Source: an uncultured Erwinia sp. | GTDB taxonomy: Bacteria > Pseudomonadota > Gammaproteobacteria > Enterobacterales > Enterobacteriaceae | NCBI GenBank assembly: GCA_945290265.1 | Contig: CALYQW010000007.1 | Location: 49,472 to 113,471 of the forward strand | Direction: 5' to 3' | DNA: 64,000 nt | Shown: positions 1-64,000 of the stretch, in pieces | Layout of the letters: each line of letters opens with the position of its first letter | Position numbering within the stretch: position 1 is the first letter of the stretch | Notes under the pieces: generated by a model | The model's input: only the letters and a program-made list of their open reading frames with translations | What the model was told of the DNA's origin: nothing | Databases searched by the model: none | Program-made: the position numbers and the translations under genes

Positions 1-134
1 ATCAGCATGACAGGCAGCTGCTCAGGAGGATAATGCGGCCGGAGCGGCTGATGTGATATAAGTCACTAAATTTCATTCTCAACATAAAAAATAAAATTCA
101 GTTAAAAACCTACGCTCCTTCCGCCAGCATCAGG

Positions 135-794
135 CTATTTTTTGATGGTCTTTACGCCCTGATTGGTGCCAATCAACGCTACGTCAGCGCCACGGGCAGC
201 AAACAGACCAACCGTCACCACGCCAGCTATGGCATTGATTGCCACTTCCAGCTTCAGCGGATCGGTGATATCGAGGTTATACACATCCAGCAGAATATTG
301 CCGTTATCCGTCACCACATCCTTACGGTACTCCGGCAACCCACCCAGCTTAATCAGCTGACGCGCCACATAAGACCGCGCCATTGGGATCACTTCCACCG
401 GCAGCGGGAACCTGCCCAGAACACCTACCTGCTTGGAAGCATCGGCAATACAGACAAAGCACTTCGCGGCGGCAGCAACAATTTTTTCCCGCGTCAGCGC
501 CGCCCCACCTCCTTTGATCATCTGCAGCTGGTCGTTGATTTCATCGGCGCCATCAACGTAGAGCGACAGTTCGCCCACCTCGTTAAGATCAAAGACCGGG
601 ATCCCCAGGCTTTTGAGCTTTAATGTTGAAGCGTCGGAGCTTGAGACCGCCCCTCCAATCTGATGTTTAATCGAAGCCAGCGCATCAATAAAATGCGCTG
701 CCGTGGTGCCGGTGCCGACACCGACAATGGTGCCCGGCGTCACGTAGTCCAGTGCCGCCCAGCCAACCGCTTTTTTCAGTTCATCCTGCGTCAT
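135..794 (-). CDS. rpiA: Ribose-5-phosphate isomerase A
   Basis: Interconverts ribose 5-phosphate and ribulose 5-phosphate in the cytoplasmic non-oxidative pentose phosphate pathway. The 219-residue product has the length of E. coli RpiA. Visible signatures are the phosphate loop GTGTTAAHF, the VDGADEIN segment and [12 protein letters not shown] with the catalytic-region lysine. The reading frame stays open 60 codons further upstream, but that extension has no family similarity, so the start is placed at MTQDELKK; an ATG three codons earlier sits closer to an AGGTT and is a possible alternative. It is divergent from argP with about 200 bp between them, as in E. coli. Confidence 0.97.
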
Positions 795-997
795 GGTATG
801 CATTAACCTGTGCTGTGATGGTGAGCGCGTAGTATAAATCAAGGCGCAGGAAAAAAATTGTTTTGCTGAGGGATTAACGGGCCGCACGCCAGCTATATCA
901 CTAAGAATCAGAGCAACAATTGCGCTTAAAGCCGCGCAACGCGCTGAAAATATGGCATAGTGCTGAAACAACATCGGTAAAGAGAGTATCAGACTGA

Positions 998-1894
998 ATG
1001 AAACGCCCGGATTATCGAACGCTTCAGGCGCTGGATGCGGTGATTCGCGAACGCGGCTTTGAACGTGCCGCCAGCAAACTGTGCATTACCCAGTCTGCTG
1101 TGTCACAACGGATTAAGCAGCTGGAAAATATGTTCGGGCAGCCGCTGCTGGTGCGCACCGTACCGCCACGGCCTACTGAGCAGGGGCAAAAGTTACTGGC
1201 GCTGCTGCATCAGGTTGAGCTGCTGGAAGAAGAGTGGCTGGGGGATGACAACGTTGGCACCAGCCCGCTGCTGCTGTCGCTGGCGGTTAACGCCGACAGT
1301 CTGGCAACCTGGCTGCTGCCTGCGTTACAAACCGTTCTGAACGATTCCCCGGTGCGTCTTAATCTGCAGGTGGAAGATGAAACCCGCACCCAGGAACGCC
1401 TGCGGCGCGGGGAAGTGGTAGGGGCGGTCAGTATTCAGCCACAGCCGCTGCCCAGCTGTCTGGTGGATCGTCTGGGGGCGCTGGATTATTTGTTCGTTGG
1501 CTCCAAATCCTTTGCTGCCCGTTATTTTCCTAACGGCGTTACCCGTTCTGCGCTGTTAAAAGCCCCGGCAGTGGCGTTTGACCATCTGGATGATATGCAT
1601 CAGGTCTTTCTGCAGCAGAACTTCGACCTGTCGCCAGGCAGCGTTCCCTGCCATATCGTGAATTCGTCGGAAGCCTTTGTGCAGCTGGCACGCCAGGGTA
1701 CCACCTGCTGTATGATCCCACATCTGCAGATTGAGCGTGAACTGGCCGGAGGTGAGCTGATAGATTTAACGCCCGGTCTGTTACAGCGCCGAATGCTGTA
1801 CTGGCACCGCTTTGCGCCGGAAAGCCGTCTGATGCGCAAAGTAACCGATGCGCTGCTGAGTCACGGCCATCGGGTATTGCGTCAGGATACCTGA
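998..1894 (+). CDS. argP: LysR-family transcriptional regulator ArgP (IciA)
   Basis: Lysine/arginine-responsive LysR regulator; in E. coli it activates the arginine exporter gene argO when arginine is present. The 298 residues match the family length. The N-terminal winged helix-turn-helix covers about residues 1-60 ([20 protein letters not shown] is the recognition region), and the rest is the periplasmic-binding-like effector domain. Its regulatory target argO lies just downstream beyond yggE, so regulator and target are separated by one gene, as in E. coli. Confidence 0.96.
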
Positions 1895-1919
1895 CAGGCC
1901 AACCCTGGGGGTTGGCCTG
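1895..1919. terminator. Perfect hairpin between convergent argP and yggE
   Basis: An 11-bp perfect inverted repeat (CAGGCCAACCC, loop TGG, GGGTTGGCCTG) begins at the argP stop codon and lies before the yggE stop codon. The position between two convergent genes fits a bidirectional terminator. There is no clear T-run on either side, so termination is inferred from structure and position only. Confidence 0.6.
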
Positions 1920-1930
1920 CGGTACAGCGG

Positions 1931-2656
1931 TTATGGATTGCGCTGCAGTTCAAATACCACATCCACCTGGTCATCAAAGTGGATATTCTGCTGCTGGTAG
2001 GTTTCAGCCGCGGTGCTGGCAGCAGCTGGTATAGCGATACCTGACATTCGCAACATCGGCGTCGGCCGGTAATTGGCAACCTGATAACGGATGCTGTACA
2101 CCGGCCCAAGTTTCGTGCCGAAGCCCTGCGCCAGCGAATTTGCCTGCTTAACGGCATCATCAATCGCGTCTTTACGCGCTTTTTCCTGGTACTGTTCCGG
2201 ATGAGCTACGCTAAACTCCACGTCACGGATTTCATTCAGTCCGGATTTTAACGCGCCATCAAGCAGTGAGTTAAGCTTATCCAGCTGATGCAGCGTAACC
2301 TGCACCTGGCGTAGTGCGCTGTAGCCTTTCAGCTGAGGTTTACCGTCTTTGGGATAGTCGTATTCCGGCTGGGTGCGCAGATTAGCCGCATTGATATCTT
2401 TTTTCTCAATACCGTTCTGCTTAAGAAAATCAAAATACTGTTGTACCCGCTGGTCAGCCTGATTTTTCGCCTCAACCGCATCTTTGGCAGAAACTTTCAC
2501 TTCAATGGCCATGATGGCTATATCTGGCGTAGCATCTACGCTGGCGCGTCCGGAGGTCACCAAATGCGGCGCGTTCGGTAGTTCACTTGCCTGTACAGTC
2601 AGCATCATACTCCCCAGTCCAATCATTGCGCTTAGCGCCAGTTTCGTCCGCTTCAT
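1931..2656 (-). CDS. yggE: SIMPL-domain oxidative stress defence protein YggE
   Basis: Periplasmic SIMPL (DUF541) domain protein; the E. coli homologue is linked to reduced intracellular reactive oxygen species. The 241 residues start with a signal peptide (MKRTKLALSAMIGLGSMMLTVQA) followed by the SIMPL domain to the C-terminus (VTSGRASVDATPDIAIM, then the YSALRQVQVTL region). A GGAGAA ribosome binding site lies 4 nt before the ATG. It sits between argP and argO in the usual enterobacterial order. The biochemical activity is not known. Confidence 0.93.
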   Translation of the reverse strand: MKRTKLALSAMIGLGSMMLTVQASELPNAPHLVTSGRASVDATPDIAIMAIEVKVSAKDAVEAKNQADQRVQQYFDFLKQNGIEKKDINAANLRTQPEYDYPKDGKPQLKGYSALRQVQVTLHQLDKLNSLLDGALKSGLNEIRDVEFSVAHPEQYQEKARKDAIDDAVKQANSLAQGFGTKLGPVYSIRYQVANYRPTPMLRMSGIAIPAAASTAAETYQQQNIHFDDQVDVVFELQRNP

Positions 2657-2790
2657 TCAGTTCTCCATTCGCTGGTATCAGGCGGCGCGGACCGTCAGCC
2701 AGACTGCGCCAGAATCATTGCTAATAACACCTTATTGTAGTGCGGGTTTACGTTGCCTGCACGGTTAACGATTCCTGGAAAAGAGGACAT

Positions 2791-3411
2791 TTACAGCAGA
2801 TTAAGCGCCTGAAAGCTCATTTTTAATGCGATCCCCCACATCACCACGCCAACCAACAGATTGATAATCCGCTGCGCCCGTACGGTATTTAGCCGGGGTG
2901 ACAGCCAGGATGCCAGCAGCGCCAGGCTGAAAAACCAGGCGATGGAAGCCGTTACCGAGCCGAATGCAAACCAGGGACGCGCTTCCGGCTCCAGTTGCCC
3001 GCCCAAACTGCCAAGCATTACAAAGGTATCAATATAGACATGCGGATTCAGCCAGGTCACTGCCAGCAGTGTCAGCATGATACGCAGACGTCCCTGTTTA
3101 AGCGCCACCTGCTGCGCTACGCCACTGCCGGAATCAAGTGCACTGCGCAGGGCGCGCCAGCCGTACCACAGCAGGAAAGCGACACCGCCCCAGGTCACCA
3201 GGTTAAACAACAGTGCCGACTGGCTGAGCACTGCGCTGCCACCAAAAATACCGCCATAAATCAGAATAATATCGCTAAGCGCACAAAGTGCGGCACACAT
3301 CAGGTGAAACTGACGGCTGATCCCCCGTTGCAGCACAAAGGTGTTCTGCGGCCCAAGCGGCAGGATCAGCGCAGCACCCAGAATAACACCCTGAAAATAA
3401 ATGGATAACAC
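2791..3411 (-). CDS. argO: Arginine exporter ArgO (LysE family)
   Basis: Inner-membrane exporter of L-arginine and of the toxic analogue canavanine. The 206 residues form about six hydrophobic segments, and the LysE-family opening [13 protein letters not shown] is near residue 20; [13 protein letters not shown] lies mid-protein. The start codon is GTG, supported by GAGG seven bases upstream and by alignment with E. coli ArgO (211 residues). The roughly 290 bp upstream, before the next repeat and mscS, should hold the ArgP-activated promoter; I could not point to a specific ArgP site. Confidence 0.95.
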
Positions 3412-3561
3412 AATTTAACCTCACCGGATATTCAACTGCAGCGAGTGTAAGGTCTAAGGTATGACAGAGGAAATGGGAAAAAATGATGGGCAATAAGCCG
3501 GACTTATAGTCGCCGGAAAAAGGGAACAGCGGGCCTGCATGCGACCCGCTGATTAAGCGTA

Positions 3562-3705
3562 GAGCTCGTCCCGTTAGGTGTCATTGTTGAAGTGAGTTTG
3601 AACACGGACAGCGCGCAGGAACCGCAGCGTACACGAAGTACGTGAGGATTCTGAGCACTGCCCAGGTTCAAAATAACGAATAAAATAGCCTAATGGGATA
3701 GGCTC
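3562..3705. repeat. 144-bp MITE-like element with imperfect terminal inverted repeats
   Basis: The element is bounded by 17-bp imperfect inverted repeats (GAGCTCGTCCCGTTAGG at the left; GAGCCTATCCCATTAGG read from the right), matching at 13 of 17 positions. Internally it has a second palindrome, GTACACGAAGTACGTG. A partial second copy lies at 16321-16389. On the minus strand the right end forms the hairpin AGCCTA/TAGGCT followed by ATTTTATT directly after the mscS stop codon, so it doubles as that gene's terminator. No ORF is inside. It is not ERIC, BOX or REP by sequence. Confidence 0.75.
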
Positions 3706-4563
3706 TTAGTCAGCGTTGGTTGCTGCGCTCTGATGCAGATGCACATCCATCTGCGGATAAGGCAGACCAATGCGATTTTCATCCAGCGCCAGCTTAAAGT
3801 TTTTCATCAGCGTCCAGTACACATCCTGCAGATCGCCGGAGTTACTCCAGCAGCGCACTATGATATTTACCGACGAGCCAGCCAGTTCGTTAACACCAAT
3901 CTGCACACCACGATCCTGCAGCACGCGCGGTTCCGCATCAACCACCTTACGCAGTACCAGCATCGCCTGCTCCAAATCGGCGTCGTAACTGATGCCAATT
4001 ACAAACTCGTTACGCCGCGCCGGTTCACGGGAAAAGTTAACAATATTGCCGGCGATCACTTTGCCGTTAGGCACCACCACAATCTTACCGTCGGAGGTTT
4101 TCAGCGTGGTAGAGAAAATCTGCACGTTCAGCACCGTACCGGAGATGCCGATATCAATAAAATCACCAGTGCGGAACGGACGGAAGGTGACCAACAGTAC
4201 CCCGGCCGCCAGATTAGCCAGCGAGCCCTGAAGCGCCAGACCAACGGCCAAACCGGCAGCACCCAGTACCGCAATCACCGAGGCGGTCTGCACACCAACC
4301 CGTCCCAGCGCGGCAATTAGCGTAAAGGCAACGATGCCATAACGCACCAGCGCCGATAAGAAGTCGGCCACCGTGGCATCAATACTGCGAGCCCGCATCA
4401 CTTTATTCAGGGTATTGGACACCAGGCGCGCAATCATCATCCCGACAATCAGAATGGCAATCGCGGCAACAATATTTACCGCATAACTCAGCAGCAGCGC
4501 CTGATTGCGTACCAGCCAGGTTCCGGCATTACTCAGTCCGTCCACCACATTTACATCTTGCAT
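3706..4563 (-). CDS. mscS: Small-conductance mechanosensitive channel MscS
   Basis: Homoheptameric inner-membrane channel that opens under membrane tension to release solutes on hypo-osmotic shock. The 285 residues compare with 286 in E. coli. Visible parts are TM1 (near residues 22-50), TM2, the glycine/alanine-rich pore helix TM3 ([20 protein letters not shown]) and the cytoplasmic beta/alpha-beta domain (FRTGDFIDI, then VVVPNGKVI). GGAG precedes the ATG. The stop codon abuts the right end of the MITE-like repeat, which supplies the terminator hairpin. Confidence 0.97.
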
Positions 4564-4676
4564 TAGTCACTCCTGTGATTATCCCCATTGGGGTAATAAA
4601 ATCTTGCCACTTGTGCAGCAGTTACGCGCTTAAGGGTAAACAAAAAAAGCACTAATTTCCAAGTTATCCCACTGAG

Positions 4677-4718
4677 CCTAAAAAAAACACCCAGTAATCA
4701 GTAGATTGACAGGGTGTT
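4677..4718 (-). terminator. Rho-independent terminator after fbaA
   Basis: On the minus strand AACACCCT and GGGTGTT form a 7-bp stem around an 18-19 nt loop, followed by a long T tract (the run of eight A on the plus strand). It lies about 35 bp beyond the fbaA stop and ends the epd-pgk-fbaA transcript. Confidence 0.8.
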
Positions 4719-4752
4719 GTGGTGACTGCTTAGGTAAGCAAAAGTGTCGAAC

Positions 4753-5832
4753 TTAAAGCACGTCTACCGCATTCAGCTCTTTGAAAGCCTGCTCCAGACG
4801 CACGACCATCGATGTCTGGGAAGCGCGCAGCCATACGCGTGGATCGTAGTATTTCTTGTTCGGCTTATCCGCGCCTTCCGGGTTACCCAGCTGCGCCTGC
4901 AGATAGCCTTCGTTCTTTTTGTAGTACTGCAGAATACCGTCCCAGGTTGCCCACTGAGTATCGGTATCGATATTCATTTTGATAACGCCATAGCTGATGG
5001 ATTCCTGGATTTCGGCCGCAGTGGAACCGGAACCGCCGTGGAAAACAAAGTTCAGCGCGTTATGTGGCAGATTGTGTTTTTTGCACACATATTCCTGAGA
5101 ATCACGCAGGATGGTTGGCGTCAGCTTCACATTACCGGGTTTGTACACGCCGTGCACGTTACCGAAAGAGGCCGCAATAGTGAAACGCGGGCTGATAGCG
5201 TTCAGTTTTTCGTAAGCGTAGTTCACGTCTTCCGGCTGGGTATACAGTGCAGAGGCATCCATATGGCTGTTATCAACGCCATCTTCTTCACCACCGGTGC
5301 AGCCCAGTTCGATTTCCAGCGTCATATCAATTTTTGCCATACGCGCCAGGTACTTGCCAGAAATTTCAATGTTTTCTTCCAGCGTTTCTTCAGACAGGTC
5401 AATCATATGCGAAGAGAACAGTGGCTTACCGGTTTTAGCATAGTGCGCTTCACCGGCATCCAGCAGGCCGTCGATCCACGGCAGCAGTTTTTTCGCACAG
5501 TGGTCGGTATGCAGGATCACTGGCACGCCATAGTGTTCTGCCATCTGGTGCACATGGTGAGCGCCGGAGATCGCGCCAAGGATGGCCGCAGCCTGTGGCT
5601 TGTCCGATTTCAGGCCTTTACCGGCAATAAAGCCAGCACCGCCGTTAGAGAACTGGATGATAACCGGCGATTTAACTTTCGCCGCGGCTTCCAGTACCGA
5701 GTTAATAGAGTCAGTACCGACACAATTCACGGCCGGCAGCGCGAATTTATTCTCTTTCGCTACCTGGAACACTTTCTGTACGTCATCACCAGTAATGACG
5801 CCCGGTTTCACGAAATCAAAAATTTTAGACAT
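4753..5832 (-). CDS. fbaA: Class II fructose-bisphosphate aldolase
   Basis: Zn-dependent cleavage of fructose 1,6-bisphosphate to glyceraldehyde 3-phosphate and dihydroxyacetone phosphate in glycolysis, and the reverse step in gluconeogenesis. The 359 residues equal E. coli FbaA. Zinc ligands are visible in LHTDHCAKK and in VFHGGSGS, and the phosphate-binding region is GVIKMNIDTDTQ. It is the last gene of the epd-pgk-fbaA operon, 93 bp after pgk, and is followed by a clear terminator. Confidence 0.98.
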   Translation of the reverse strand: MSKIFDFVKPGVITGDDVQKVFQVAKENKFALPAVNCVGTDSINSVLEAAAKVKSPVIIQFSNGGAGFIAGKGLKSDKPQAAAILGAISGAHHVHQMAEHYGVPVILHTDHCAKKLLPWIDGLLDAGEAHYAKTGKPLFSSHMIDLSEETLEENIEISGKYLARMAKIDMTLEIELGCTGGEEDGVDNSHMDASALYTQPEDVNYAYEKLNAISPRFTIAASFGNVHGVYKPGNVKLTPTILRDSQEYVCKKHNLPHNALNFVFHGGSGSTAAEIQESISYGVIKMNIDTDTQWATWDGILQYYKKNEGYLQAQLGNPEGADKPNKKYYDPRVWLRASQTSMVVRLEQAFKELNAVDVL

Positions 5833-5925
5833 GTTGGTTTGTCCTGTTTCTGCGGTCAGATTAAAAGATTGCCTGACGTCCAGACAACTGTTCAGGCGGT
5901 ATGGAGCGCCATACCGCCGCGAAGA

Positions 5926-7089
5926 TTACTGTTTTGCGCGCGCTTCCAGCATGGCGACGGCTGGCAGCACTTTACCTTCAACAAACTCCAGGAACGCCCC
6001 GCCGCCGGTAGAGATATAAGATATCTTATCTTCAATACCGAACAGATCGATAGCGGCCAGGGTATCACCACCACCGGCAATAGAGAACGCATCGCTTTGC
6101 GCAATGGCGTTAGCCACGATTTCGGTGCCCTTACGGAAGTTCGGGAATTCAAACACCCCAACCGGGCCATTCCACAGAATGGTTTTCGCTTCTTTCAATA
6201 GCTTAGCCATCGCCTGTGCGGTGTCATCACCGAAGTCCATGATCTCTTCATCATCATTGATCTCATTGACTTTTTTCACGGTTGCCGGCGCCGTTTCAGA
6301 GAACTCAGTCCCAACGCGAGAATCCGTTGGAACCGGAATACCGAATTCGTCACGCAGTTTTCTCGCCGCGTCAACAAAATCAGGCTCGTACAGGGATTTA
6401 CCCACATTGTTGTCGATAGCCACAAAGGTGTTGGCGATACCGCCACCGACAATCACGGTATCGGCGATTTTCACCAGCGAGTTCAGCACATCGAATTTAG
6501 TGGAGACTTTAGATCCCCCCACCACGGCAACCATCGGGCGGGCCGGGTTAGACAGAGCCTTGCCCAGCGCTTCCAGCTCAGCAGACAGCAGAGGACCTGC
6601 ACAGGCCACCTCAGCGAATTTACCCACGCCGTGAGTGGATGCCTGCGCGCGGTGCGCAGTACCAAAGGCGTCCATCACGAAGATATCGCACAGCGCGGCG
6701 TATTTTTTCGCCAGCCCTTCGTCATCTTTCTTCTCGCCCTTGTTGAAACGAACGTTCTCCAGCACCACCAGCTTACCGGCGGTCAGTTCCACACCGTCGA
6801 GGTAGTTTTTCGCCAGTGAAACGTTATCGGCACCCAGTTTCTCCTGCAGGTATTTCACCACCGGCAGCAGAGAAAACTCTTCGTTATATTCACCTTCGGT
6901 CGGACGCCCCAGGTGGGAAGTCACCATCACTTTTGCGCCCTGCTTCAGTGCCGCTTCAATGGTTGGCAGTGAAGCACGAATACGTGCGTCAGACGTCACT
7001 TTCCCTTCTTTTACTGGCACGTTCAGATCTGCACGGATCAGAACACGTTTTCCAGACAGATCCAGATCGGTCATCTTAATTACGGACAT
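5926..7089 (-). CDS. pgk: Phosphoglycerate kinase
   Basis: Transfers phosphate between 1,3-bisphosphoglycerate and ADP in glycolysis; cytoplasmic monomer. The 387 residues match the E. coli enzyme. Substrate-binding residues lie in RADLNVPV and in [10 protein letters not shown], and the nucleotide site in [10 protein letters not shown] and [10 protein letters not shown]. It is in an operon with epd (41 bp upstream) and fbaA (93 bp downstream), so aldolase, kinase and the erythrose-phosphate dehydrogenase are co-expressed. Confidence 0.98.
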
Positions 7090-7130
7090 GGTGAAACCTC
7101 TCGTTGATTCTCAAAGTTTTACAGATCCGG

Positions 7131-8156
7131 CTACCGGCGCGGAAAACCGCTGGCAGCCATGGCTAAAGTGGTATCAATCATGCGGTTAGCAAAGCCCCAT
7201 TCGTTATCACACCAGACCAGGGTTTTAATCAGGCGACGACCACTGACCCTTGTCTGGGTGCCGTCCACAATGGCACTGTGCGGATCGTGGTTAAAATCGA
7301 TAGAGACCAGCGGTAATTCAGTGTAATCGACTATACCACTAAATTTCCCCACTGATGCACTTTGCAGCAGCGCATTAACCTCAGCGGCCTGAACCGGATT
7401 ACGCACGCTGACGCTCAGGTCAATTGCCGTAACGTTAATGGTGGGCACACGCACCGCTATGGCTTCAAAACAGTCATTAAATTTGGGGAAGATACGAGTA
7501 ATACCGGCGGCCAGACGGGTATCGACCGGGATGATCGACTGGCTGGCGGCACGGGTACGCCGCAGATCCGGGTGATAAGCATCGATCACCTGCTGATCGT
7601 GCATCGCAGAGTGGATAGTCGTCACCGTACCTGACTCAATGCTCCAGGCATCATCCAGTAACTTAATCACCGGAATAATGCAGTTAGTGGTACAGGACGC
7701 ATTAGAAACCAGCTGGTGCTGCGGCAACAGCTGATCTTCATTGACGCCAAACACCACGGTGGCATCCAGATCGTGATCGCCGGGATGAGAAAACAACACC
7801 TTTTTCGCCCCGGCCTGCAGATGGGCCAGACCGTCTGCCCGACTGCCGTATACCCCAGTACAGTCCAACACCACATCGACATTCAGCTCACGCCAGGGCA
7901 AATCGCAGATATCACGCTGATGCAGCAGACGAATATTGTCATCGCCCACCGTCAGCAAATCTCGTTCCTGACGAACATCCCAGGCGAAACGCCCGTGGCT
8001 GGTGTCGTATTTTAACAAATGCGCCATCGCCGTTGCTTCGGCCAGTTCGTTAATCGCGACAACGGTAATTTCTGCCCGACGGCCGCTCTCATACAGCGCA
8101 CGCAGAACATTGCGCCCGATGCGCCCGAATCCGTTTATGGCAATGCGAACTGTCAT
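7131..8156 (-). CDS. epd: D-erythrose-4-phosphate dehydrogenase
   Basis: NAD-dependent oxidation of erythrose 4-phosphate to 4-phosphoerythronate, the first step of the deoxyxylulose-5-phosphate-dependent pyridoxal phosphate pathway. The GAPDH-like fold is visible: NAD site [18 protein letters not shown] at the N-terminus and catalytic cysteine in NASCTTNCI (around residue 155). It is told apart from GapA by its place before pgk-fbaA and by close similarity to E. coli Epd (339 residues; here 341). A GGAG site lies just before the ATG. A Cra-type palindrome lies about 130 bp upstream. Confidence 0.96.
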
Positions 8157-8283
8157 ATTACTCCTGCATCAAAATTCACATTTTGCGGACACCCAGCCTG
8201 AGCCAGCCGCTGACATTTGTACAGAGAATTATTTAACCCTGCCTGAACAAAAAATTCCCGGCTATCTGCCTGTAACGCTAATA

Positions 8284-8297
8284 CTGAAACGCTTCAG
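8284..8297. promoter_or_regulatory. Putative Cra (FruR) operator upstream of epd
   Basis: CTGAAACGCTTCAG is a near-perfect palindrome matching the Cra consensus TGAAACGTTTCA with one change. It lies about 130 bp upstream of epd. The epd-pgk-fbaA operon is a known Cra target in E. coli, so the assignment combines a visible motif with established regulation. A half-site ending in TCACA around 8365-8372 could belong to a CRP site but is too weak to call. Confidence 0.65.
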
Positions 8298-8427
8298 CAA
8301 GGATAACGGAAGTTAGGAATAATAGGAATATTCGGGGTCAATTAAGGACGTCAGGTTACGATCTGCGTCACAAAAAAACGAAAAGGACGGGGACATTCAG
8401 CACAATGTAAACCTTATCCCTGAGGAT

Positions 8428-8449
8428 CAGGGCGGCTGACGCCGCCCTG
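8428..8449 (-). terminator. Hairpin downstream of tktA
   Basis: CAGGGCGGC and GCCGCCCTG form a perfect 9-bp stem with a TGAC loop starting 7 bp after the tktA stop codon. There is no strong T-run after it on the minus strand. Position and stability suggest it ends tktA transcription or protects the 3' end. Confidence 0.6.
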
Positions 8450-8455
8450 CGCGAA

Positions 8456-10447
8456 TTACAGCAGGCTTTTCGCCTTAGCAACCACGTTTTTCACGGTAAA
8501 GCCAAACTCTTCAAACAGCTTCTCAGCCGGCGCAGACTCACCAAAGGTGGTCATGCCAACGATAGCGCCGTTCAAACCGGTATATTTATACCAGTAGTCG
8601 GCAATGCCGGCTTCAACCGCCACGCGCGCGCTCACGGCTTTTGGCAGTACCGCTTCACGGTAAGCCGCGTCCTGTTTATCGAAGGCATCGGTTGATGGCA
8701 TGGACACCACCCGCACTTTGTAGCCTTCTGCCGTCAGCTGCTGGTATGCCTCAACCGCCAGCTCAACTTCAGAGCCGGTGGCAATCAGGATCAGCTGTGG
8801 CGTACCCGCGCAGTCTTTCAGGATGTAACCACCGCGCTTCACATCAGCCAGCTGTTGTGCGCTACGCTCCTGCTGTGCCAGATTCTGGCGTGAGAGGATC
8901 AGCGCAGTCGGGCCATCATGACGCTCAATGGCGTACTGCCAGGCAATCGCGGTTTCAACCTGGTCACACGGACGCCAGGTGCTCATATTTGGCGTCACGC
9001 GCAGGCTGGCCATCTGCTCAACCGGCTGATGGGTTGGACCATCTTCACCCAGACCAATCGAATCATGGGTGTACACCATGATCTGACGGATCTTCATCAG
9101 TGCCGCCATACGCGCAGCGTTACGGGCATATTCAACAAACATCAGGAAGGTGGCGGTGTAAGGCACAAAGCCGCCGTGCAGGGTGATGCCGTTAGCAATG
9201 GCAGTCATCCCGAATTCACGTACCCCGTAGTGGATATAGTTACCCGCCGGGTTTTCGTTGATCGGCTGTGAGCCGGACCACATGGTCAGGTTACTTGGTG
9301 CCAGGTCAGCGGAACCGCCGAGGTATTCCGGCAGCAGCTTACCAAAAGCTTCGATCGTATTCTGAGACGCTTTACGGCTGGCGATTTTGGCCGGATTAGC
9401 CTGCAGCTGTTCAATGAACTTCTGCGATTCTGCCTGCCAGTTGGCTGGCAGATCGTTTTTCACCCGGCGGCTGAATTCCTGCGCCAGTTGCGGGAACGCC
9501 TGCGCGTAGGCAGCAAACTTTGCGTCCCACGCCGCTTCTTTGGCTTTACCGGCCTGCTTCGCATCCCACTGAGCATAAATATCCTGCGGGATTTCAAATG
9601 GCGGATAGTTCCAGCCCAGCTGCTTACGGGTCAGCGCAATCTCGTCATCGCCCAGCGGTGCGCCGTGCGAATCGTGCGTACCGGCTTTGTTCGGAGAACC
9701 AAAGCCAATAACGGTTTTACACATCAGCAGCGATGGCTTATCCGTCACCGCTTTAGCTTCCGCCGTCGCTTTAGCAATTGCATTCGCATCGTGACCGTCG
9801 ATACCGCGGATCACATGCCAGCCGTAGGCTTCAAAGCGTTTTGCCGTATCGTCGGTAAACCAGCCATCAATGTGGCCGTCGATAGAGATGCCGTTGTCAT
9901 CATAGAAGGCAATCAGTTTGCCCAGACCCAGGATTCCCGCCAGTGAACACACTTCGTGGGAAATCCCCTCCATCATACAGCCATCGCCCATAAACACATA
10001 AGTGTTATGGTTAACAATCTCATGACCAGGACGGTTAAATTGTGCCGCCAGAGTGCGTTCTGCAATCGCCAGCCCTACCGCATTGGCAATCCCCTGCCCC
10101 AGTGGGCCAGTGGTGGTTTCAACGCCAACGGTGTAACCATATTCCGGGTGGCCCGGCGTTTTGGAGTGCAGCTGACGGAAATTCGCCAGCTCAGCGATCG
10201 GCAGATCGTAACCGGTGAGGTGCAGCAGGCTGTAAATCAGCATTGAGCCGTGGCCGTTGGACAGCACAAAGCGGTCACGGTCTGCCCACTGTGGATTGGT
10301 TGGATTGTGATTCAGAAAGTCACGCCACAGAACTTCGGCAATATCAGCCATACCCATCGGGGCGCCGGGATGTCCGGATTTGGCCTTTTGCACGGCGTCC
10401 ATACTTAATGCACGAATAGCGTTGGCAAGCTCTTTACGTGAAGACAT
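8456..10447 (-). CDS. tktA: Transketolase
   Basis: Thiamine-diphosphate-dependent transfer of two-carbon units between sugar phosphates, linking the pentose phosphate pathway and glycolysis. The 663-residue product equals E. coli TktA. Signatures: [20 protein letters not shown] (catalytic histidine), the ThDP motif [12 protein letters not shown], and the pyrimidine-domain segment [13 protein letters not shown] with its glutamate. The start is [10 protein letters not shown], with GGAG seven bases upstream; a TTG two codons earlier is in frame but lacks support. It neighbours rpiA and epd as an independent transcription unit. Confidence 0.97.
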
Positions 10448-10539
10448 GTTCAACTCCAGGTCGGGTTTATCGCTTCGCCTTCCTTAACCTTTTGTAATAA
10501 ATGATTTATCAGGCAAAACCTTAGGAAAGTCGCCGATCA

Positions 10540-10568
10540 ATGTACATAAACCGGGGTCACATGTACAT
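10540..10568. promoter_or_regulatory. Two ATGTACAT palindromes 21 bp apart upstream of tktA
   Basis: The 8-bp palindrome ATGTACAT occurs at 10540-10547 and again at 10561-10568. The centre-to-centre distance is 21 bp, about two helical turns. They lie 93-121 bp upstream of the tktA start codon, between tktA and speB. The geometry suits a dimer-of-dimers operator, but the cognate regulator is unknown to me. Confidence 0.4.
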
Positions 10569-10596
10569 GGCACGGCGGGTAAAAATAGTGGCATAA

Positions 10597-10628
10597 AGGG
10601 CGGTTTTCCCGGCAAACGGGTCCGCCCT
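10597..10628 (-). terminator. Hairpin downstream of speB
   Basis: AGGGCGG and CCGCCCT pair around an inner CCCG/CGGG stem, 14 bp beyond the speB stop codon. This compound hairpin is a probable terminator between speB and the tktA promoter; the T-run is weak. Confidence 0.55.
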
Positions 10629-10641
10629 GATCACTTACGCA

Positions 10642-11562
10642 TCAGCCTTTGTTAACTGCCTGAACATGCAGCATATCCAGCGCCAGAGACGCCGCCGCCA
10701 GTGCGGTGATATCGGACTGATCGTAACCCGGGGCCACTTCCACCAGATCCATACCAACAATATTCAGCCCCTGCAGGCCGCGCACCAGCTTGCTGGCTTT
10801 ATCGGTGGTCAGACCACCAATCACCGGGGTACCGGTGCCCGGCGCGTGTGCCGGATCGAGGCAGTCAATATCAAAGGTCAGGTAAACCGGCATATCACCG
10901 ACAATCTGCTTCACCTGCGCCAGGATGTCATCCACGCTGCGATCGTTAACCTGTGCCGCATCCAGCACGTTAAAGCCGAGCGATTTATCAAATTCGGTAC
11001 GAATACCGATCTGCACCGAACGCTGCGGATCGATCAGCCCTTCCTGCGGCGCATGGTGGAACATGGTGCCGTGGTCAAAGGTCGGGCCGTTGGAATAGGT
11101 GTCGGTATGGGCATCAAAATGGACCAGCGCCATTTTGCCAAAGGTTTTGGCGTGGGCGCGCAGCAGCGGCAGGCTGATGTAGTGGTCGCCGCCAAAGGTC
11201 AGCATCCGCTTACCGCTGGCCAGCAGACTCTCGGCATGGGCCTGCAGGCGGGTGCTGAGATCCTGAGAATCGCCAAATGCGTACACCAGATCGCCACAGT
11301 CCACCACGTTCAGGCGCTGACGCAGATCGAAATCCCACGGCCAGCGGCAGCCTTCCCACGCCAGATTAGTGGAGATCTGACGGATCGCCCCCGGCCCCAG
11401 GCGGCTGCCCGGACGTCCCGATGTTGCGGCATCAAAAGGCACGCCGGTAATCACCCACTCGGCATCGCTGTCGCAGGGTTTGAAATTAAGCGGAAAGCGC
11501 ATAAAGCCGAAAGCGTTGGAAACCAGCGAGTTGTCATACTCATGGTTTAAGGTATTGTACAT
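10642..11562 (-). CDS. speB: Agmatinase
   Basis: Mn-dependent hydrolysis of agmatine to putrescine and urea, the second step of the arginine decarboxylase route to polyamines. The 306 residues equal E. coli SpeB. The ureohydrolase metal-binding motifs are visible: [20 protein letters not shown] and [22 protein letters not shown] lies before the ATG. speA, encoding the preceding enzyme, is upstream but separated by a YidB-like gene and a strong terminator, so speB probably has its own promoter. Confidence 0.97.
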
Positions 11563-11611
11563 AGCAGATCCTCAACAGACAGAAAGCGCGTTGCCGGCGC
11601 TGGTGTGCCTG

Positions 11612-11660
11612 ATAATAATAAAAAAATCCCTTCCCGTCATATCCGACGTGGAAGGGATTA
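11612..11660 (-). terminator. Rho-independent terminator between the yidB-like gene and speB
   Basis: On the minus strand a perfect 10-bp stem (AATCCCTTCC, 15-nt loop, GGAAGGGATT) is followed by TTTTTATTATTATC. This is a textbook terminator 45 bp after the yidB-like stop codon, and it separates that transcript from speB. Confidence 0.88.
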
Positions 11661-11704
11661 GCCTGTGATTTTAGAGCGCTGTGACGCTGGTGAATATCGG
11701 CAGC

Positions 11705-12163
11705 TTATTTTTTGCCAAATAAGCCGTCAACCATCTTCGCCAGATCCTCAGTACCGCCATTACTGACGTGGTTCTCCACGCCCGGCTCCAGCTGGCCTTG
11801 CGGCGATGCGCGGTCAATAAACTGCGGCAGAAACTCCTTCAGTTTTGCCAGCGCATCGTCCTGACTGGTGCCCAGATGATCGGCCAGCGACTGCAGATCA
11901 GTGTTGCTAAATGCCGACTGCAGCTGGTTGGCGTCTACCGGATGATTATCCCCTTTACCCAGCCAGCTCCCGGCCAGGTCGCCCAAACCACCCTGCTGCA
12001 GTTTCGCCAGAACCGCCTGGAAACCGCCCTGAGACTGCACCCATTGCAGGATCGCCATGACTGCCAGTGCCCCCACTTTACCGCCCAAAGGGGAACGCCC
12101 TTCACCAGACTGCTGCGAATTACCCCCCAGGGTATTTTTAATTAACTCATCAAACAGACCCAT
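11705..12163 (-). CDS. YidB-family (DUF937) protein
   Basis: Cytoplasmic protein of unknown function. The 152 residues open with MGLFDELIKNTLGG, typical of YidB/DUF937 proteins, followed by a glycine/glutamine-rich stretch and a C-terminal helical half (LQSLADHLGTSQDDALAKL) with a conserved-looking GGTEDLAKMVDGLFGKK tail. The start is chosen at the ATG preceded by GGGAG; an ATG four codons earlier overlaps that ribosome site. It sits between speA and speB, which are adjacent in E. coli, and ends in its own terminator. Confidence 0.85.
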   Translation of the reverse strand: MGLFDELIKNTLGGNSQQSGEGRSPLGGKVGALAVMAILQWVQSQGGFQAVLAKLQQGGLGDLAGSWLGKGDNHPVDANQLQSAFSNTDLQSLADHLGTSQDDALAKLKEFLPQFIDRASPQGQLEPGVENHVSNGGTEDLAKMVDGLFGKK

Positions 12164-12255
12164 AACCACTCCCATTACTTGCTGCGGAAAAATACAGGAT
12201 TGCGGTTTCCAATCCCGCCGCCGTTCATTACCGGCTATATCCTGTTGAGGTAAAA

Positions 12256-14232
12256 TTACTCATCTTCCAGATAAGTGTAGCCGTATAACCCGCTCTCGAA
12301 CTCTTTAATGAACTGCGCGCGCAGCTCTTCATCCAGTCCGGTCTGCTTAATCTGATTACGGAAGTGGGTCAGCAGCTCTTCCGGGTTCAGCTGCACGTAC
12401 TCCAGCATGTCCGCCACCGTATCGCCTTCATCAGAGAGCTGCACATTAACCCGGCCATCGGCATAAGCAAACACATCCACTGCTTCGGTATCACCGAACA
12501 GGTTATGCATATTGCCGAGGATCTCCTGATACGCACCCACCATAAAGAAGCCGAGCATCGGTGGATTTTCCATATCGTACTGCGGCATCGGCATGGTGGT
12601 AGCAATGCCGTCACCATCAATATAATGGTCGATGGTGCCATCAGAATCACATGTGATATCAAGCAGAACGGCGCGGCGCTCCGGCACTTTATCCAGACCT
12701 TCCAGAGGCAATACCGGGAACAGCTGATCGATTCCCCAGGCATCCGGCATCGACTGGAACAGTGAGAAGTTGACGTAGATCTTATCCGCCATACGCTCCT
12801 GCAGTTCATCAATAATCGGCCGGTGGGCGCGGTTACTGGGGTCAAGATGCTGCTGAATATAGTGACATATCCCTAAATAAAGCTGCTCTGCCCAGGCACG
12901 TTGGGTCAGATCATAGGAGCCGTGCGCATAACCGGTATGGATATCATGCAGATCCATCTGGCTGTCGTGCAGCCATTCGCGCAGCGAACGGCCGCTGTTA
13001 GACCTGTGCATCTCCTGCCAGGTTTCCCACATACTGATTATCGGGCGTGGCGCGTCAATCGATGGCGGCTGCGGCGTGCTGAACTCATTGCGCTCGACGC
13101 CAATAATATTAGAGACCAGTACGGTATGGTGCGCCGTTACCGCGCGCCCGGATTCGGTGATCACCGTTGGATGCGGCAGGTTATGCTCTTTACAGGCATC
13201 GCCAATCGCCCAGATGACGTTGTTGGCGTATTCGTTCAGGCCATAGTTTACCGAGCAGTCGCTTTGGGAACGGGTGCCTTCATAGTCAACCCCCAGACCA
13301 CCGCCAACGTCGAAGCACTGGATATTGACCCCCAGCTTCGCCAGCTCGACGTAGAAACGCGCCGACTCACGCACGCCGGTAGCAATATCGCGGATATTCG
13401 CCATCTGCGAACCGAGGTGGAAGTGCAGCAGCTGCAGGCTTTCGATACGCCCCGCGTTACGCATAATTTCCACCAGATTCAGCACCTGAGAAGCCGACAG
13501 ACCGAACTTGGATTTTTCACCGCCGCTGGCCTGCCACTTGCCTGAGCCCTGAGAGGCCAGGCGCGCACGGATCCCCAAACGCGGCACCACATTCAGACGC
13601 TCTGCTTCTTCCAGCACCAGGCTGACTTCGGTCATTTTTTCCAGCACCAGGTAGACCTTGTGCCCCATCTTCTCGCCGATCAGCGCCAGACGGATATATT
13701 CGCGGTCTTTGTAGCCGTTACAGACAATCACTGAGCGGGTCATGCCGGCATGGGCCAGCACTGCCATCAGTTCGGCTTTCGAGCCGGCTTCCAGCCCGAG
13801 CGGCTCACCGGAGTTGATCAGCGATTCAATCACGCGCTTATGCTGGTTAACCTTGATCGGATACACCAGGAAGTAGTCACCGCGATAGCCGTATGACTCA
13901 CGCGCACGTTTGAACGCGGCGTTGATGGAGCGCAGACGGTGCTGCAAAATTTGCGGGAAGCAGAACAAAGCTGGCAGACGCTGGCCGTTAGCTTCGCGCT
14001 CTTTCACCAGTTTCGCCAGGTCCACCCGCGCCTGCGGCACATCGGGATCGGGGCAGACGCTGATATGGCCCAGTTCATTGACGTCGTAATAGTTATTGCC
14101 CCACCAGGCAATATTGTAGGTACGCAGCATTCTACTGGCATCCTGGCTGTTAACGGCCACTTCCTGCATGGAACGCAGTACACCCTGTTCGCCTGCTGAC
14201 GAACCCTTAATTGATTTCATGTCGTCAGACAT
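12256..14232 (-). CDS. speA: Biosynthetic arginine decarboxylase
   Basis: PLP-dependent decarboxylation of arginine to agmatine, feeding SpeB. The 658 residues equal E. coli SpeA. Visible are the PLP-lysine region [13 protein letters not shown], the glycine-rich phosphate-binding loop [14 protein letters not shown] and the substrate cysteine region [20 protein letters not shown]. The start [10 protein letters not shown] is preceded by GAGG at seven bases; the frame is open nine codons further upstream. A YqgB-like leader reading frame overlaps the start (see the intergenic entry). Confidence 0.97.
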
Positions 14233-14839
14233 CGCAAACCTCAATATGTTGTGAAGCAAAACGGTTAACTTCTGCTGCGGGCAAAGCCGACAGCAGCAAC
14301 GCTCTGCACGGCAGCACCCTCAGCCTGGCAGGCTGGCGCAGCGTGAAAATAAGCTGATGAAGTATAGCACTGTAAAACACGTCAAAAACCCCACGTACCC
14401 GGTCAGACAAAACTGATAGCGAAAGTTCAGTCACCCTGAACAACAACACTGGCGCACTGTCATCGTGTTCGGCACATTTTTAGGATTGGCAGAAAGTTAA
14501 CTGGCTGGCTGGAAAAGGAACACGCCGGACCGGCGTTTCGCAACGGATGAGACAGACCCTGGTTCATTACGGTTATCACCTCCACACCCACCCACGGGGG
14601 GTCGGAAAATCAACACGAGCGTTACAGCCTGACCGCTGTGGGCGCACTGGCGGTGGCGATGCCTGAGCGGAAAAAGATGCCACAGGTTGTCGCGTTTATA
14701 CCCCCTGAGAGCGAAAAATGCAAAAGCTAAATCAGCTGCCAACTGTTTAGCAGCAAAATAATTTCCCGCTAACCCGGATGGTGAAAAATGTGACTGAGCT
14801 AAAAAGTGCTGGCAATCGGCGCAGCCTCTACTCTAAAAT
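14233..14839. other. speA-metK intergenic region with a YqgB-like leader frame
   Basis: About 820 bp separate the divergent speA and metK. On the minus strand, a 74-codon frame (14225-14449) overlaps the speA start. Its last 25 codons ([15 protein letters not shown] then NRF) resemble the tail of E. coli YqgB, the small peptide encoded immediately before speA, but no ATG lies near the matching part, so it may be a degenerate or GTG-started leader. A second minus-strand frame at 14497-14742 (81 codons) has no ribosome site and no recognisable features. The remainder appears to be promoter DNA. Confidence 0.35.
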
Positions 14840-14871
14840 AGCCGTCCAGATGTGGATCCATCTAAACTGGA
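14840..14871. promoter_or_regulatory. MetJ operator array (met boxes) upstream of metK
   Basis: Four consecutive 8-bp units, AGCCGTCC, AGATGTGG, ATCCATCT and AAACTGGA, match the tandem met-box pattern (consensus AGACGTCT), with the middle two best. They lie about 185 bp upstream of the metK start. metK is an established MetJ/SAM-repressed gene in E. coli, so motif and context agree. Confidence 0.65.
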
Positions 14872-15055
14872 TAGCATTTAAGCATCACTAGAACTCAGTC
14901 AGCTTCGGCTGGCATGGCAGCAAAGCAGCCAGTACGGCATTGATTTCAGATTTCAGCATTAACATCAGTACTGCTCATGGCTTTGCCTGTGGGGGCGTAG
15001 TCAGTCTGCGCTAAGCAGCCGTCATTTAACCCGTTTCAGTAAGGTAAAGAACAAA

Positions 15056-16210
15056 ATGGCCAAACACCTTTTTACATCCGAGTCCGTATCAGAAGGACAT
15101 CCTGATAAAATCGCCGATCAAATTTCTGATGCTGTGCTCGATGCCATCCTTGAGCAGGATCCGAAAGCGCGTGTCGCCTGCGAAACCTATGTTAAGACCG
15201 GCATGGTGCTGGTTGGTGGTGAAATCACTACCAGCGCCTGGGTAGACATTGAAGAAATTACCCGTCAGACCGTACGTGATATCGGCTATGTCCATTCTGA
15301 TATGGGCTTTGATGCCAACTCTTGCGCGGTACTGAGCGCGATTGGTAAGCAGTCACCGGATATCAACCAGGGCGTTGACCGTGCCGATCCGCTGGAGCAG
15401 GGTGCCGGTGACCAGGGGCTGATGTTTGGTTATGCCACCAATGAAACTGATGTGCTGATGCCGGCACCCGTGACTTATGCTCACCGCCTGGTACAGCGCC
15501 AGTCTGAAGTGCGTAAAAACGGCAGCCTGCCGTGGCTGCGTCCGGATGCGAAAAGCCAGATCACCTTCCAGTACGACGATGGCAAAATTGTCGGTATTGA
15601 TGCCGTGGTGCTGTCAACTCAGCATGCGGAAGATATTTCCCAGCGCGATCTGCAGGAAGCGGTGATGGAAGAGATCATCAAACCGGTACTGCCGGCAGAG
15701 TGGATCAACGCCAGCACCAAATACCATATCAACCCAACCGGTCGTTTTGTGATTGGTGGTCCAATGGGCGACTGTGGTCTGACCGGGCGTAAAATCATCG
15801 TTGATACCTACGGCGGCATGGCGCGTCACGGCGGCGGTGCCTTCTCTGGTAAGGATCCGTCAAAAGTTGACCGTTCTGCCGCCTACGCCGCCCGCTATGT
15901 GGCAAAAAATATTGTCGCCGCCGGTCTGGCGGATCGCTGTGAGATCCAGGTATCTTACGCTATCGGCGTAGCAGAACCGACTTCCATCATGGTGGAAACC
16001 TTTGGCACCGAGAAAATTGCCACTGAGCAGCTGAACCTGCTGGTACGTGAGTTCTTCGATCTGCGTCCTTACGGTCTGATCCAGATGCTGGATCTGCTGC
16101 ACCCAATCTACCGTGAAACTGCTGCTTACGGTCACTTTGGTCGCGAACACTTCCCGTGGGAAAAAACCGACAAAGCGGCACAGCTGCGTGATGCTGCTGG
16201 TCTGAAATAA
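15056..16210 (+). CDS. metK: S-adenosylmethionine synthase
   Basis: Makes S-adenosylmethionine from methionine and ATP; essential cytoplasmic tetramer. The 384 residues equal E. coli MetK. Signatures: [20 protein letters not shown] at the N-terminus, the methionine adenosyltransferase motif [12 protein letters not shown] and the P-loop-like [28 protein letters not shown] precedes the ATG. Transcribed alone, with an upstream met-box array and a strong terminator downstream. Confidence 0.98.
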
Positions 16211-16271
16211 GCTTTCGTCTGGCATCTGTATGCAGACGCCCCGGCAGATTAAGCGATTAAAGTTATGATAA

Positions 16272-16304
16272 AAATCCGGGATACATTTGCTCCCGGATTT
16301 TTTT
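16272..16304 (+). terminator. Rho-independent terminator after metK
   Basis: AAATCCGGGA and TCCCGGATTT form a perfect 10-bp stem with a 9-nt loop, followed by a T-run, 61 bp after the metK stop codon. Confidence 0.9.
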
Positions 16305-16320
16305 ATATCTATTAAGTTGG

Positions 16321-16389
16321 AGTACGTGGGATTCGGAGCACAGGCCTGGGTTCAAAATAACGAATAAAACAGCCTGGCGGGACAGGCTC
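16321..16389. repeat. Partial second copy of the MITE-like element
   Basis: This copy matches the right half of the element at 3562-3705: AGTACGTG, then TTCAAAATAACGAATAAAA and the terminal repeat CCTGGCGGGACAGGCTC, with scattered changes. The left half is absent. As in the first copy, the right end abuts the stop codon of a minus-strand gene, and the AGCCTG/CAGGCT hairpin plus TTTTATT on the minus strand provides a terminator. The hairpin has compensating changes in both arms compared with the first copy. Confidence 0.7.
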
Positions 16390-16800
16390 TTAATTAATAT
16401 CCGCTGCTTTTAACTCTCCATTTTCGGTCCATAGTGAAAATGTAACACTGTAATTATTCCCCACCGGAACCCTGTCCTTCCCGTTCCGATACACAGACTG
16501 TACAGAGGATATATAGGCATGACCCGATGCAAACCTGAAATCAAAGTTCGGCAGGCACTGACCAGCACGTAACTCTGAAGCATTTTGCACGGTGAATTTT
16601 TTTTCTATCCGATTATCATAATTACCGACTTCACTGATACTCAGTGAATGAAGCCGTTCCTCAGCAGATATCGGCGCGGAGATACAAACCTGACCGGCAA
16701 CAGTTGTGATACCAGATTGGATATTGGCTGGCCGAATATCTCCCATATGACAGGAAGTAATAAGAAAAATGGTAAAAATAGATATTAATATTTTTATCAT
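16390..16800 (-). CDS. Lipoprotein, probable immunity partner of the adjacent effector-like gene
   Basis: A 136-residue secreted lipoprotein: an N-terminal hydrophobic segment ends in the lipobox ITSC (cysteine near residue 17), followed by a beta-rich domain (TTVAGQVCISAP; then VPVGNNYSVTFSLW). The pattern resembles proteins annotated as T6SS immunity periplasmic lipoproteins, a recollection rather than a search result. It begins 10 bp after the broken HExxH gene, the usual effector-immunity spacing. Low GC compared with metK suggests transfer. It appears intact although its partner is frameshifted. Alternative: an unrelated surface lipoprotein. Confidence 0.6.
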   Translation of the reverse strand: MIKILISIFTIFLITSCHMGDIRPANIQSGITTVAGQVCISAPISAEERLHSLSISEVGNYDNRIEKKFTVQNASELRAGQCLPNFDFRFASGHAYISSVQSVYRNGKDRVPVGNNYSVTFSLWTENGELKAADIN

Positions 16801-16810
16801 TAATTTGCCC

Positions 16811-17330
16811 TCACAATATGGATGCCGGGAGTATTTTCCGAAAAAGTGATTTCGTATTACCGTTCAATTCGCCCTGAAATCCAGCCATCCTGCCGATTTC
16901 CTTTTGTAACTCGCCAGTTCCGTAAGTCTTCAACAAAAAATAATCCGCTATGATTTGAGTCTGTTGTTCCATACTGTAATTATTTAATTTTTTATTTACA
17001 TCAATGGTATATTTATAACTTGAAGCCCAACTAAATAAACCTCTTGTTTTTACCCACATACCATTTGTTTTTTGCCAAACATGTACCATTTCATGAAAAA
17101 AAATGTTTATCCGAATTTGATGATTTAGAAAAATCTTTTTGATAGGTTTCTTTTCTGAAATACATTTCACCATTCGGAGTCATACCCACAAACTTACCCT
17201 GGAGAGCAAATGGAAGATAGCTTTCACAGTTAACCCAAACGTTGTTCCACTGAATCGAATTACCGAAAATACTTTTCCCAAGCTGTATTTCACCTGAAGT
17301 TAAGAGACGTACCGAACCTTCCCTTCCCAT
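16811..17330 (-). pseudogene. Frameshifted HExxH zinc-metalloprotease-like effector (Rhs/Vgr-associated family)
   Basis: Two overlapping minus-strand frames join into one protein of about 172 residues. The first (from 17330) gives MGREGSVRLLTSGEIQLGK... through MTPNGEMYFRK and stops after SDKHFF; the second supplies HEMVHVWQKTNGMWVKTRG and the C-terminal half (YSMEQQTQIIADYFLLKTYG). The break is an A8 run at 17096-17103; seven A would restore DKHFFHEMVHVWQ. HEMVH is a zinc-protease motif. The arrangement resembles small proteins annotated as type IV/VI secretion Rhs or Vgr-related, a family recollection. An immunity-like lipoprotein follows. Sequencing error or phase variation at the run cannot be excluded. 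Confidence 0.65.
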
Positions 17331-17605
17331 TATTGTGACATTCCATTAGCAAGAACAATCTGATTTTACTGTAGTACCAAAAATTTATCAAACAAGGGTG
17401 AATAGCGGGTATATATAAAATATGCCATCACTATGATGGTATACCTGATACTCACGAGTCGGGAGTTTGTTGCTGGCAGAACCCTGACAGGGCATCAGTT
17501 ATTTTCCTGATAAACTACCTGGCACAGCGAGTGTCACGGACAAACTGATGACCATAGCAGAACAGCGGATTCTAAACCGCTATTCTGACTTTACAGCCCC
17601 AGGTT

Positions 17606-17907
17606 TTACTCACAAATCTGATAGCCAGCATAAATACGGCAAACCCGTCCGCCGCCCGGAGCGGGAACCGATGGTTTCGCTCCACCGCCGCCTGATGCCC
17701 CCTGAACCAGCTTGCTGGCCGCGTAACCGGCACCCGCGAGAGCCGCGCCCCTATTGCTCCGGGGATGACGCCGACCCCACCAATAGCAGCACCACCCAGC
17801 CCTCCTGTGACCGCACCGGCAGCCATTGCACCAGCCAGCTCGCCACCGCTGAAACCTTCGGCACCGACAATGGTTCTTAACACAAGTTGATTTAATTACT
17901 GCATCAT
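17606..17907 (-). pseudogene. Decayed glycine-rich bacteriocin (class II microcin-like) precursor
   Basis: Starts at tandem ATGs behind AGGGGA and encodes, apart from two lesions, a peptide of about 100 residues: a leader ending in EGFSGG (double-glycine type), a glycine-zipper core (ELAGAMAAGAVTGGLGGAA; later AGAGYAASKLVQGASGGGG) and a tail with two cysteines (GGGRVCRIYAGYQICE). Lesion one is TAA at codon 4. Lesion two is a frameshift at a C4 run, 17748-17751 on the plus strand; one extra base restores the frame to the tail. A GTG start at 17883 would bypass the stop but has no ribosome site. The family assignment rests on composition and layout. Confidence 0.6.
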
Positions 17908-17924
17908 AATTCCCCTGTCAATTA

Positions 17925-18119
17925 TTAGCGAACGGTGGGTTTCCTTTTGCAATAAAGGAAAAGCAGTAGCGAGCTGTAAACAACTCCCTGGGAGAATGTC
18001 GCTTCCGGGTTAAACTCCGCACCTGATATAACGGTAACCAGGTTTGCGGTAGTGTAATAAATTGCCAGCAGGAGCAACCAGAATATAATACACTGAAACT
18101 ATAACTTTGCCATTCCCAT
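17925..18119 (-). pseudogene. Decayed bacteriocin immunity-like membrane protein
   Basis: A 64-codon frame behind a strong GGAGG begins MGMAKL, meets TAG at codon 7, then continues FQCIIFWLLLLAIYYTTANL with a second hydrophobic segment (GVVYSSLLLFLY) and a basic end (CKRKPTVR). Two transmembrane helices and a basic tail are typical of small microcin immunity proteins. It lies 17 bp upstream of the bacteriocin frame on the same strand, the expected operon order. A single base change (for example TAT to TAG) would explain the stop. Confidence 0.55.
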
Positions 18120-18741
18120 ACCCTGTCCTCCTTTGACGGCATGAAATAACAACAGCGATGCTGGCACAGCGGGAGAAATTAAACTATCCGATTAGTTGAT
18201 AAAAACAAATTTTCGCAAATTATTTTAATAAATTTTCTTATTTTAGATTTGAACAAAGATCGCACTGAGCCGATTGCAGGGTTAGCTGTCAGCAAATCAC
18301 GCCCCTTAAACCCAAAGTATTAAAAGGGATTTAAGCGTCAATCTGATGGTGGCTTATCTCTGCCTGATTAATAGTTAACCTTACCGATTATCGATAAATT
18401 TCGCCCGAAAACAAAACCAATATAATCAATGAGTTAATTAGTGGTGACTCGATAAAAAAACGAATATGATAGCGATTACACTTTTCACCACATTTATCCC
18501 AAAATTTTGAGACTTAAATCACCTTTTTACCTAACATGATTTGCACTACTTTCAGCGCTGTCTTACATCATAGTAGTCAGTTAACTGGCAGTCTGTGCGC
18601 CTGACAGGTACAGGAAAAAAAACAGGCTTCTCGTGAGCAGGAAGATGTAACCGATTACACAGACAAACTCTGTTTTTCTCACGCTGTCCGCTATCCTGAT
18701 GGTCTGTTAACACCATAAACGTTTTACTCAACGGAGGCATT
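18120..18741. other. AT-rich intergenic region with the galP promoter
   Basis: About 620 bp without a supportable gene. The part from roughly 18180 to 18540 is clearly AT-rich, unlike the flanking core genes, and may be residue of the transferred segment to its left. Next to galP, CATAAACGTTTTAC (about 18714-18727) is a rough match to the GalR/LacI-family operator pattern around AACGTT, and ACGGAGG is the galP ribosome site. The operator call is tentative. Confidence 0.4.
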
Positions 18742-20139
18742 ATGCCTGATAATAAAAAACGCAGCAGAACATCGAACCAGGCGATGACCCTGTTTGTCTG
18801 TTTCCTGGCTGCACTGGCTGGCCTGTTGTTTGGGCTGGATATTGGCGTGATCGCCGGGGCGCTACCTTTTATCGCAAAAAGCTTCGACGTCACTGCACAC
18901 CAGCAGGAATGGATTGTAAGCTCAATGATGTTTGGTGCCGCGATTGGCGCAGTCGGCAGCGGATGGATGTCCTCTTCTCTGGGCCGTAAAAAAAGCCTGA
19001 TGATTGGCGCAATTCTGTTCGTTATCGGTTCGCTGTGGTCCGCCCTCTCCCCTAACCCGGAAATGCTGATTGTGGCTCGCATTCTGCTGGGTCTGGCAGT
19101 GGGCGTGGCGTCTTATACCGCTCCGCTGTATCTGTCGGAAATTGCCCCGGAGAAAATTCGCGGCAGTATGATCTCACTGTACCAGCTGATGATCACTATC
19201 GGTATTCTCGGCGCGTATCTGTCCGACACCGCCTTCAGTTACAGCGGCGCATGGCGCTGGATGCTGGGCATCATCACCATCCCTGCCCTGCTGCTGCTGA
19301 TTGGCGTAGTCTTCCTGCCGAACAGCCCGCGCTGGCTGGCCGCCAAAGGCAACTTCCGCGATGCTCAGCGGGTGCTGGATCGCCTGCGTGACAGCAGCGA
19401 GCAGGCTAAGCGTGAGCTGGATGAAATCCGCGAAAGCCTGAAGATTAAACAGTCCGGCGGGTCGCTGTTTAAAGATAACAGCAACTTCCGTCGGGCGGTT
19501 TATCTCGGGGTTCTGTTGCAGGTGATGCAGCAGTTTACCGGGATGAACGTGATTATGTACTACGCACCGAAAATCTTTGAGATTGCCGGCTTTGCCAATA
19601 CCACGCAGCAAATGTGGGGTACGGTGATTGTTGGTCTGGTTAACGTGCTGGCCACTTTTATCGCTATCGGTCTGGTAGATCGCTGGGGACGTAAACCGAC
19701 GCTGAAACTGGGCTTCCTGGTGATGGCCATCGGTATGGGCGTACTGGGTACCATGCTGCATGTAGGTATCGACACCAGCGCCGCACAGTACTTTGCTGTT
19801 GCGATGCTGCTAATGTTTATCGTCGGTTTCGCCATGAGTGCCGGCCCGCTGATCTGGGTGCTGTGTTCTGAAATTCAGCCGCTGAAAGGGCGTGATTTCG
19901 GCATCGCCGTTTCGACCACCACTAACTGGATTGCCAATATGGTGGTGGGTGCGACCTTCCTGACCATGCTGAATACCCTGGGCAATGCCAACACGTTCTG
20001 GGTGTATGCCGCACTGAATCTGTTCTTTATTGTGCTGACCTTCTGGCTGATCCCGGAAACCAAGAATGTTTCGCTGGAGCATATTGAACGTAATTTGTTG
20101 AGTGGTAAACGGCTGCGCGATATCGGTCAGCAGGACTGA
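18742..20139 (+). CDS. galP: Galactose:proton symporter
   Basis: Inner-membrane MFS sugar porter that brings in galactose and glucose with protons. The 465 residues align almost throughout with E. coli GalP (464). Twelve hydrophobic segments are visible, with the sugar-porter signatures [28 protein letters not shown], the PESPR-type motif as [25 protein letters not shown] and [10 protein letters not shown], and the PETK motif near the C-terminus. A GGAGG site precedes the ATG. Monocistronic, followed by the repeat block. Confidence 0.96.
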
Positions 20140-20149
20140 TTCCCACAGT

Positions 20150-20575
20150 CTGAGATGGGCCACTGCGTGGGGCTGGGTTTGAGTTTGGTTGGGTTGGCTT
20201 TGGGGTTTGTGTGTTTTAAAAGCCAGGTCAACTACGTTTCACCATCCCACTACGTGGGCTGGCGACAAGGGGATATCAGTCGCGATATCCCCTTGACCCC
20301 GCGCTTGCGGCGTCACGTCGCCTGCTACGCAGGTTCCCTCGGCCACGCCAGTTTCCGATGGATCGCCGTGATTCGACATCCTGTCTCAACACGCCTTTCG
20401 CCGCCGTCCTGGCGGCTCTTCCTGGAAATCGTCATCGCCTCGGCTTCGTTCCTGATGCCGCCCAAAGGTCAACTACCAGGTCAGGGTCAACTACCAGGTC
20501 AGGGTCAACGGCCAGGTCAAGGTCAACGGCCAGGGTCAAAACCATTCAGGGTTCTGTTACTTTTTTAGCTGACTT
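20150..20575. repeat. Complex repeat block between galP and sprT
   Basis: About 430 bp of structured, apparently non-coding DNA. In order: a G/T-rich stretch (20163-20216), the motif GGTCAACTAC (20225-20234), a CCCAC/GTGGG inverted repeat, an 11-bp perfect hairpin AAGGGGATATC/GATATCCCCTT (20267-20294), a GC-rich middle and four 18-bp tandem units (20467-20538). The tandem units begin with the same GGTCAAC as the left end, so the block is bracketed by related motifs. Frames through it encode low-complexity GQLPGQ-type repeats and are not believed. It looks like a genome-specific intergenic repeat family. Confidence 0.65.
20467..20538 (+). repeat. Four tandem 18-bp units
   Basis: The units start at 20467, 20485, 20503 and 20521. 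The first two are identical (GGTCAACTACCAGGTCAG); the last two carry GG in place of TA (GGTCAACGGCCAGGTCAA type). The pairwise pattern suggests duplication of variant pairs. Confidence 0.9.
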
Positions 20576-20609
20576 GCGTTGCCCGTCCACAGCCCTTATG
20601 CTCTGGCGC

Positions 20610-21131
20610 ATGAAATCCCCACGCGTCCCCATTGCCCTGCAGCAGGCCGTTATGCAACGGCTGCGCGAAAAGCTACAGCAGGCAAATCAACGTTTACAGC
20701 GTCACTATCCGCAACCCACCCTTTCGTGGCAACAGCGCGGTACTACCGCAGGCTCGGCCTGGCTGCAACGCTGGGAAATTCGCCTTAATCCTGTGCTGTT
20801 AATGGAAAACCGCCAGGCCTTTGTTGATGAAGTGGTGCCCCACGAGCTGGCGCATCTGCTGGTCTGGAAATATTTTGGCCGGGTGGCTCCTCACGGCAAA
20901 GAGTGGAAGTGGATGATGGAGCATGTGCTGGAAGTACCCGCCGGACGTACCCACCGTTTTGACGTCGCCGCCGTGCAGGGGCGGCAGTTTCCCTACGCCT
21001 GCCGCTGTCAGCAGCATCAGCTCAGCGTGCGCCGCCATAACCGGGTGCTGCGCGGTGAGAGTGAATACCGCTGTCGCAACTGCGGCGAATTATTGCACTC
21101 CGGCGAATTCAGCTCAGCTGAAAACGGATAA
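20610..21131 (+). CDS. sprT: SprT-family zinc metalloprotease-like protein
   Basis: Member of the SprT/Spartan-like family; the bacterial role is poorly defined. The zinc-protease motif VPHELAHLL (HExxH) and a C-terminal CxC...CxxC zinc ribbon (CRCQQHQ, then CRNCGE) are both present. The start is placed at [14 protein letters not shown] by alignment with E. coli SprT; an ATG four codons earlier is possible, and neither has a good ribosome site. The C-terminus is slightly longer than in E. coli (173 against 165 residues). First gene of the sprT-endA-rsmE-gshB block. Confidence 0.93.
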
Positions 21132-21230
21132 AAAACGCAGTCAATGGGATAATAAACGACTTATTGTCATGCCGTTATTCGTTATTCCTTTGACATCTGT
21201 TAATCTCCGCAGCCTTGCTATGGGTTACAG

Positions 21231-21956
21231 ATGTACCGGAATATGCTGCACAAAATTTTGCCCCTCCTGGCCTGCTCTTTCGTTTTACTGCTCTCTGCTT
21301 CCGCTGCTGCCCGCAGTCATGACTATCAACTGAATAATTTTTCACAGGCTAAAATCCAGGCCGCCCGTATCCACGCGGATGCTCCCGGCACCTTTTACTG
21401 CGGCTGCCAGATTATCTGGATGGGTAAACAAGGCATTGTTGATCTCAGCTCCTGCGGCTTCCAGGTGCGTAAAAATGCGCAGCGCGCCAGTCGGGTTGAA
21501 TGGGAACACGTCGTTCCCGCCTGGACATTCGGCCATCAGCGCCAGTGCTGGCAGCAGGGTGGCAGAAAAAAGTGTGCTAAAGATCCACAATACCGCCGCA
21601 TCGAAAGCGATCTGCATAACCTGCAGCCGGCGATTGGTGAAGTGAATGGCGACCGCGCTAATTTTATGTACAGCCAGTGGAATGGGGGCGCGGGCCAGTA
21701 CGGGCAGTGTGCGATGAAAGTGGATTTTAAACATAAGCAGGCCGAGCCGCCAGCTGCGGCGCGCGGCGCCATTGCCCGCACCTGGTTCTATATGCGCGAC
21801 AGCTATCAGCTGGCGATGTCACGCCAGCAAACCCAGCTAATGACCGTCTGGGATAAGCAGTATCCGGTCAGCGCGTGGGAATGTGAACGTGACCGGCGCA
21901 TTGCCCGGGTACAGGGAAATCACAATCCTTATGTTCAGCAGGCTTGCCAGCGCTAA
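21231..21956 (+). CDS. endA: Periplasmic endonuclease I
   Basis: Secreted double-strand DNA endonuclease of the periplasm. The 241 residues start with a signal peptide (hydrophobic [16 protein letters not shown]), then the endonuclease I domain with the catalytic histidine region [28 protein letters not shown] and a C-terminal [10 protein letters not shown]. Multiple cysteines suit the periplasm. The MYR start matches E. coli EndA; an ATG four codons later is an alternative. Confidence 0.96.
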
Positions 21957-22007
21957 AATCACTGGCCTACACTGCAGGTCACAGACGGTAACTTTGACAG
22001 GATTTCC

Positions 22008-22739
22008 ATGCGTATACCCCGCATTTATCACCCCGCTGCATTGCAACCCGACAGCGATATTGCCCTCAGCGAGGAGGCTGCCGGCCATGTGGGCCGCGTG
22101 CTGCGTATGGCTCCCGGTCAGATGCTGGAACTGTTTGACGGCACTGACCAGACGTTCAGCGCTGAAATTATTCAGGCCGACAAAAAACAGGTACGGGTTA
22201 AGATTGGTGCTGCCACGCACGACAGCCGTGAGTCTCCGCTGTTTCTGCACCTCGGCCAGGTGATGTCACGCGGCGAGAAAATGGAGTTCACGGTGCAGAA
22301 AGCCGTCGAACTGGGGGTCAATGTGATTACCCCGCTGTTCTCTGAACGCTGCGGCGTCAAACTGGATGGCGAACGGCTGGCAAAAAAAATTCAGCAGTGG
22401 CAGAAGATTGCGGTTGCCGCCTGCGAACAGTGTGGACGTAACCGACTGCCGGAGATCCGTCCGGCGATGACGCTGGATGCCTGGTGCGCCGAAGCAGACA
22501 GTGGCCTAAAGCTGAATCTGCACCCACGCGCAACGCATAGCATTACCACGCTACCGTCCAACCCGGAACGTGTGCGACTGTTGATTGGGCCGGAAGGCGG
22601 TCTTTCGGCGGATGAAATCGCCATGACCTCAAAGCATGAATTTACCGATATTCTGTTAGGGCCACGGGTACTGCGTACCGAAACCACTGCCCTGACGGCA
22701 ATCACCGCGCTGCAGGTACGCTTCGGCGACCTGGGCTAA
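22008..22739 (+). CDS. rsmE: 16S rRNA (uracil-1498-N3)-methyltransferase
   Basis: SPOUT-class methyltransferase that methylates U1498 of 16S rRNA. The 243 residues match E. coli RsmE. An N-terminal PUA-like part ([12 protein letters not shown]) precedes the knotted SAM-binding domain with [13 protein letters not shown] and the C-terminal [16 protein letters not shown], both diagnostic of the family. It lies 51 bp after endA and 27 bp before gshB. Confidence 0.97.
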
Positions 22740-22766
22740 CCCACTTCAGAACGTTGCGGAGAGAAT

Positions 22767-23711
22767 ATGATTAAGCTGGGCATTGTGATGGACCCAATCA
22801 GCGCCATCAATATTAAAAAAGACAGCAGTTTTGCCATGTTGATGGAAGCACAGTTGCGTGGCTATCAACTGCATTATATAGAGATGAACGATCTCTATCT
22901 GCAGGCTGGAGAAGGCCGTGCGCGTACCCGTCTGCTGAAAGTCGCGCGCAACAGCGACAGCTGGTACGAGTTTAACGGCGAGCAGGATATCGCCCTGTCC
23001 GAACTGGATGTGGTGCTGATGCGTAAGGATCCGCCGTTTGATACCGAGTTTATTTACGCCACCTATATTCTGGAACGCGCCGAAGAGCAGGGCACCCTGA
23101 TCGTTAATAAACCGCAGAGCCTGCGCGACTGTAACGAAAAGCTGTTTACCGCCTGGTTTGCCGAACTGACTCCGGACACCCTGGTCACCCGCGACACCAA
23201 CCGCATTCGCACCTTCTGGCAGCAGCATGGCGATATTATCCTTAAGCCGCTGGATGGCATGGGTGGCGCGTCCATCTTCCGCGTGAAGCAGGATGACCCC
23301 AATCTGTCGGTGATTGTGGAAACCCTGACCGCACACGGCAGCCAGTACTGCATGGCGCAGAACTACCTGCCGGCAATAAAAGACGGTGATAAGCGCGTGC
23401 TGGTGGTTGACGGTGAGCCGGTGCCTTACTGCCTGGCGCGTATCCCTAAATCCGGTGAAACCCGCGGTAATCTGGCCGCCGGTGGCCGTGGCGAAGCCCG
23501 CCCGCTATCCGAAAGCGACTGGGCTATCGCCCGCAAAGTGGCCCCGATCCTGAAACAGAAGGGCCTGATTTTTGTTGGTCTGGATATTATTGGCGATCGC
23601 CTGACGGAAATTAATGTCACCAGCCCCACCTGCATCCGGGAAATCGAAGCGGCCTTCCCGATTTCGATTACCGGTATGCTGATGGATGCAATTGAAAAAC
23701 GGCTGGGATAA
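22767..23711 (+). CDS. gshB: Glutathione synthetase
   Basis: ATP-grasp ligase joining glycine to gamma-glutamylcysteine, the last step of glutathione synthesis. The 314 residues compare with 316 in E. coli. Visible are VMDPISAINIKKDSSF, the substrate segment MRKDPPFDTEF, the ATP-grasp loop KPLDGMGGASIFRV and the Mg site INVTSPTCIREIE. GGAGAG lies before the ATG; probably co-transcribed with rsmE. Confidence 0.98.
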   Translation: MIKLGIVMDPISAINIKKDSSFAMLMEAQLRGYQLHYIEMNDLYLQAGEGRARTRLLKVARNSDSWYEFNGEQDIALSELDVVLMRKDPPFDTEFIYATYILERAEEQGTLIVNKPQSLRDCNEKLFTAWFAELTPDTLVTRDTNRIRTFWQQHGDIILKPLDGMGGASIFRVKQDDPNLSVIVETLTAHGSQYCMAQNYLPAIKDGDKRVLVVDGEPVPYCLARIPKSGETRGNLAAGGRGEARPLSESDWAIARKVAPILKQKGLIFVGLDIIGDRLTEINVTSPTCIREIEAAFPISITGMLMDAIEKRLG

Positions 23712-23795
23712 GTGGCGTTGCGGAGCCACCGGCTCCGCCCCTTTTGACAGCTGCCGGCAGCGTAACGGCAGCCCTCTGACAGCAGAACAGTGAGT

Positions 23796-24362
23796 ATGAA
23801 TTTACAGCATCATTTTTTAATTGCCATGCCCGGCCTGCAGGATCCTCTGTTTAAGCGATCGGTCGTCTATATCTGTGAGCATAATGATGAAGGCGCAATG
23901 GGACTGATCGTCAATAAACCGCTGGAAAACCTGACGGTGGCCGAAATACTGAAAAAATTAAAGATCACCCCACCAGCGGCGGATGATATGGCGGTAAAAC
24001 TGGATAAACCGGTATTCTGCGGCGGACCACTGGCAGAGGATCGCGGCTTTATTCTGCACTCTGCACAACAGATGTTTGCCTCCAGCATCCGGGTATCGGA
24101 TAACACCGCGCTGACCACCTCACGCGATGTGCTGGAAACCCTGGGCACCAGTGAACAACCGCCACAGGTGATGGTGGCGCTGGGCTACTGTGCCTGGGAA
24201 AAAGGTCAGCTTGAGGGCGAATTGCTGGAAAATGCCTGGCTCACGACCCCGGCCAACAGCGTTATTCTGTTTCAGACCCCCATTTCAGAACGCTGGCGCG
24301 AAGCGGCGAAAAGTCTGGGGGTAGATATTCATAATATCGCGTCTGAAGCGGGGCACGCCTGA
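23796..24362 (+). CDS. yqgE: YqgE/AlgH-family protein
   Basis: UPF0301/DUF179 protein of unknown biochemical role; the Pseudomonas homologue AlgH was linked to alginate regulation. The 188 residues open with [19 protein letters not shown], the family hallmark, and contain [12 protein letters not shown] and [19 protein letters not shown] two codons upstream is in frame, but the ATG matches E. coli. Its stop overlaps the ruvX start by one base (TGATG), so the two are translationally coupled. Confidence 0.95.
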
Positions 24363-24784
24363 TGAGTAATATGACGATGTTATCCTTTGATTTTGGTACC
24401 AAAAGTATTGGCGTTGCGGTGGGTCAGCAGCTTACCGCCAGCGCCCGGCCGCTGGCCGCGCTGAAGGCGAAGGATGGCGTACCCGACTGGGATCAGATTG
24501 GCGCGTTGCTGAAAGAGTGGCAGCCAGAGAAGGTGGTGGTCGGTCTGCCGCTGAATATGGATGGCAGCGAGCAGCCGCTGACCGCACGGGCACGTAAATT
24601 CGCCAGCCGGCTGCACGGACGATTCGGGGTGCAGGTTGAGTTACACGATGAACGACTGAGCACCGTTGAAGCCCGTGCCGAACTGTTTGAGCGCGGCGGC
24701 TTTCGCGCCCTGAGCAAAAGCAACGTCGATTCGCTGTCAGCGGTGATTATTTTAGAAAGCTGGTTTGAAAACAGTTATTCCTGA
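24362..24784 (+). CDS. ruvX: Holliday junction resolvase-like protein RuvX (YqgF)
   Basis: RNase H-fold nuclease implicated in pre-16S rRNA 5' processing. The 140 residues compare with 138 in E. coli. Catalytic-site motifs are visible: [13 protein letters not shown] with the first aspartate at residue 10, [11 protein letters not shown], and [10 protein letters not shown]. In E. coli the next gene is yggR; here the biosynthetic cluster begins 46 bp after this stop codon, in convergent orientation, so this is the left boundary of the insertion. Confidence 0.96.
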
Positions 24785-24830
24785 AAGCAACCGGCTTGTC
24801 TGTCCACCAGGAAATTTTAAGCGCGGCCGG

Positions 24831-25571
24831 TTACCTTTCCTGATAACGCTGCAATATTTGTAACAGTGCGTCTGCGACATCTTTCTGATTCTGCTGAATA
24901 AAAAAATGTCCGCCATCAAACAGCTGCACCTCCGCCGGTTCAGTAAAAAGTGCCTGCCACTGTGGCAATTCGGCTGGCGGCACATCCGCATCCTGTCGCC
25001 CGCTAAACACCGTGACGGGCAGTGGTAAGGGGGGGATCTCGCCCGGACGATACTCCTCCACCAGGCGAAAATCGGCGCGCAGGGCTGGCAGAACCAGCGC
25101 CATCAGCTCCTGATGGGCCAGCACTTCCGGCGGCGTGCCGCCGTAGTCCTGCAAACGGCGGATAAACGCCTCGTCGGAGAGCGGCGACAGTGGCGGAACG
25201 GTGCGCGTCAGTTGCAGTGGCCGACAGCCCGAGGCAATAAAATGCAATGGCAAACGCTGATCGTGCGCCCTGAGCGCCAGCATTAATTCCACGGCTAAGC
25301 GGCAGCCAAGACTGTGGCCAAACAGTAGCCAGGGTTTATCCAGCGGCAGATGCTGGCGCAGCGCCTCCACCACCTGATCCATACGCTGCAACGGGGCTTC
25401 GCGCAGGCGCGACCCGCGTCCGGGCAGTTGCGCTGCGCAGAGTTCCACCCATGACGGCAGACCGCTGACAAAGGGCTGATAGTGGCTGGCACTGCCCCCG
25501 GCAAACGGCAGGCAGATCAGACGTAATTCGGCCACCGGACGTGGCCGAAATGTGTGAAACCAGAGTGACAT
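24831..25571 (-). CDS. Type II thioesterase of the NRPS/PKS cluster
   Basis: Stand-alone alpha/beta-hydrolase of the RifR/GrsT type that clears misprimed carrier domains or trims stalled intermediates. The 246 residues contain LICLPFAGGSASHY, LPGRGSR, the nucleophile motif GHSLG (serine about residue 87), the acid-region DADVP and GGHFF with the catalytic histidine. The start MSLWFHTF is preceded by GAGGA; the frame runs 22 codons further upstream into the NRPS. It lies 13 bp after the large NRPS and is the last gene of the array. Direct product release is less likely, because a terminal TE domain exists in the other NRPS. Confidence 0.93.
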   Translation of the reverse strand: MSLWFHTFRPRPVAELRLICLPFAGGSASHYQPFVSGLPSWVELCAAQLPGRGSRLREAPLQRMDQVVEALRQHLPLDKPWLLFGHSLGCRLAVELMLALRAHDQRLPLHFIASGCRPLQLTRTVPPLSPLSDEAFIRRLQDYGGTPPEVLAHQELMALVLPALRADFRLVEEYRPGEIPPLPLPVTVFSGRQDADVPPAELPQWQALFTEPAEVQLFDGGHFFIQQNQKDVADALLQILQRYQER

Positions 25572-25584
25572 ACAGTTCCTCTTA

Positions 25585-28500
25585 TTAACGACGTCTGCGC
25601 CGCAGCAATGCCTCACGGCGCTTGCTGATACGCGCATCAGCCTCGGCCATCAGATCCTGTTGTGGTGCCTGGTCACCCAGCCACGCGGCGAAAGCAGCAA
25701 TGGTGGGATACTGAAATAAAGCCACCACCGGAATATCGCACTGTAACGCCAGCTGAAGCTGATTTTTGACCTGCAACAGCAGCAGCGAATGACCGCCGAT
25801 ATCAAAGAAATTATCGCTGGTACCGGGCGTTTCCCCCTGCAGCACGCTGGCCCATACCGCCGCCACCTGCCGCTCCAGTTCAGTGGATGGCGCAATATAG
25901 CCCTGTTTACGTTGCGCCAGCATCGCCGTAGCGGGATCCGGCAACTGACGGCGATCCAGCTTACCGTTTGGCGTCATTGGTAGCCGCTCAATGGCAATCC
26001 AGGCTGCGGGCTGCATATAGCCCGGTAACCGGGCCTGCAAATGCTGGCGCAGCTCCTCGGGTTCCGCTGCGGGGTATGCGGAAACGTAATAGGCGGCGAT
26101 GCGTTTTTCATTCTGCGCATCACTGAATACCGTTACCGCCGCCGCCTGAACCGCCGGATGACTGAGCAGTACCGCACTGATTTCTCCCGGTTCTACCCGC
26201 ATACCGCGAATTTTCACCTGATCATCGCGCCGTCCGATCAGACACACCACGCCATCATGGCGCACCTGTCCGATATCACCGGTAAAATACAGCAGGTCAT
26301 CCGCCTGACCGCTAAAGGCGTTAACGATAAACGCCGGTGCCTGTCGCCCGCCCTGTAAGTAACCCAGCGACGGAAAGCGGGTACGGATAACGATCTCTCC
26401 CGGCTCACCGATACCGCACTGCTGAAGCTGCGCATTCAGCACCAGCACCTGGCTGGCACTGATAGCCTGCCCCACCGGTAACGCCTGCGGCAAACGTGCC
26501 GCTACCGGTACGCGATAGCAACATTTCGCCAGCGTGGTTTCCGTCGGACCATACAGATTGACCACCTCCGCCTGCGCGCTGACCTGGCTGCGCCACTGGC
26601 GTACCAGATCTGATGGCAGCAACTCTCCGGCAAAAAACAGCCGCTGCAGATCCGGCAACGCAGTCACCTGTTCCGCCGCTAACAGCCAGGATTTCGCAAT
26701 GGTCGGCACGGTATGAAAGCTGGTGATACGCTGCTGCCTGAACCACGGGAACAGCGTTGCTGCCGACAGATCCTCCTCCGACGGCGGCAGGCAGAGCGTT
26801 GCACCACTGATAAGCGGCGTCAGAATATCGCGCAGTACCACATCGAAACTGAGCGCAGTTAATTGCGCACAGCGATCTTCTGTCCCGATGGCAAAGGTAT
26901 CGCGCTGCCATTGTAAGAAATGCGCCAGCGCCTGCTGTTGACCAATGATCCCCTTTGGCCTGCCGGTGGTGCCGGAGGTAAAGAACAGGTAACAGGCCGC
27001 CTGCGGATCCACCGTCGGTGCAACAACCTCAGCCTGCTGCACGGCCCAGGCATCAATGTGAGTAACCTGACGCCAGCGCGGATCGGCGCAGATATCATCG
27101 TCGCGGTTTCCCCCAGGCATCGTCACGCACAGCAACTGCTGCGGCTGAGCCTCATCGAGCATCGCCTGACGGCGCGCCAGTGAAAGATTTTTATCCAGCA
27201 GCAGCATCACCCCGCCCGTCTGCATCACCGCTAACATCGCCGCAATCAGACCAAAACTGCGCGGCCCGTGGATAGCAATCACCTCACCGGGCCGGATCGC
27301 CGATGCGCGCAGTTGGGCGGCATAACTGGCGGCGGTTTCCGCCAGCGCCTGGTAGTGCCACTGACGCCCAGCCTGCTCAATCGCCGTCCGTGCCGCCACG
27401 CGCTGTGCCGTGTCGGCAAACAGCGCCGGAACGCTGGTTACCTGCGCACCAGAGAGCGACACCCGTGGATCGGGCAATATCTGGCGCGCGACAGGGGTCA
27501 GCAGCGAGTAATCCTGCAGCGGACGCGTCACGTCATCGGCAATCTGCTCCAGCAGCACCATAAATTGCTGCGCCAGCGCCTGAATCTGTCCGTGCCCATA
27601 GCGCGCCTGTGGCCAGACCCACTCCAGCACCAGCTCACCCTCACGCTCCTGTGCATACAGGGTCAGGGCAAATTTCGCCTGCGGTTGCGTCAGCCTGCAC
27701 TCGCGAACCGTGATGCCATCAAGTTGCTTATCGCCCTGTGGGGCGTTGAGCATATTGAGCATCACGTCAAAAACCGGATTATGATTCAGGCGGCGCTCCG
27801 GGCGCAGCAGTTCGGTCAGCCGCTCAAACGGCATTTCCTGATGCTCCCAGGCATCCAGACAAACCTGGCGCACCTGCGCCAGCAGCGTGATAAATGTCGG
27901 ATTACCGGTCAGATCCATGCGCAACGGCAGTGGATTAATAAAGCAGCCCAGCAGCGGCTCGGTTTCCGGCAGGGTGCGCCCGGCAACCGGGGCACCGATA
28001 ATCAGATCCTCCTGGGTCGTCACGCGATTCAGCAATAATCCAAAGGCGCTCAACAGCAGCATAAACAGGCTGACCTGCTGCTGCTGGCAGCAGTGAGACA
28101 GGCGCGCCAGGGTGGCGGCATCTAACGTCAGAATGAGGCTGTCGCCCTGGGTCCCGGCTTGTTCATCCTCGGGGAAATCGGCAGGCAATTGCAACAGGGG
28201 CAGATCTCCCTGCAACTGTTGCAGCCAGTACCGTTCCAGCTGCTGCATCCGCTCACCGCTAAGCTGCTCACGCTGCCAGGCCGCATAATCACTGTAATCC
28301 ACCGCCAGCGCGGGCAGCGTGGTCGGGCTGGCAGACTGCAGCTGGCGGTAATGCTGCACCAGCTCATCAATCATCACGCCCACCGACCAGCCGTCAGCAA
28401 TAATATGATGCAGGGTCAGCAGCAGCAGATACTGCCGCTCTGCACAGTGCAGCAGACTGACGCGCAGCAGCGCATCCTGTTCGAGGCGGAAAGGACGCTG

Positions 28501-31500
28501 CGCCGAAGCTTCTGCCAGCGCCGTAATGCGCGCCTGACGCCCGGCTGCATCCAGTGCCCGCAGATCGTGGTAATCGACAGGCTGTGGCTCGAACGGAAGG
28601 ACAGTCGGTGCGCCATCTTCATCGCGGAACCGGCTACGCAATACCGCATGACGCTGGCGCAGCTGGTCAAACGCCTGCTGCAGTGTCGCGATCGACAGCT
28701 CACCTTCCAGTTGCAATGCGCTGAACAGGTTATAGGCGCTGCTGTCCGGCATCAGTTGCTGCATAAACCAGATTTTCTGTTGCGCGAAGGACAGCACCCG
28801 CTCGGCGCTGTCTGGCTGCGGTGGAATGGTCAGGGTCGGGGCATTCAGCGGTGCACACTCCCCCAGCACGACAGCCAGCTCCGCCACTGTCGGGTGTTCA
28901 AACAGCGTATGCAGCGTTAAGTCCGGCGCAAAGCGGCGGCGCAGACGCGCCACAACCTGGGTTGCCGACAGCGAATGACCGCCAAGGGCAAAAAAGTTGT
29001 CTTCTACGCCGATCTGACTGATACCCAGCACACCGGCAAATATCGCCGCAATCTCCGCTTCCACCGGGGTGCGCGCTGCAACCGTCTCAGTGGCGGTTAC
29101 CGCCGCAACTGGTAGCGCCAGCAGCGCTTTTTTGTCGATTTTGCCATTCGGCGTTAGCGGCAGCGCCGTAAGCAGCTGAATATGGGCGGGCACCATCCAG
29201 CCGGGTAGCGCAGCCAGCAGATGCTGGCGCAAATGGGCGGGGGTCAGCGCGGGATCGTTCGCCACCACAAAGGCCGCCAGCGATGGCGTTTCGCCCTCGC
29301 GCGCCAGTACCGTCGCCGCAGCAACCTGCTGGTGTTGCAGCAGATGCTGACCGATCTCCCCCAGTTCGATGCGGAAGCCGCGAATTTTAATCTGGTCGTC
29401 CAGCCTGCCGAGATAGGTGATACGGCCATCACCCTGCCATTGCGCTAAATCCCCGGTGCGGTAGAGCCGCGCCTGCGGATCGTCGCTGAACGGGTCGGTA
29501 ATAAACTTTTCACGGGTTAACTCCGCGCGCCCCAGATAGCCCAACCCCACCCCCGCGCCGCCAATCCATAGCTCACCGGGCGTACCTGCCGGGCAGAGCG
29601 CAAGATGGCTGTTAAGAACGTATAGACGGGTATTGCTGACGGGGCGTCCAATGGGGGGATTTTCCTCGTCGGCGGTCACGCGATGCCAGGACACCACATC
29701 GGTACATTCGGTGGGGCCGTAGGAGTTAATCAGCACGCAACCGCTGTGCTTCAGCCACGGCCGCAGCGTATGCATCGCGATGCTTTCTCCCCCGAGCCAC
29801 AGCTGTTGCAGGCTGGTGAGCTGCGGCCACAGGTCGCGCTCCGCCACCAGCGGATAAAAGGCACTTGGCGCACAGTTAATGCGCGTCACCTGATGCTGCG
29901 CAATTTCGCCGGCAATCTGCGCGGCATCGTACTGCGCATTTGCCGGGAGCACCACACAGCCCCCCTGCAACAGCGGTGACCAGAGGTTCTTTTGCGTCAG
30001 ATCAAACGAGAGAGAACTGATGATTAACGGGCGATCGGCTTCCCCGGCCTGTAGCTCGCCCAGATACCAGTGCAGCAGGTTATTCACCCCGTGATGCGTC
30101 ACCTGCGCCGCTTTCGGACGGCCGGTTGAACCGGAGGTATAAATCACATACAGCAAATGTTCTGTTGCCGGAATGGCGGCAAAGGTGGGTGGCGTCGGCG
30201 GATACGCGGTTAGCGCCTGGCGCAACGCGGGATCGTCGAGCGTCAGGGTATTCACTTCAGCCGGGACGCTGTCATAAAGCGCTGCTGCCACCGCGCTGTG
30301 GGTTAGCAGCAGGCTAACGCCGCTGTCTTCCAGCATAAAGCGTATCCGCTCTGCCGGATAATCCGGGTCAATCGGCACATAGGCCGCACCGGTCATCACA
30401 ATCGCCAGCAGGCCGGTCAGCACTTCGCCACAGCGTGGCATCGCCAGCCCCACCAGCGTATTGGAGCCTGCGCCCCGGGCCTGCAACGCATGGGCTAACT
30501 GGCTCGCCTGCTGACACAGTTGCGCATAACTCAGTTGCCGATCGCCCCACTGCACGGCAACGCGCTGCGGCGTTAATGCCGCCTGACGCAGGATCTGCTG
30601 CGGCAACAGCGCCTCCTGCGGCCAGTGATGAGGGGCCGGGTTGGCGCACTGCAGCAGTTGCTGCTGCTGTCCGGCATCCATCATCGCCAGCGCACCAACC
30701 GCCGCATCCGGCTGGCGCAGCAGGCTGTTGACCAGTTCGCTGAACCGCTGCGCCAGTTGGGCAATATAACCGGCATCGAATAACGCCGCGTTGTAGTCAA
30801 ACTGGCAGCGTAATTCGTCCTGCTGCTCCACCACATTCAGCAGCAGCTCAAACCGTGCAGGCGTGAGTGGATGCGGCAGCCTGGTAAACTGACATTCCCC
30901 GACAGGCGCGGGTTGTAGCAAATCGTTATCCATGCTGAACATAATTTGGAATAGCGGCGCGTGGCGCGTACTGCGCTCAGGATTTAACGCTTCCACCAGT
31001 TGCTCAAACGGCACGTCCTGGCGCATTTGTGCATCAATATTGACCGCTTTCACCTGGCACAAAAAATCGCGGAAGCTGAGGTCAGGATCGTACGCCACAC
31101 GCAGTACCAGGCTGTTAACAAAAAAACCGACCAGCGGTGCCAGTGACGCGTGGGAGCGGTTCGCCACCGGTACGCCAGTGACGATGTCCTGACTGCTGCC
31201 GTGCCGGGCCAGCAGCAGGGAGAAGGCGGCGTGCAGCAGCATAAACAGCGTGGCGTTTTCATCTGCTGCCAGCTGGCGTAATGCCTGCGTGCTCTGCGCC
31301 GTCAGCGAGAAACAGTAACGTTCACCGCTGCCGCTCTGCTGTAACGGACGCGGGTGGCTGAGCGGCAGACTGTGTACTAACGGCAGTCCCGCCAGCTGTT
31401 CCTGCCACCAGCTAAGCTGGGTGTGATAAGCGGGACGCTGCACCCATTCACGCTGCCAGTGCGCGTAATCGGCATAGTTCACCGGCAGCGCAGGCAGTGA

Positions 31501-34500
31501 CGGCGCGTCTCCGTTGAGTAACGCCTGGTAAAGCGTGCGGAACTCCGCGATTAACACGCCCATCGACCAGCCATCCGCCGCGATATGGTGCACCGTCACC
31601 AGCAGCGCCCCTTCACTGGCACCGGTGCGCAGAAACGCGGCGCGCAACAGTACATCTGCTGACAGATCAAAGGGCTGCCGCGCATCACGCACCGCCGCCG
31701 CCTGAATCGCCTGCTGGCGCTCCCCTGCGCTTAGCAGACTGAGATCAACCTGATCGAGGTGGAAGCTGAACGCCGGACGGATCAGCTGTTGCACCTCGTC
31801 CTGTTCCCCGGTAAATACCGTTCGCAGCGGTTCGTGACGGGCGATCAGCAGACGGAACACGCGCTCCGCCAGCATTGGCTGAAACTCGCCGTCAACGCGC
31901 AGCAGCGCGGAAATATTATACAGGCTGCCGTCAGCCATCAGTTGATCAAGCATCCACAGGCGCTGCTGAGCAAAGGAGAGCGGCAGGCGGATCTCAGCCG
32001 CCGGATCATCACGCGTCTGCGGCAGCACCGGTGGCAGCAACTCCCCTCCGCGTTTGCTGGCAATCCTCGCCGCCTGCGCAGCCAATACCGGCACTTCAAA
32101 CAGATCGCGAATGTTCAGCTCCACCTGCATATCATCGCGAATTGCAGCCAGCAGGCGCACGGCTAACAGCGAATGCCCTCCCAGCGCAAAAAAGCTGTCG
32201 TTCGCGCTGACTGCCGGGGCATCGACAGGCAGCAGCGTGGCCCAAATCGCGGCCAGAGCAGCTTCGTCGCCGGCCTGTGGGGCAATAAAGTGTTCGGTAT
32301 CACGGGAAAAATTCGGCTCCGGCAGCGCTTTGCGGTTAATTTTTCCGTTGGCGGAGAGCGGCATCACCTCCAGCGCGATCAACAGTGCGGGCACCATATA
32401 GTCCGGTAACTGCTGATGGAGTGCAGCGCGCATTTCTGCCTCCCACTCCGCTGACGCTGCCATGCCCGGCTTAAGGCTGTAGTAGCCCAGCAGGCGCTGC
32501 TCCCCGTGCATGTCGGCACGGGCAACTACCACCGCCGCGCTGACCAACGACAAGGCAAGCATTTGCTGTTCAATTTCCCCCAGCTCAATGCGCAGACCGC
32601 GAATTTTCACCTGGTCATCAATACGCCCAAGGTATTCAATATTGCCGTCTGGCTGATAACGCACCAGATCCCCCGTGCGGTACAGCACGCCGTCCGGCTG
32701 GCTGCCAAACGGATCCGCAAGGAAACGTTCGGCGCTGAGTTCAGGGCGATTCAGATAGCCACGGGCAATACCCACGCCGCCTAAACAGAGCTCTCCCGCC
32801 AGTCCGGGCGGCAGTAACTGCATGCGGCGGTTAACTACATAGCAGGTGGTGTTATCAATCGGTTTTCCGATGGGAATGGTGCGATAACGCTCGCCAGCGT
32901 CGCCGCGCCACCAGGTGACGTCAATCGAGGCTTCGGTAGGGCCATACAGGTTCCACAACGCCACCTGCGGCAGACAGCTCAGCGTATCCTGCCAGGTTTC
33001 AAGCGGCAGTGCCTCGCCGCTACAGACAATCGTTTTCAGGTCTGGCAGGGAGTGGGCCGGAATGCTGTCGATAAATAGCCGCAGCATGGAAGGAACGAAA
33101 TGCACCAGTGTGACCCGCTGTTGTACCATGATCTGATGCAGACAGGCCGGATCTTTATGTCCACCGGGACGGACAAACACCAGCCGCGCGCCCACCAGCA
33201 CCGCCCACAGCAGTTCCCATACCGAGACATCAAAGCCAAACGGGGTTTTCTGGAGCAACGTATCTTCGGCAGTCAGCCCGAACGCCGCCTGCATCCAGGC
33301 AAGGCGATTGACCACCCCGCGATGCTCCAGCATAACGCCTTTGGGATTGCCTGTTGAACCCGAGGTATAGATTACGTAGGCCAGATGACGTGAGGTTAAG
33401 CCCAGCGCCGCCATCGACAGCGCCGCAGTGGACTGCTGACGCAGTGCGCTCAGGGTGTCGGCGTCATCCAGTATAATCACCTGCACGGGTTGCCCCGCCA
33501 GCAGCGTGCCTAAGCGCGGTGCCAGTGCCTGAGTGGTTAATACCACCTCCGCCTGCGCGTCTGCCAGCATATACGCCAGACGGGCATCGGGGTATTCACT
33601 GTCGAGTGGCAGCCAGGCTCCACCAGCCTTCAGCGTACCGAGTATCCCTGTCAGCATCGCGCAGGAGCGCTCAATAAACATCCCCACCCGCCGATCCGGC
33701 CCAACGCCCTGTTGACGTAAGTAATGCGCCAGCTGGCTGGCCTGCCGCTCAAGCTGCTGATAGCTCAGCTGCTGTGCCTCATCGGTAACGGCGATGGCGT
33801 GCGGCGTGCGGGCCACCTGCTGTTCAAACAGCACATGCAGCGTTTGCCGATCGTCGAAAGGTTTGGCGGTAGCATTCCACTGCTCTAACTGCGCACGGTC
33901 GCTGTCACTCACCAGCTGCAGCGCCTCCAGCGCCGTGGTCCCTGCCAGCAGCTGCTGGTGTACGCGGATCAGGCAATCAATAAGCTGTTGTGCGGCGATA
34001 ACCCCCTGTGGGTGCGAGCATTTAGCATGCAATTTGCCATCGTGATGATAATAGAGATAAAACTGTACCGCCCCTCCATCCTCGCTGGTCCAGCTGTTGA
34101 CCAGTTCCAGCTGGTGGTAGTGATGAAGCGCGCGCGAATAGTCATGAAAATTATAAATAAAACGCAGGCCGTTGCTGGTCAGCCCCAGATGACGCGCAGT
34201 CAGCTGGGTTAAGGCTTCAAACCCCTTGCGCTGACGCTGAAATTCCCGTCCCTGCTGCAGCAGGCTGGCAAAATCCTGCACCCCGTTAAAAGGCAACACA
34301 AACGGCACCAGGCTGGAAAAGTTGCCGAATACCTGCGCCGAAGTTGCGCTGCGATGATTCACAATTTCCTGCAGCGCGATGCCTTCGTCATAGCCATACA
34401 GCTGCCCTGCAACCCAGGCGAACAGCGATTTAAAGTAAAAAGGCGGCGTAATGCGTGAAGTGCGGCAAAATGCCGCCAGCCCCTCAGTGGGAACCGGCAC

Positions 34501-35100
34501 ATCTGTCAGGGTAGTGGCCTGCTGCGGATGGCGTTTGCCGCTGTCTTCACCGGTTTGGGTCAGCAGTGCGGCATGTTGTTGCCAGAACGTCCGCGTCTCC
34601 TCGCGATCAAAACGCTGGCGCAGGCTTTCAGTGAGTGACGCAAAGGGCTGTTGCGCGGCAGCGCTGTCCTGCCCGTCACCGCACAGTGCCTGCGAGAACA
34701 GCACAACCGCCGCACCATCGAACACCAGATGATGGCTGCCCACCACCAGATGCTGCTCGCCGTTATCCAGGGTGAGCAACAGCACGCGCACCAGCTGTTC
34801 ACTGAAATCCCACGGGTCGCGGATCCAACGCTGCGCGGTGTCCTGCAGCCGGACGGCGGTACACTGCTGATGGTGAAAAGAGACGGCCTGTTTCAGCGTG
34901 ATGCCCAAAGCCGTATTCAGTGCGCTGACCTGCGCTGCCAGCGCCGCCTCCAGCAAGGCAAGACGGGTTTCGAGCGCCAGCAGGCTGCTGCTGTCCACCA
35001 CTTTCCAGTGGGCTCCGATACCATAATGCTGCTCACTGCCGATGCGAATATCCAGCCAGATATCGGTCTGTACCGGGCTGAGTTGTTCCAGTTGTTCCAT
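25585..35100 (-). CDS. Three-module non-ribosomal peptide synthetase, (C-A-T)x3
   Basis: A 3171-residue assembly-line enzyme. Module 1: C domain with HHLVFDG (about residue 125), A domain with TSGSTGNPKG (about 580), T with GGHSL (Ser977). Module 2: HHIAADG (about 1170), TSGSTGRPK (about 1655), GGHSL (Ser2043). Module 3: HHIIADG (about 2235), TSGTTGRPKG (about 2710), GGHSL (Ser3105). No epimerase, TE or reductase follows, so the chain must pass to another protein. The eight-position A1 code read by eye, DVWHVSLID, is one change from the serine code DVWHLSLID of EntF. A2 (D L K N W G S D V) and A3 (D V R H F A L L A) are not assigned. The N-terminal C domain could acylate the first residue. 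The ATG is preceded by AGGTGA; a GTG two codons earlier is possible. It follows the exporter by 38 bp. Confidence 0.95.
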   Translation of the reverse strand: MEQLEQLSPVQTDIWLDIRIGSEQHYGIGAHWKVVDSSSLLALETRLALLEAALAAQVSALNTALGITLKQAVSFHHQQCTAVRLQDTAQRWIRDPWDFSEQLVRVLLLTLDNGEQHLVVGSHHLVFDGAAVVLFSQALCGDGQDSAAAQQPFASLTESLRQRFDREETRTFWQQHAALLTQTGEDSGKRHPQQATTLTDVPVPTEGLAAFCRTSRITPPFYFKSLFAWVAGQLYGYDEGIALQEIVNHRSATSAQVFGNFSSLVPFVLPFNGVQDFASLLQQGREFQRQRKGFEALTQLTARHLGLTSNGLRFIYNFHDYSRALHHYHQLELVNSWTSEDGGAVQFYLYYHHDGKLHAKCSHPQGVIAAQQLIDCLIRVHQQLLAGTTALEALQLVSDSDRAQLEQWNATAKPFDDRQTLHVLFEQQVARTPHAIAVTDEAQQLSYQQLERQASQLAHYLRQQGVGPDRRVGMFIERSCAMLTGILGTLKAGGAWLPLDSEYPDARLAYMLADAQAEVVLTTQALAPRLGTLLAGQPVQVIILDDADTLSALRQQSTAALSMAALGLTSRHLAYVIYTSGSTGNPKGVMLEHRGVVNRLAWMQAAFGLTAEDTLLQKTPFGFDVSVWELLWAVLVGARLVFVRPGGHKDPACLHQIMVQQRVTLVHFVPSMLRLFIDSIPAHSLPDLKTIVCSGEALPLETWQDTLSCLPQVALWNLYGPTEASIDVTWWRGDAGERYRTIPIGKPIDNTTCYVVNRRMQLLPPGLAGELCLGGVGIARGYLNRPELSAERFLADPFGSQPDGVLYRTGDLVRYQPDGNIEYLGRIDDQVKIRGLRIELGEIEQQMLALSLVSAAVVVARADMHGEQRLLGYYSLKPGMAASAEWEAEMRAALHQQLPDYMVPALLIALEVMPLSANGKINRKALPEPNFSRDTEHFIAPQAGDEAALAAIWATLLPVDAPAVSANDSFFALGGHSLLAVRLLAAIRDDMQVELNIRDLFEVPVLAAQAARIASKRGGELLPPVLPQTRDDPAAEIRLPLSFAQQRLWMLDQLMADGSLYNISALLRVDGEFQPMLAERVFRLLIARHEPLRTVFTGEQDEVQQLIRPAFSFHLDQVDLSLLSAGERQQAIQAAAVRDARQPFDLSADVLLRAAFLRTGASEGALLVTVHHIAADGWSMGVLIAEFRTLYQALLNGDAPSLPALPVNYADYAHWQREWVQRPAYHTQLSWWQEQLAGLPLVHSLPLSHPRPLQQSGSGERYCFSLTAQSTQALRQLAADENATLFMLLHAAFSLLLARHGSSQDIVTGVPVANRSHASLAPLVGFFVNSLVLRVAYDPDLSFRDFLCQVKAVNIDAQMRQDVPFEQLVEALNPERSTRHAPLFQIMFSMDNDLLQPAPVGECQFTRLPHPLTPARFELLLNVVEQQDELRCQFDYNAALFDAGYIAQLAQRFSELVNSLLRQPDAAVGALAMMDAGQQQQLLQCANPAPHHWPQEALLPQQILRQAALTPQRVAVQWGDRQLSYAQLCQQASQLAHALQARGAGSNTLVGLAMPRCGEVLTGLLAIVMTGAAYVPIDPDYPAERIRFMLEDSGVSLLLTHSAVAAALYDSVPAEVNTLTLDDPALRQALTAYPPTPPTFAAIPATEHLLYVIYTSGSTGRPKAAQVTHHGVNNLLHWYLGELQAGEADRPLIISSLSFDLTQKNLWSPLLQGGCVVLPANAQYDAAQIAGEIAQHQVTRINCAPSAFYPLVAERDLWPQLTSLQQLWLGGESIAMHTLRPWLKHSGCVLINSYGPTECTDVVSWHRVTADEENPPIGRPVSNTRLYVLNSHLALCPAGTPGELWIGGAGVGLGYLGRAELTREKFITDPFSDDPQARLYRTGDLAQWQGDGRITYLGRLDDQIKIRGFRIELGEIGQHLLQHQQVAAATVLAREGETPSLAAFVVANDPALTPAHLRQHLLAALPGWMVPAHIQLLTALPLTPNGKIDKKALLALPVAAVTATETVAARTPVEAEIAAIFAGVLGISQIGVEDNFFALGGHSLSATQVVARLRRRFAPDLTLHTLFEHPTVAELAVVLGECAPLNAPTLTIPPQPDSAERVLSFAQQKIWFMQQLMPDSSAYNLFSALQLEGELSIATLQQAFDQLRQRHAVLRSRFRDEDGAPTVLPFEPQPVDYHDLRALDAAGRQARITALAEASAQRPFRLEQDALLRVSLLHCAERQYLLLLTLHHIIADGWSVGVMIDELVQHYRQLQSASPTTLPALAVDYSDYAAWQREQLSGERMQQLERYWLQQLQGDLPLLQLPADFPEDEQAGTQGDSLILTLDAATLARLSHCCQQQQVSLFMLLLSAFGLLLNRVTTQEDLIIGAPVAGRTLPETEPLLGCFINPLPLRMDLTGNPTFITLLAQVRQVCLDAWEHQEMPFERLTELLRPERRLNHNPVFDVMLNMLNAPQGDKQLDGITVRECRLTQPQAKFALTLYAQEREGELVLEWVWPQARYGHGQIQALAQQFMVLLEQIADDVTRPLQDYSLLTPVARQILPDPRVSLSGAQVTSVPALFADTAQRVAARTAIEQAGRQWHYQALAETAASYAAQLRASAIRPGEVIAIHGPRSFGLIAAMLAVMQTGGVMLLLDKNLSLARRQAMLDEAQPQQLLCVTMPGGNRDDDICADPRWRQVTHIDAWAVQQAEVVAPTVDPQAACYLFFTSGTTGRPKGIIGQQQALAHFLQWQRDTFAIGTEDRCAQLTALSFDVVLRDILTPLISGATLCLPPSEEDLSAATLFPWFRQQRITSFHTVPTIAKSWLLAAEQVTALPDLQRLFFAGELLPSDLVRQWRSQVSAQAEVVNLYGPTETTLAKCCYRVPVAARLPQALPVGQAISASQVLVLNAQLQQCGIGEPGEIVIRTRFPSLGYLQGGRQAPAFIVNAFSGQADDLLYFTGDIGQVRHDGVVCLIGRRDDQVKIRGMRVEPGEISAVLLSHPAVQAAAVTVFSDAQNEKRIAAYYVSAYPAAEPEELRQHLQARLPGYMQPAAWIAIERLPMTPNGKLDRRQLPDPATAMLAQRKQGYIAPSTELERQVAAVWASVLQGETPGTSDNFFDIGGHSLLLLQVKNQLQLALQCDIPVVALFQYPTIAAFAAWLGDQAPQQDLMAEADARISKRREALLRRRRR

Positions 35101-35138
35101 GCTCACCTGCCACTAGTAAAAGGGTAAACCGGCTGCAC

Positions 35139-36353
35139 TTACGGCAGCTCACGCCCGGGTAACGATTCGTCAATTTCGCTGGGTTTGCCGACATATTTCA
35201 TCGCCAGCCAGCAGGCAACCAGCGCACACAGCAGGCCACACGTCCAGGTAAGGCTGCCGCCCCACGCCTGATACACGCCGCCAAATACCATCGGCCCAAC
35301 GGTACTGGCCACCAGCACCGTGGTCGATACCATGCCGAGCACCGCGCCAACATCAAAGAACGCCATTTTGCTGATGGTGGAAGGCACCACGATATTCACC
35401 ACCGCCGAGCTCAACCCCAGCCCCATGCAGCAGAGAAACAGTGCCACTCCGCTCGGTGCGACAATCAGCATCACAAAGCCCGGCACCACCACCAGGCAGG
35501 CAAGAAACAGCGAGAGATTACTGGTGAGCCAGCCGGCGCGGTTGGTGGCAATCGCCACCTGAATGAAAAACAGCGACAGACCGAAGACGGCGACCAGCAT
35601 AGAAAGCTCGGTGGTACCCCAACCCACTGCATGAACCGCCCACAGCGGCGTGATGGTCATCAACAGCGAGAAACAGACGGCAATCAACGCCTTAATCAGG
35701 GCAAAATCGCGAATATTGGCATTGGCGAAAAACAGTTTCAGCACATTGCGATAAGGATTTTTGGCGCGGGTCGCCGTCAGACTGGCGGTGAGCTGGCCAC
35801 GCAGCGTCCAGCTAATCACCAGCGGCACCAGGCTCGACATACAGGCGGAGAACACCAGCAGCTCATGCAGGCCCCGCATAATGTGAAAATGCCCCAGCAG
35901 CCCGGCAACCCCGGGACCGAGGATCAATCCCGCCGTCGATCCCAGCCGCAGCCGCGCGATCCCGGCGCTGCGCTCTTTGTTGTTGGTCAGCTGCGAGATG
36001 ATCGATTCAAGGATCACCAGATTGGTGCTCATAAAACCAATCACCGCGCGCAGCACAAACAGCATCAGTAATGATGAGGTAAACGCCAGCCCCCAGTAAC
36101 ACAGGGCAATGGTGACCAGCGCGATCAGCAGCAGAACGCCACGCGGCATATGATCCGAAATGCGCCCGAGGATCGGTGAGCCGAGCGCACCGCAGATAAA
36201 CTGAATTGATACCAACGCCGAGATAGTGACCGCATTGGCTCCCATGCCGATCGCCAGCAGCGGGATCACCGGTAGCAATATCCCTACCGCCACCGAATCC
36301 AGCATGCTGGCGGTCATAATGCCGATATAAATCGCTCTGTTACTTGCTTTCAT
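35139..36353 (-). CDS. MFS exporter of the NRPS/PKS cluster
   Basis: Inner-membrane major facilitator with about twelve hydrophobic segments in 404 residues. It begins with NRAIYIGIMTASMLDSVAVG, and the loop 2-3 signature reads GRISDHMPRGVLL, typical of drug:proton antiporters. The ATG overlaps the phosphoesterase stop by 4 nt (ATGA), so the two are translationally coupled. Its place between tailoring genes and the large NRPS suggests export of the product or its acylated precursor, and self-protection. It could instead import a precursor; the family alone does not decide. Confidence 0.85.
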   Translation of the reverse strand: MKASNRAIYIGIMTASMLDSVAVGILLPVIPLLAIGMGANAVTISALVSIQFICGALGSPILGRISDHMPRGVLLLIALVTIALCYWGLAFTSSLLMLFVLRAVIGFMSTNLVILESIISQLTNNKERSAGIARLRLGSTAGLILGPGVAGLLGHFHIMRGLHELLVFSACMSSLVPLVISWTLRGQLTASLTATRAKNPYRNVLKLFFANANIRDFALIKALIAVCFSLLMTITPLWAVHAVGWGTTELSMLVAVFGLSLFFIQVAIATNRAGWLTSNLSLFLACLVVVPGFVMLIVAPSGVALFLCCMGLGLSSAVVNIVVPSTISKMAFFDVGAVLGMVSTTVLVASTVGPMVFGGVYQAWGGSLTWTCGLLCALVACWLAMKYVGKPSEIDESLPGRELP

Positions 36354-37234
36354 CTTGTGCTCACCTGTCCGGACTCTTCAACATGCTGATAACCGCGCGC
36401 GCCGCTGAACACATCCAGCGGAGCCCCCTGGCTCAGATCGATACGCTGTGCATTGCGCTCAGCAACATAGCCGAGGCAACAGGATAAATAGGTCACGCCC
36501 GCCACTGACCGGACGCGATTGCGGTGCTGGTGCCCGTAAATATGGCGCGTGGCACCCGCACGGCGGATCTGCTGATCGAGCAGCGCCGTGCCCGCCACCC
36601 GACTGAAGTTAAACCCGCTGCCGCCGGTGACACGTGCCAGCGTCTCGTCAGTCAGTGATGAGGGCATCAGTTCACGGCGGGGCAGAAAGTGGCTAAAGGT
36701 AATCACCTCTCCGCCGGGGCGGGCGGCAAGATGGGGTTCGTTGAGGCTTAAAAAATAGCGTGCCGGCGTGATGGCCAGAGTATCAGGCCAGCGGATCAGG
36801 TAGTTGTCACACCAGTGGCTGGCGTGCTGTTCCTGCGCACAGGGTACATACAGGCTGTCTTCGCCCTCTTCCGGGCGCGCATACCAGGAAAACAGCGGCA
36901 GTATGCTCACCCGGCGATCCGGCAGCTCCAGAGTTTGCGGAGAGGTCTGTACCCCCAGTTTCTGACACAGCGCCAGCAGCCGGTGAAATTTCGCCAGCGA
37001 ATCGCCCGTCTCCTGACGCATCAGCCACAAATCATGATTACCTGGCACAAAAAAAACCTGCGCAAAACGCTGTCGCAACATGCTCAGCGCATCGGCAAAG
37101 CGCGTTGCATCGTGGGAAACGTCTCCCGCCAGCAGCAGCACATCTTCGCGATAGTCATCACGCGCCAGCTGCGCCAGCCAGGCAAGATTTTCCGGCTGAT
37201 CAACATGAATATCGGAGAGCGCCAGGATCCGCAT
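36350..37234 (-). CDS. Calcineurin-like metallophosphoesterase in the NRPS/PKS cluster
   Basis: Cytoplasmic (no signal peptide) dinuclear-metal phosphoesterase of 294 residues. All family motifs are present: DIH (residues 8-10), GDVSHD (37-42), GNHD (65-68), SHF in ITFSHFLP, and GHQH near the C-terminus. The substrate is unknown. It is 7 bp after the monooxygenase gene and overlaps the exporter by 4 nt, so it belongs to the pathway operon. This is an unusual component for an NRPS cluster: it could remove a phosphate from an intermediate or protected product, or act on a nucleotide-type precursor. The frame extends 11 codons upstream of the start used here. Confidence 0.88.
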   Translation of the reverse strand: MRILALSDIHVDQPENLAWLAQLARDDYREDVLLLAGDVSHDATRFADALSMLRQRFAQVFFVPGNHDLWLMRQETGDSLAKFHRLLALCQKLGVQTSPQTLELPDRRVSILPLFSWYARPEEGEDSLYVPCAQEQHASHWCDNYLIRWPDTLAITPARYFLSLNEPHLAARPGGEVITFSHFLPRRELMPSSLTDETLARVTGGSGFNFSRVAGTALLDQQIRRAGATRHIYGHQHRNRVRSVAGVTYLSCCLGYVAERNAQRIDLSQGAPLDVFSGARGYQHVEESGQVSTR

Positions 37235-37241
37235 CCTGTGC

Positions 37242-38432
37242 TTATCCGCTGACCGTCTGACGGGCAAACTGCGTTTTAAGCGCCGCCAGCGGCTGCAACC
37301 CTGCCAGTACCGTTTCGGCGCTCAGGCCAAAATCCACCAGGCAGGCAATTTCATTTGCCCCGGCTTCCTGGAGCTTTTGCACCATGCGCGCACACTTCTC
37401 CGGCGATCCCATTAACGAGGTCTGATTAAAGTGTTTTTCAAAGGCATAGGTCAGCAACGCCTCACGATCGTTATCAATGGCGTTACGCACCGTTTGCTGA
37501 CGATCTTTATAAGGATTCAGGGTATCGTTCTGATTGATATAGCCGTTGAGGAACCCGCGCAGCGGCTCACGCACCTGCTTTTTCACCTCGTCATCCTGCT
37601 CGCCCACAAAGGTGTGCACCATCACCGACACAATGCCGCTTTGCGGCGAGTGACCGTGCTGCGCCCGCGCCTCGCGATAGGCAGCAATATTTGTTTTCAG
37701 TTCCGCCAGGGTATGGTTGGTCAGCGAGCAGAGTACATGCATCCCCAGTTCCCCCGCTTTTAGCCAGGTTTCCGGGTTACCGGATGAGGTAAGAAACATC
37801 GGCAGGTCTTTCTGGATCGGGCGCGGCAGAATGCTGACCTCGACGCTGTTGCCGGCAATATCCTGGCGCTGTACCGGCTCACCCCGCCACAGCTGGCGTA
37901 TCAACGCGATGTTGTCCAGCATGGTCGCACGACGATTTTCATATCCCTCGGGGTTAATTAAGAAATCTGCCGGATGCCAGCCGGTAGCACAGGAGATCGC
38001 CGCGCGCCCCTGCGACAGGTTATCCACCAGCGACCACTCCTCCGCCACCCGCAGGGGGTTATGTAGCGGCAGCACCACGCTGCCCGCCCGCAGCTGAATA
38101 TTTTTGGTGATCATCGCCAGCGCCGCGTTGAGTACCGCAGGATTGGGAAACAACCCGCCCACTGGCTGGAAGTGACGTTCCGGGGTGATCACCGCGCTGA
38201 AACCGTGGCTGTCGGCAAAGCGGGTGCATGCCAGCAATAAATCATATTTATGTTCACTGTCGCTGCCCCCCTCTCCCGAAAAGAAGATCAGCGAGAAATC
38301 CATACCCTGATTGCTGGCGGCTGGCGTGGTTTCCGCCGGAGGGGCCGTACCCCGCTGTGCTTTGATCTTCTCCAGCAGCAGCGCGCGTTGCGCCGGGGTC
38401 AGACTGTTTAACTTGTCCTGGATATCGCTCAT
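37242..38432 (-). CDS. Luciferase-like FMN-dependent monooxygenase (MupA/Atu3671-type)
   Basis: A 396-residue TIM-barrel flavin monooxygenase related to those used on carrier-bound intermediates in mupirocin-type and Agrobacterium Atu3671-type pathways; this is a family recollection. Motifs: DSHGFSAVITPERHFQPVGGLFPNPA compressed here to ITPERHFQPVGGLF, then LVDNLSQGRAAISCATGWHP and LPMFLTSSGNPETW. The first 30 residues form a separate charged helix, SLTPAQRALLLEKIKAQRG, followed by an Ala/Pro-rich linker; such helices resemble docking or recruitment segments near NRPS/PKS domains. It overlaps the hydroxylase gene by one base (TAATG). Likely hydroxylates a tethered intermediate. Confidence 0.88.
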   Translation of the reverse strand: MSDIQDKLNSLTPAQRALLLEKIKAQRGTAPPAETTPAASNQGMDFSLIFFSGEGGSDSEHKYDLLLACTRFADSHGFSAVITPERHFQPVGGLFPNPAVLNAALAMITKNIQLRAGSVVLPLHNPLRVAEEWSLVDNLSQGRAAISCATGWHPADFLINPEGYENRRATMLDNIALIRQLWRGEPVQRQDIAGNSVEVSILPRPIQKDLPMFLTSSGNPETWLKAGELGMHVLCSLTNHTLAELKTNIAAYREARAQHGHSPQSGIVSVMVHTFVGEQDDEVKKQVREPLRGFLNGYINQNDTLNPYKDRQQTVRNAIDNDREALLTYAFEKHFNQTSLMGSPEKCARMVQKLQEAGANEIACLVDFGLSAETVLAGLQPLAALKTQFARQTVSG

Positions 38433-38992
38433 TATGCGCTCTCATCAGTTAGCGGAGTGTCCGATACGGAGGTGGCCAGCGCTTTCTGACGCTGCTGCTG
38501 ACGTTGATAACGCTTCTTCAGCACCCGCGCATCGTTGGTGCGAAACAGGTAATCCCATAAGGTGATGTAGAACGAGAAATTACACTTCACGTTGCGGTGG
38601 TGGCAGAGATGAAATTTGCCGATAGGAATAAAGCGCGTGATGCTGCCATTGATGTTCGGATTGTGATCCAGCACGTTACGCGAGAGAAACACCTCATAAA
38701 CGTAGTGAAACGCCAGCAGGATCGCGCCATAAATCGGATCAAAAATCGTCAGAATAATCAGTGGAATGGTAAAGGTAATATACACATCCATTGAAGAACG
38801 CCATTCACCAAACCAGAAGAAATAGTCGTGCCACGGCGGCAACTGGCTGTCGCCGTAGTTGTAGGCGTGGTGTTTGATATGGCAGTAGCGAACAAAGTTA
38901 TACTTGAAATTGATGTGTGCAATAACGTGCATGGTGTAGGACCACAGGGTCCATAACAGAAAATAGACCACCAGCTTGAGGACAAAAATCAT
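38432..38992 (-). CDS. Fatty-acid-hydroxylase-superfamily membrane di-iron enzyme
   Basis: A 186-residue membrane protein with histidine clusters typical of the sterol desaturase/fatty acid hydroxylase superfamily: HVIAH (22-26), HIKHH (38-42), His96, His110 and HLCHH (128-132). Several hydrophobic segments (WTLWSYTMHVIA; VYITFTIPLIILTIF; AILLAFHYVYEVFL) place it in the inner membrane with a cytoplasmic iron site. The start MIFVLKL is preceded by GGAGAGG; the frame is open 16 codons upstream. It probably hydroxylates an acyl chain or peptide intermediate. It sits between the C-A-T-TE synthetase and the flavin monooxygenase, with a one-base overlap to the latter. Confidence 0.85.
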   Translation of the reverse strand: MIFVLKLVVYFLLWTLWSYTMHVIAHINFKYNFVRYCHIKHHAYNYGDSQLPPWHDYFFWFGEWRSSMDVYITFTIPLIILTIFDPIYGAILLAFHYVYEVFLSRNVLDHNPNINGSITRFIPIGKFHLCHHRNVKCNFSFYITLWDYLFRTNDARVLKKRYQRQQQRQKALATSVSDTPLTDESA

Positions 38993-39045
38993 AACCCTCT
39001 CCTGACTAACCGTGAATGATGCGCGGCTGCAGTGCCGCACGGAGC

Positions 39046-42000
39046 TTAAGAAAACTGGCGCAGCACGTCCCCGACCTTCGGGTGATGTACGATGCCAAAA
39101 TGATCGGCATCAACCTGATGCAGATCGACCTGTTCCACTAACTGCTCCCACACCCCTAATGCCTCATGGGAATCCCGCGCGCGGAACAGCACAATGCGAT
39201 CCAGTGCCAGTTTGTTAACCGGCTGCGGCTGATAGCGTTTAAACGCGTGAACCGTATGGGTATACACATCCAGCAGGCGCTGAATTTCCGCATCGCTGGT
39301 GCCTGCCGGCACCAGGGCATGCGCCCGCAGTTGCTGGCAAATATCCTCGTGGCGATAGCTTTTGCCCTGCCACGCCAGCAGCTTCTTTTCATCAATCTGC
39401 CGTCCGGGTACCGCAGCCAGTTGCAGCACAAAGTTGAACAACACGATTTCATCGGTGGAAAAGCGACTTTTGGTGAGATAAGTGTCAATCATCGACAGCT
39501 CCTGCACCTCCTCCCCGGCCTGCTGTAACAGCCGCGCGATTTCATAGGCAATAAAACCGCCCATGGACCAGCCCCCCAGCCGATAAGGTCCCTGCGGTTG
39601 TAGCTGGCGAATTTCATCGAGATAGAAAGCGGCCATACTTTCGACGGTGTCATAGGGTGAATCAGGATCGACCAGCGCGTGCGATTGCAGCGCGTAGAAA
39701 GGCTGGTTTTCCCCCAGATGGCTGGCCAGCGTAAAGTAGCAGCTGACATTCCCCCCCACCGGATGCACGTAGAACAGCGGCGTTTGACTGCCTTTCTGCT
39801 GAATTTTCACCATGCAGCGATCGCTGGCGCTTTGCTCTCCCAGCTGAATGCGCTCCAGCTCATGGGCTAAATCGCCGAGGCGCGGGTATTCAAACAGCAG
39901 GCGCAGCGGGATGGTCTGCTGAATTTGCGCCTTGATGCGCGTTGCTACCTGAGTCGCCAGCAGCGAGTCACCGCCGATGGCAAAAAAGTTATCCTGTCGG
40001 CCCACCGCCGGACGTTGCAGCAGCGTCTGCCAGCACGCTGCCAGCATCTGCTCCATCGCACTCTGCGGTGGCTGAAAAGCCTCTGCCGTTTCAGTGGCAA
40101 AAACCGGGGCGGGTAAACGTTTTTTATCGACTTTACCGTTAACCGTCAGCGGAATGCTGTCGAGGGTCACCAGCGAAACCGGCACCATATAATCCGGTAA
40201 AGTTTCCGTGAGCCACTGACGCAGCGCCGCTTCCTGATACGTGCTGTGGTCTGCCACCAGCCAGCTCACCAGTTGCTGCCCACCGTGTGCCGCCTCCTGC
40301 GCCAGCACCAGCGCTTTTTGTACGCTGGGGTGCTGCGTCAGCGCAGACTCTACTTCGGCCAGTTCGACGCGGTGCCCGCGGATTTTCACCTGCTGATCGT
40401 CACGTCCGGCAAACTCCAGTAAACCATCGCGACGCCAGCGCGCCTGATCGCCGGTCTTAAACAGCATGCCGGGGGCAAACGGGTTCGCCAGGAAACGCGC
40501 TGCCGTCAGCCCCGGCTGGTTGATATACCCCAGCGCTACGCCGGTACCGCCAATCCAGAGCGCACCAAAAACCCCCACCGGCAGCGGCTGCATCTGGCTG
40601 TCGAGAATATAGACCTCAACGTTATCCAGCGCGGTGCCTACCGGCATCGCACCGCTGGCGACGTAATCCGCTGGCGGTTCAAACATGGTGGCGGTGACCG
40701 TGGTTTCCGTCAGGCCGTAATCATTGATCCAGCGGATCGCGCCACGGGTCAGCTGCTGCCAGTGATTCCATACCTCGCCAGCTGCCTGCTCACCGCCCAC
40801 TATCACCAGTTTCAGGTGATCAGGCACCGGAATGCGGCTGTGACGCAGGTCGGCGACGATATTGTTCCAGTGCGCGGTGGTCAGGTTCATTACGCTGATA
40901 TTTTCCTGTGCCGTCCAACTGAGGAATGCACCGCTCTCTTCCAGACGCTTCTCTTTCCACAGCACCAGGGTCGCCCCGCGCAATAAGGTCGGGAAAATCT
41001 CCTGAATCGACACATCAAAACCAATCGACGTGAACTGCAATACCCGATCGTCTGGCTGCAGATCGAAGCGTTTAATGATGTTAGCGCAGTGGTTCACCAC
41101 ATTTCGGTGGCTGACCATCACCCCTTTCGGCTGTCCGGTAGAGCCGGAGGTATAGATGACGTACATCAGATCGTCAGGCGCATTGAGGCACAGCAACGGG
41201 GCGCTGGAAAAATCAGCCAGCTGCGTTGCGACCTCCGCCAGGGAAAAACAGGGTTGCGGGCAGTCGAGGCTGACATCATCCCCACGCAATACCAGCGCGG
41301 CCTGCGCGTTGCTGAGCATGTACTGAATACGCTCGGCGGGATTCGCCGGATCGACAGGCAGCCAGGCGGCACCGGCTTTCAGAATACCCAACAGTGCCAC
41401 CATCATATTCAGCGAGCGATCGGTCACCAGGCCGACAACCGCTCCGCGTCCAACGTTCTGCCCCTGCAGCCAGCGGGCAAACTGACAGGCCTGCTTTTCC
41501 AGTTGATGATAGCTGAGCTGCTGCTGACGATAACGCACCGCAATCTGCTGCGGCGTGCGGGCCGCAACCTCGCTAAACAGACGATGCACGCAGTGGTCTG
41601 AACCGTTGGCAACAACAGGCCCACGGCACTGCCCGTCCAGCAGTTGCTGCCGCTCCTGCTCAGAGATAATCGGATAGCTGGCAATCGGTCGCTGCGGGTC
41701 GGCAACAATCCCCTGCATCAGAGCATCAAGATGTTGCAACAGGCGCGTGACGGTTTCGCTGTCGTACAAATCGGTGTTGTAATCCAGCGCCAGCTGCAAC
41801 TGTTGTTCAACCAGTGAAAAGGTCAGCGTCAGTTCAAAAGTGGTGGTCCGTTTTTTAAACGCGAAAGGCTCAATGGCCAGATCCGGAGCCAGCTGGTCAT
41901 ATTTTTCCGCCTCCAGCAGCATCACCATCGTCTGGAAAAACAGGTTATGGCTCAGGTTACGCTGGGGTTTTAGCGCCTCAACCAGCTTTTCGTAAGGGAC

Positions 42001-43056
42001 TTCCTGGCGGGCAAATGCGCCAAAGGCGATTTTGCGATTCCGCTTGAGCAGAGTAATAAAATCGGGATTGCCCTGCAGATCGGATTTCAACACCAGAGTG
42101 TTGATAAACAGGCCAACCAGTTGGGTGAGTTCAGGTCGGTTACGGGTGGTAATCGGCGTGCCCACCGGAATATCGTCCTGCCCGGTATAACGTTGCAGCA
42201 ACACCTGCCAGGCCGAATACAGGGTCACAAACAGCGTCACGCCCTGGGCTTTGCTCAGCGCCACTAATCCTTCGGTTAACGCGGGACTGAACGTATGGCG
42301 CACGATTGCGCCGTTGTTGGTCATCACGCTGTGACGCGGCCTGTCCATCGGCATTTTCAGCACCGGAGTTTCTCCCCCCAGCTGGTTTTTCCAGTATTCC
42401 AGCTGACTGGTATACTCATCGCTTTGCAGCCGCGCCTGCTGCCAGGCCGCATAGTCGGCATACTGTAACGGCAGCGGATCCAGCGTCTCCCCCTGCTGAT
42501 TATAAAAGGCAAACAGGTCGCGCATGATCAGCTTAAGCGAATCAAAATCGGCAATGATGTGGTGAATGGTAAACAGCAGCAGATGGTGATTTTCAGCCAG
42601 CCGCCAGGCCTGGGCGCGTAATAACGGCCCGTGCTCCAGTGAAAAGGGCTGGTTGCCGACCGCTTCCATCTGTTGTCGCGCCGTCTGCTCCTGCACTGAC
42701 CCAGGCTGGGCGCTGAGATCGGTTAACGGAATATCCAGCGTCAGCGATGGCGCAATACGCTGCTGCGGCTGCTCCTGTTCTGGTGGCATCACGAAGGTGG
42801 TACGCAGTGACTCATGACGCGCCACCACGCTATTCAGACTCGCCTGCAGGCGCGCAATATCCAGGTTACCGCGCAGATGAAACGCCATATTGATATTGAA
42901 GTGGATCAAATCCGGCTGGAGCTGATGCATAAACCAGATGCGGTACTGATCGGCGGACAGTGGCAGCGGTTGCTGGCGGCTGATACGCGTGAGGGGCAAG
43001 GGTTGTAACATAATACTCTCTCTGTCAGTAGTATCGGTTGAGGCGGCAACAGGCAT
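39046..43056 (-). CDS. Terminal NRPS module C-A-T-TE
   Basis: A 1336-residue synthetase. The C domain fills residues 30-450; its active-site motif reads HHIIADFDS, with F replacing the usual G of HHxxxDG. The A domain has TSGSTGQPKGV (about 632) and a core A5 reading NDYGLTE instead of NxYGPTE; the code positions read D V Q N I G D V T, not assigned. The T domain has GGDSL (Ser1031). The TE has GWSMGG (Ser1164) and a C-terminal DADHFGIVHH. It is the only synthetase here with a TE, so it probably adds the last residue and releases the product. The start at 43056 has a strong GAGGGGGTG; an ATG 15 codons later (43011) also has a purine-rich site. Confidence 0.93.
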   Translation of the reverse strand: MPVAASTDTTDRESIMLQPLPLTRISRQQPLPLSADQYRIWFMHQLQPDLIHFNINMAFHLRGNLDIARLQASLNSVVARHESLRTTFVMPPEQEQPQQRIAPSLTLDIPLTDLSAQPGSVQEQTARQQMEAVGNQPFSLEHGPLLRAQAWRLAENHHLLLFTIHHIIADFDSLKLIMRDLFAFYNQQGETLDPLPLQYADYAAWQQARLQSDEYTSQLEYWKNQLGGETPVLKMPMDRPRHSVMTNNGAIVRHTFSPALTEGLVALSKAQGVTLFVTLYSAWQVLLQRYTGQDDIPVGTPITTRNRPELTQLVGLFINTLVLKSDLQGNPDFITLLKRNRKIAFGAFARQEVPYEKLVEALKPQRNLSHNLFFQTMVMLLEAEKYDQLAPDLAIEPFAFKKRTTTFELTLTFSLVEQQLQLALDYNTDLYDSETVTRLLQHLDALMQGIVADPQRPIASYPIISEQERQQLLDGQCRGPVVANGSDHCVHRLFSEVAARTPQQIAVRYRQQQLSYHQLEKQACQFARWLQGQNVGRGAVVGLVTDRSLNMMVALLGILKAGAAWLPVDPANPAERIQYMLSNAQAALVLRGDDVSLDCPQPCFSLAEVATQLADFSSAPLLCLNAPDDLMYVIYTSGSTGQPKGVMVSHRNVVNHCANIIKRFDLQPDDRVLQFTSIGFDVSIQEIFPTLLRGATLVLWKEKRLEESGAFLSWTAQENISVMNLTTAHWNNIVADLRHSRIPVPDHLKLVIVGGEQAAGEVWNHWQQLTRGAIRWINDYGLTETTVTATMFEPPADYVASGAMPVGTALDNVEVYILDSQMQPLPVGVFGALWIGGTGVALGYINQPGLTAARFLANPFAPGMLFKTGDQARWRRDGLLEFAGRDDQQVKIRGHRVELAEVESALTQHPSVQKALVLAQEAAHGGQQLVSWLVADHSTYQEAALRQWLTETLPDYMVPVSLVTLDSIPLTVNGKVDKKRLPAPVFATETAEAFQPPQSAMEQMLAACWQTLLQRPAVGRQDNFFAIGGDSLLATQVATRIKAQIQQTIPLRLLFEYPRLGDLAHELERIQLGEQSASDRCMVKIQQKGSQTPLFYVHPVGGNVSCYFTLASHLGENQPFYALQSHALVDPDSPYDTVESMAAFYLDEIRQLQPQGPYRLGGWSMGGFIAYEIARLLQQAGEEVQELSMIDTYLTKSRFSTDEIVLFNFVLQLAAVPGRQIDEKKLLAWQGKSYRHEDICQQLRAHALVPAGTSDAEIQRLLDVYTHTVHAFKRYQPQPVNKLALDRIVLFRARDSHEALGVWEQLVEQVDLHQVDADHFGIVHHPKVGDVLRQFS

Positions 43057-43143
43057 GCCACCCCCTCAGGGAAAGTGATGCGCCTGATAGCCAGTCCGTT
43101 ACGTCATGAAATCGTTATTATTTGTAGCGTCCCTGCCGCGTGA

Positions 43144-46100
43144 TTACCCACTCAACTTTGCGTCAAGTTCTTCCAGTGACAGACCCTCAGTCAGGCGCAA
43201 CAGCTCCGCCATCTCAGGATCTTCAACGTCCGCGACTGCCGGCGTAGGTGACTGTCCGGCCAGCGCACTATCAATTTGTGCCGTGATGCCGCGGATAGTG
43301 GGGTCCTCAAACAGCACCTCAATACTGAGTTCAATGCCCCACTGCTCCCGCACCTGTGAAATCAGTTGGATCGCCACCAGCGAGGTACCGCCAAGGGCAA
43401 AAAAGTCTTCGTCATGCTGGAGGGTTTCCATGCCGAACAATACCCGCCAGATGGCGGCAACCCGCGCTTCGGTACTCTGCGGCACTTCCCCAGTGACAGG
43501 AACGGGGTTCGTCCCTTCTGGCGAGGCCGCTGCCGCCGTGACAGCTGCCACAGGGGCAGCTGCAGGGGCTGCCTCCGCAACAGTTTGCTGCGGATAAATT
43601 CGCTCAATCCAGTAATGCTGCCGCTGGAAGGGATAGCCCGGCAGAGCGATACGCTGACCCTGCGTCTCAGGCAGTTCGAGGACGACACCGTGACGCCACA
43701 GCTGGCCGATGCCCGTCAGCCAGGCATGCAGGTCGCCGCTTTTTTCTTTCGGATGGCGGGACAGCGCCAGCGCACGTTGTGGATTGAGCTGCGCCATTTG
43801 CGCCTGCGCCAGACTGGTCAGCACCGTGCCTGGCCCACATTCCACCAGTACCACATCAGGACGCGCCAGAAGTTGCTGCAGTCCCTGATTAAATCGCACC
43901 GTGCTGCGCAGGTGATCGCGCCAGTAGCGCGGACTGACCGCCTCTTCTGGCGTAATTTCCCGTCCGGTCAGATTCGCTATCCAGCGCCCAACCGGCGCTT
44001 GCCGCGGGCTGTTTGCGACCACTGCCTCAAAGGCGTCCAGCACCGGATCCATCATTGCCGAGTGAAACGCATGCGAAGTCACCAGCAAACGGGTGGTGAC
44101 GCCAGAATCCTGTAATGCCTGCTGAAAGAGGCTGATTTCGGTTTCCGGCCCGGCGACCACTGCTAACTCAGGCCCATTGACCGCCGCAAGCGACAGCGCA
44201 GGCCAGTCGCGCAGCAGAGCAACAAGCGGGGCTTCCGCCAGGGAAACGGATAACATTTTCCCTGGCTCTACCTGCTGCATCAGCTGACCGCGCGTGGCGA
44301 CCAGCCTGAGCGCAACGTCCGGGGTGAATACGCCACACAGCGTGGCCGCCACCAGTTCTCCAACACTGTGACCAAGCATATGGCTAACCTTAACGCCCTG
44401 CGCCAGCAGAGTACGGGCCATGGCGTACTCAATACAGAACAGCGCAGGTTGCGTCACTGCCGTACTGTTGAGCCACGCCAGTTGCGCTTCATCCGGCGCG
44501 TCTTGCGTCATCAGGGGATGCAGATCCAGATCAGACTGCTCACGCAGTATCCGGAAACACTGGCTGAGCTCATCGCGAAAAACGGGCAACGACTGCCACA
44601 GCTGTTGCGCCATGCCCCAGTATTGCGATCCCTGGCCGGGAAACAGCAGCGCCACTTGCGCTGAGGCCAGTGCTGGCGAGGGCTTGCTGACGCCGCGCTG
44701 GAGTTTTTCGCGAGCCTGGTCGAGGGTGCTGGCAGTGAAAACCGCGCGCCAGTCGAAAATTTGTCGCCCGGCGCGCAGCGTGTGCGTGACATCCTGCAAA
44801 TTAAGAGTTGGCTGATGGTGCAGATGTTGCGCCAAATCGGCAACCGCCTGCTGTAACGCCGCCTCACTGCGGGCGGACAAGGTCAGCAACTGCACCTCAT
44901 TATTGCCCTCCCCCGCGCTGGCCTGCGCCACAGGTTGCGGAGCTTCTTCCAGAATCAGATGTGCATTAGTGCCGCCCATACCAAAGCTACTGACCGCCGC
45001 ACGACGCGGATGCGCGTCGGTTGCAGCCCAGGGTATCAGCGTGGTGTGGGGATAAAACGGCGTTTGGGCAAAAGGAATATTCGGATTAGGTCGGGAGAAG
45101 TTTATAGTCGGCGGCAGCTGCTTATGATGCAAAGCCAGCGTGGCTTTGATCAGTCCGGCAATCCCCGATGCTGCGCCCAGGTGCCCAATATTGCCTTTCA
45201 CTGAACCGAGCGCGCAATAGCCTTTGCGTGAGGTTTGCGACTGCCAGACGCGGGTCAGCGCCTCAATTTCAATCGGATCGCCCAGCGGCGTACCGGTACC
45301 GTGCGCTTCCACCAGCTGGATGGTGTCCGCATGCACCTCTGACAGGCTCAGCGCTTCTGCAATGGCTGCAGATTGCCCCTGCACGCTGGGTGCGGTAAAG
45401 CCCACTTTATCGGCACCATCATTATTGATGGCGCTGCCTTTGATCACCGCGTAAATGGTGTTGCCATCACGCTCAGCGTCTTCAAGGCGTTTTAATACCA
45501 CCACGCCGAGGCCATTGCCAAACACGGTGCCTGCAGCCTCTGCATCAAATGGCCGGCAGTGGCCATCCGGCGACAGCAAGCCGCCCGCCTGCCAGGGATA
45601 ACCCGTTTCCTGATCGGCCAGTACCGATACGCCGCCAGAAATGGCCATATCACATTCGCCCGCCAGCAGGCTTTGCACCGCAGTATGTACCGCCACTAAC
45701 GAGGTCGAACATGACGTCTGAATGGCAATACTCGGGCCACGCAAATTGAGCTTATACGAAAGGCGGGTAGTGAGATAGTCCTTCTCATTACCGTGGCGCA
45801 CCGCCATTTCACCCAGCGATGCCACCAGCCCCGGCTGGCTATAGATATTCAGTAAATAGCTGCTGGAAAACACCCCGGCATAGACGCCAATGCGCCCCTC
45901 ATAGCGGGCGGGCACATGCCCGGCGTGCTCCAGCGCATGCCAGCAGCACTCCAGAAAGAGTCGCTGTTGCGGATCGAGGATTTGCGCTTCACGCGGCGTA
46001 AGGTGAAAAAAATCGGCATCAAATTGCGCGATATCTTCGAGACAAAATCCGCAGCGGACGTAATCCTTATCGGCAATTTGTTTTTCTGTCACGCCATTGG

Positions 46101-46242
46101 CACGCAGCGTCTGATCATCAAAGGAAGAAATCCCCTCCTTTCCCTGACAAAGATTTTCCCAAAATGTTGCGAGATCGGGCGCGCCGGGAAATTGACCACT
46201 CATACCAATAATAGCTATTTCACTACCGTTTAGTTGAGACAC
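43144..46242 (-). CDS. Type I polyketide synthase module KS-AT-ACP
   Basis: One minimal extension module in 1032 residues. KS: TSCSTS with Cys178, EAHGTGTPLGDP and NIGHLGAASG supply the Cys-His-His triad. AT: FPGQGSQYWGM, GHSVG with Ser626, and HAFHS, the pattern usually seen for malonyl-CoA. ACP: ALGGTSL with Ser954. There is no KR, DH or ER, so a beta-keto unit is expected unless acted on in trans. The start is probably GTG at 46242 (GCGAGG nine bases upstream); a TTG three codons earlier is in frame but too close to the ribosome site. It is the first gene of the leftward array, 87 bp before the C-A-T-TE gene. Confidence 0.94.
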   Translation of the reverse strand: MSQLNGSEIAIIGMSGQFPGAPDLATFWENLCQGKEGISSFDDQTLRANGVTEKQIADKDYVRCGFCLEDIAQFDADFFHLTPREAQILDPQQRLFLECCWHALEHAGHVPARYEGRIGVYAGVFSSSYLLNIYSQPGLVASLGEMAVRHGNEKDYLTTRLSYKLNLRGPSIAIQTSCSTSLVAVHTAVQSLLAGECDMAISGGVSVLADQETGYPWQAGGLLSPDGHCRPFDAEAAGTVFGNGLGVVVLKRLEDAERDGNTIYAVIKGSAINNDGADKVGFTAPSVQGQSAAIAEALSLSEVHADTIQLVEAHGTGTPLGDPIEIEALTRVWQSQTSRKGYCALGSVKGNIGHLGAASGIAGLIKATLALHHKQLPPTINFSRPNPNIPFAQTPFYPHTTLIPWAATDAHPRRAAVSSFGMGGTNAHLILEEAPQPVAQASAGEGNNEVQLLTLSARSEAALQQAVADLAQHLHHQPTLNLQDVTHTLRAGRQIFDWRAVFTASTLDQAREKLQRGVSKPSPALASAQVALLFPGQGSQYWGMAQQLWQSLPVFRDELSQCFRILREQSDLDLHPLMTQDAPDEAQLAWLNSTAVTQPALFCIEYAMARTLLAQGVKVSHMLGHSVGELVAATLCGVFTPDVALRLVATRGQLMQQVEPGKMLSVSLAEAPLVALLRDWPALSLAAVNGPELAVVAGPETEISLFQQALQDSGVTTRLLVTSHAFHSAMMDPVLDAFEAVVANSPRQAPVGRWIANLTGREITPEEAVSPRYWRDHLRSTVRFNQGLQQLLARPDVVLVECGPGTVLTSLAQAQMAQLNPQRALALSRHPKEKSGDLHAWLTGIGQLWRHGVVLELPETQGQRIALPGYPFQRQHYWIERIYPQQTVAEAAPAAAPVAAVTAAAASPEGTNPVPVTGEVPQSTEARVAAIWRVLFGMETLQHDEDFFALGGTSLVAIQLISQVREQWGIELSIEVLFEDPTIRGITAQIDSALAGQSPTPAVADVEDPEMAELLRLTEGLSLEELDAKLSG

Positions 46243-46423
46243 AAACTTCAACCTCGCCAGAAAAAAAAGACATTAATAAAATTAATTTATTTACAAATCA
46301 CGCTACAATCTCGCAATATTAAATTCAAGCACTATTTAGAAAATTACAACCACATTGCCTTTATATACTTATAAAACAATAAATTAAAAATATTCACTTC
46401 TGTATTACATATAAGAGATACCT
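46243..46423. promoter_or_regulatory. AT-rich divergent promoter region of the biosynthetic cluster
   Basis: The 181 bp between the divergent PKS and acylase genes is strikingly AT-rich, while the genes on both sides are GC-rich. It contains several TATAAT-like strings (TATATACTTATAAAAC) and short inverted AT repeats (ATTAATAAAATTAAT). The only divergent gap in the cluster, it should hold both promoters. The base composition suits H-NS-type silencing of transferred DNA, an inference. No regulator gene lies in the cluster. Confidence 0.6.
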
Positions 46424-48799
46424 ATGAGTAATGGTAAAGTATTTAATTCCATTTCATTTACATTAAGAAAGATATTGTGCTGGCTTGTGGCCGGATGTTT
46501 GCTTGTTTTTATTACCGCCAGCGCAATTGCATTGCTGTTGTTTTACCGGAGTTTGCCTGCAACAGAAGGCGTAGTCAGACTTCCTGCCCTGTCCAGTCCG
46601 GTAAAACTGCAGCGTGACGAACGAGGCGTAGCGGAAATTGCCGCAGGTAACCGGGGGGCAGCCAGTTTTGCCCTCGGATATGCCCATGCCCAGGATCGTT
46701 TTTTTCAGATGGATCTGTTACGCCGTAGTGCCGCAGGAGAATTAGCTGAGCTACTGGGTGCGGACGCCCTGACAGAAGACCGCCGGCATCGTCCCTGGCT
46801 CCTGCGGGAAAAGGCCAGAACGATGGTGCAACATCTGCCCGCCGCACAGCGAGCCCTGTTGCAACAGTACACCGCTGGCGTGAATGCCGGATTGATGCAT
46901 CTCGGCAGTCGTCCTTTTGAATACTGGCTGCTACGGGAAAAACCTCAGCCCTGGCGGGCAGAAGATGCCTTACTCACTATTTATGCACTGTATCTCGATC
47001 TGCAGGAAAATCAGGCCGAGCGGGAATATGCCCGTGGCTGGATAAACAGTCATAGCAGTCCGGCCCAGACAGCGCTGCTGCTACCGGGATCCAGTCGCTG
47101 GGATGTGCCATTGCTCGGCCGCCCCCCTGCGCCGCCGAAGATCCCTGCTTACCCACCAGAGTGGTGGGGGAAACGCTCTCCGATCCATGTTCCCATCCCC
47201 AGTGAGGCAATGAGAGGGAGTAACGGCTGGCTGGTGAGCGGCCGTCGCAGCATAACCGGCAAGGCGATGCTGGCCAATGATATGCATCTGGAGCTGATGT
47301 TACCCACGCTGTGGTACCAGACCACCCTGCTTTATACGATGGACAACGGGCAAACCAGCCAGCAGTCAGGCATCACATTGCCGGGACTACCCATGATGGT
47401 ATCTGGCAGCAACGGGTATATCTCATGGGGATTTACCAACGCCTATATCGATACCTTTGACTGGGTAACATTACCCGCACGCGCCGCGTCCTGGCCTCTG
47501 CGTCGTGAAGTGCTTACCGTCAGCCACGGCAAACCACAGTATCTGGACGTTCATCTCAGCCCCTGGGGGCCGGCCTTTTCAACCGCACAGGGCGAAATGG
47601 CGATGCACTGGACAGGTAGCATGCCGGGGGCAGTAAATCTGGATTTCCTGCCGCTGGCGGAGAGTCGTTCGGTTAATGACGCGCTGCGCGCTGCGCCACA
47701 TTTTGGTCTGCCGGTACAAAACCTGCTGGTTGCTGATAATCAGGGCCATATCGGCTGGACGCTGGCAGGCTGGCTTCCTGATCGGGCCGTTGCGGGAGAA
47801 AAAAACAGTTTTCCACTCAAGGCGGAAGACCATCCTGAATGGAGTGCCACACCTATGCCTTCATCCCGTTATCCACAGCTGATTGATCCGCAGGACGGTG
47901 TTATCTGGGCTGCGAATAATCGTCAGGATTTTGCTCCCGGCAATGAAGCTTATGATGATGGAGGGGCCGATATGGGCCCGCGCGCGTTCGAAATCAAGCG
48001 CCAGCTAATGGGTCAGCCACGATTGAGCCACGACGATATGCGTAATATTCAATTTGATGATCATGCCGTACTGATGGTCGCCTGGCGTGACCTGCTGTTG
48101 CCAATGCTGCAGGCCAGCCATCCTCAGGCTGGTTCACCACGCCAGCAGGCTCTTTCCGCTATCACTCAGTGGTCTGGTAGTGCAAGTGCCGATTCGACAG
48201 GCTATACCGTGCTCGCGGCCTGGCGTGAGGCGCTCTACCAGGGATTATTTGCTGATTTTGATCGGCAACTGGGGGAGCAGTGGCACAAAGCCAGCTACCT
48301 GCGAGCCAACACCCGTTGGGATGAGAGCGTGATGCGTTTGATGGAAAGTGACGCCAAAACCTGGGTACCGGATGGGTATGACGACTGGCCTGATTATGCC
48401 CTGCAACAGCTCGATTACGCGCTGCAGACCATCCAGGCCAGCTACCCGCTGGATCAGGCGCAGTGGGGCAGGATGAATACGGTACGTATTGAGCATCCGA
48501 TTGCGCAGGCGCTGCCATTTCTGCGCCGCTGGCTGGCCGCTCCCGCGCTGCCGCAGTCCGGCGATCATCATGTGCCGCACGTCAGTCAACCGGCCTTTGG
48601 TGCCTCCGAGCGCCTGATTGCCTCTCCGGGAGATGAGGCACATGCTACCCTCTCACTGCCCGGTGGTCAGAGCGGAAATCCGCTCAGTTCGTGGTTTCTC
48701 GACGGTTTCGACAGCTGGTATCACGGCACGCCGCGCGCGCTGGTTGCCGGAAAGGCGCGTCATACCCTGCAGCTGATGCCACAGAAGGAGACGCCGTGA
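46424..48799 (+). CDS. Membrane-anchored penicillin-acylase-family (S45) Ntn-hydrolase
   Basis: A 791-residue amidohydrolase. An N-terminal hydrophobic segment (about residues 17-42: ILCWLVAGCLLVFITASAIA) preceded by lysine and arginine should act as a signal anchor, placing the enzyme in the periplasm. The alpha part contains FALGYAHAQDRFFQMDLLRR. Autocleavage and catalysis are expected at G-Ser266 in RGSNGWLVSG; LANDMHLELMLPTLWYQ, GSNGYISWGFTN and GGQSGNPLSSWF are the expected beta-chain motifs. Divergent from the synthase operon, it probably removes an N-acyl group after export, as PvdQ does for pyoverdine. It could alternatively confer resistance or quench acyl-homoserine lactones. Confidence 0.88.
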   Translation: MSNGKVFNSISFTLRKILCWLVAGCLLVFITASAIALLLFYRSLPATEGVVRLPALSSPVKLQRDERGVAEIAAGNRGAASFALGYAHAQDRFFQMDLLRRSAAGELAELLGADALTEDRRHRPWLLREKARTMVQHLPAAQRALLQQYTAGVNAGLMHLGSRPFEYWLLREKPQPWRAEDALLTIYALYLDLQENQAEREYARGWINSHSSPAQTALLLPGSSRWDVPLLGRPPAPPKIPAYPPEWWGKRSPIHVPIPSEAMRGSNGWLVSGRRSITGKAMLANDMHLELMLPTLWYQTTLLYTMDNGQTSQQSGITLPGLPMMVSGSNGYISWGFTNAYIDTFDWVTLPARAASWPLRREVLTVSHGKPQYLDVHLSPWGPAFSTAQGEMAMHWTGSMPGAVNLDFLPLAESRSVNDALRAAPHFGLPVQNLLVADNQGHIGWTLAGWLPDRAVAGEKNSFPLKAEDHPEWSATPMPSSRYPQLIDPQDGVIWAANNRQDFAPGNEAYDDGGADMGPRAFEIKRQLMGQPRLSHDDMRNIQFDDHAVLMVAWRDLLLPMLQASHPQAGSPRQQALSAITQWSGSASADSTGYTVLAAWREALYQGLFADFDRQLGEQWHKASYLRANTRWDESVMRLMESDAKTWVPDGYDDWPDYALQQLDYALQTIQASYPLDQAQWGRMNTVRIEHPIAQALPFLRRWLAAPALPQSGDHHVPHVSQPAFGASERLIASPGDEAHATLSLPGGQSGNPLSSWFLDGFDSWYHGTPRALVAGKARHTLQLMPQKETP

Positions 48800-48960
48800 T
48801 TCCGGCAGGCCGACATTCACCGGAGCCATTATTAAAGCGCGATTGTTAAGGCCTGGTTTTCCCTGCATCACGCAGGCTGTTGCCGGGAAACGCTGGTACC
48901 AATAACGGGTTGCTGTTGAGCAATCTGCTGATTACCCTATAAAAACCCTGTGAGGTCATA

Positions 48961-49467
48961 ATGAAAATTGAGTCATTAAGCAGCCTGTCAGCAAGCCATG
49001 ATGAATTAGTTATCTTATTAAATGATTGTGTGAAAAGTGGGGCATCCGTGGGTTTTCTGGCCCCACTGGAGGCCGGTGAGGCGGAACAGTACTGGCAGAG
49101 CGTTGCCGCCGATCTGGCCGGGGGGGGGCGCACGCTGCTGGTCGCGCGTGAAGCCGGGCGCATCGCTGGTGCCGTACAGATTAGCTATTGTCCAAAGAAA
49201 AACGGCAGTCACCGTGCCGAGGTGGAAAAAATGATGGTACATACTGCCTTTCGTCAACGCGGTATTGCCCGGCAATTGATGGCAGAAGTGGAGCGCCAGG
49301 CGCAGGCCCGTCAGCGCACACTGCTGGTATTGGATACCCGCACCGGCGACACCGCATCCATTTTGTATCGCAAAGCGGGGTATCAGGAGGCGGGTCAGAT
49401 CCCACATTTCGCCCGCAGTTCGGCAGGTACAATGGAAGGCACAACCTTTTTTTATAAACTGTTATAA
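48961..49467 (+). CDS. GNAT-family N-acetyltransferase
   Basis: A 168-residue GCN5-type acetyltransferase. Motif A is visible in VEKMMVHTAFRQRGIARQLM (the QxxGxA acetyl-CoA loop), followed by LVLDTRTGDTASILYRKAGY. Overall layout resembles tabtoxin-resistance-type acetyltransferases, a recollection. It lies 161 bp after the acylase on the same strand and ends just before a strong terminator that may mark the cluster boundary. A role in self-resistance to the cluster product is possible, but it may simply be a neighbouring gene. A GAGG precedes the ATG. Confidence 0.85.
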   Translation: MKIESLSSLSASHDELVILLNDCVKSGASVGFLAPLEAGEAEQYWQSVAADLAGGGRTLLVAREAGRIAGAVQISYCPKKNGSHRAEVEKMMVHTAFRQRGIARQLMAEVERQAQARQRTLLVLDTRTGDTASILYRKAGYQEAGQIPHFARSSAGTMEGTTFFYKLL

Positions 49468-49502
49468 AGCACATTAAATTCAGGGGATAAGCTATACAGG
49501 GT

Positions 49503-49525
49503 AAAAAGCCCCTGCGGGGCTTTTT
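49503..49525. terminator. Bidirectional Rho-independent terminator
   Basis: AAAAAGCCCC, TGC, GGGGCTTTTT forms a perfect 10-bp stem with A and T runs at the ends, so it can terminate from both sides. It closes the acylase-GNAT side and the small convergent gene, whose stop codon overlaps the T-run. Confidence 0.92.
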
Positions 49526-49745
49526 ATTTAACAACAGCAAATGTTGGCGTGATTCTGTTTTTCTTTGGCCGGGCAACCGTCAAGGCATTCCCAACGTATT
49601 TACCATTAACCCTCTTCACCTCACCGGATTCAAGCCAGGCTTTTAACGCCTGACCTGCTGACTTCCGCAGTCGGTCCCCCATCTCTGAGGTAAGACGTTC
49701 CGTAGAGGTCATATGTTCTTCAGTAACTTTGCGTTGTGACGACAT
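49524..49745 (-). CDS. Small hypothetical protein
   Basis: A 73-residue, highly charged, soluble protein without recognisable family. The N-terminal half is helical-looking (TEEHMTSTERLTSEMGDRLR), followed by GQALKAWLESGEVKRVNGKYV and a basic tail (VARPKKNR). The start chosen has GGAGGAAG upstream; the frame is open 16 codons further. It is convergent with the GNAT gene and its stop lies in the terminator tail. It sits between the cluster and yggR, so it may be part of the inserted DNA. Confidence 0.6.
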   Translation of the reverse strand: MSSQRKVTEEHMTSTERLTSEMGDRLRKSAGQALKAWLESGEVKRVNGKYVGNALTVARPKKNRITPTFAVVK

Positions 49746-49954
49746 AACTTCTTCCTCCTTTTGAAGTGTTGCTAAAGGCTTCCCAGCCTGCAAAATACGG
49801 GTATTAAAATTTACTTTTCACTGCACCGTTTGAGCATACCATCGCCAGATCCACAGATAAAAGGCGGGTTCCATTTGATTTGTTTTTTCAAGATCCCTCC
49901 TGAAAGAGATTAACGTTAACAGTGCATATCTGATGCCCACTAACTCACCACCGG

Positions 49955-50944
49955 TTACAACAGTTGCTGCTGTTGCCGCTGCCGCAGGCTCTGCTCAAAA
50001 GTTTGCATCCCCTGCTGGCTGCCGGTTTGTAGTTGTGCCGCCAACTGGTGAGTTTTGCCCTCACGGATAAGATTGGCCACAGCAGGGGTATTGACCAGCA
50101 CTTCAAACAGTGCAACCCGGCCGCCGGGAGCGGCCACCAGCCGCTGGGCAATCACCGCGCTGAGGCTGCCCGCCAGCTGGCTGCGGATCAGGTATTTTTC
50201 ATCGCCGGGAAACACATCGGTCAGCCGCTCCACCGCCTGAGGCGCGCCGCGGGTATGTATGGTCGCCAGCACCAGATGGCCGGTTTCTGCCGCGGTTAAG
50301 GCGAGTCGGATGGTTTCGCTGTCACGTAACTCGCCCAGCATAATCACATCGGGATCTTCACGCAGCGCTGCGCGCAGGGCAACGGAAAAATGGTCAAAAT
50401 GACGCCCCTTTTCCCGCTGCTGCACCAGTGAACAGCCATTTTCATGCAGAAATTCCACCGGATCTTCCAGCGTCAGAATATGACGCTGCTGCTGCTGATT
50501 AATTTGATCCACCAGCGCCGCCAGGGTAGTAGACTTACCGCTGCCGGTTGCGCCGCTAATCAGGATTAACCCCTCTTCACGCTGTATCAGGGTGTTAGTT
50601 ATCTCAGGCAGATGCAGGCTTTCCGCCCGTGGACAGCGGCTGGCAATTAAGCGTAGCGCCACTGACAGCCCGCGCCGCTGGTGAAACAGATTGCCGCGCA
50701 GCCGCACGCCCTCTCCCAGGGTCAGAGAAAAATCGGCCTGCCCGCGTTCGCACAATTCCTGCTGCTGCTCAGGCGTCAGCCAGCGGTGGGCCATTTTTTC
50801 CAGCCAGTCAGTTGGGATCACCGGCCGGTCAGCGATGCACTCCAGCCGTCCGTTACGGCGCCAGAATGGCGGAGTGTGACTGCAGAGGTGCAGATCCCCG
50901 GCATTATGCTTTACACTAAGGGCCACGATTTCTTCGATATCCAT
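49955..50944 (-). CDS. yggR: PilT-like type IV pilus ATPase YggR
   Basis: Secretion/retraction ATPase of the PilT/VirB11 superfamily, 329 residues. Walker A GATGSGKSTT, the Asp box LTLEDPVEFLHE, Walker B DVIMLGELRD and the His box GHLVLATIHT are complete. No other pilus genes are nearby, as in E. coli, so its partner is not evident. It is divergent from yggS with only 14 bp between starts. This is the right core boundary of the biosynthetic insertion. Confidence 0.95.
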   Translation of the reverse strand: MDIEEIVALSVKHNAGDLHLCSHTPPFWRRNGRLECIADRPVIPTDWLEKMAHRWLTPEQQQELCERGQADFSLTLGEGVRLRGNLFHQRRGLSVALRLIASRCPRAESLHLPEITNTLIQREEGLILISGATGSGKSTTLAALVDQINQQQQRHILTLEDPVEFLHENGCSLVQQREKGRHFDHFSVALRAALREDPDVIMLGELRDSETIRLALTAAETGHLVLATIHTRGAPQAVERLTDVFPGDEKYLIRSQLAGSLSAVIAQRLVAAPGGRVALFEVLVNTPAVANLIREGKTHQLAAQLQTGSQQGMQTFEQSLRQRQQQQLL

Positions 50945-50958
50945 ATTTCCCCCTGACT

Positions 50959-51672
50959 ATGAGTTCGATTGAGCACAACCTACAGCAAGTTCAGCAGAAG
51001 ATCTCAGCGGCATGCGCCAGCTGCGGCCGCGATCCACAGACAGTGACACTGCTGGCAGTCAGCAAAACCAAACCTGTGAGCGCGATCGAAACTGCGGCGG
51101 ATGCCGGGCAGATCGCTTTTGGTGAAAATTATGTCCAGGAAGGCGTGGAGAAAGTTCAGCAACTGGCAAACCGGGCGCTGATCTGGCACTTTATTGGTCC
51201 GCTGCAATCTAATAAGAGTCGGCTGGTGGCGGAAAATTTTGCCTGGTGTCACACCATCGATCGTCTGCGTATTGCCAGCCGCTTAAATGAGCAGCGTCCG
51301 GCCGTCCTGCCGCCGCTGAACGTGCTTATCCAGATCAATATCAGTGACGAGTCCAGTAAAGCCGGCATCAGCCTGGCGGAACTGCCCGCACTGGCTGATG
51401 CGATAAGCCAGCTCCCCAGGCTGCGCCTGCGCGGACTGATGGCCATCCCGGCACCGCAGCCGGACTACGCCAGCCAGCTGGCAGTGTGTCAGCAAATGGC
51501 CGCAGCATTCAGCGCCCTGCAGCAGAAGTATCCGCAGATTGATACTCTGTCGCTGGGCATGAGTGACGATATGGATGCCGCGATTGCCGCAGGCAGCACC
51601 ATGGTGCGTATTGGCACCGCAATTTTTGGCGCGCGCGATTATGGCAGCGCCAGCGTTCATCACAACCATTAA
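50959..51672 (+). CDS. yggS: Pyridoxal phosphate homeostasis protein YggS
   Basis: PLP-binding protein (PLPBP/YBL036C family) that buffers pyridoxal phosphate and affects amino acid pools. The 237 residues form an alanine-racemase-like TIM barrel. PLP lysine in LLAVSKTKP, FGENYVQEG, WHFIGPLQSNK and the phosphate site SLGMSDDMDAAIAAGSTMVR are all present. It is followed by yggT after 8 bp, as in other Enterobacterales. Confidence 0.96.
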   Translation: MSSIEHNLQQVQQKISAACASCGRDPQTVTLLAVSKTKPVSAIETAADAGQIAFGENYVQEGVEKVQQLANRALIWHFIGPLQSNKSRLVAENFAWCHTIDRLRIASRLNEQRPAVLPPLNVLIQINISDESSKAGISLAELPALADAISQLPRLRLRGLMAIPAPQPDYASQLAVCQQMAAAFSALQQKYPQIDTLSLGMSDDMDAAIAAGSTMVRIGTAIFGARDYGSASVHHNH

Positions 51673-51680
51673 GGAACCTC

Positions 51681-52220
51681 ATGTTAGCGTTGATATTTCT
51701 GGTCACCACCGTGATATCCATCTACATCAAAGTGCTGTTACTGCGCATCTGGATGCAGTGGGCACGGTGCGACTTCTATAACCCGTTTTCACAGTTTGTA
51801 GTGAAGATCACCCAGCCGATCGTTAAACCCCTGCGCCGGATCGTTCCGGCTGTCGGACCGTTCGATACCGCCTCGCTGCTGCTGGCGTATGTGATCAGCG
51901 TTCTGCTTGGCCCGATCAGCATGAGGCTGTTTTATCCCGATCCGGTGTTCCTCTATCTGGGGCTGGTGATCATGATCAAAGCCGTGGGGATGCTGATCTT
52001 CTGGATGATTATTATCCGTTCGCTTATGAGCTGGGTTAGCCAGGGGCGTAATCCGGTAGATTATGTGTTAATTCAGCTGACTGAGCCGCTGATGGCACCG
52101 GTGCGCCGCTTTATTCCACCGATGGGCGGCATTGATTTCTCGGCAATGGCGGTGATCCTCGGCCTGTATGCGCTGAATTTCCTCGGCCTGGAATATATTC
52201 CTGGCTGGGTGCAGTTCTGA
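51681..52220 (+). CDS. yggT: YggT-family membrane protein
   Basis: Integral inner-membrane protein of 179 residues; the E. coli homologue is tied to osmotic or ionic stress in some work. It carries two copies of the YGGT motif: LRIWMQWARCDFYNPFSQFV and the later LMSWVSQGRNPVDYVLIQL with PLMAPVRRFIPPMGGIDFS. Four hydrophobic segments are visible. In E. coli yggU follows directly; here it is absent and two hairpins occupy the gap before rdgB. Confidence 0.93.
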   Translation: MLALIFLVTTVISIYIKVLLLRIWMQWARCDFYNPFSQFVVKITQPIVKPLRRIVPAVGPFDTASLLLAYVISVLLGPISMRLFYPDPVFLYLGLVIMIKAVGMLIFWMIIIRSLMSWVSQGRNPVDYVLIQLTEPLMAPVRRFIPPMGGIDFSAMAVILGLYALNFLGLEYIPGWVQF

Positions 52221-52231
52221 TCCATCCTGTC

Positions 52232-52277
52232 ATCACCCCGCCTGCGGGGTGATCTCACAGCGGCCCGCGGCCGCTGT
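52232..52277. terminator. Twin perfect hairpins between yggT and rdgB
   Basis: Two perfect inverted repeats follow each other three bases apart: ATCACCCCGC/GCGGGGTGAT (52232-52253) and ACAGCGGCC/GGCCGCTGT (52257-52277). Neither has a T-run. They fill most of the 86 bp between yggT and rdgB, the place where yggU normally lies. Confidence 0.55.
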
Positions 52278-52306
52278 CAATTCACCTGTTAATTTGCGGA
52301 TATGTT

Positions 52307-52900
52307 ATGCAAAAAGTGGTACTCGCCACCGGCAATCGCGGCAAAGTCGCTGAAATGGCTGACCTGCTGGCCAGCGTCGGCCTGAATGTGGTCGCCCAGA
52401 CCGGGCTCGGCGTCGGCTCAGTGGAAGAAACCGGTCTGACCTTTATTGAGAATGCCATTCTTAAAGCGCGTCATGCTTCGGCCATCACCGGCCTGCCCGC
52501 CATTGCCGACGATTCCGGTCTGGCGGTGGATGCCCTCGGCGGTGCGCCGGGGATTTATTCCGCGCGCTACGCCGGCGAGGATGCCAGCGATCGGCAGAAT
52601 CTGGAAAAACTGCTGGACGCGATGCAGGACGTGCCCGACGGCCAGCGTCAGGCGCGGTTTCACTGCGTGCTGGTCTGGCTGCGTCATGCTGAAGATCCCA
52701 CGCCCATCGTCTGTCACGGCAGCTGGGCTGGCGAAATTGCCCGTGCGCCTGCCGGTGACGGCGGCTTTGGCTACGATCCCATCTTCTGGCTGCCTGAGCT
52801 GGGGCGCTGTGCGGCGCAGCTCAGCCGTGAGGAAAAGCGCGCGCTTTCCCATCGCGGCCAGGCGATGAAACTGCTGCTGGAAGCGATGCAGAATGGTTAA
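52307..52900 (+). CDS. rdgB: dITP/XTP pyrophosphatase
   Basis: House-cleaning nucleotide pyrophosphatase that removes dITP, ITP and XTP from the pool. The 197 residues equal E. coli RdgB. Substrate motifs [46 protein letters not shown] and [11 protein letters not shown] are present. The stop overlaps hemW by 8 bp, so translation is probably coupled. Confidence 0.97.
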
Positions 52901-54029
52901 GCTGCCGCCATTAAGTCTGTATATCCATATCCCCTGGTGCGTGCAAAAATGCCCTTACTGCGACTTTAATTCTCATGCGCTGAAGGGCGAAGTGCCCCAT
53001 AAAGAGTATGTGCAGCATCTGCTCAACGACCTGCAGCAGGATCTGCCGCTCACTGGCGGGCGCGGAGTGGCGACCATCTTTATTGGTGGCGGTACTCCCA
53101 GCCTGCTGAGCGGTGAAGCCATGCAAATGCTGCTGGATGGCGTGCGCGCCAGCCTGCCGCTGTCACCGCAGGCCGAAATCACCATGGAAGCCAATCCGGG
53201 CACGGTGGAAGCCGATCGCTTCAGCGCCTATCAGCGCGCCGGGATTAACCGTATTTCCATTGGCGTACAAAGCTTTGAGCAGGAAAAACTGACCCGGCTG
53301 GGGCGCATCCACGGCCCGGATGAAGCCCGACGCGCGGCGAAGCTGGCTACCGGCCTCGGCCTGCGCAGCTTTAACCTCGATCTGATGCACGGGCTGCCGG
53401 ATCAGTCGCCGCAGCAGGCGCTGGACGATCTGCGCCAGGCGATTGCCCTCGATCCGCCGCATTTGTCGTGGTATCAGCTGACCATTGAACCCAATACGCT
53501 GTTTGCTTCCCGTCCGCCGCAGCTGCCGGATGAAGACGATTTATGGGATATTTTTGAGCAGGGCCACCAGCTGTTAAGCGCTGCCGGTTATCAGCAGTAT
53601 GAAACCTCAGCCTACGCCAAACCCGGCTATCGCTGTGAACATAACCTGAACTACTGGCGCTTTGGTGACTATCTGGGCATTGGCTGTGGCGCGCACGGTA
53701 AGCTGACTCAGCCGGACGGCAGCATTATTCGCACCACTAAAACCCGCCATCCGCGCGGTTTTATGAGCGGTAACTATCTGGATAAACGCCATCAGGTCAG
53801 CGATGCAGAGAAGCCGTTTGAATTCTTTATGAACCGTTTCCGGCTGCTGGAAGCGGCACCGCGCCACGAGTTTGCTGACTATACCGGGCTGACGGAGGCC
53901 AGCATCCGCGCACCGCTGGATGAGGCGTTAAGCAAAGGGTATCTGACGGAGACGTCGCAGCACTGGCAGGTAACAGAGAAAGGCCAGCTGTTTTTAAACT
54001 CCCTGCTGGAGCTGTTTCTGGCGGAATAA
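52893..54029 (+). CDS. hemW: Heme chaperone HemW
   Basis: Radical-SAM-family protein, formerly called a coproporphyrinogen oxidase, now considered a heme chaperone. The 378 residues contain the cluster motif [15 protein letters not shown] (CxxxCxxC), [11 protein letters not shown] and [18 protein letters not shown]. The C-terminal HemN-type domain ([12 protein letters not shown]) is complete. It follows rdgB with an 8-bp overlap, as in E. coli. Confidence 0.96.
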
Positions 54030-54066
54030 GACAGCGCACGGAGCCGGGCTCCGTGCGTTCAGGGCA

Positions 54067-54780
54067 TTATTTAATCCCGGCCAGCAGAGCTTTGCGCTGA
54101 GTTTCCAGGCCGGTCACCTTCTGACAAACCTGATGGCCGAAGTTACTGAAATCCTGCTCGCGTTCATGCCATTCAGCCTGAATCGACTGCTGTAATCCGC
54201 CGAGGTTGCCCATAATCGCCTGCAGTGGGTTTTCGCCACCGCTGGATTTCATGCGCCCCATCTCATTCAGGCTGTCCTGCAGCACCCCGCCCATCGCACT
54301 CTGTATCAGCTTATCGCCCTGCTGACGTACCTGACCAATCGCCTGATGATGAAACGCCAGGCCATCACTGCGATGTTCAATAATCCGGTTCATTTGCTGT
54401 TTTAACTGGCTGTCGAGGGTGGTCAGACGCTGGCGCACATTGCTTTCTTTACCCAGCTTCTCTACCACGATGTTATCCAGCGCGACCCGACTTTGCTCCA
54501 GACGCTCGCGGGCTCCGCGATCGATCCACGGCAGATCGTTCCGCAGCGCCTGCTGGTAAGCCACCGCCTGCTGGCGACTGGCAGCACTGATTTGCAGCGC
54601 GGCACCGTTACGCCGGATATCGCCCTGCGGAGAAATGGTCAGATTACCGCTGGCTCCGGTTATCTCTACCTGAGCCGGAGTAATCACAATGTCATCCTGG
54701 GGATGCACGTTACACTGATAATCTGCCTGCGCCTGGCTGGCAGCCAGCAGCAGCAAACCGCTAAAAAGCGCCTTACGCAT
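54067..54780 (-). CDS. yggN: DUF2884 periplasmic protein YggN
   Basis: Exported protein of unknown function, 237 residues. A signal peptide (ALFSGLLLLAASQAQA) precedes a mostly helical mature part (LEQSRVALDNIVVEKL; MNRIIEHRSDGLAFHHQAIG). A GGAGAA site lies before the ATG. The E. coli neighbours yggM and ansB, normally between hemW and yggN, are missing here. Confidence 0.92.
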   Translation of the reverse strand: MRKALFSGLLLLAASQAQADYQCNVHPQDDIVITPAQVEITGASGNLTISPQGDIRRNGAALQISAASRQQAVAYQQALRNDLPWIDRGARERLEQSRVALDNIVVEKLGKESNVRQRLTTLDSQLKQQMNRIIEHRSDGLAFHHQAIGQVRQQGDKLIQSAMGGVLQDSLNEMGRMKSSGGENPLQAIMGNLGGLQQSIQAEWHEREQDFSNFGHQVCQKVTGLETQRKALLAGIK

Positions 54781-54875
54781 GGAGTTCTCCTTGTTATTAA
54801 CCCGCGGGGTAAAAGCCTGAAGAGGCGGCTATGCACCCGGCATCTGCTGACGCCGGGCGTAAAAGGACTTCAGGG

Positions 54876-55202
54876 TTAGTCCCACCAGATATCCAGAAGT
54901 TCACTCACTTCCACGGGATTCAGGTTGCGGGCAGTCAGCCAGTTTTTTACCAGTTCACGGTGTTCTTCAGTACATTTTCCGGTTTTCTGCAGGCACACCA
55001 GCCCCTGCCACTGCAGATAACCACTGCCATCAAACGCCAGACCGTTAGGCTCGATCACTTCATCGATCAGCGCATCAACGGTGCTGTCGATCGCTTCCAC
55101 GCTGGTGTCAGCCGGGAAAGTGAACGCCACGGTGAAACCGATTTCCTGAAACTCATCAATATGTAATTTCTTACGAAGACGACGACTACGCTGTACAGCC
55201 AT
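54876..55202 (-). CDS. yggL: YggL-family (DUF469) ribosome-associated protein
   Basis: Small protein reported to bind the 50S subunit in E. coli. The 108 residues start with the basic NRSRRLRKKL-type segment ([19 protein letters not shown]) and contain LCLQ-like LVCLQKTGKCTEEHRELV. The ATG overlaps the trmB stop by one base (TAATG), so the pair is translationally coupled. Confidence 0.94.
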   Translation of the reverse strand: MAVQRSRRLRKKLHIDEFQEIGFTVAFTFPADTSVEAIDSTVDALIDEVIEPNGLAFDGSGYLQWQGLVCLQKTGKCTEEHRELVKNWLTARNLNPVEVSELLDIWWD

Positions 55203-55921
55203 TATTTAATCCTCTCAAACATCAGATCCCAAACACCGTGACCAAGACGCTGGCCACGCTGCTCAAATTTAGTCAGTGGCCGCGATTCGGGACGCGGCAT
55301 CCAGTCAGCAGTTGGCGACTGATTTTTACTACCGGAAATGCTGCTCATCACTTCCAGCATATGTTCAGCATAGGCCTGCCAGTCGGTGGCCATATGGAAT
55401 ACGCCGCCCAGCTTCAGCTTACGCATTACCAGTTCGGCAAACGGCACCTGAACAATACGCCGCTTGTTATGGCGGGCTTTGTGCCAGGGATCGGGGAAAA
55501 ACAGCTGCACCATCCGCAGCGAGTTATCCGGGATCATGTTTTCCAGTACTTCCACCGCATCATGGCACATCACGCGCAGGTTGCTGACGCCCGCTTCTTC
55601 AGCGCTGGCCAGACAGGCTCCCACGCCCGGGGAATGGACTTCAATCCCCAGAAAGTTCTGCCGGGGATTCGCCGCTGCCATCGCCACCAGCGAAGCGCCC
55701 ATACCAAAACCAATTTCCAGCACCACCGGGGCGTCATTACCGAACAGCTGTGCCATATCGATCGGCTCCGGCTGGTACTCCACGCCCATCACCGGCCACA
55801 GGGAATCCAGCGCCTGCTGCTGGCCTTTGGTCAGGCGACCCTGGCGACGCACAAAGCTGCGAATTCGGCGCATGGCGCGGCCATTTTCATCGAACTCAGG
55901 GGAAATAACATCATTCTTCAT
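55202..55921 (-). CDS. trmB: tRNA (guanine-N7-)-methyltransferase
   Basis: Methylates G46 in the variable loop of tRNAs using SAM. The 239 residues compare with E. coli TrmB. The SAM-binding motif [29 protein letters not shown], the catalytic region [15 protein letters not shown] and [10 protein letters not shown] are present. In E. coli mutY follows divergently; here a transporter and a phosphatase gene intervene. Confidence 0.97.
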
Positions 55922-55987
55922 AAATCTGCCTGCGGCTTTGTACCTGATAAAAGCGGCATTATGCCTGCCGACGCGGCAAACATAAAG

Positions 55988-56008
55988 ACCGCCCGGTTAG
56001 CGGGCGGT
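55988..56008 (-). terminator. Terminator after the UhpC-like transporter gene
   Basis: ACCGCCCG, loop GTTAG, CGGGCGGT forms a perfect 8-bp stem; on the minus strand it is followed by CTTTATG. It lies 30 bp after the transporter stop and 67 bp before trmB. Confidence 0.75.
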
Positions 56009-56037
56009 AACTTCGTACTGATGCGAAACGGAGGAAT

Positions 56038-57345
56038 TCAGCGGGGAACGCGCAGCAGCAGCGGAATTAACAGCACGGCAGAAATCAGCGTTGCCAGCGA
56101 CAGCACGATAAAAAATCCCTGCCACTGCCAGACTTCCATGACTTTTGCCAGCGGATAGCCCGACAGCGCGGCCCCCAGATAACCAAATATCCCGACAAAA
56201 CCGGTAGCCGCACCCGCTGACTCTTTATGTGCCGATTCCGCCGCCATGCCGATCAGCATCTGTGGGCCAAAAATAAAAAAACCGATCAGGAAAAAGCAGG
56301 CCGCATTAAAGAACCAGTGACCGCTCCCCACCATCCACAGTAGCCCGACGCTGAGGAAGATACCCAGCATAAAAATAATATTCATCGGATTGCGGTTACC
56401 GTTAAACAGCTTATCTGAGCCCCAGCCGGCGGCCAGGGTGCCGATAAATCCGCCGACCTCCAGCATTGACAGTGCCGAATTTGCCATCACCAGCGGGTAA
56501 TTATGGCGTTCGGTCAGATACAGGTTGCCCCAGTCATTAATACCGATGCGCACAATATAGACAAACACATAAGAGGCTGCCAGCAGCCATAAAGCGCGAT
56601 TGGTAAAAATATAGCGCCGCAAGATGGCCGCCAGCGGTAATGCTGCACTCTGCTGCTCCTGCTGCAGTTCCAGCGCGTCACTGCGCCACTGCCCAACGCT
56701 GGGTAATCCCATACTTACCGGCCGATCGCGCAGGCGATAACACACAAAGGCCCCGGTGATGATGGCAATAATACCGGGCACAATCATGCCATAGCGCCAG
56801 CCATAGTGAACCGTCAGCACCCCGGCCAGCAGTGGGATCAGGGCACCACCGACATTGTGGGAGGTATTACACAGCGCCCACCAGCGCCCGCGCTCATTAC
56901 GTGAATACCAGGAAGTCAGCAGACGGGAACAGGGCGGCCAGCCCCAGCCCTGAAAAAACGCATTGACCACCCATAATCCGGTAAACAACAGCAGGCCGGA
57001 ACTGGCACCGAACAGAATATTAAGCACTCCGGTGACCATCAGGCCAACCCCCATAAACCAGCGCGGGTTGGCCATATCACTCAGCATCCCGGAAAAGAAG
57101 CGCGAACAGCCATAAACAAGATAAAACAACGTGCCAATCAGCCCGATATCGCTGAGGGTAAAGCCCAGATCGCTGATCATCTGCGGCATAACGTAGTTAA
57201 AGCTTTTACGGGTGAAATAAAAAACCGCATAGCCGGCATACATCCCCAGCATAATCTGGATGCGCCAATAGCGGTACAGCTGCTCAACCTCAGCAGGGGT
57301 ATGAGTTATCTCACGGGCAGGCAGCGCTTTTATCCACTGGAACAT
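56038..57345 (-). CDS. UhpC/PgtP-like organophosphate:phosphate antiporter-family protein
   Basis: Twelve-segment MFS protein of the OPA family, 435 residues. Hallmarks shared with UhpC and relatives: YAVFYFTRKSFNYVMPQM, AFFQGWGWPPCSRLLTSWYS, NTSHNVGGALIPLL, GWGSDKLFNGNRNPMNIIF and FGPQMLIGMAAESAHKE. It begins 17 bp after the phosphatase gene in the same direction, so the pair probably handles one phosphorylated compound. UhpC in E. coli is a glucose-6-phosphate sensor, but no uhpA/uhpB genes are here, so transport is more likely. The start has GGGAG; a TTG two codons earlier is possible. Confidence 0.88.
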   Translation of the reverse strand: MFQWIKALPAREITHTPAEVEQLYRYWRIQIMLGMYAGYAVFYFTRKSFNYVMPQMISDLGFTLSDIGLIGTLFYLVYGCSRFFSGMLSDMANPRWFMGVGLMVTGVLNILFGASSGLLLFTGLWVVNAFFQGWGWPPCSRLLTSWYSRNERGRWWALCNTSHNVGGALIPLLAGVLTVHYGWRYGMIVPGIIAIITGAFVCYRLRDRPVSMGLPSVGQWRSDALELQQEQQSAALPLAAILRRYIFTNRALWLLAASYVFVYIVRIGINDWGNLYLTERHNYPLVMANSALSMLEVGGFIGTLAAGWGSDKLFNGNRNPMNIIFMLGIFLSVGLLWMVGSGHWFFNAACFFLIGFFIFGPQMLIGMAAESAHKESAGAATGFVGIFGYLGAALSGYPLAKVMEVWQWQGFFIVLSLATLISAVLLIPLLLRVPR

Positions 57346-57362
57346 ACTCAACTCCCTGCGTT

Positions 57363-58154
57363 TTAGCGGGCGGAAGCCAGCAGCTCAATCGCCTGATGAT
57401 GCAGTACCGGATCGCCGGCTGCCACCACGGTTGACCCCGATGACAGGGTTAAGGGCTTGCCGTCCCAGTCGCTTATCGCCCCACCCGCGCCTTCAATTAC
57501 CGGCACCAGCGCGCAGTAATCCACTTCGCGCATCCCGCCGCTGTCGATACTCAGATCGATACGCCCGCTGGCAAGCGCGCCATAGGCATAGCAGGCAGCA
57601 CCATAGACCCGCCACTGCGTACGCTGTTGCAACAGGCGGTACCCGGCCTGATGCTGCGGCAGGACAAATTCGGTGTTACTGCTCGACATCAGCGCCTGGT
57701 TGAGTGCGCCACAGGCGCGGGTGCGCACCGGCTGTCCGTTCAGGGTGGTTTGGATGCCAGCCGCCCCCACCCAACGCTCAGCCACCGCTGGAATATCAAT
57801 CACCCCCAGCACCGGCCTGCCGTACTGGCACAGCGCCAGCAGGGTGCCGTAAACCGGGATCCCGGCAATAAACTGCCGGGTGCCGTCAATGGGGTCGACC
57901 ACCCAGACATACTGCCGGTCGTTACCTTCAGCACCCGCCTCTTCGCCGAGAATGCCGTGCGCGGGAAAACGCTGTTTGATCAAGCGCCGAATGGTTGCTT
58001 CCACCTGCACATCAGTGTCCGTTACCGGGCTGTTATCTTCCTTACTGACAAATGCCCGTCCGCCGGACAGCTGACGCTGTTGAATAAGGATCTGGCGGCT
58101 GGCATCGGCAATTTGTCCGGCAAGCTCCAGGGCACAGCTGACTTCCTGATCCAT
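57363..58154 (-). CDS. Inositol-monophosphatase-family phosphatase (HisN-like)
   Basis: Mg-dependent phosphatase of 263 residues. The family metal sites are complete: ILGEEAGAE, WVVDPIDGTRQF and the C-terminal REVDYCALVPVIEGAGGAIS, which is most like HisN-type histidinol-phosphatases. The start is preceded by AGGAG; the frame is open 12 codons upstream. Paired with the OPA transporter, it may dephosphorylate the imported ester. Histidinol phosphate is unlikely to be the real substrate in an enterobacterium that normally uses HisB. The insertion separates trmB from mutY. Confidence 0.85.
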   Translation of the reverse strand: MDQEVSCALELAGQIADASRQILIQQRQLSGGRAFVSKEDNSPVTDTDVQVEATIRRLIKQRFPAHGILGEEAGAEGNDRQYVWVVDPIDGTRQFIAGIPVYGTLLALCQYGRPVLGVIDIPAVAERWVGAAGIQTTLNGQPVRTRACGALNQALMSSSNTEFVLPQHQAGYRLLQQRTQWRVYGAACYAYGALASGRIDLSIDSGGMREVDYCALVPVIEGAGGAISDWDGKPLTLSSGSTVVAAGDPVLHHQAIELLASAR

Positions 58155-58387
58155 AACAATCTCCTGACAGATGAAGGTGATGCAGGGCAAGGGATTAATG
58201 CCTGCTGTTCAGGGTAGGCAAGCGGGTACAGATTGACTTGAGGATTTTTCGCCCGTGAAGTGACGAAAGCAGCACAGATCCCGGAGTGCGGTCACAGCCT
58301 GAAGCGATTCTTCGGTTTACACTCCGACGGCTCTGTGCTGGAATTCCCGCCTGATTTTTTCTGCAACTGAGGTTGGCCGTATACATG

Positions 58388-59476
58388 ATGCAGTCTTCAC
58401 AATTTTCACAGCAGGTACTGGACTGGTATCAGCTCTACGGGCGAAAAACCCTGCCCTGGCAGCTGGAAAAAACGCCGTATAAAGTCTGGTTATCGGAAGT
58501 AATGCTGCAGCAGACCCAGGTCAGCACGGTTATCCCCTACTTTGAGCGGTTTATCAGCCGTTTTCCGGATATCTGCGCCCTGGCTGCCGCACCGCTGGAT
58601 GAAGTGCTGCATTTGTGGACCGGACTGGGCTATTACGCCCGGGCGCGCAACCTGCATAAAGCGGCTCAGGTAGTGGCAACCCAACATAGCGGACGGTTTC
58701 CTGAAACCATGGAACAGGTAACGGATTTGCCCGGCGTAGGCCGTTCCACGGCCGGTGCCATCCTGTCGCTGTCTCTCGGCCAGCACTATCCGATTCTCGA
58801 TGGCAACGTTAAGCGGGTGCTGGCACGCTGCTATGCGGTCAGCGGCTGGCCGGGCAAAAAAGAGGTGGAAAAATGCCTGTGGCAGCTCAGCGAGCAGGTC
58901 ACACCGGCTGCGGGCGTTGGTCATTTCAATCAGGCGATGATGGATCTCGGGGCAATGGTCTGTACCCGCAGCAAGCCGAAATGCGAAATCTGCCCGCTCA
59001 ATAACGGCTGTGTTGCGTATGCTACCGGCAGCCAGGCCAGCTATCCGGGTAAAAAACCGAAACAGACGCTGCCGGTGCGTACCGGCTGGCTGCTGCTAAT
59101 GCAGCATGATCAGCATGTCTGGCTGGAACAGCGTCCGCCTGTCGGGCTGTGGGGCGGGCTGTACTGTTTTCCGCAGTTTGATAATGAAGACGCCCTGCGC
59201 CAGGCCGTGCGCCAGCGCGGGGGAGATGAGCGGGCACTGCAGCAGCAGATCGCCTTCCGCCATACCTTCAGCCATTTCCATCTGGATATTGTGCCGGTAC
59301 TGCTGGCGTTGCCTGCGCAGCGGGCGGCAATGGATGATGGCGCGGGTCTCTGGTATAACTTAGCCCAGCCGCCCTCCGTTGGGCTGGCTGCGCCGGTGGA
59401 ACGTTTGCTGCAGCAGTTGCGTCACCCACATCAGCTGGCGCTACGCGCCGGCGTGACCGAAGAGGAAGAATTATGA
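58388..59476 (+). CDS. mutY: Adenine DNA glycosylase MutY
   Basis: Removes adenine mispaired with 8-oxoguanine or guanine. Length about 362 residues. Catalytic glutamate in SEVMLQQTQ, helix-hairpin-helix [18 protein letters not shown], catalytic aspartate in FNQAMMDLG, the 4Fe-4S ligands [17 protein letters not shown] (C-x6-C-x2-C-x5-C) and the C-terminal NUDIX-like domain ([22 protein letters not shown]) are all present. The start follows E. coli MutY; an ATG one codon earlier and a TTG five codons earlier are also in frame. The stop overlaps yggX by 4 nt. Confidence 0.96.
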
Positions 59477-59745
59477 GCCGCACGATTTTTTGTACCTTTC
59501 TGCAACGTGAAGCAGAAGGCCAGGATTTTCAGCTTTACCCCGGCGAGACCGGTAAACGTATCTATAATGAGATATCAAAAGAGGCCTGGTCACAGTGGAT
59601 GACCAGGCAGACCATGCTGATTAACGAGAAAAAACTCAGCATGATGAACCCGGAAGATCGCCAGCTGCTGGAGCAGGAAATGATTCAGTTCCTGTTTGAA
59701 GGCAAAGATGTACATGTTGATGGTTATACCCCGCCGGACAAATAA
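59473..59745 (+). CDS. yggX: Fe(2+)-trafficking protein YggX
   Basis: Small cytoplasmic protein that helps protect iron-sulfur clusters from oxidants. The 90 residues compare with 91 in E. coli. [16 protein letters not shown] with the conserved Cys7 and the central [20 protein letters not shown] are diagnostic. ATGA overlap with mutY, itself an iron-sulfur enzyme; the coupling is conserved in Enterobacterales. Confidence 0.97.
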
Positions 59746-59797
59746 GCGTTGGGCCTCACAGAAGAGGCCCTCTACATTGCAGGCACAGCTCGAAAAG

Positions 59798-60874
59798 ATG
59801 AACAAAAAATTACTGGGTTTACTGGTCATTGCCCCGCTACTGATCTCCTGCTCGGGCAAAAAACCGGTGTTTCATGAAGAATGGGTTAAAGACACCAATG
59901 GTTTTGATATTCTGATGGGACAGTTTGCCCATAATATTGAGAATATCTGGGGGATGAATGAAGTGCTGATCGCCGGTCCCAAGGACTATGTGAAGTACAG
60001 CGATCAATACTACACCCGCAGCCATATCAACTTTGATGCCGGTACCATTACCATTGAAACCATCGCCGGCACCAACCCTGTCGCCAGCCTGCGTCAGGCG
60101 ATTATCACCACACTGTTAATGGGCGACGATCCCGGTAATGTCGACCTATACTCTGATGCCAATGATATTCAGATCAGTAAAGAGCCGCTGCTGTATGGTC
60201 AGGTACTGGACAATACCGGTCAGCCAATCCGCTGGCAGGGACGCGCCGGAAACTTTGCCGACTACCTGCTGCAAAGCAAACTTCAGCGCCGCAACGCCGG
60301 CCTGCATATTATCTGGTCGGTCACTATCCCGATGGTGCCAAACCATCTGGATAAGCGCGCCCATAAATATCTGCCGATGGTGCGTCAGGCCGCTGAGAAA
60401 TACGGCGTCGATCAGTCGCTGATTCTGGCCATTATGCAAATCGAATCCAGTTTTAACCCGTATGCGGTGAGTAATTCTGACGCGCTGGGCCTGATGCAGG
60501 TAGTACAACATACTGCCGGGGTCGATGTATTCCGTATGAAAGGGAAATGGGGCAAGCCAAGCCGCAGCTACCTGCTGGATCCGGAAAAGAATATTGATAC
60601 CGGTACGGCCTATCTGTCACTGCTGCAGGGCACCTATCTGGCGGGTATTGATAACCCTACCTCGCGCCGCTATGCGGTCATTACCGCCTATAACGGCGGT
60701 GCCGGCAGCGTTTTACGGGTATTCTCTGCCGATAAAAATCGTGCTCTTACCGTTATTAATGCGATGTCACCTTCTGATGTCTATCAGCAACTGACGCAGC
60801 AACACCCCTCCGCAGAATCACGCCGCTATCTGTATAAAGTGAACAGCGCGCAGAAAAGCTATCACCGCTATTGA
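59798..60874 (+). CDS. mltC: Membrane-bound lytic murein transglycosylase C
   Basis: Outer-membrane lipoprotein that cleaves peptidoglycan to 1,6-anhydromuropeptides. The 358 residues begin with a lipoprotein signal ([14 protein letters not shown], lipobox LISC), then a DUF3393 region ([20 protein letters not shown]) and the SLT domain with catalytic glutamate in [21 protein letters not shown] small hairpin GGGCCTC/GAGGCCC lies between yggX and the start. The frame is open 34 codons upstream but overlaps yggX. In E. coli nupG and speC follow; they are not in this window. Confidence 0.96.
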
Positions 60875-61338
60875 TCCGCTCACAGCCTGATGGTCTTCAG
60901 GCTACCTCCCCTTGCGCCTCTCTGCCGCTAAAACGCCTTGCCTGATCGCCAGGTAACGAAGGCGTCCTTGTCGCGTTGATTTTTCTCATAATTTTAACCG
61001 CTAAAAATAAATTTAATTTATTTAAACCTAACATTCAGCTTAATAAAAAGAATTACAAATCTTATATTTAAAAACAACAAACCCTGGCAAATAAACGCAC
61101 AACACCATGAATCATATATTAAAATGTAATACAAAAAATCTCATGACAATCAAAAAACACTCATAAAAACCTTATCTTTAATCAGGCGTTATTGATAAGC
61201 AAAATAAATGTAATATAAACTCAAATCGCTTTACAAAGTTGTGGTCGTGAGCGGGATAACCCCGCGAATAAACGCGTATGGCAGATCGTTATCTGACACT
61301 GCGCACCATCCTGACTTAACATTGAAAATGAGGTTAAT
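60875..61338. other. AT-rich intergenic region between mltC and the TetR gene
   Basis: A 464-bp stretch without a supportable gene. A weak hairpin AGCCTGA/TCAGGCT lies just after mltC. From about 60980 to 61230 the DNA is strongly AT-rich. This is where nupG and speC would be expected from E. coli order. It probably contains the TetR-gene promoter; I see no clear operator palindrome. Confidence 0.5.
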
Positions 61339-61986
61339 GTGGAACAGAGGGAATATGTTGAGATATCAGCGTTAACGGCAACCCGCGCCAGAACCCGCCG
61401 TTTACTGATTGATACTGCCATACAGTTGTTTGACAGCGGTGCCTGTCCGACAGTCACTGAATTAGCCCAGCACGCTAATCTGTCACGCGCCACCGCTTAT
61501 CGTTATTTTCCCACTCAAACCGCACTGATTTCCGCAATGGCAGCGGAAACGCTGAACCCGGTGATCAGCTGGCAACCAACCCAACAGGGTGCCTGGGAGC
61601 GCATTGATGAACTGCTGAGTTTTGCCCTCCCCCATATGTTAAAACATGAGGGAGCGCTAAGAGCAGCCCAGCACCTGATGCTTACCGGCTGGTCTCAGAC
61701 TCAGTCAGACGCGGTAGATATTCTGCCTGCCAGAGATACTCTGGCGCGCGGTAAACGTCTGGCGATGCTGAACCGGGTGGTGGAACCACTACACCAGGAG
61801 ATGTCACCCAGACTGGTAGAACGCGTGGTTCGGGCACTTTCTCTGGTTTACTGTTCTGAGCTTTTCCTGGTGATGAAAGATGTATGGGGCTGCGACAACG
61901 ACGAACTGCAGGAAACAGGCAAATGGATTGCCCGCGCCATTATCCAGCAGGCCAGAGCAGAAGCTCAGGTACAGGAAGTCGGTTAG
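61339..61986 (+). CDS. TetR/AcrR-family transcriptional regulator
   Basis: A 215-residue regulator. The N-terminal helix-turn-helix is clear (TRRLLIDTAIQLFDSG; PTVTELAQHANLSRATAYRY), followed by a helical ligand domain (DELLSFALPHMLKHEGALRA; LVERVVRALSLVYCSELFLV). The start is GTG, with GAGG about six bases upstream. There is no adjacent transporter or enzyme gene, so its target is not evident; it may act on its own promoter and at a distance. It lies at the edge of the island at tRNA-Phe. Confidence 0.88.
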   Translation: MEQREYVEISALTATRARTRRLLIDTAIQLFDSGACPTVTELAQHANLSRATAYRYFPTQTALISAMAAETLNPVISWQPTQQGAWERIDELLSFALPHMLKHEGALRAAQHLMLTGWSQTQSDAVDILPARDTLARGKRLAMLNRVVEPLHQEMSPRLVERVVRALSLVYCSELFLVMKDVWGCDNDELQETGKWIARAIIQQARAEAQVQEVG

Positions 61987-61993
61987 TCTGAAC

Positions 61994-62019
61994 AGATGGG
62001 GTGTGTCTTCACCCCATCT
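61994..62019. terminator. Hairpin after the TetR gene
   Basis: AGATGGGGTG, loop of six, CACCCCATCT forms a perfect 10-bp stem seven bases beyond the stop codon, without a T-run. Confidence 0.65.
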
Positions 62020-62182
62020 GCATTCTCCCCTTATCCACGCAGGCTTACCCTCAATTTTCCCGCCCGTTCAGGCAGAGAATCAACCGCAAAAGCAAAATTC
62101 GATGAAAAAGAAAACAGTCAGCTGACGTTATGCAATAAACACGTTGACGCCACAGGCTGCTTACGGTTTAATGCGCCCCGTT

Positions 62183-62258
62183 GCCCGGATAGCTCAGTCG
62201 GTAGAGCAGGGGATTGAAAATCCCCGTGTCCTTGGTTCGATTCCGAGTCCGGGCACCA
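62183..62258 (+). tRNA. tRNA-Phe (GAA), probable island attachment site
   Basis: A complete 76-nt tRNA with encoded ACCA end. Acceptor GCCCGGA/TCCGGGC, D-arm GCTCAGTCGGTAGAGC, anticodon stem GGGGA/TCCCC with loop TTGAAAA (anticodon GAA at 62216-62218) and T-arm CTTGGTTCGATTCCGAG all pair. A tyrosine integrase gene lies 200 bp downstream, so the 3' end of this tRNA is the likely integration site; the other copy of the att repeat would lie beyond the window. pheV is a known hot spot for islands in Enterobacterales. Confidence 0.98.
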
Positions 62259-62401
62259 CTAATTTTGCATCAAAGCACGCTGGTTAAGAGATGAGAACCT
62301 TAACGGGCGGAAAATGCAGGGTCCGGTCATACGGAATGTCCTCCGGTGTTTTCAAGAGCGTTTGCACTGGTTGATATATCCAGAACTTGTCCCTCAAGAT
62401 G

Positions 62402-62429
62402 GGGAGCCTGTTCCAGCAGGCTCCCTTTT
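62402..62429 (+). terminator. Rho-independent terminator downstream of tRNA-Phe
   Basis: GGGAGCCTG, loop TTCCAG, CAGGCTCCC (9-bp perfect stem) is followed by TTTTCT on the plus strand, between the tRNA and the convergent integrase gene. Confidence 0.88.
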
Positions 62430-62457
62430 CTCGATCACCGTTAATCATCCCAGTCAA

Positions 62458-63468
62458 CTACGCTTGTGTCAACAGGTGTAAATTTCTTTCGCCTGTAATA
62501 TCTGTGTGAAGTGACAGCTCAGCTTCGAGTGTTTTTCCAACGATATCCATCTTCAGCTCAACATATTCCATGGTAGTACTGACACTCCGGTGCCCCAGCA
62601 GGTCTTTCACTAACTGGAGATTTCGTTCCGGTGATTTCATCAGTTCCGTTGCCAGCGTATGGCGAAAACGGTGCGGTGAAACCGCAAAGCCACATTCTTT
62701 CGAAAGACGCCGAAAAAATGACCGGGTCTGCTGATGGGCCTGCGCTGCATCCCGGGGGACATGTCGGTTAAGGAGTATTCTGTTCACATCAAACAGATAA
62801 TCATCTTTACCCGCTCCCAGCTTTGTTGATTTTGCTATCAGGTGATGCAGCCGGGGCTTTAACGCACTGACAACGGGAACCCGCCACTCACGGTGTGTCT
62901 TACTGCCCTCAAGGCAGAGATCCAGATATCCCTCACGGAGATCGATGTCGCCCAGCCGGATATGCAGCAGCTGATTTAACCGCATCCCCGTATATCTGAA
63001 CGCATCCAGAACCGCCAGCCAGTACCACGCCGGCCAGAGCGCATTACGCCCTCCCCTGATACCGTGCCCCGCCCGTTCAGCCTCTTCAAATTTCTGCATG
63101 ACAAGATAAACACGAATCAGCTGCGATCGTGTAAGCGTTTTTTTCTTCCTGGTATCCCGCTGAACATTGCTTTTATTAAAGGGATTTTTCCCCGTAGGGA
63201 GGATTTCATGCTCCATCCCGTAATTATACAGCGCCCGCAGATGTGCAATTTTGTTGTTCCACGTCTGTGCCGACTGCCGCTTCTCCTGAAGCAGATAACG
63301 CCGCCACTCCAGCACCTGACGGTGCGTAATATGCGCTGGCAGGGTATCGCCAGAATAACGCCTGAACCCTCTGACAACCTTGTTGTAACTCCATTCGGTA
63401 GCGGGTCTCAGCCGGTGAGCAAAAAAGTATTCTTCAAGCAGTTCATCCCAGGTAATTTGATTGCACAT
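62458..63468 (-). CDS. Tyrosine-recombinase integrase
   Basis: Site-specific recombinase, 336 residues. An N-terminal SAM-like core-binding domain (WSYNKVVRGFRRYSGDTLP; WNNKIAHLRALYNYG) precedes the catalytic domain with the expected arginine in FRYTGMRLNQLLH, HRFRHTLATELM, LLGHRSVSTT and the nucleophile tyrosine in TMEYVEL. It points toward tRNA-Phe. It is next to a MobH-type relaxase fragment, an arrangement seen at the integrase end of several ICE families, so it probably mobilises an element that extends to the right of the window. Confidence 0.94.
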   Translation of the reverse strand: MCNQITWDELLEEYFFAHRLRPATEWSYNKVVRGFRRYSGDTLPAHITHRQVLEWRRYLLQEKRQSAQTWNNKIAHLRALYNYGMEHEILPTGKNPFNKSNVQRDTRKKKTLTRSQLIRVYLVMQKFEEAERAGHGIRGGRNALWPAWYWLAVLDAFRYTGMRLNQLLHIRLGDIDLREGYLDLCLEGSKTHREWRVPVVSALKPRLHHLIAKSTKLGAGKDDYLFDVNRILLNRHVPRDAAQAHQQTRSFFRRLSKECGFAVSPHRFRHTLATELMKSPERNLQLVKDLLGHRSVSTTMEYVELKMDIVGKTLEAELSLHTDITGERNLHLLTQA

Positions 63469-63520
63469 AGTGTATATCCCGTCAAAAACAGAGCTGATTT
63501 CTGATGAAACCCTGTAAAAG

Positions 63521-64000
63521 TTATTGAAAGAAAATAAGCTGACTGTCTTCGGGAGAGCGTCCCATTTTCAGATGAGTGGCTTTAATCAAATAACCATTGA
63601 CCTTTTGGAACCGCCCTTGCCGGTCTTCAGAACGGTACAGCTTTGCCCGGGTAAAACGCTCCCCTTTGCGAACACGATGTAGCTGGAGTTTTTCAAACGA
63701 CATCTGAATCTGCTCCCTGTGACTGTCACTTCCGGTATCTTTCAGGAAAAGAAAGAAAATATCCGGTACCAGAAGGTAAATAAAACCGGCGACGAAATGC
63801 ACGCGAGAATCATACTGGTTAATCGTTATCCTGCCGGATACCATGCCGTCAGACAGCCAGGCGAGGAACGCCTCTCCCGACCGCCGGGCATCAGCACCGA
63901 CATTGACCGAGTGCCCCGGTTCTCCCTGCGTGGCGGGCAACAGACTATCAGTATCAGTATCAGTATCAGTATCAGTATCAGTATCAGTATCAGTATCAGT
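63521..64000 (-). CDS. MobH-type TraI_2 relaxase, C-terminal part (runs off window)
   Basis: The frame is open from the stop at 63521 to the window edge, so at least 159 residues of a longer protein are seen. From the visible N-terminal side there is a Thr-Asp repeat (nine pairs), then a linker and GEAFLAWLSDGMVSGRITIN followed by VHFVAGFIYLLVPDIFFLFL, which resembles the TraI_2 C-terminal (DUF1528-type) domain of ICE relaxases. A TTG at 63940 could be mistaken for a start. The N-terminal nickase region is outside the window. The family call is from pattern memory. Confidence 0.7.
   Translation of the reverse strand, partial: TDTDTDTDTDTDTDTDTDSLLPATQGEPGHSVNVGADARRSGEAFLAWLSDGMVSGRITINQYDSRVHFVAGFIYLLVPDIFFLFLKDTGSDSHREQIQMSFEKLQLHRVRKGERFTRAKLYRSEDRQGRFQKVNGYLIKATHLKMGRSPEDSQLIFFQ
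63947..64000. repeat. In-frame hexanucleotide tandem repeat (ATCAGT)9 reaching the window edge
   Basis: Nine perfect copies of ATCAGT run to the last base of the window, read on the minus strand as ACTGAT and translated as Thr-Asp pairs in the relaxase frame. The true copy number is unknown because the repeat continues past the edge. As the unit is six bases, slippage changes linker length without breaking the frame. Confidence 0.95.

Follow-up and report, generated by a model that had tools for sequence, protein, structure and literature searches.

In pyoverdine biosynthesis the precursor is activated outside the cytoplasm by PvdQ, and ClbP, which serves the colibactin pathway, is a peptidase of a family other than that of the S45 acylases. 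Activation outside the cytoplasm has been described for the colibactin precursor as well (PMC9889268), and self-resistance to a non-ribosomal peptide by means of a GNAT acetyltransferase has been reported for odilorhabdin (PMC8749412) and paenilamicin (PMC9054821). MupA of the mupirocin pathway, which gave its name to a family of luciferase-like monooxygenases (LLM), alpha-hydroxylates in vitro, with turnover reported only on a beta-keto-ACP substrate (PMC10953402). Here we describe a locus in the window (the whole 64,000-nucleotide stretch of uncultured Erwinia DNA that was analysed) whose ten genes, with a probability that we put at about 0.6, supply a prodrug route to a single secreted small molecule. 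The cluster is a rare orphan of a known kind in which the combination of parts is unusual. The literature searched, mostly at the level of search results, held no description of it, in agreement with an earlier reading of the sequence that had matched it to no Pantoea or Erwinia product known to it.

That sequence-only reading had described a hybrid NRPS/PKS cluster of nine genes at 24.8–48.8 kb. Each of them is present as an open ORF, the KS-AT-ACP and C-A-T modules are open with their active-site residues in place, and a motif scan recovered the active-site motifs of the KS, AT, ACP, A, T and TE domains and those of the acylase and the phosphoesterase. The hybrid nature of the cluster and all nine genes therefore stand, although the set has to be enlarged to ten, given that a GNAT gene at 48961–49467 also belongs to it. 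Eight genes lie on the minus strand with spacings between a 4-base overlap and 87 bases, which makes it likely that they form one operon. The hydroxylase, type II thioesterase and phosphoesterase have longer ORFs that are mechanical calls; likely starts are the ATG near 38992, 25571 and 37234, respectively. The acylase and PKS genes diverge from an AT-rich intergenic region (46252–46423, unstranded), in which an alignment of three clusters made no conserved operator visible and a promoter scan did not rise above chance (1 found against a mean of 3.5 in shuffles). An antisense ORF at 48846–49163 was taken as spurious: it overlaps the GNAT gene, neither Pfam nor NCBIfam has a family for it, and where tblastn matched it in relatives, the match lies antisense to the relatives' GNAT.

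Assembly would begin on the three-module NRPS (NRPS3; 25585–35106, minus strand), shown by Pfam, motifs and an alignment of its A codes to be C-A-T-C-A-T-C-A-T without a TE. Its first C domain is divergent (38.8 bits against a Pfam Condensation cutoff of 30.6, covering profile positions 95–322 of 456) but keeps the HHxxxDG motif as HHLVFDG; a search of PDB sequences gave no match at E <= 0.01, and a structure prediction reached a mean pLDDT of only 37.3, so that the model was not used. This domain may attach an acyl chain to serine. The three A codes, in module order, are DVWHVSLIDK, DLKNWGSDVK and DVRHFALLAK. The first reads as Ser, bearing out the first residue of the chain proposed earlier, N-acyl-Ser-X-Y extended by one malonate and a further residue. 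The earlier X can be refined to what is probably homoserine, the code being one position off the reported homoserine codes DLKNFGSDVK and DLKNVGSDVK. The former was called homoserine by antiSMASH 4.1.0 and received no prediction from version 5.1 (PMC7524897), and DLKNVGSDVK and DLKNLGTDVK are given for Hse/Hsl domains (PMC12283262). The exact code DLKNWGSDV was not found in the literature searched. NRPS3 would then add a third amino acid. The third code presumably resembles an aminoadipate code; literature look-ups of DVRHFALLAK and of DVQNIGDVTK, the code of the C-A-T-TE protein, returned no paper for exact or near variants. The second and third A domains matched many A domains among PDB sequences, with no substrate call. 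A codes are the same in the three clusters compared (window, G016 and Pectobacterium betavasculorum).

The chain would pass from NRPS3 to a single PKS module, KS-AT-ACP (43144–46251, minus strand; Pfam, motifs), whose AT is of the malonyl type (HAFH). Pfam and motif searches of this protein found no KR, DH or ER, and the proposal that a single malonate is added accordingly held; judging from the domain content, a beta-keto thioester would be left. The terminal NRPS, C-A-T-TE (NRPS1; 39046–43056, minus strand; Pfam, motifs, alignment), with A code DVQNIGDVTK and C motif HHIIADF, would add the last amino acid and set the product free, either hydrolytically or through ring closure, for example to a tetramate. 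The single type I TE, together with position in the operon, suggests the protein order NRPS3, PKS, NRPS1. One could instead suppose two products from one operon, one made by the PKS and C-A-T-TE proteins and another by NRPS3, which has no TE and is separated from the PKS gene by five genes; given that the gene set has only one type I TE and that the genes occur together in all four clusters known to us from this work, we find this very improbable.

Oxidation of the chain would fall in the first place to a free-standing FMN-dependent LLM of the MupA/Atu3671 family (37242–38432, minus strand), which scores 451.6 bits against TIGR04020 (cutoff 244.45). The reductase-free PKS module should present a beta-ketoacyl-ACP to it, and by analogy with MupA the LLM would most likely hydroxylate the alpha carbon of this carrier-bound beta-keto chain. 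Flavin enzymes of the LLM type include Baeyer-Villiger oxidases, and insertion into the beta-keto chain would give an ester or glycolate rather than an alpha-hydroxyl; since MupA, the name-giver of the family, alpha-hydroxylates in vitro (PMC10953402), we regard such an insertion as unlikely. Other oxygenations are also possible for LLM enzymes. A further hydroxyl could be introduced by a membrane di-iron hydroxylase of the fatty-acid-hydroxylase type (38432–38992, minus strand), an assignment suggested by its family (PF04116, 49.6 bits against a cutoff of 31) and conserved His, ten of which are invariant in all five aligned homologues. Its predicted structure is all-helical but weak (mean pLDDT 54.8) and had no PDB match at E <= 10. 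Homologues of the hydroxylase occur elsewhere: no other cluster gene was found in the stretch around that of Paenibacillus ehimensis (51%) or in the surroundings of that of G411 (43%), which adjoins an MFS-type gene and lies near an arginine decarboxylase.

Three further genes complete the minus strand. The type II thioesterase (24831–25571; PF00975, 138 bits; GHSLG and GGHFF motifs) would have an editing role; its ORF opens at 25637, and the start was chosen by a homologue and the upstream sequence. The calcineurin-type metallophosphoesterase (36350–37234; PF00149, 51 bits) has all of the metal motifs DxH, GD, GNHD and GHxH and no hydrophobic segment by hydropathy; tblastn found no other cluster gene next to its relatives in G508, G387 and G304 (41–48%) in any of the three stretches, one of which is only 5.1 kb. 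The MFS exporter (35139–36353; PF07690, 98 bits), which among NCBIfam models comes closest to one for Tet efflux (83 bits, cutoff 475), would export the acyl-capped, inactive form.

Removal of the cap would fall to the S45 (penicillin-amidase family) acylase (46424–48799, plus strand; PF01804, motifs, hydropathy), which has the nucleophile motif as GSNGW at residue 265 (N-terminal Ser nucleophile) and a single hydrophobic segment at its N-terminus. It had been called divergent, which is true of its transcription but not of its sequence at the Pfam level (452 bits, cutoff 21.3). The MFS pump and an acylase with such a segment uphold the idea of export followed by deacylation, the acylase being presumably anchored in the membrane and taking off the cap outside the cytoplasm. 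The acylase could also act on another substrate. An S45 acylase with an acylated NRPS precursor recalls the pyoverdine route, and the product might be a siderophore, its precursor matured as by PvdQ and its hydroxyls binding metal. The acylase does show weak similarity to the PvdQ equivalog model NF051460, but at 31.2 bits it is far under the cutoff of 950, and a scan of the cluster genes and of ten ORFs flanking them showed neither a TonB receptor nor an ornithine hydroxylase nor a DHB enzyme, so that a siderophore appears highly unlikely.

The tenth gene, a GNAT acetyltransferase (48961–49467, plus strand; Pfam GNAT), is a candidate self-protection enzyme. It adjoins the acylase in all four clusters, with 86% identity in P. 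betavasculorum, 87% in G016 and, in PL152, where a frame break splits the gene, 86% and 77% in its two pieces. It has no hydrophobic segment by hydropathy, and as a cytoplasmic enzyme it might act as a second lock, acetylating active compound that re-enters the cell. Further GNAT matches at 29–52% identity were found in all seven genomes searched, and its role may therefore be unrelated to the cluster.

The ten genes were found in this order also in P. betavasculorum NCPPB 2795 (L001/L036; contig NZ_JQHM01000002.1), Pectobacterium sp. PL152 (L002/L034/L035) and G016 (L014–L016), a genome of the same family as that of the window and a different genus. Protein identity to the window is 74–95% in the two intact copies (G016 and P. 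betavasculorum), and the PL152 copy has frame breaks that possibly derive from assembly. Neighbouring genes differ between the window and the other three clusters, and in the window the cluster sits between ruvX and pilT, which adjoin in two genomes of the same genus. The cluster has moved and, being common to two Pectobacterium genomes, is not a matter of Pantoea and Erwinia only. The genes are open in the window, G016 and P. betavasculorum, and dN/dS was 0.036–0.143 in 18 comparisons (nine genes, GNAT left out, NRPS3 by about its first 1916 residues), so the nine compared genes are under selection. A plasmid search with the hydroxylase gave no match; PKS DNA gave 299 records with 60–95% identity at their best places, none at 80% query coverage, and the C-A-T-TE protein gave 528, every best place below 60% identity. 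In E. coli genomes, searched in near mode, positions 35139–46251 of the window had no match. The carriers also bear on the target: P. betavasculorum is a plant pathogen (PMC10991766) and the second carrier with a name belongs to Pectobacterium too, as would suit a phytotoxin or other host-directed metabolite made by the same assembly logic. The GNAT and the acyl cap suggest, though, a compound harmful to its producer and hence to bacteria, and we consider a host-directed role rather unlikely, if worth keeping in mind.

Our best model of the product is thus N-acyl-Ser-Hse-aa-(alpha-hydroxy-beta-keto)-aa, which would be an inert lipopeptide before export. More tentatively, and at less than even odds, the compound could belong to a new class of Ser-homoserine peptides, deacylated and built around an alpha-hydroxy-beta-keto core or a tetramate derived from it. 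Such a peptide would lose its acyl cap nowhere but outside the cytoplasm, a cytoplasmic GNAT would re-cap the freed amine, and its genes would travel as a mobile ten-gene block among a small number of genomes from a single family, including two of Pectobacterium. The cluster is complete, conserved and seldom found, and it yields a testable product hypothesis that names two of the residues and one oxidation. If it is true, this small-molecule class has not been described before, there is a case for asking whether acyl cap and acetyl cap protect one and the same amine, and there is a lead to what P. betavasculorum may use against neighbours or host.

Malonomycin, like the product proposed here, combines a peptide, one malonate and a final amino acid, possibly as a tetramate. 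For its tetramate a terminal condensation-like domain has been proposed (PMC11310079), whereas the window has a type I TE. A likeness in gene order is seen in an orphan cluster on Pantoea stewartii plasmid pCN101 (NZ_CP046586.1), with a KS-AT-ACP-type gene directly followed by a free LLM, and NRPS genes, an MFS gene and a GNAT gene nearby. Its PKS is 38% and its LLM 45–46% identical to those of the window, the GNAT match is limited to 26% across some 60 residues, and tblastn found no acylase, hydroxylase or phosphoesterase in the 33-kb stretch. Streptomyces sp. KN37 likewise has a KS-AT-ACP-type gene directly followed by an LLM gene, the LLM there being part of an 882-aa protein. The recurrence of this gene pair speaks for the model. 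The LLM of the window resembles MupA in its TIGR04020 family, in being free-standing and in its expected action in trans on a carrier-bound chain, but mupirocin is a trans-AT polyketide, whereas the AT here is built into the PKS module, which is part of an NRPS hybrid. An acetyltransferase gene also accompanies the non-ribosomal peptide clusters of odilorhabdin (OatA), paenilamicin (PamZ) and edeine (EdeQ), where it serves self-resistance; the GNAT is likened to these by gene context. With the pyoverdine/PvdQ and colibactin/ClbP systems, finally, the cluster would share a capped precursor and a membrane-linked activating enzyme, both predicted here from the genes.

All nine genes named in the sequence-only reading were found in the ORF list and by Pfam/NCBIfam scans. 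Eight are minus-strand genes; from first to last transcribed they are a KS-AT-ACP synthase (43144–46251), a C-A-T-TE synthetase (39046–43056), a membrane hydroxylase (38432–38992), a luciferase-like monooxygenase of the MupA/Atu3671 family (LLM, 37242–38432), a metallophosphoesterase (36350–37234), an MFS gene (35139–36353), a three-module NRPS (NRPS3, 25585–35106) and a type II thioesterase (TE, 24831–25571). Their spacing, from a 4-base overlap up to 87 bases using likely starts, suggests a single operon. The S45 acylase (46424–48799, plus strand) is divergent, parted from them by a 172-base AT-rich region. Motif reading found active-site motifs in the cluster proteins and retained metal motifs in the phosphoesterase.

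A tenth gene, encoding a GNAT acetyltransferase (48961–49467, plus strand), follows the acylase 3' on the same strand. It also adjoins the acylase in G016, a genome of the same family and another genus (87%), and in Pectobacterium betavasculorum NCPPB 2795 (86%, ~260 bases apart by match coordinates), and in Pectobacterium sp. PL152 it lies beside the acylase in two pieces (86% and 77%) with a frame break between. Further GNAT matches in the seven genomes searched had at most 52% identity. Directly 3' of the gene, an inverted repeat with a T run, read by eye, resembles a terminator; this repeat was not in the list of the pattern scan. A small minus-strand ORF (49529–49747), also noted by eye, lies between GNAT and pilT and may be a remnant of the block's carrier element.

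The hydroxylase served as a marker of rarity. A scan of genome contigs was seeded with six exact 8-residue words, so that more distant relatives would escape it; three of its 42 pattern matches encode a relative, in P. betavasculorum (84%), PL152 (83%) and Paenibacillus ehimensis (51%), the last in a different genomic context. There the neighbours (L003, 9017–20034) appear by eye TrpB-like, asparagine-synthetase-like, radical-SAM-like and aminotransferase-like, apparently an unrelated, biosynthetic-looking set. Within the family the gene occurs in 2/295 genomes (its own and G016), within the genus in 1/37 (its own) and within the genus of G016 in 1/2. At 1e-20 only its own genome matched in the order (1/394) and phylum (1/398), and at E <= 0.001 seven of 369 genomes matched in the class, only its own and G411 above 30 bits; the genome sets searched above genus level are overlapping samples. 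In G411 (L013, 4869–10510) the homologue adjoins an MFS-type gene, with arginine decarboxylase and SpoIIE/HAMP proteins close by.

The stronger evidence for mobility is positional. In the window ruvX/yqgF and pilT flank the block; in the same-genus genomes G119 and G293 the two are neighbours, ~52 and ~24 bases apart by match ends, and in a third, G222, they are ~660 bases apart; all three lack a hydroxylase match. Read by eye from ORFs without family search, the cluster's neighbours elsewhere differ from the window's and among themselves: sarcosine-oxidase-like and glyA-like in G016, phosphonate-like and restriction-like in PL152, and integrase-like in P. betavasculorum, visible on the TE side only because the contig stops beyond GNAT. 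Identity comparison is supporting. Cluster proteins share 79–95% identity with G016, against chromosomal medians of 76.7% for G016 (6 genes, 69.1–83.0), 75.0% for P. betavasculorum (7 genes, 68.3–94.0) and 83.35% for G119 (14 genes, 67.0–95.3), counting those of 21 window genes tried that fell within the compared stretches. Likewise, dS to G016 was 0.36–1.02 in nine cluster comparisons versus 0.77–1.84 for four chromosomal genes. Three points keep this argument a supporting one: the overlap between the ranges, a higher dS to P. betavasculorum (0.75–1.52 for cluster genes, without chromosomal control), and the weaker conservation of the acylase and type II TE (74–80%, lowest in the cluster). 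For nine genes, each compared with two relatives (18 comparisons; GNAT excluded, NRPS3 partial), dN/dS values of 0.036–0.143 indicate purifying selection.

Elsewhere in the window, a tRNA-Phe (62183–62258) lies 200 bases from an ORF (62458–63468) that by eye looks like a tyrosine recombinase, likely an island integration site. A tandem repeat of an 18-base unit occupies 20465–20539 (about four copies), and a perfect TATCAG hexamer repeat (63946–64000, 9.2 copies) closes the window; since the contig ends there too, the repeat could mark an edge of sequencing or assembly.

Reading the Stachelhaus positions in 12 aligned A domains gave four codes, each identical across the window, G016 and P. betavasculorum: DVWHVSLIDK, DLKNWGSDVK, DVRHFALLAK and DVQNIGDVTK. 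The first, of the first A domain, we take to be Ser. One paper lists the Ser codes DVWHLSLVDK and DVWHMSLVDK, varying at positions 299 and 330, and DLKNVGSDVK as Hse/Hsl (PMC12283262); in a laxaphycin study antiSMASH 4.1.0 called DLKNFGSDVK homoserine and 5.1 gave no prediction (PMC7524897). The other three exact codes had no literature match. The HAFH motif suggests a malonyl-type AT, and Pfam detected no reductive domain in the PKS module, which should therefore leave a beta-keto thioester. Beta-keto-ACP was the only substrate MupA turned over in vitro (PMC10953402).

Hydropathy gave the acylase one hydrophobic segment, N-terminal, and none to GNAT or the phosphoesterase, so the acylase probably acts outside the cytoplasm and GNAT inside. 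In the proposed prodrug route, the acyl cap that the former would remove and the acetyl cap that the latter would add might occupy one and the same amine.

The cluster was not described among the matches listed for Pectobacterium acylase/prodrug, Erwinia hybrid-cluster or P. betavasculorum antibiotic-cluster literature, and combining Pectobacterium with its tailoring genes returned no paper. Beet-pathogen strains reportedly have an undefined antibiotic in older literature. Because P. betavasculorum also carries carbapenem and phenazine clusters (PMC6963963), we leave that antibiotic unlinked to this cluster. For NCPPB 2795, the antiSMASH names given in a P. betavasculorum genome paper include teixobactin, syringomycin, N-myristoyl-D-asparagine and others; the section examined contains no description of the cluster, and the main text never uses the terms NRPS and PKS (PMC10991766).

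GNAT self-protection is reported for odilorhabdin (PMC8749412) and paenilamicin (PMC9054821). LLM matches occurred in 79 plasmid records; both of those whose gene context was examined have a KS-AT-ACP-type gene followed directly by an LLM gene: Pantoea stewartii pCN101, with a free-standing LLM, and Streptomyces sp. KN37, where the LLM begins an 882-residue protein. Besides this gene pair, the pCN101 cluster (L048, NZ_CP046586.1), another orphan plasmid cluster, has two NRPS genes, an MFS gene and one for an AMP-binding protein, with a GNAT close by. As an orphan hybrid cluster the block studied here is ordinary in kind; its combination of parts and its rarity are unusual.
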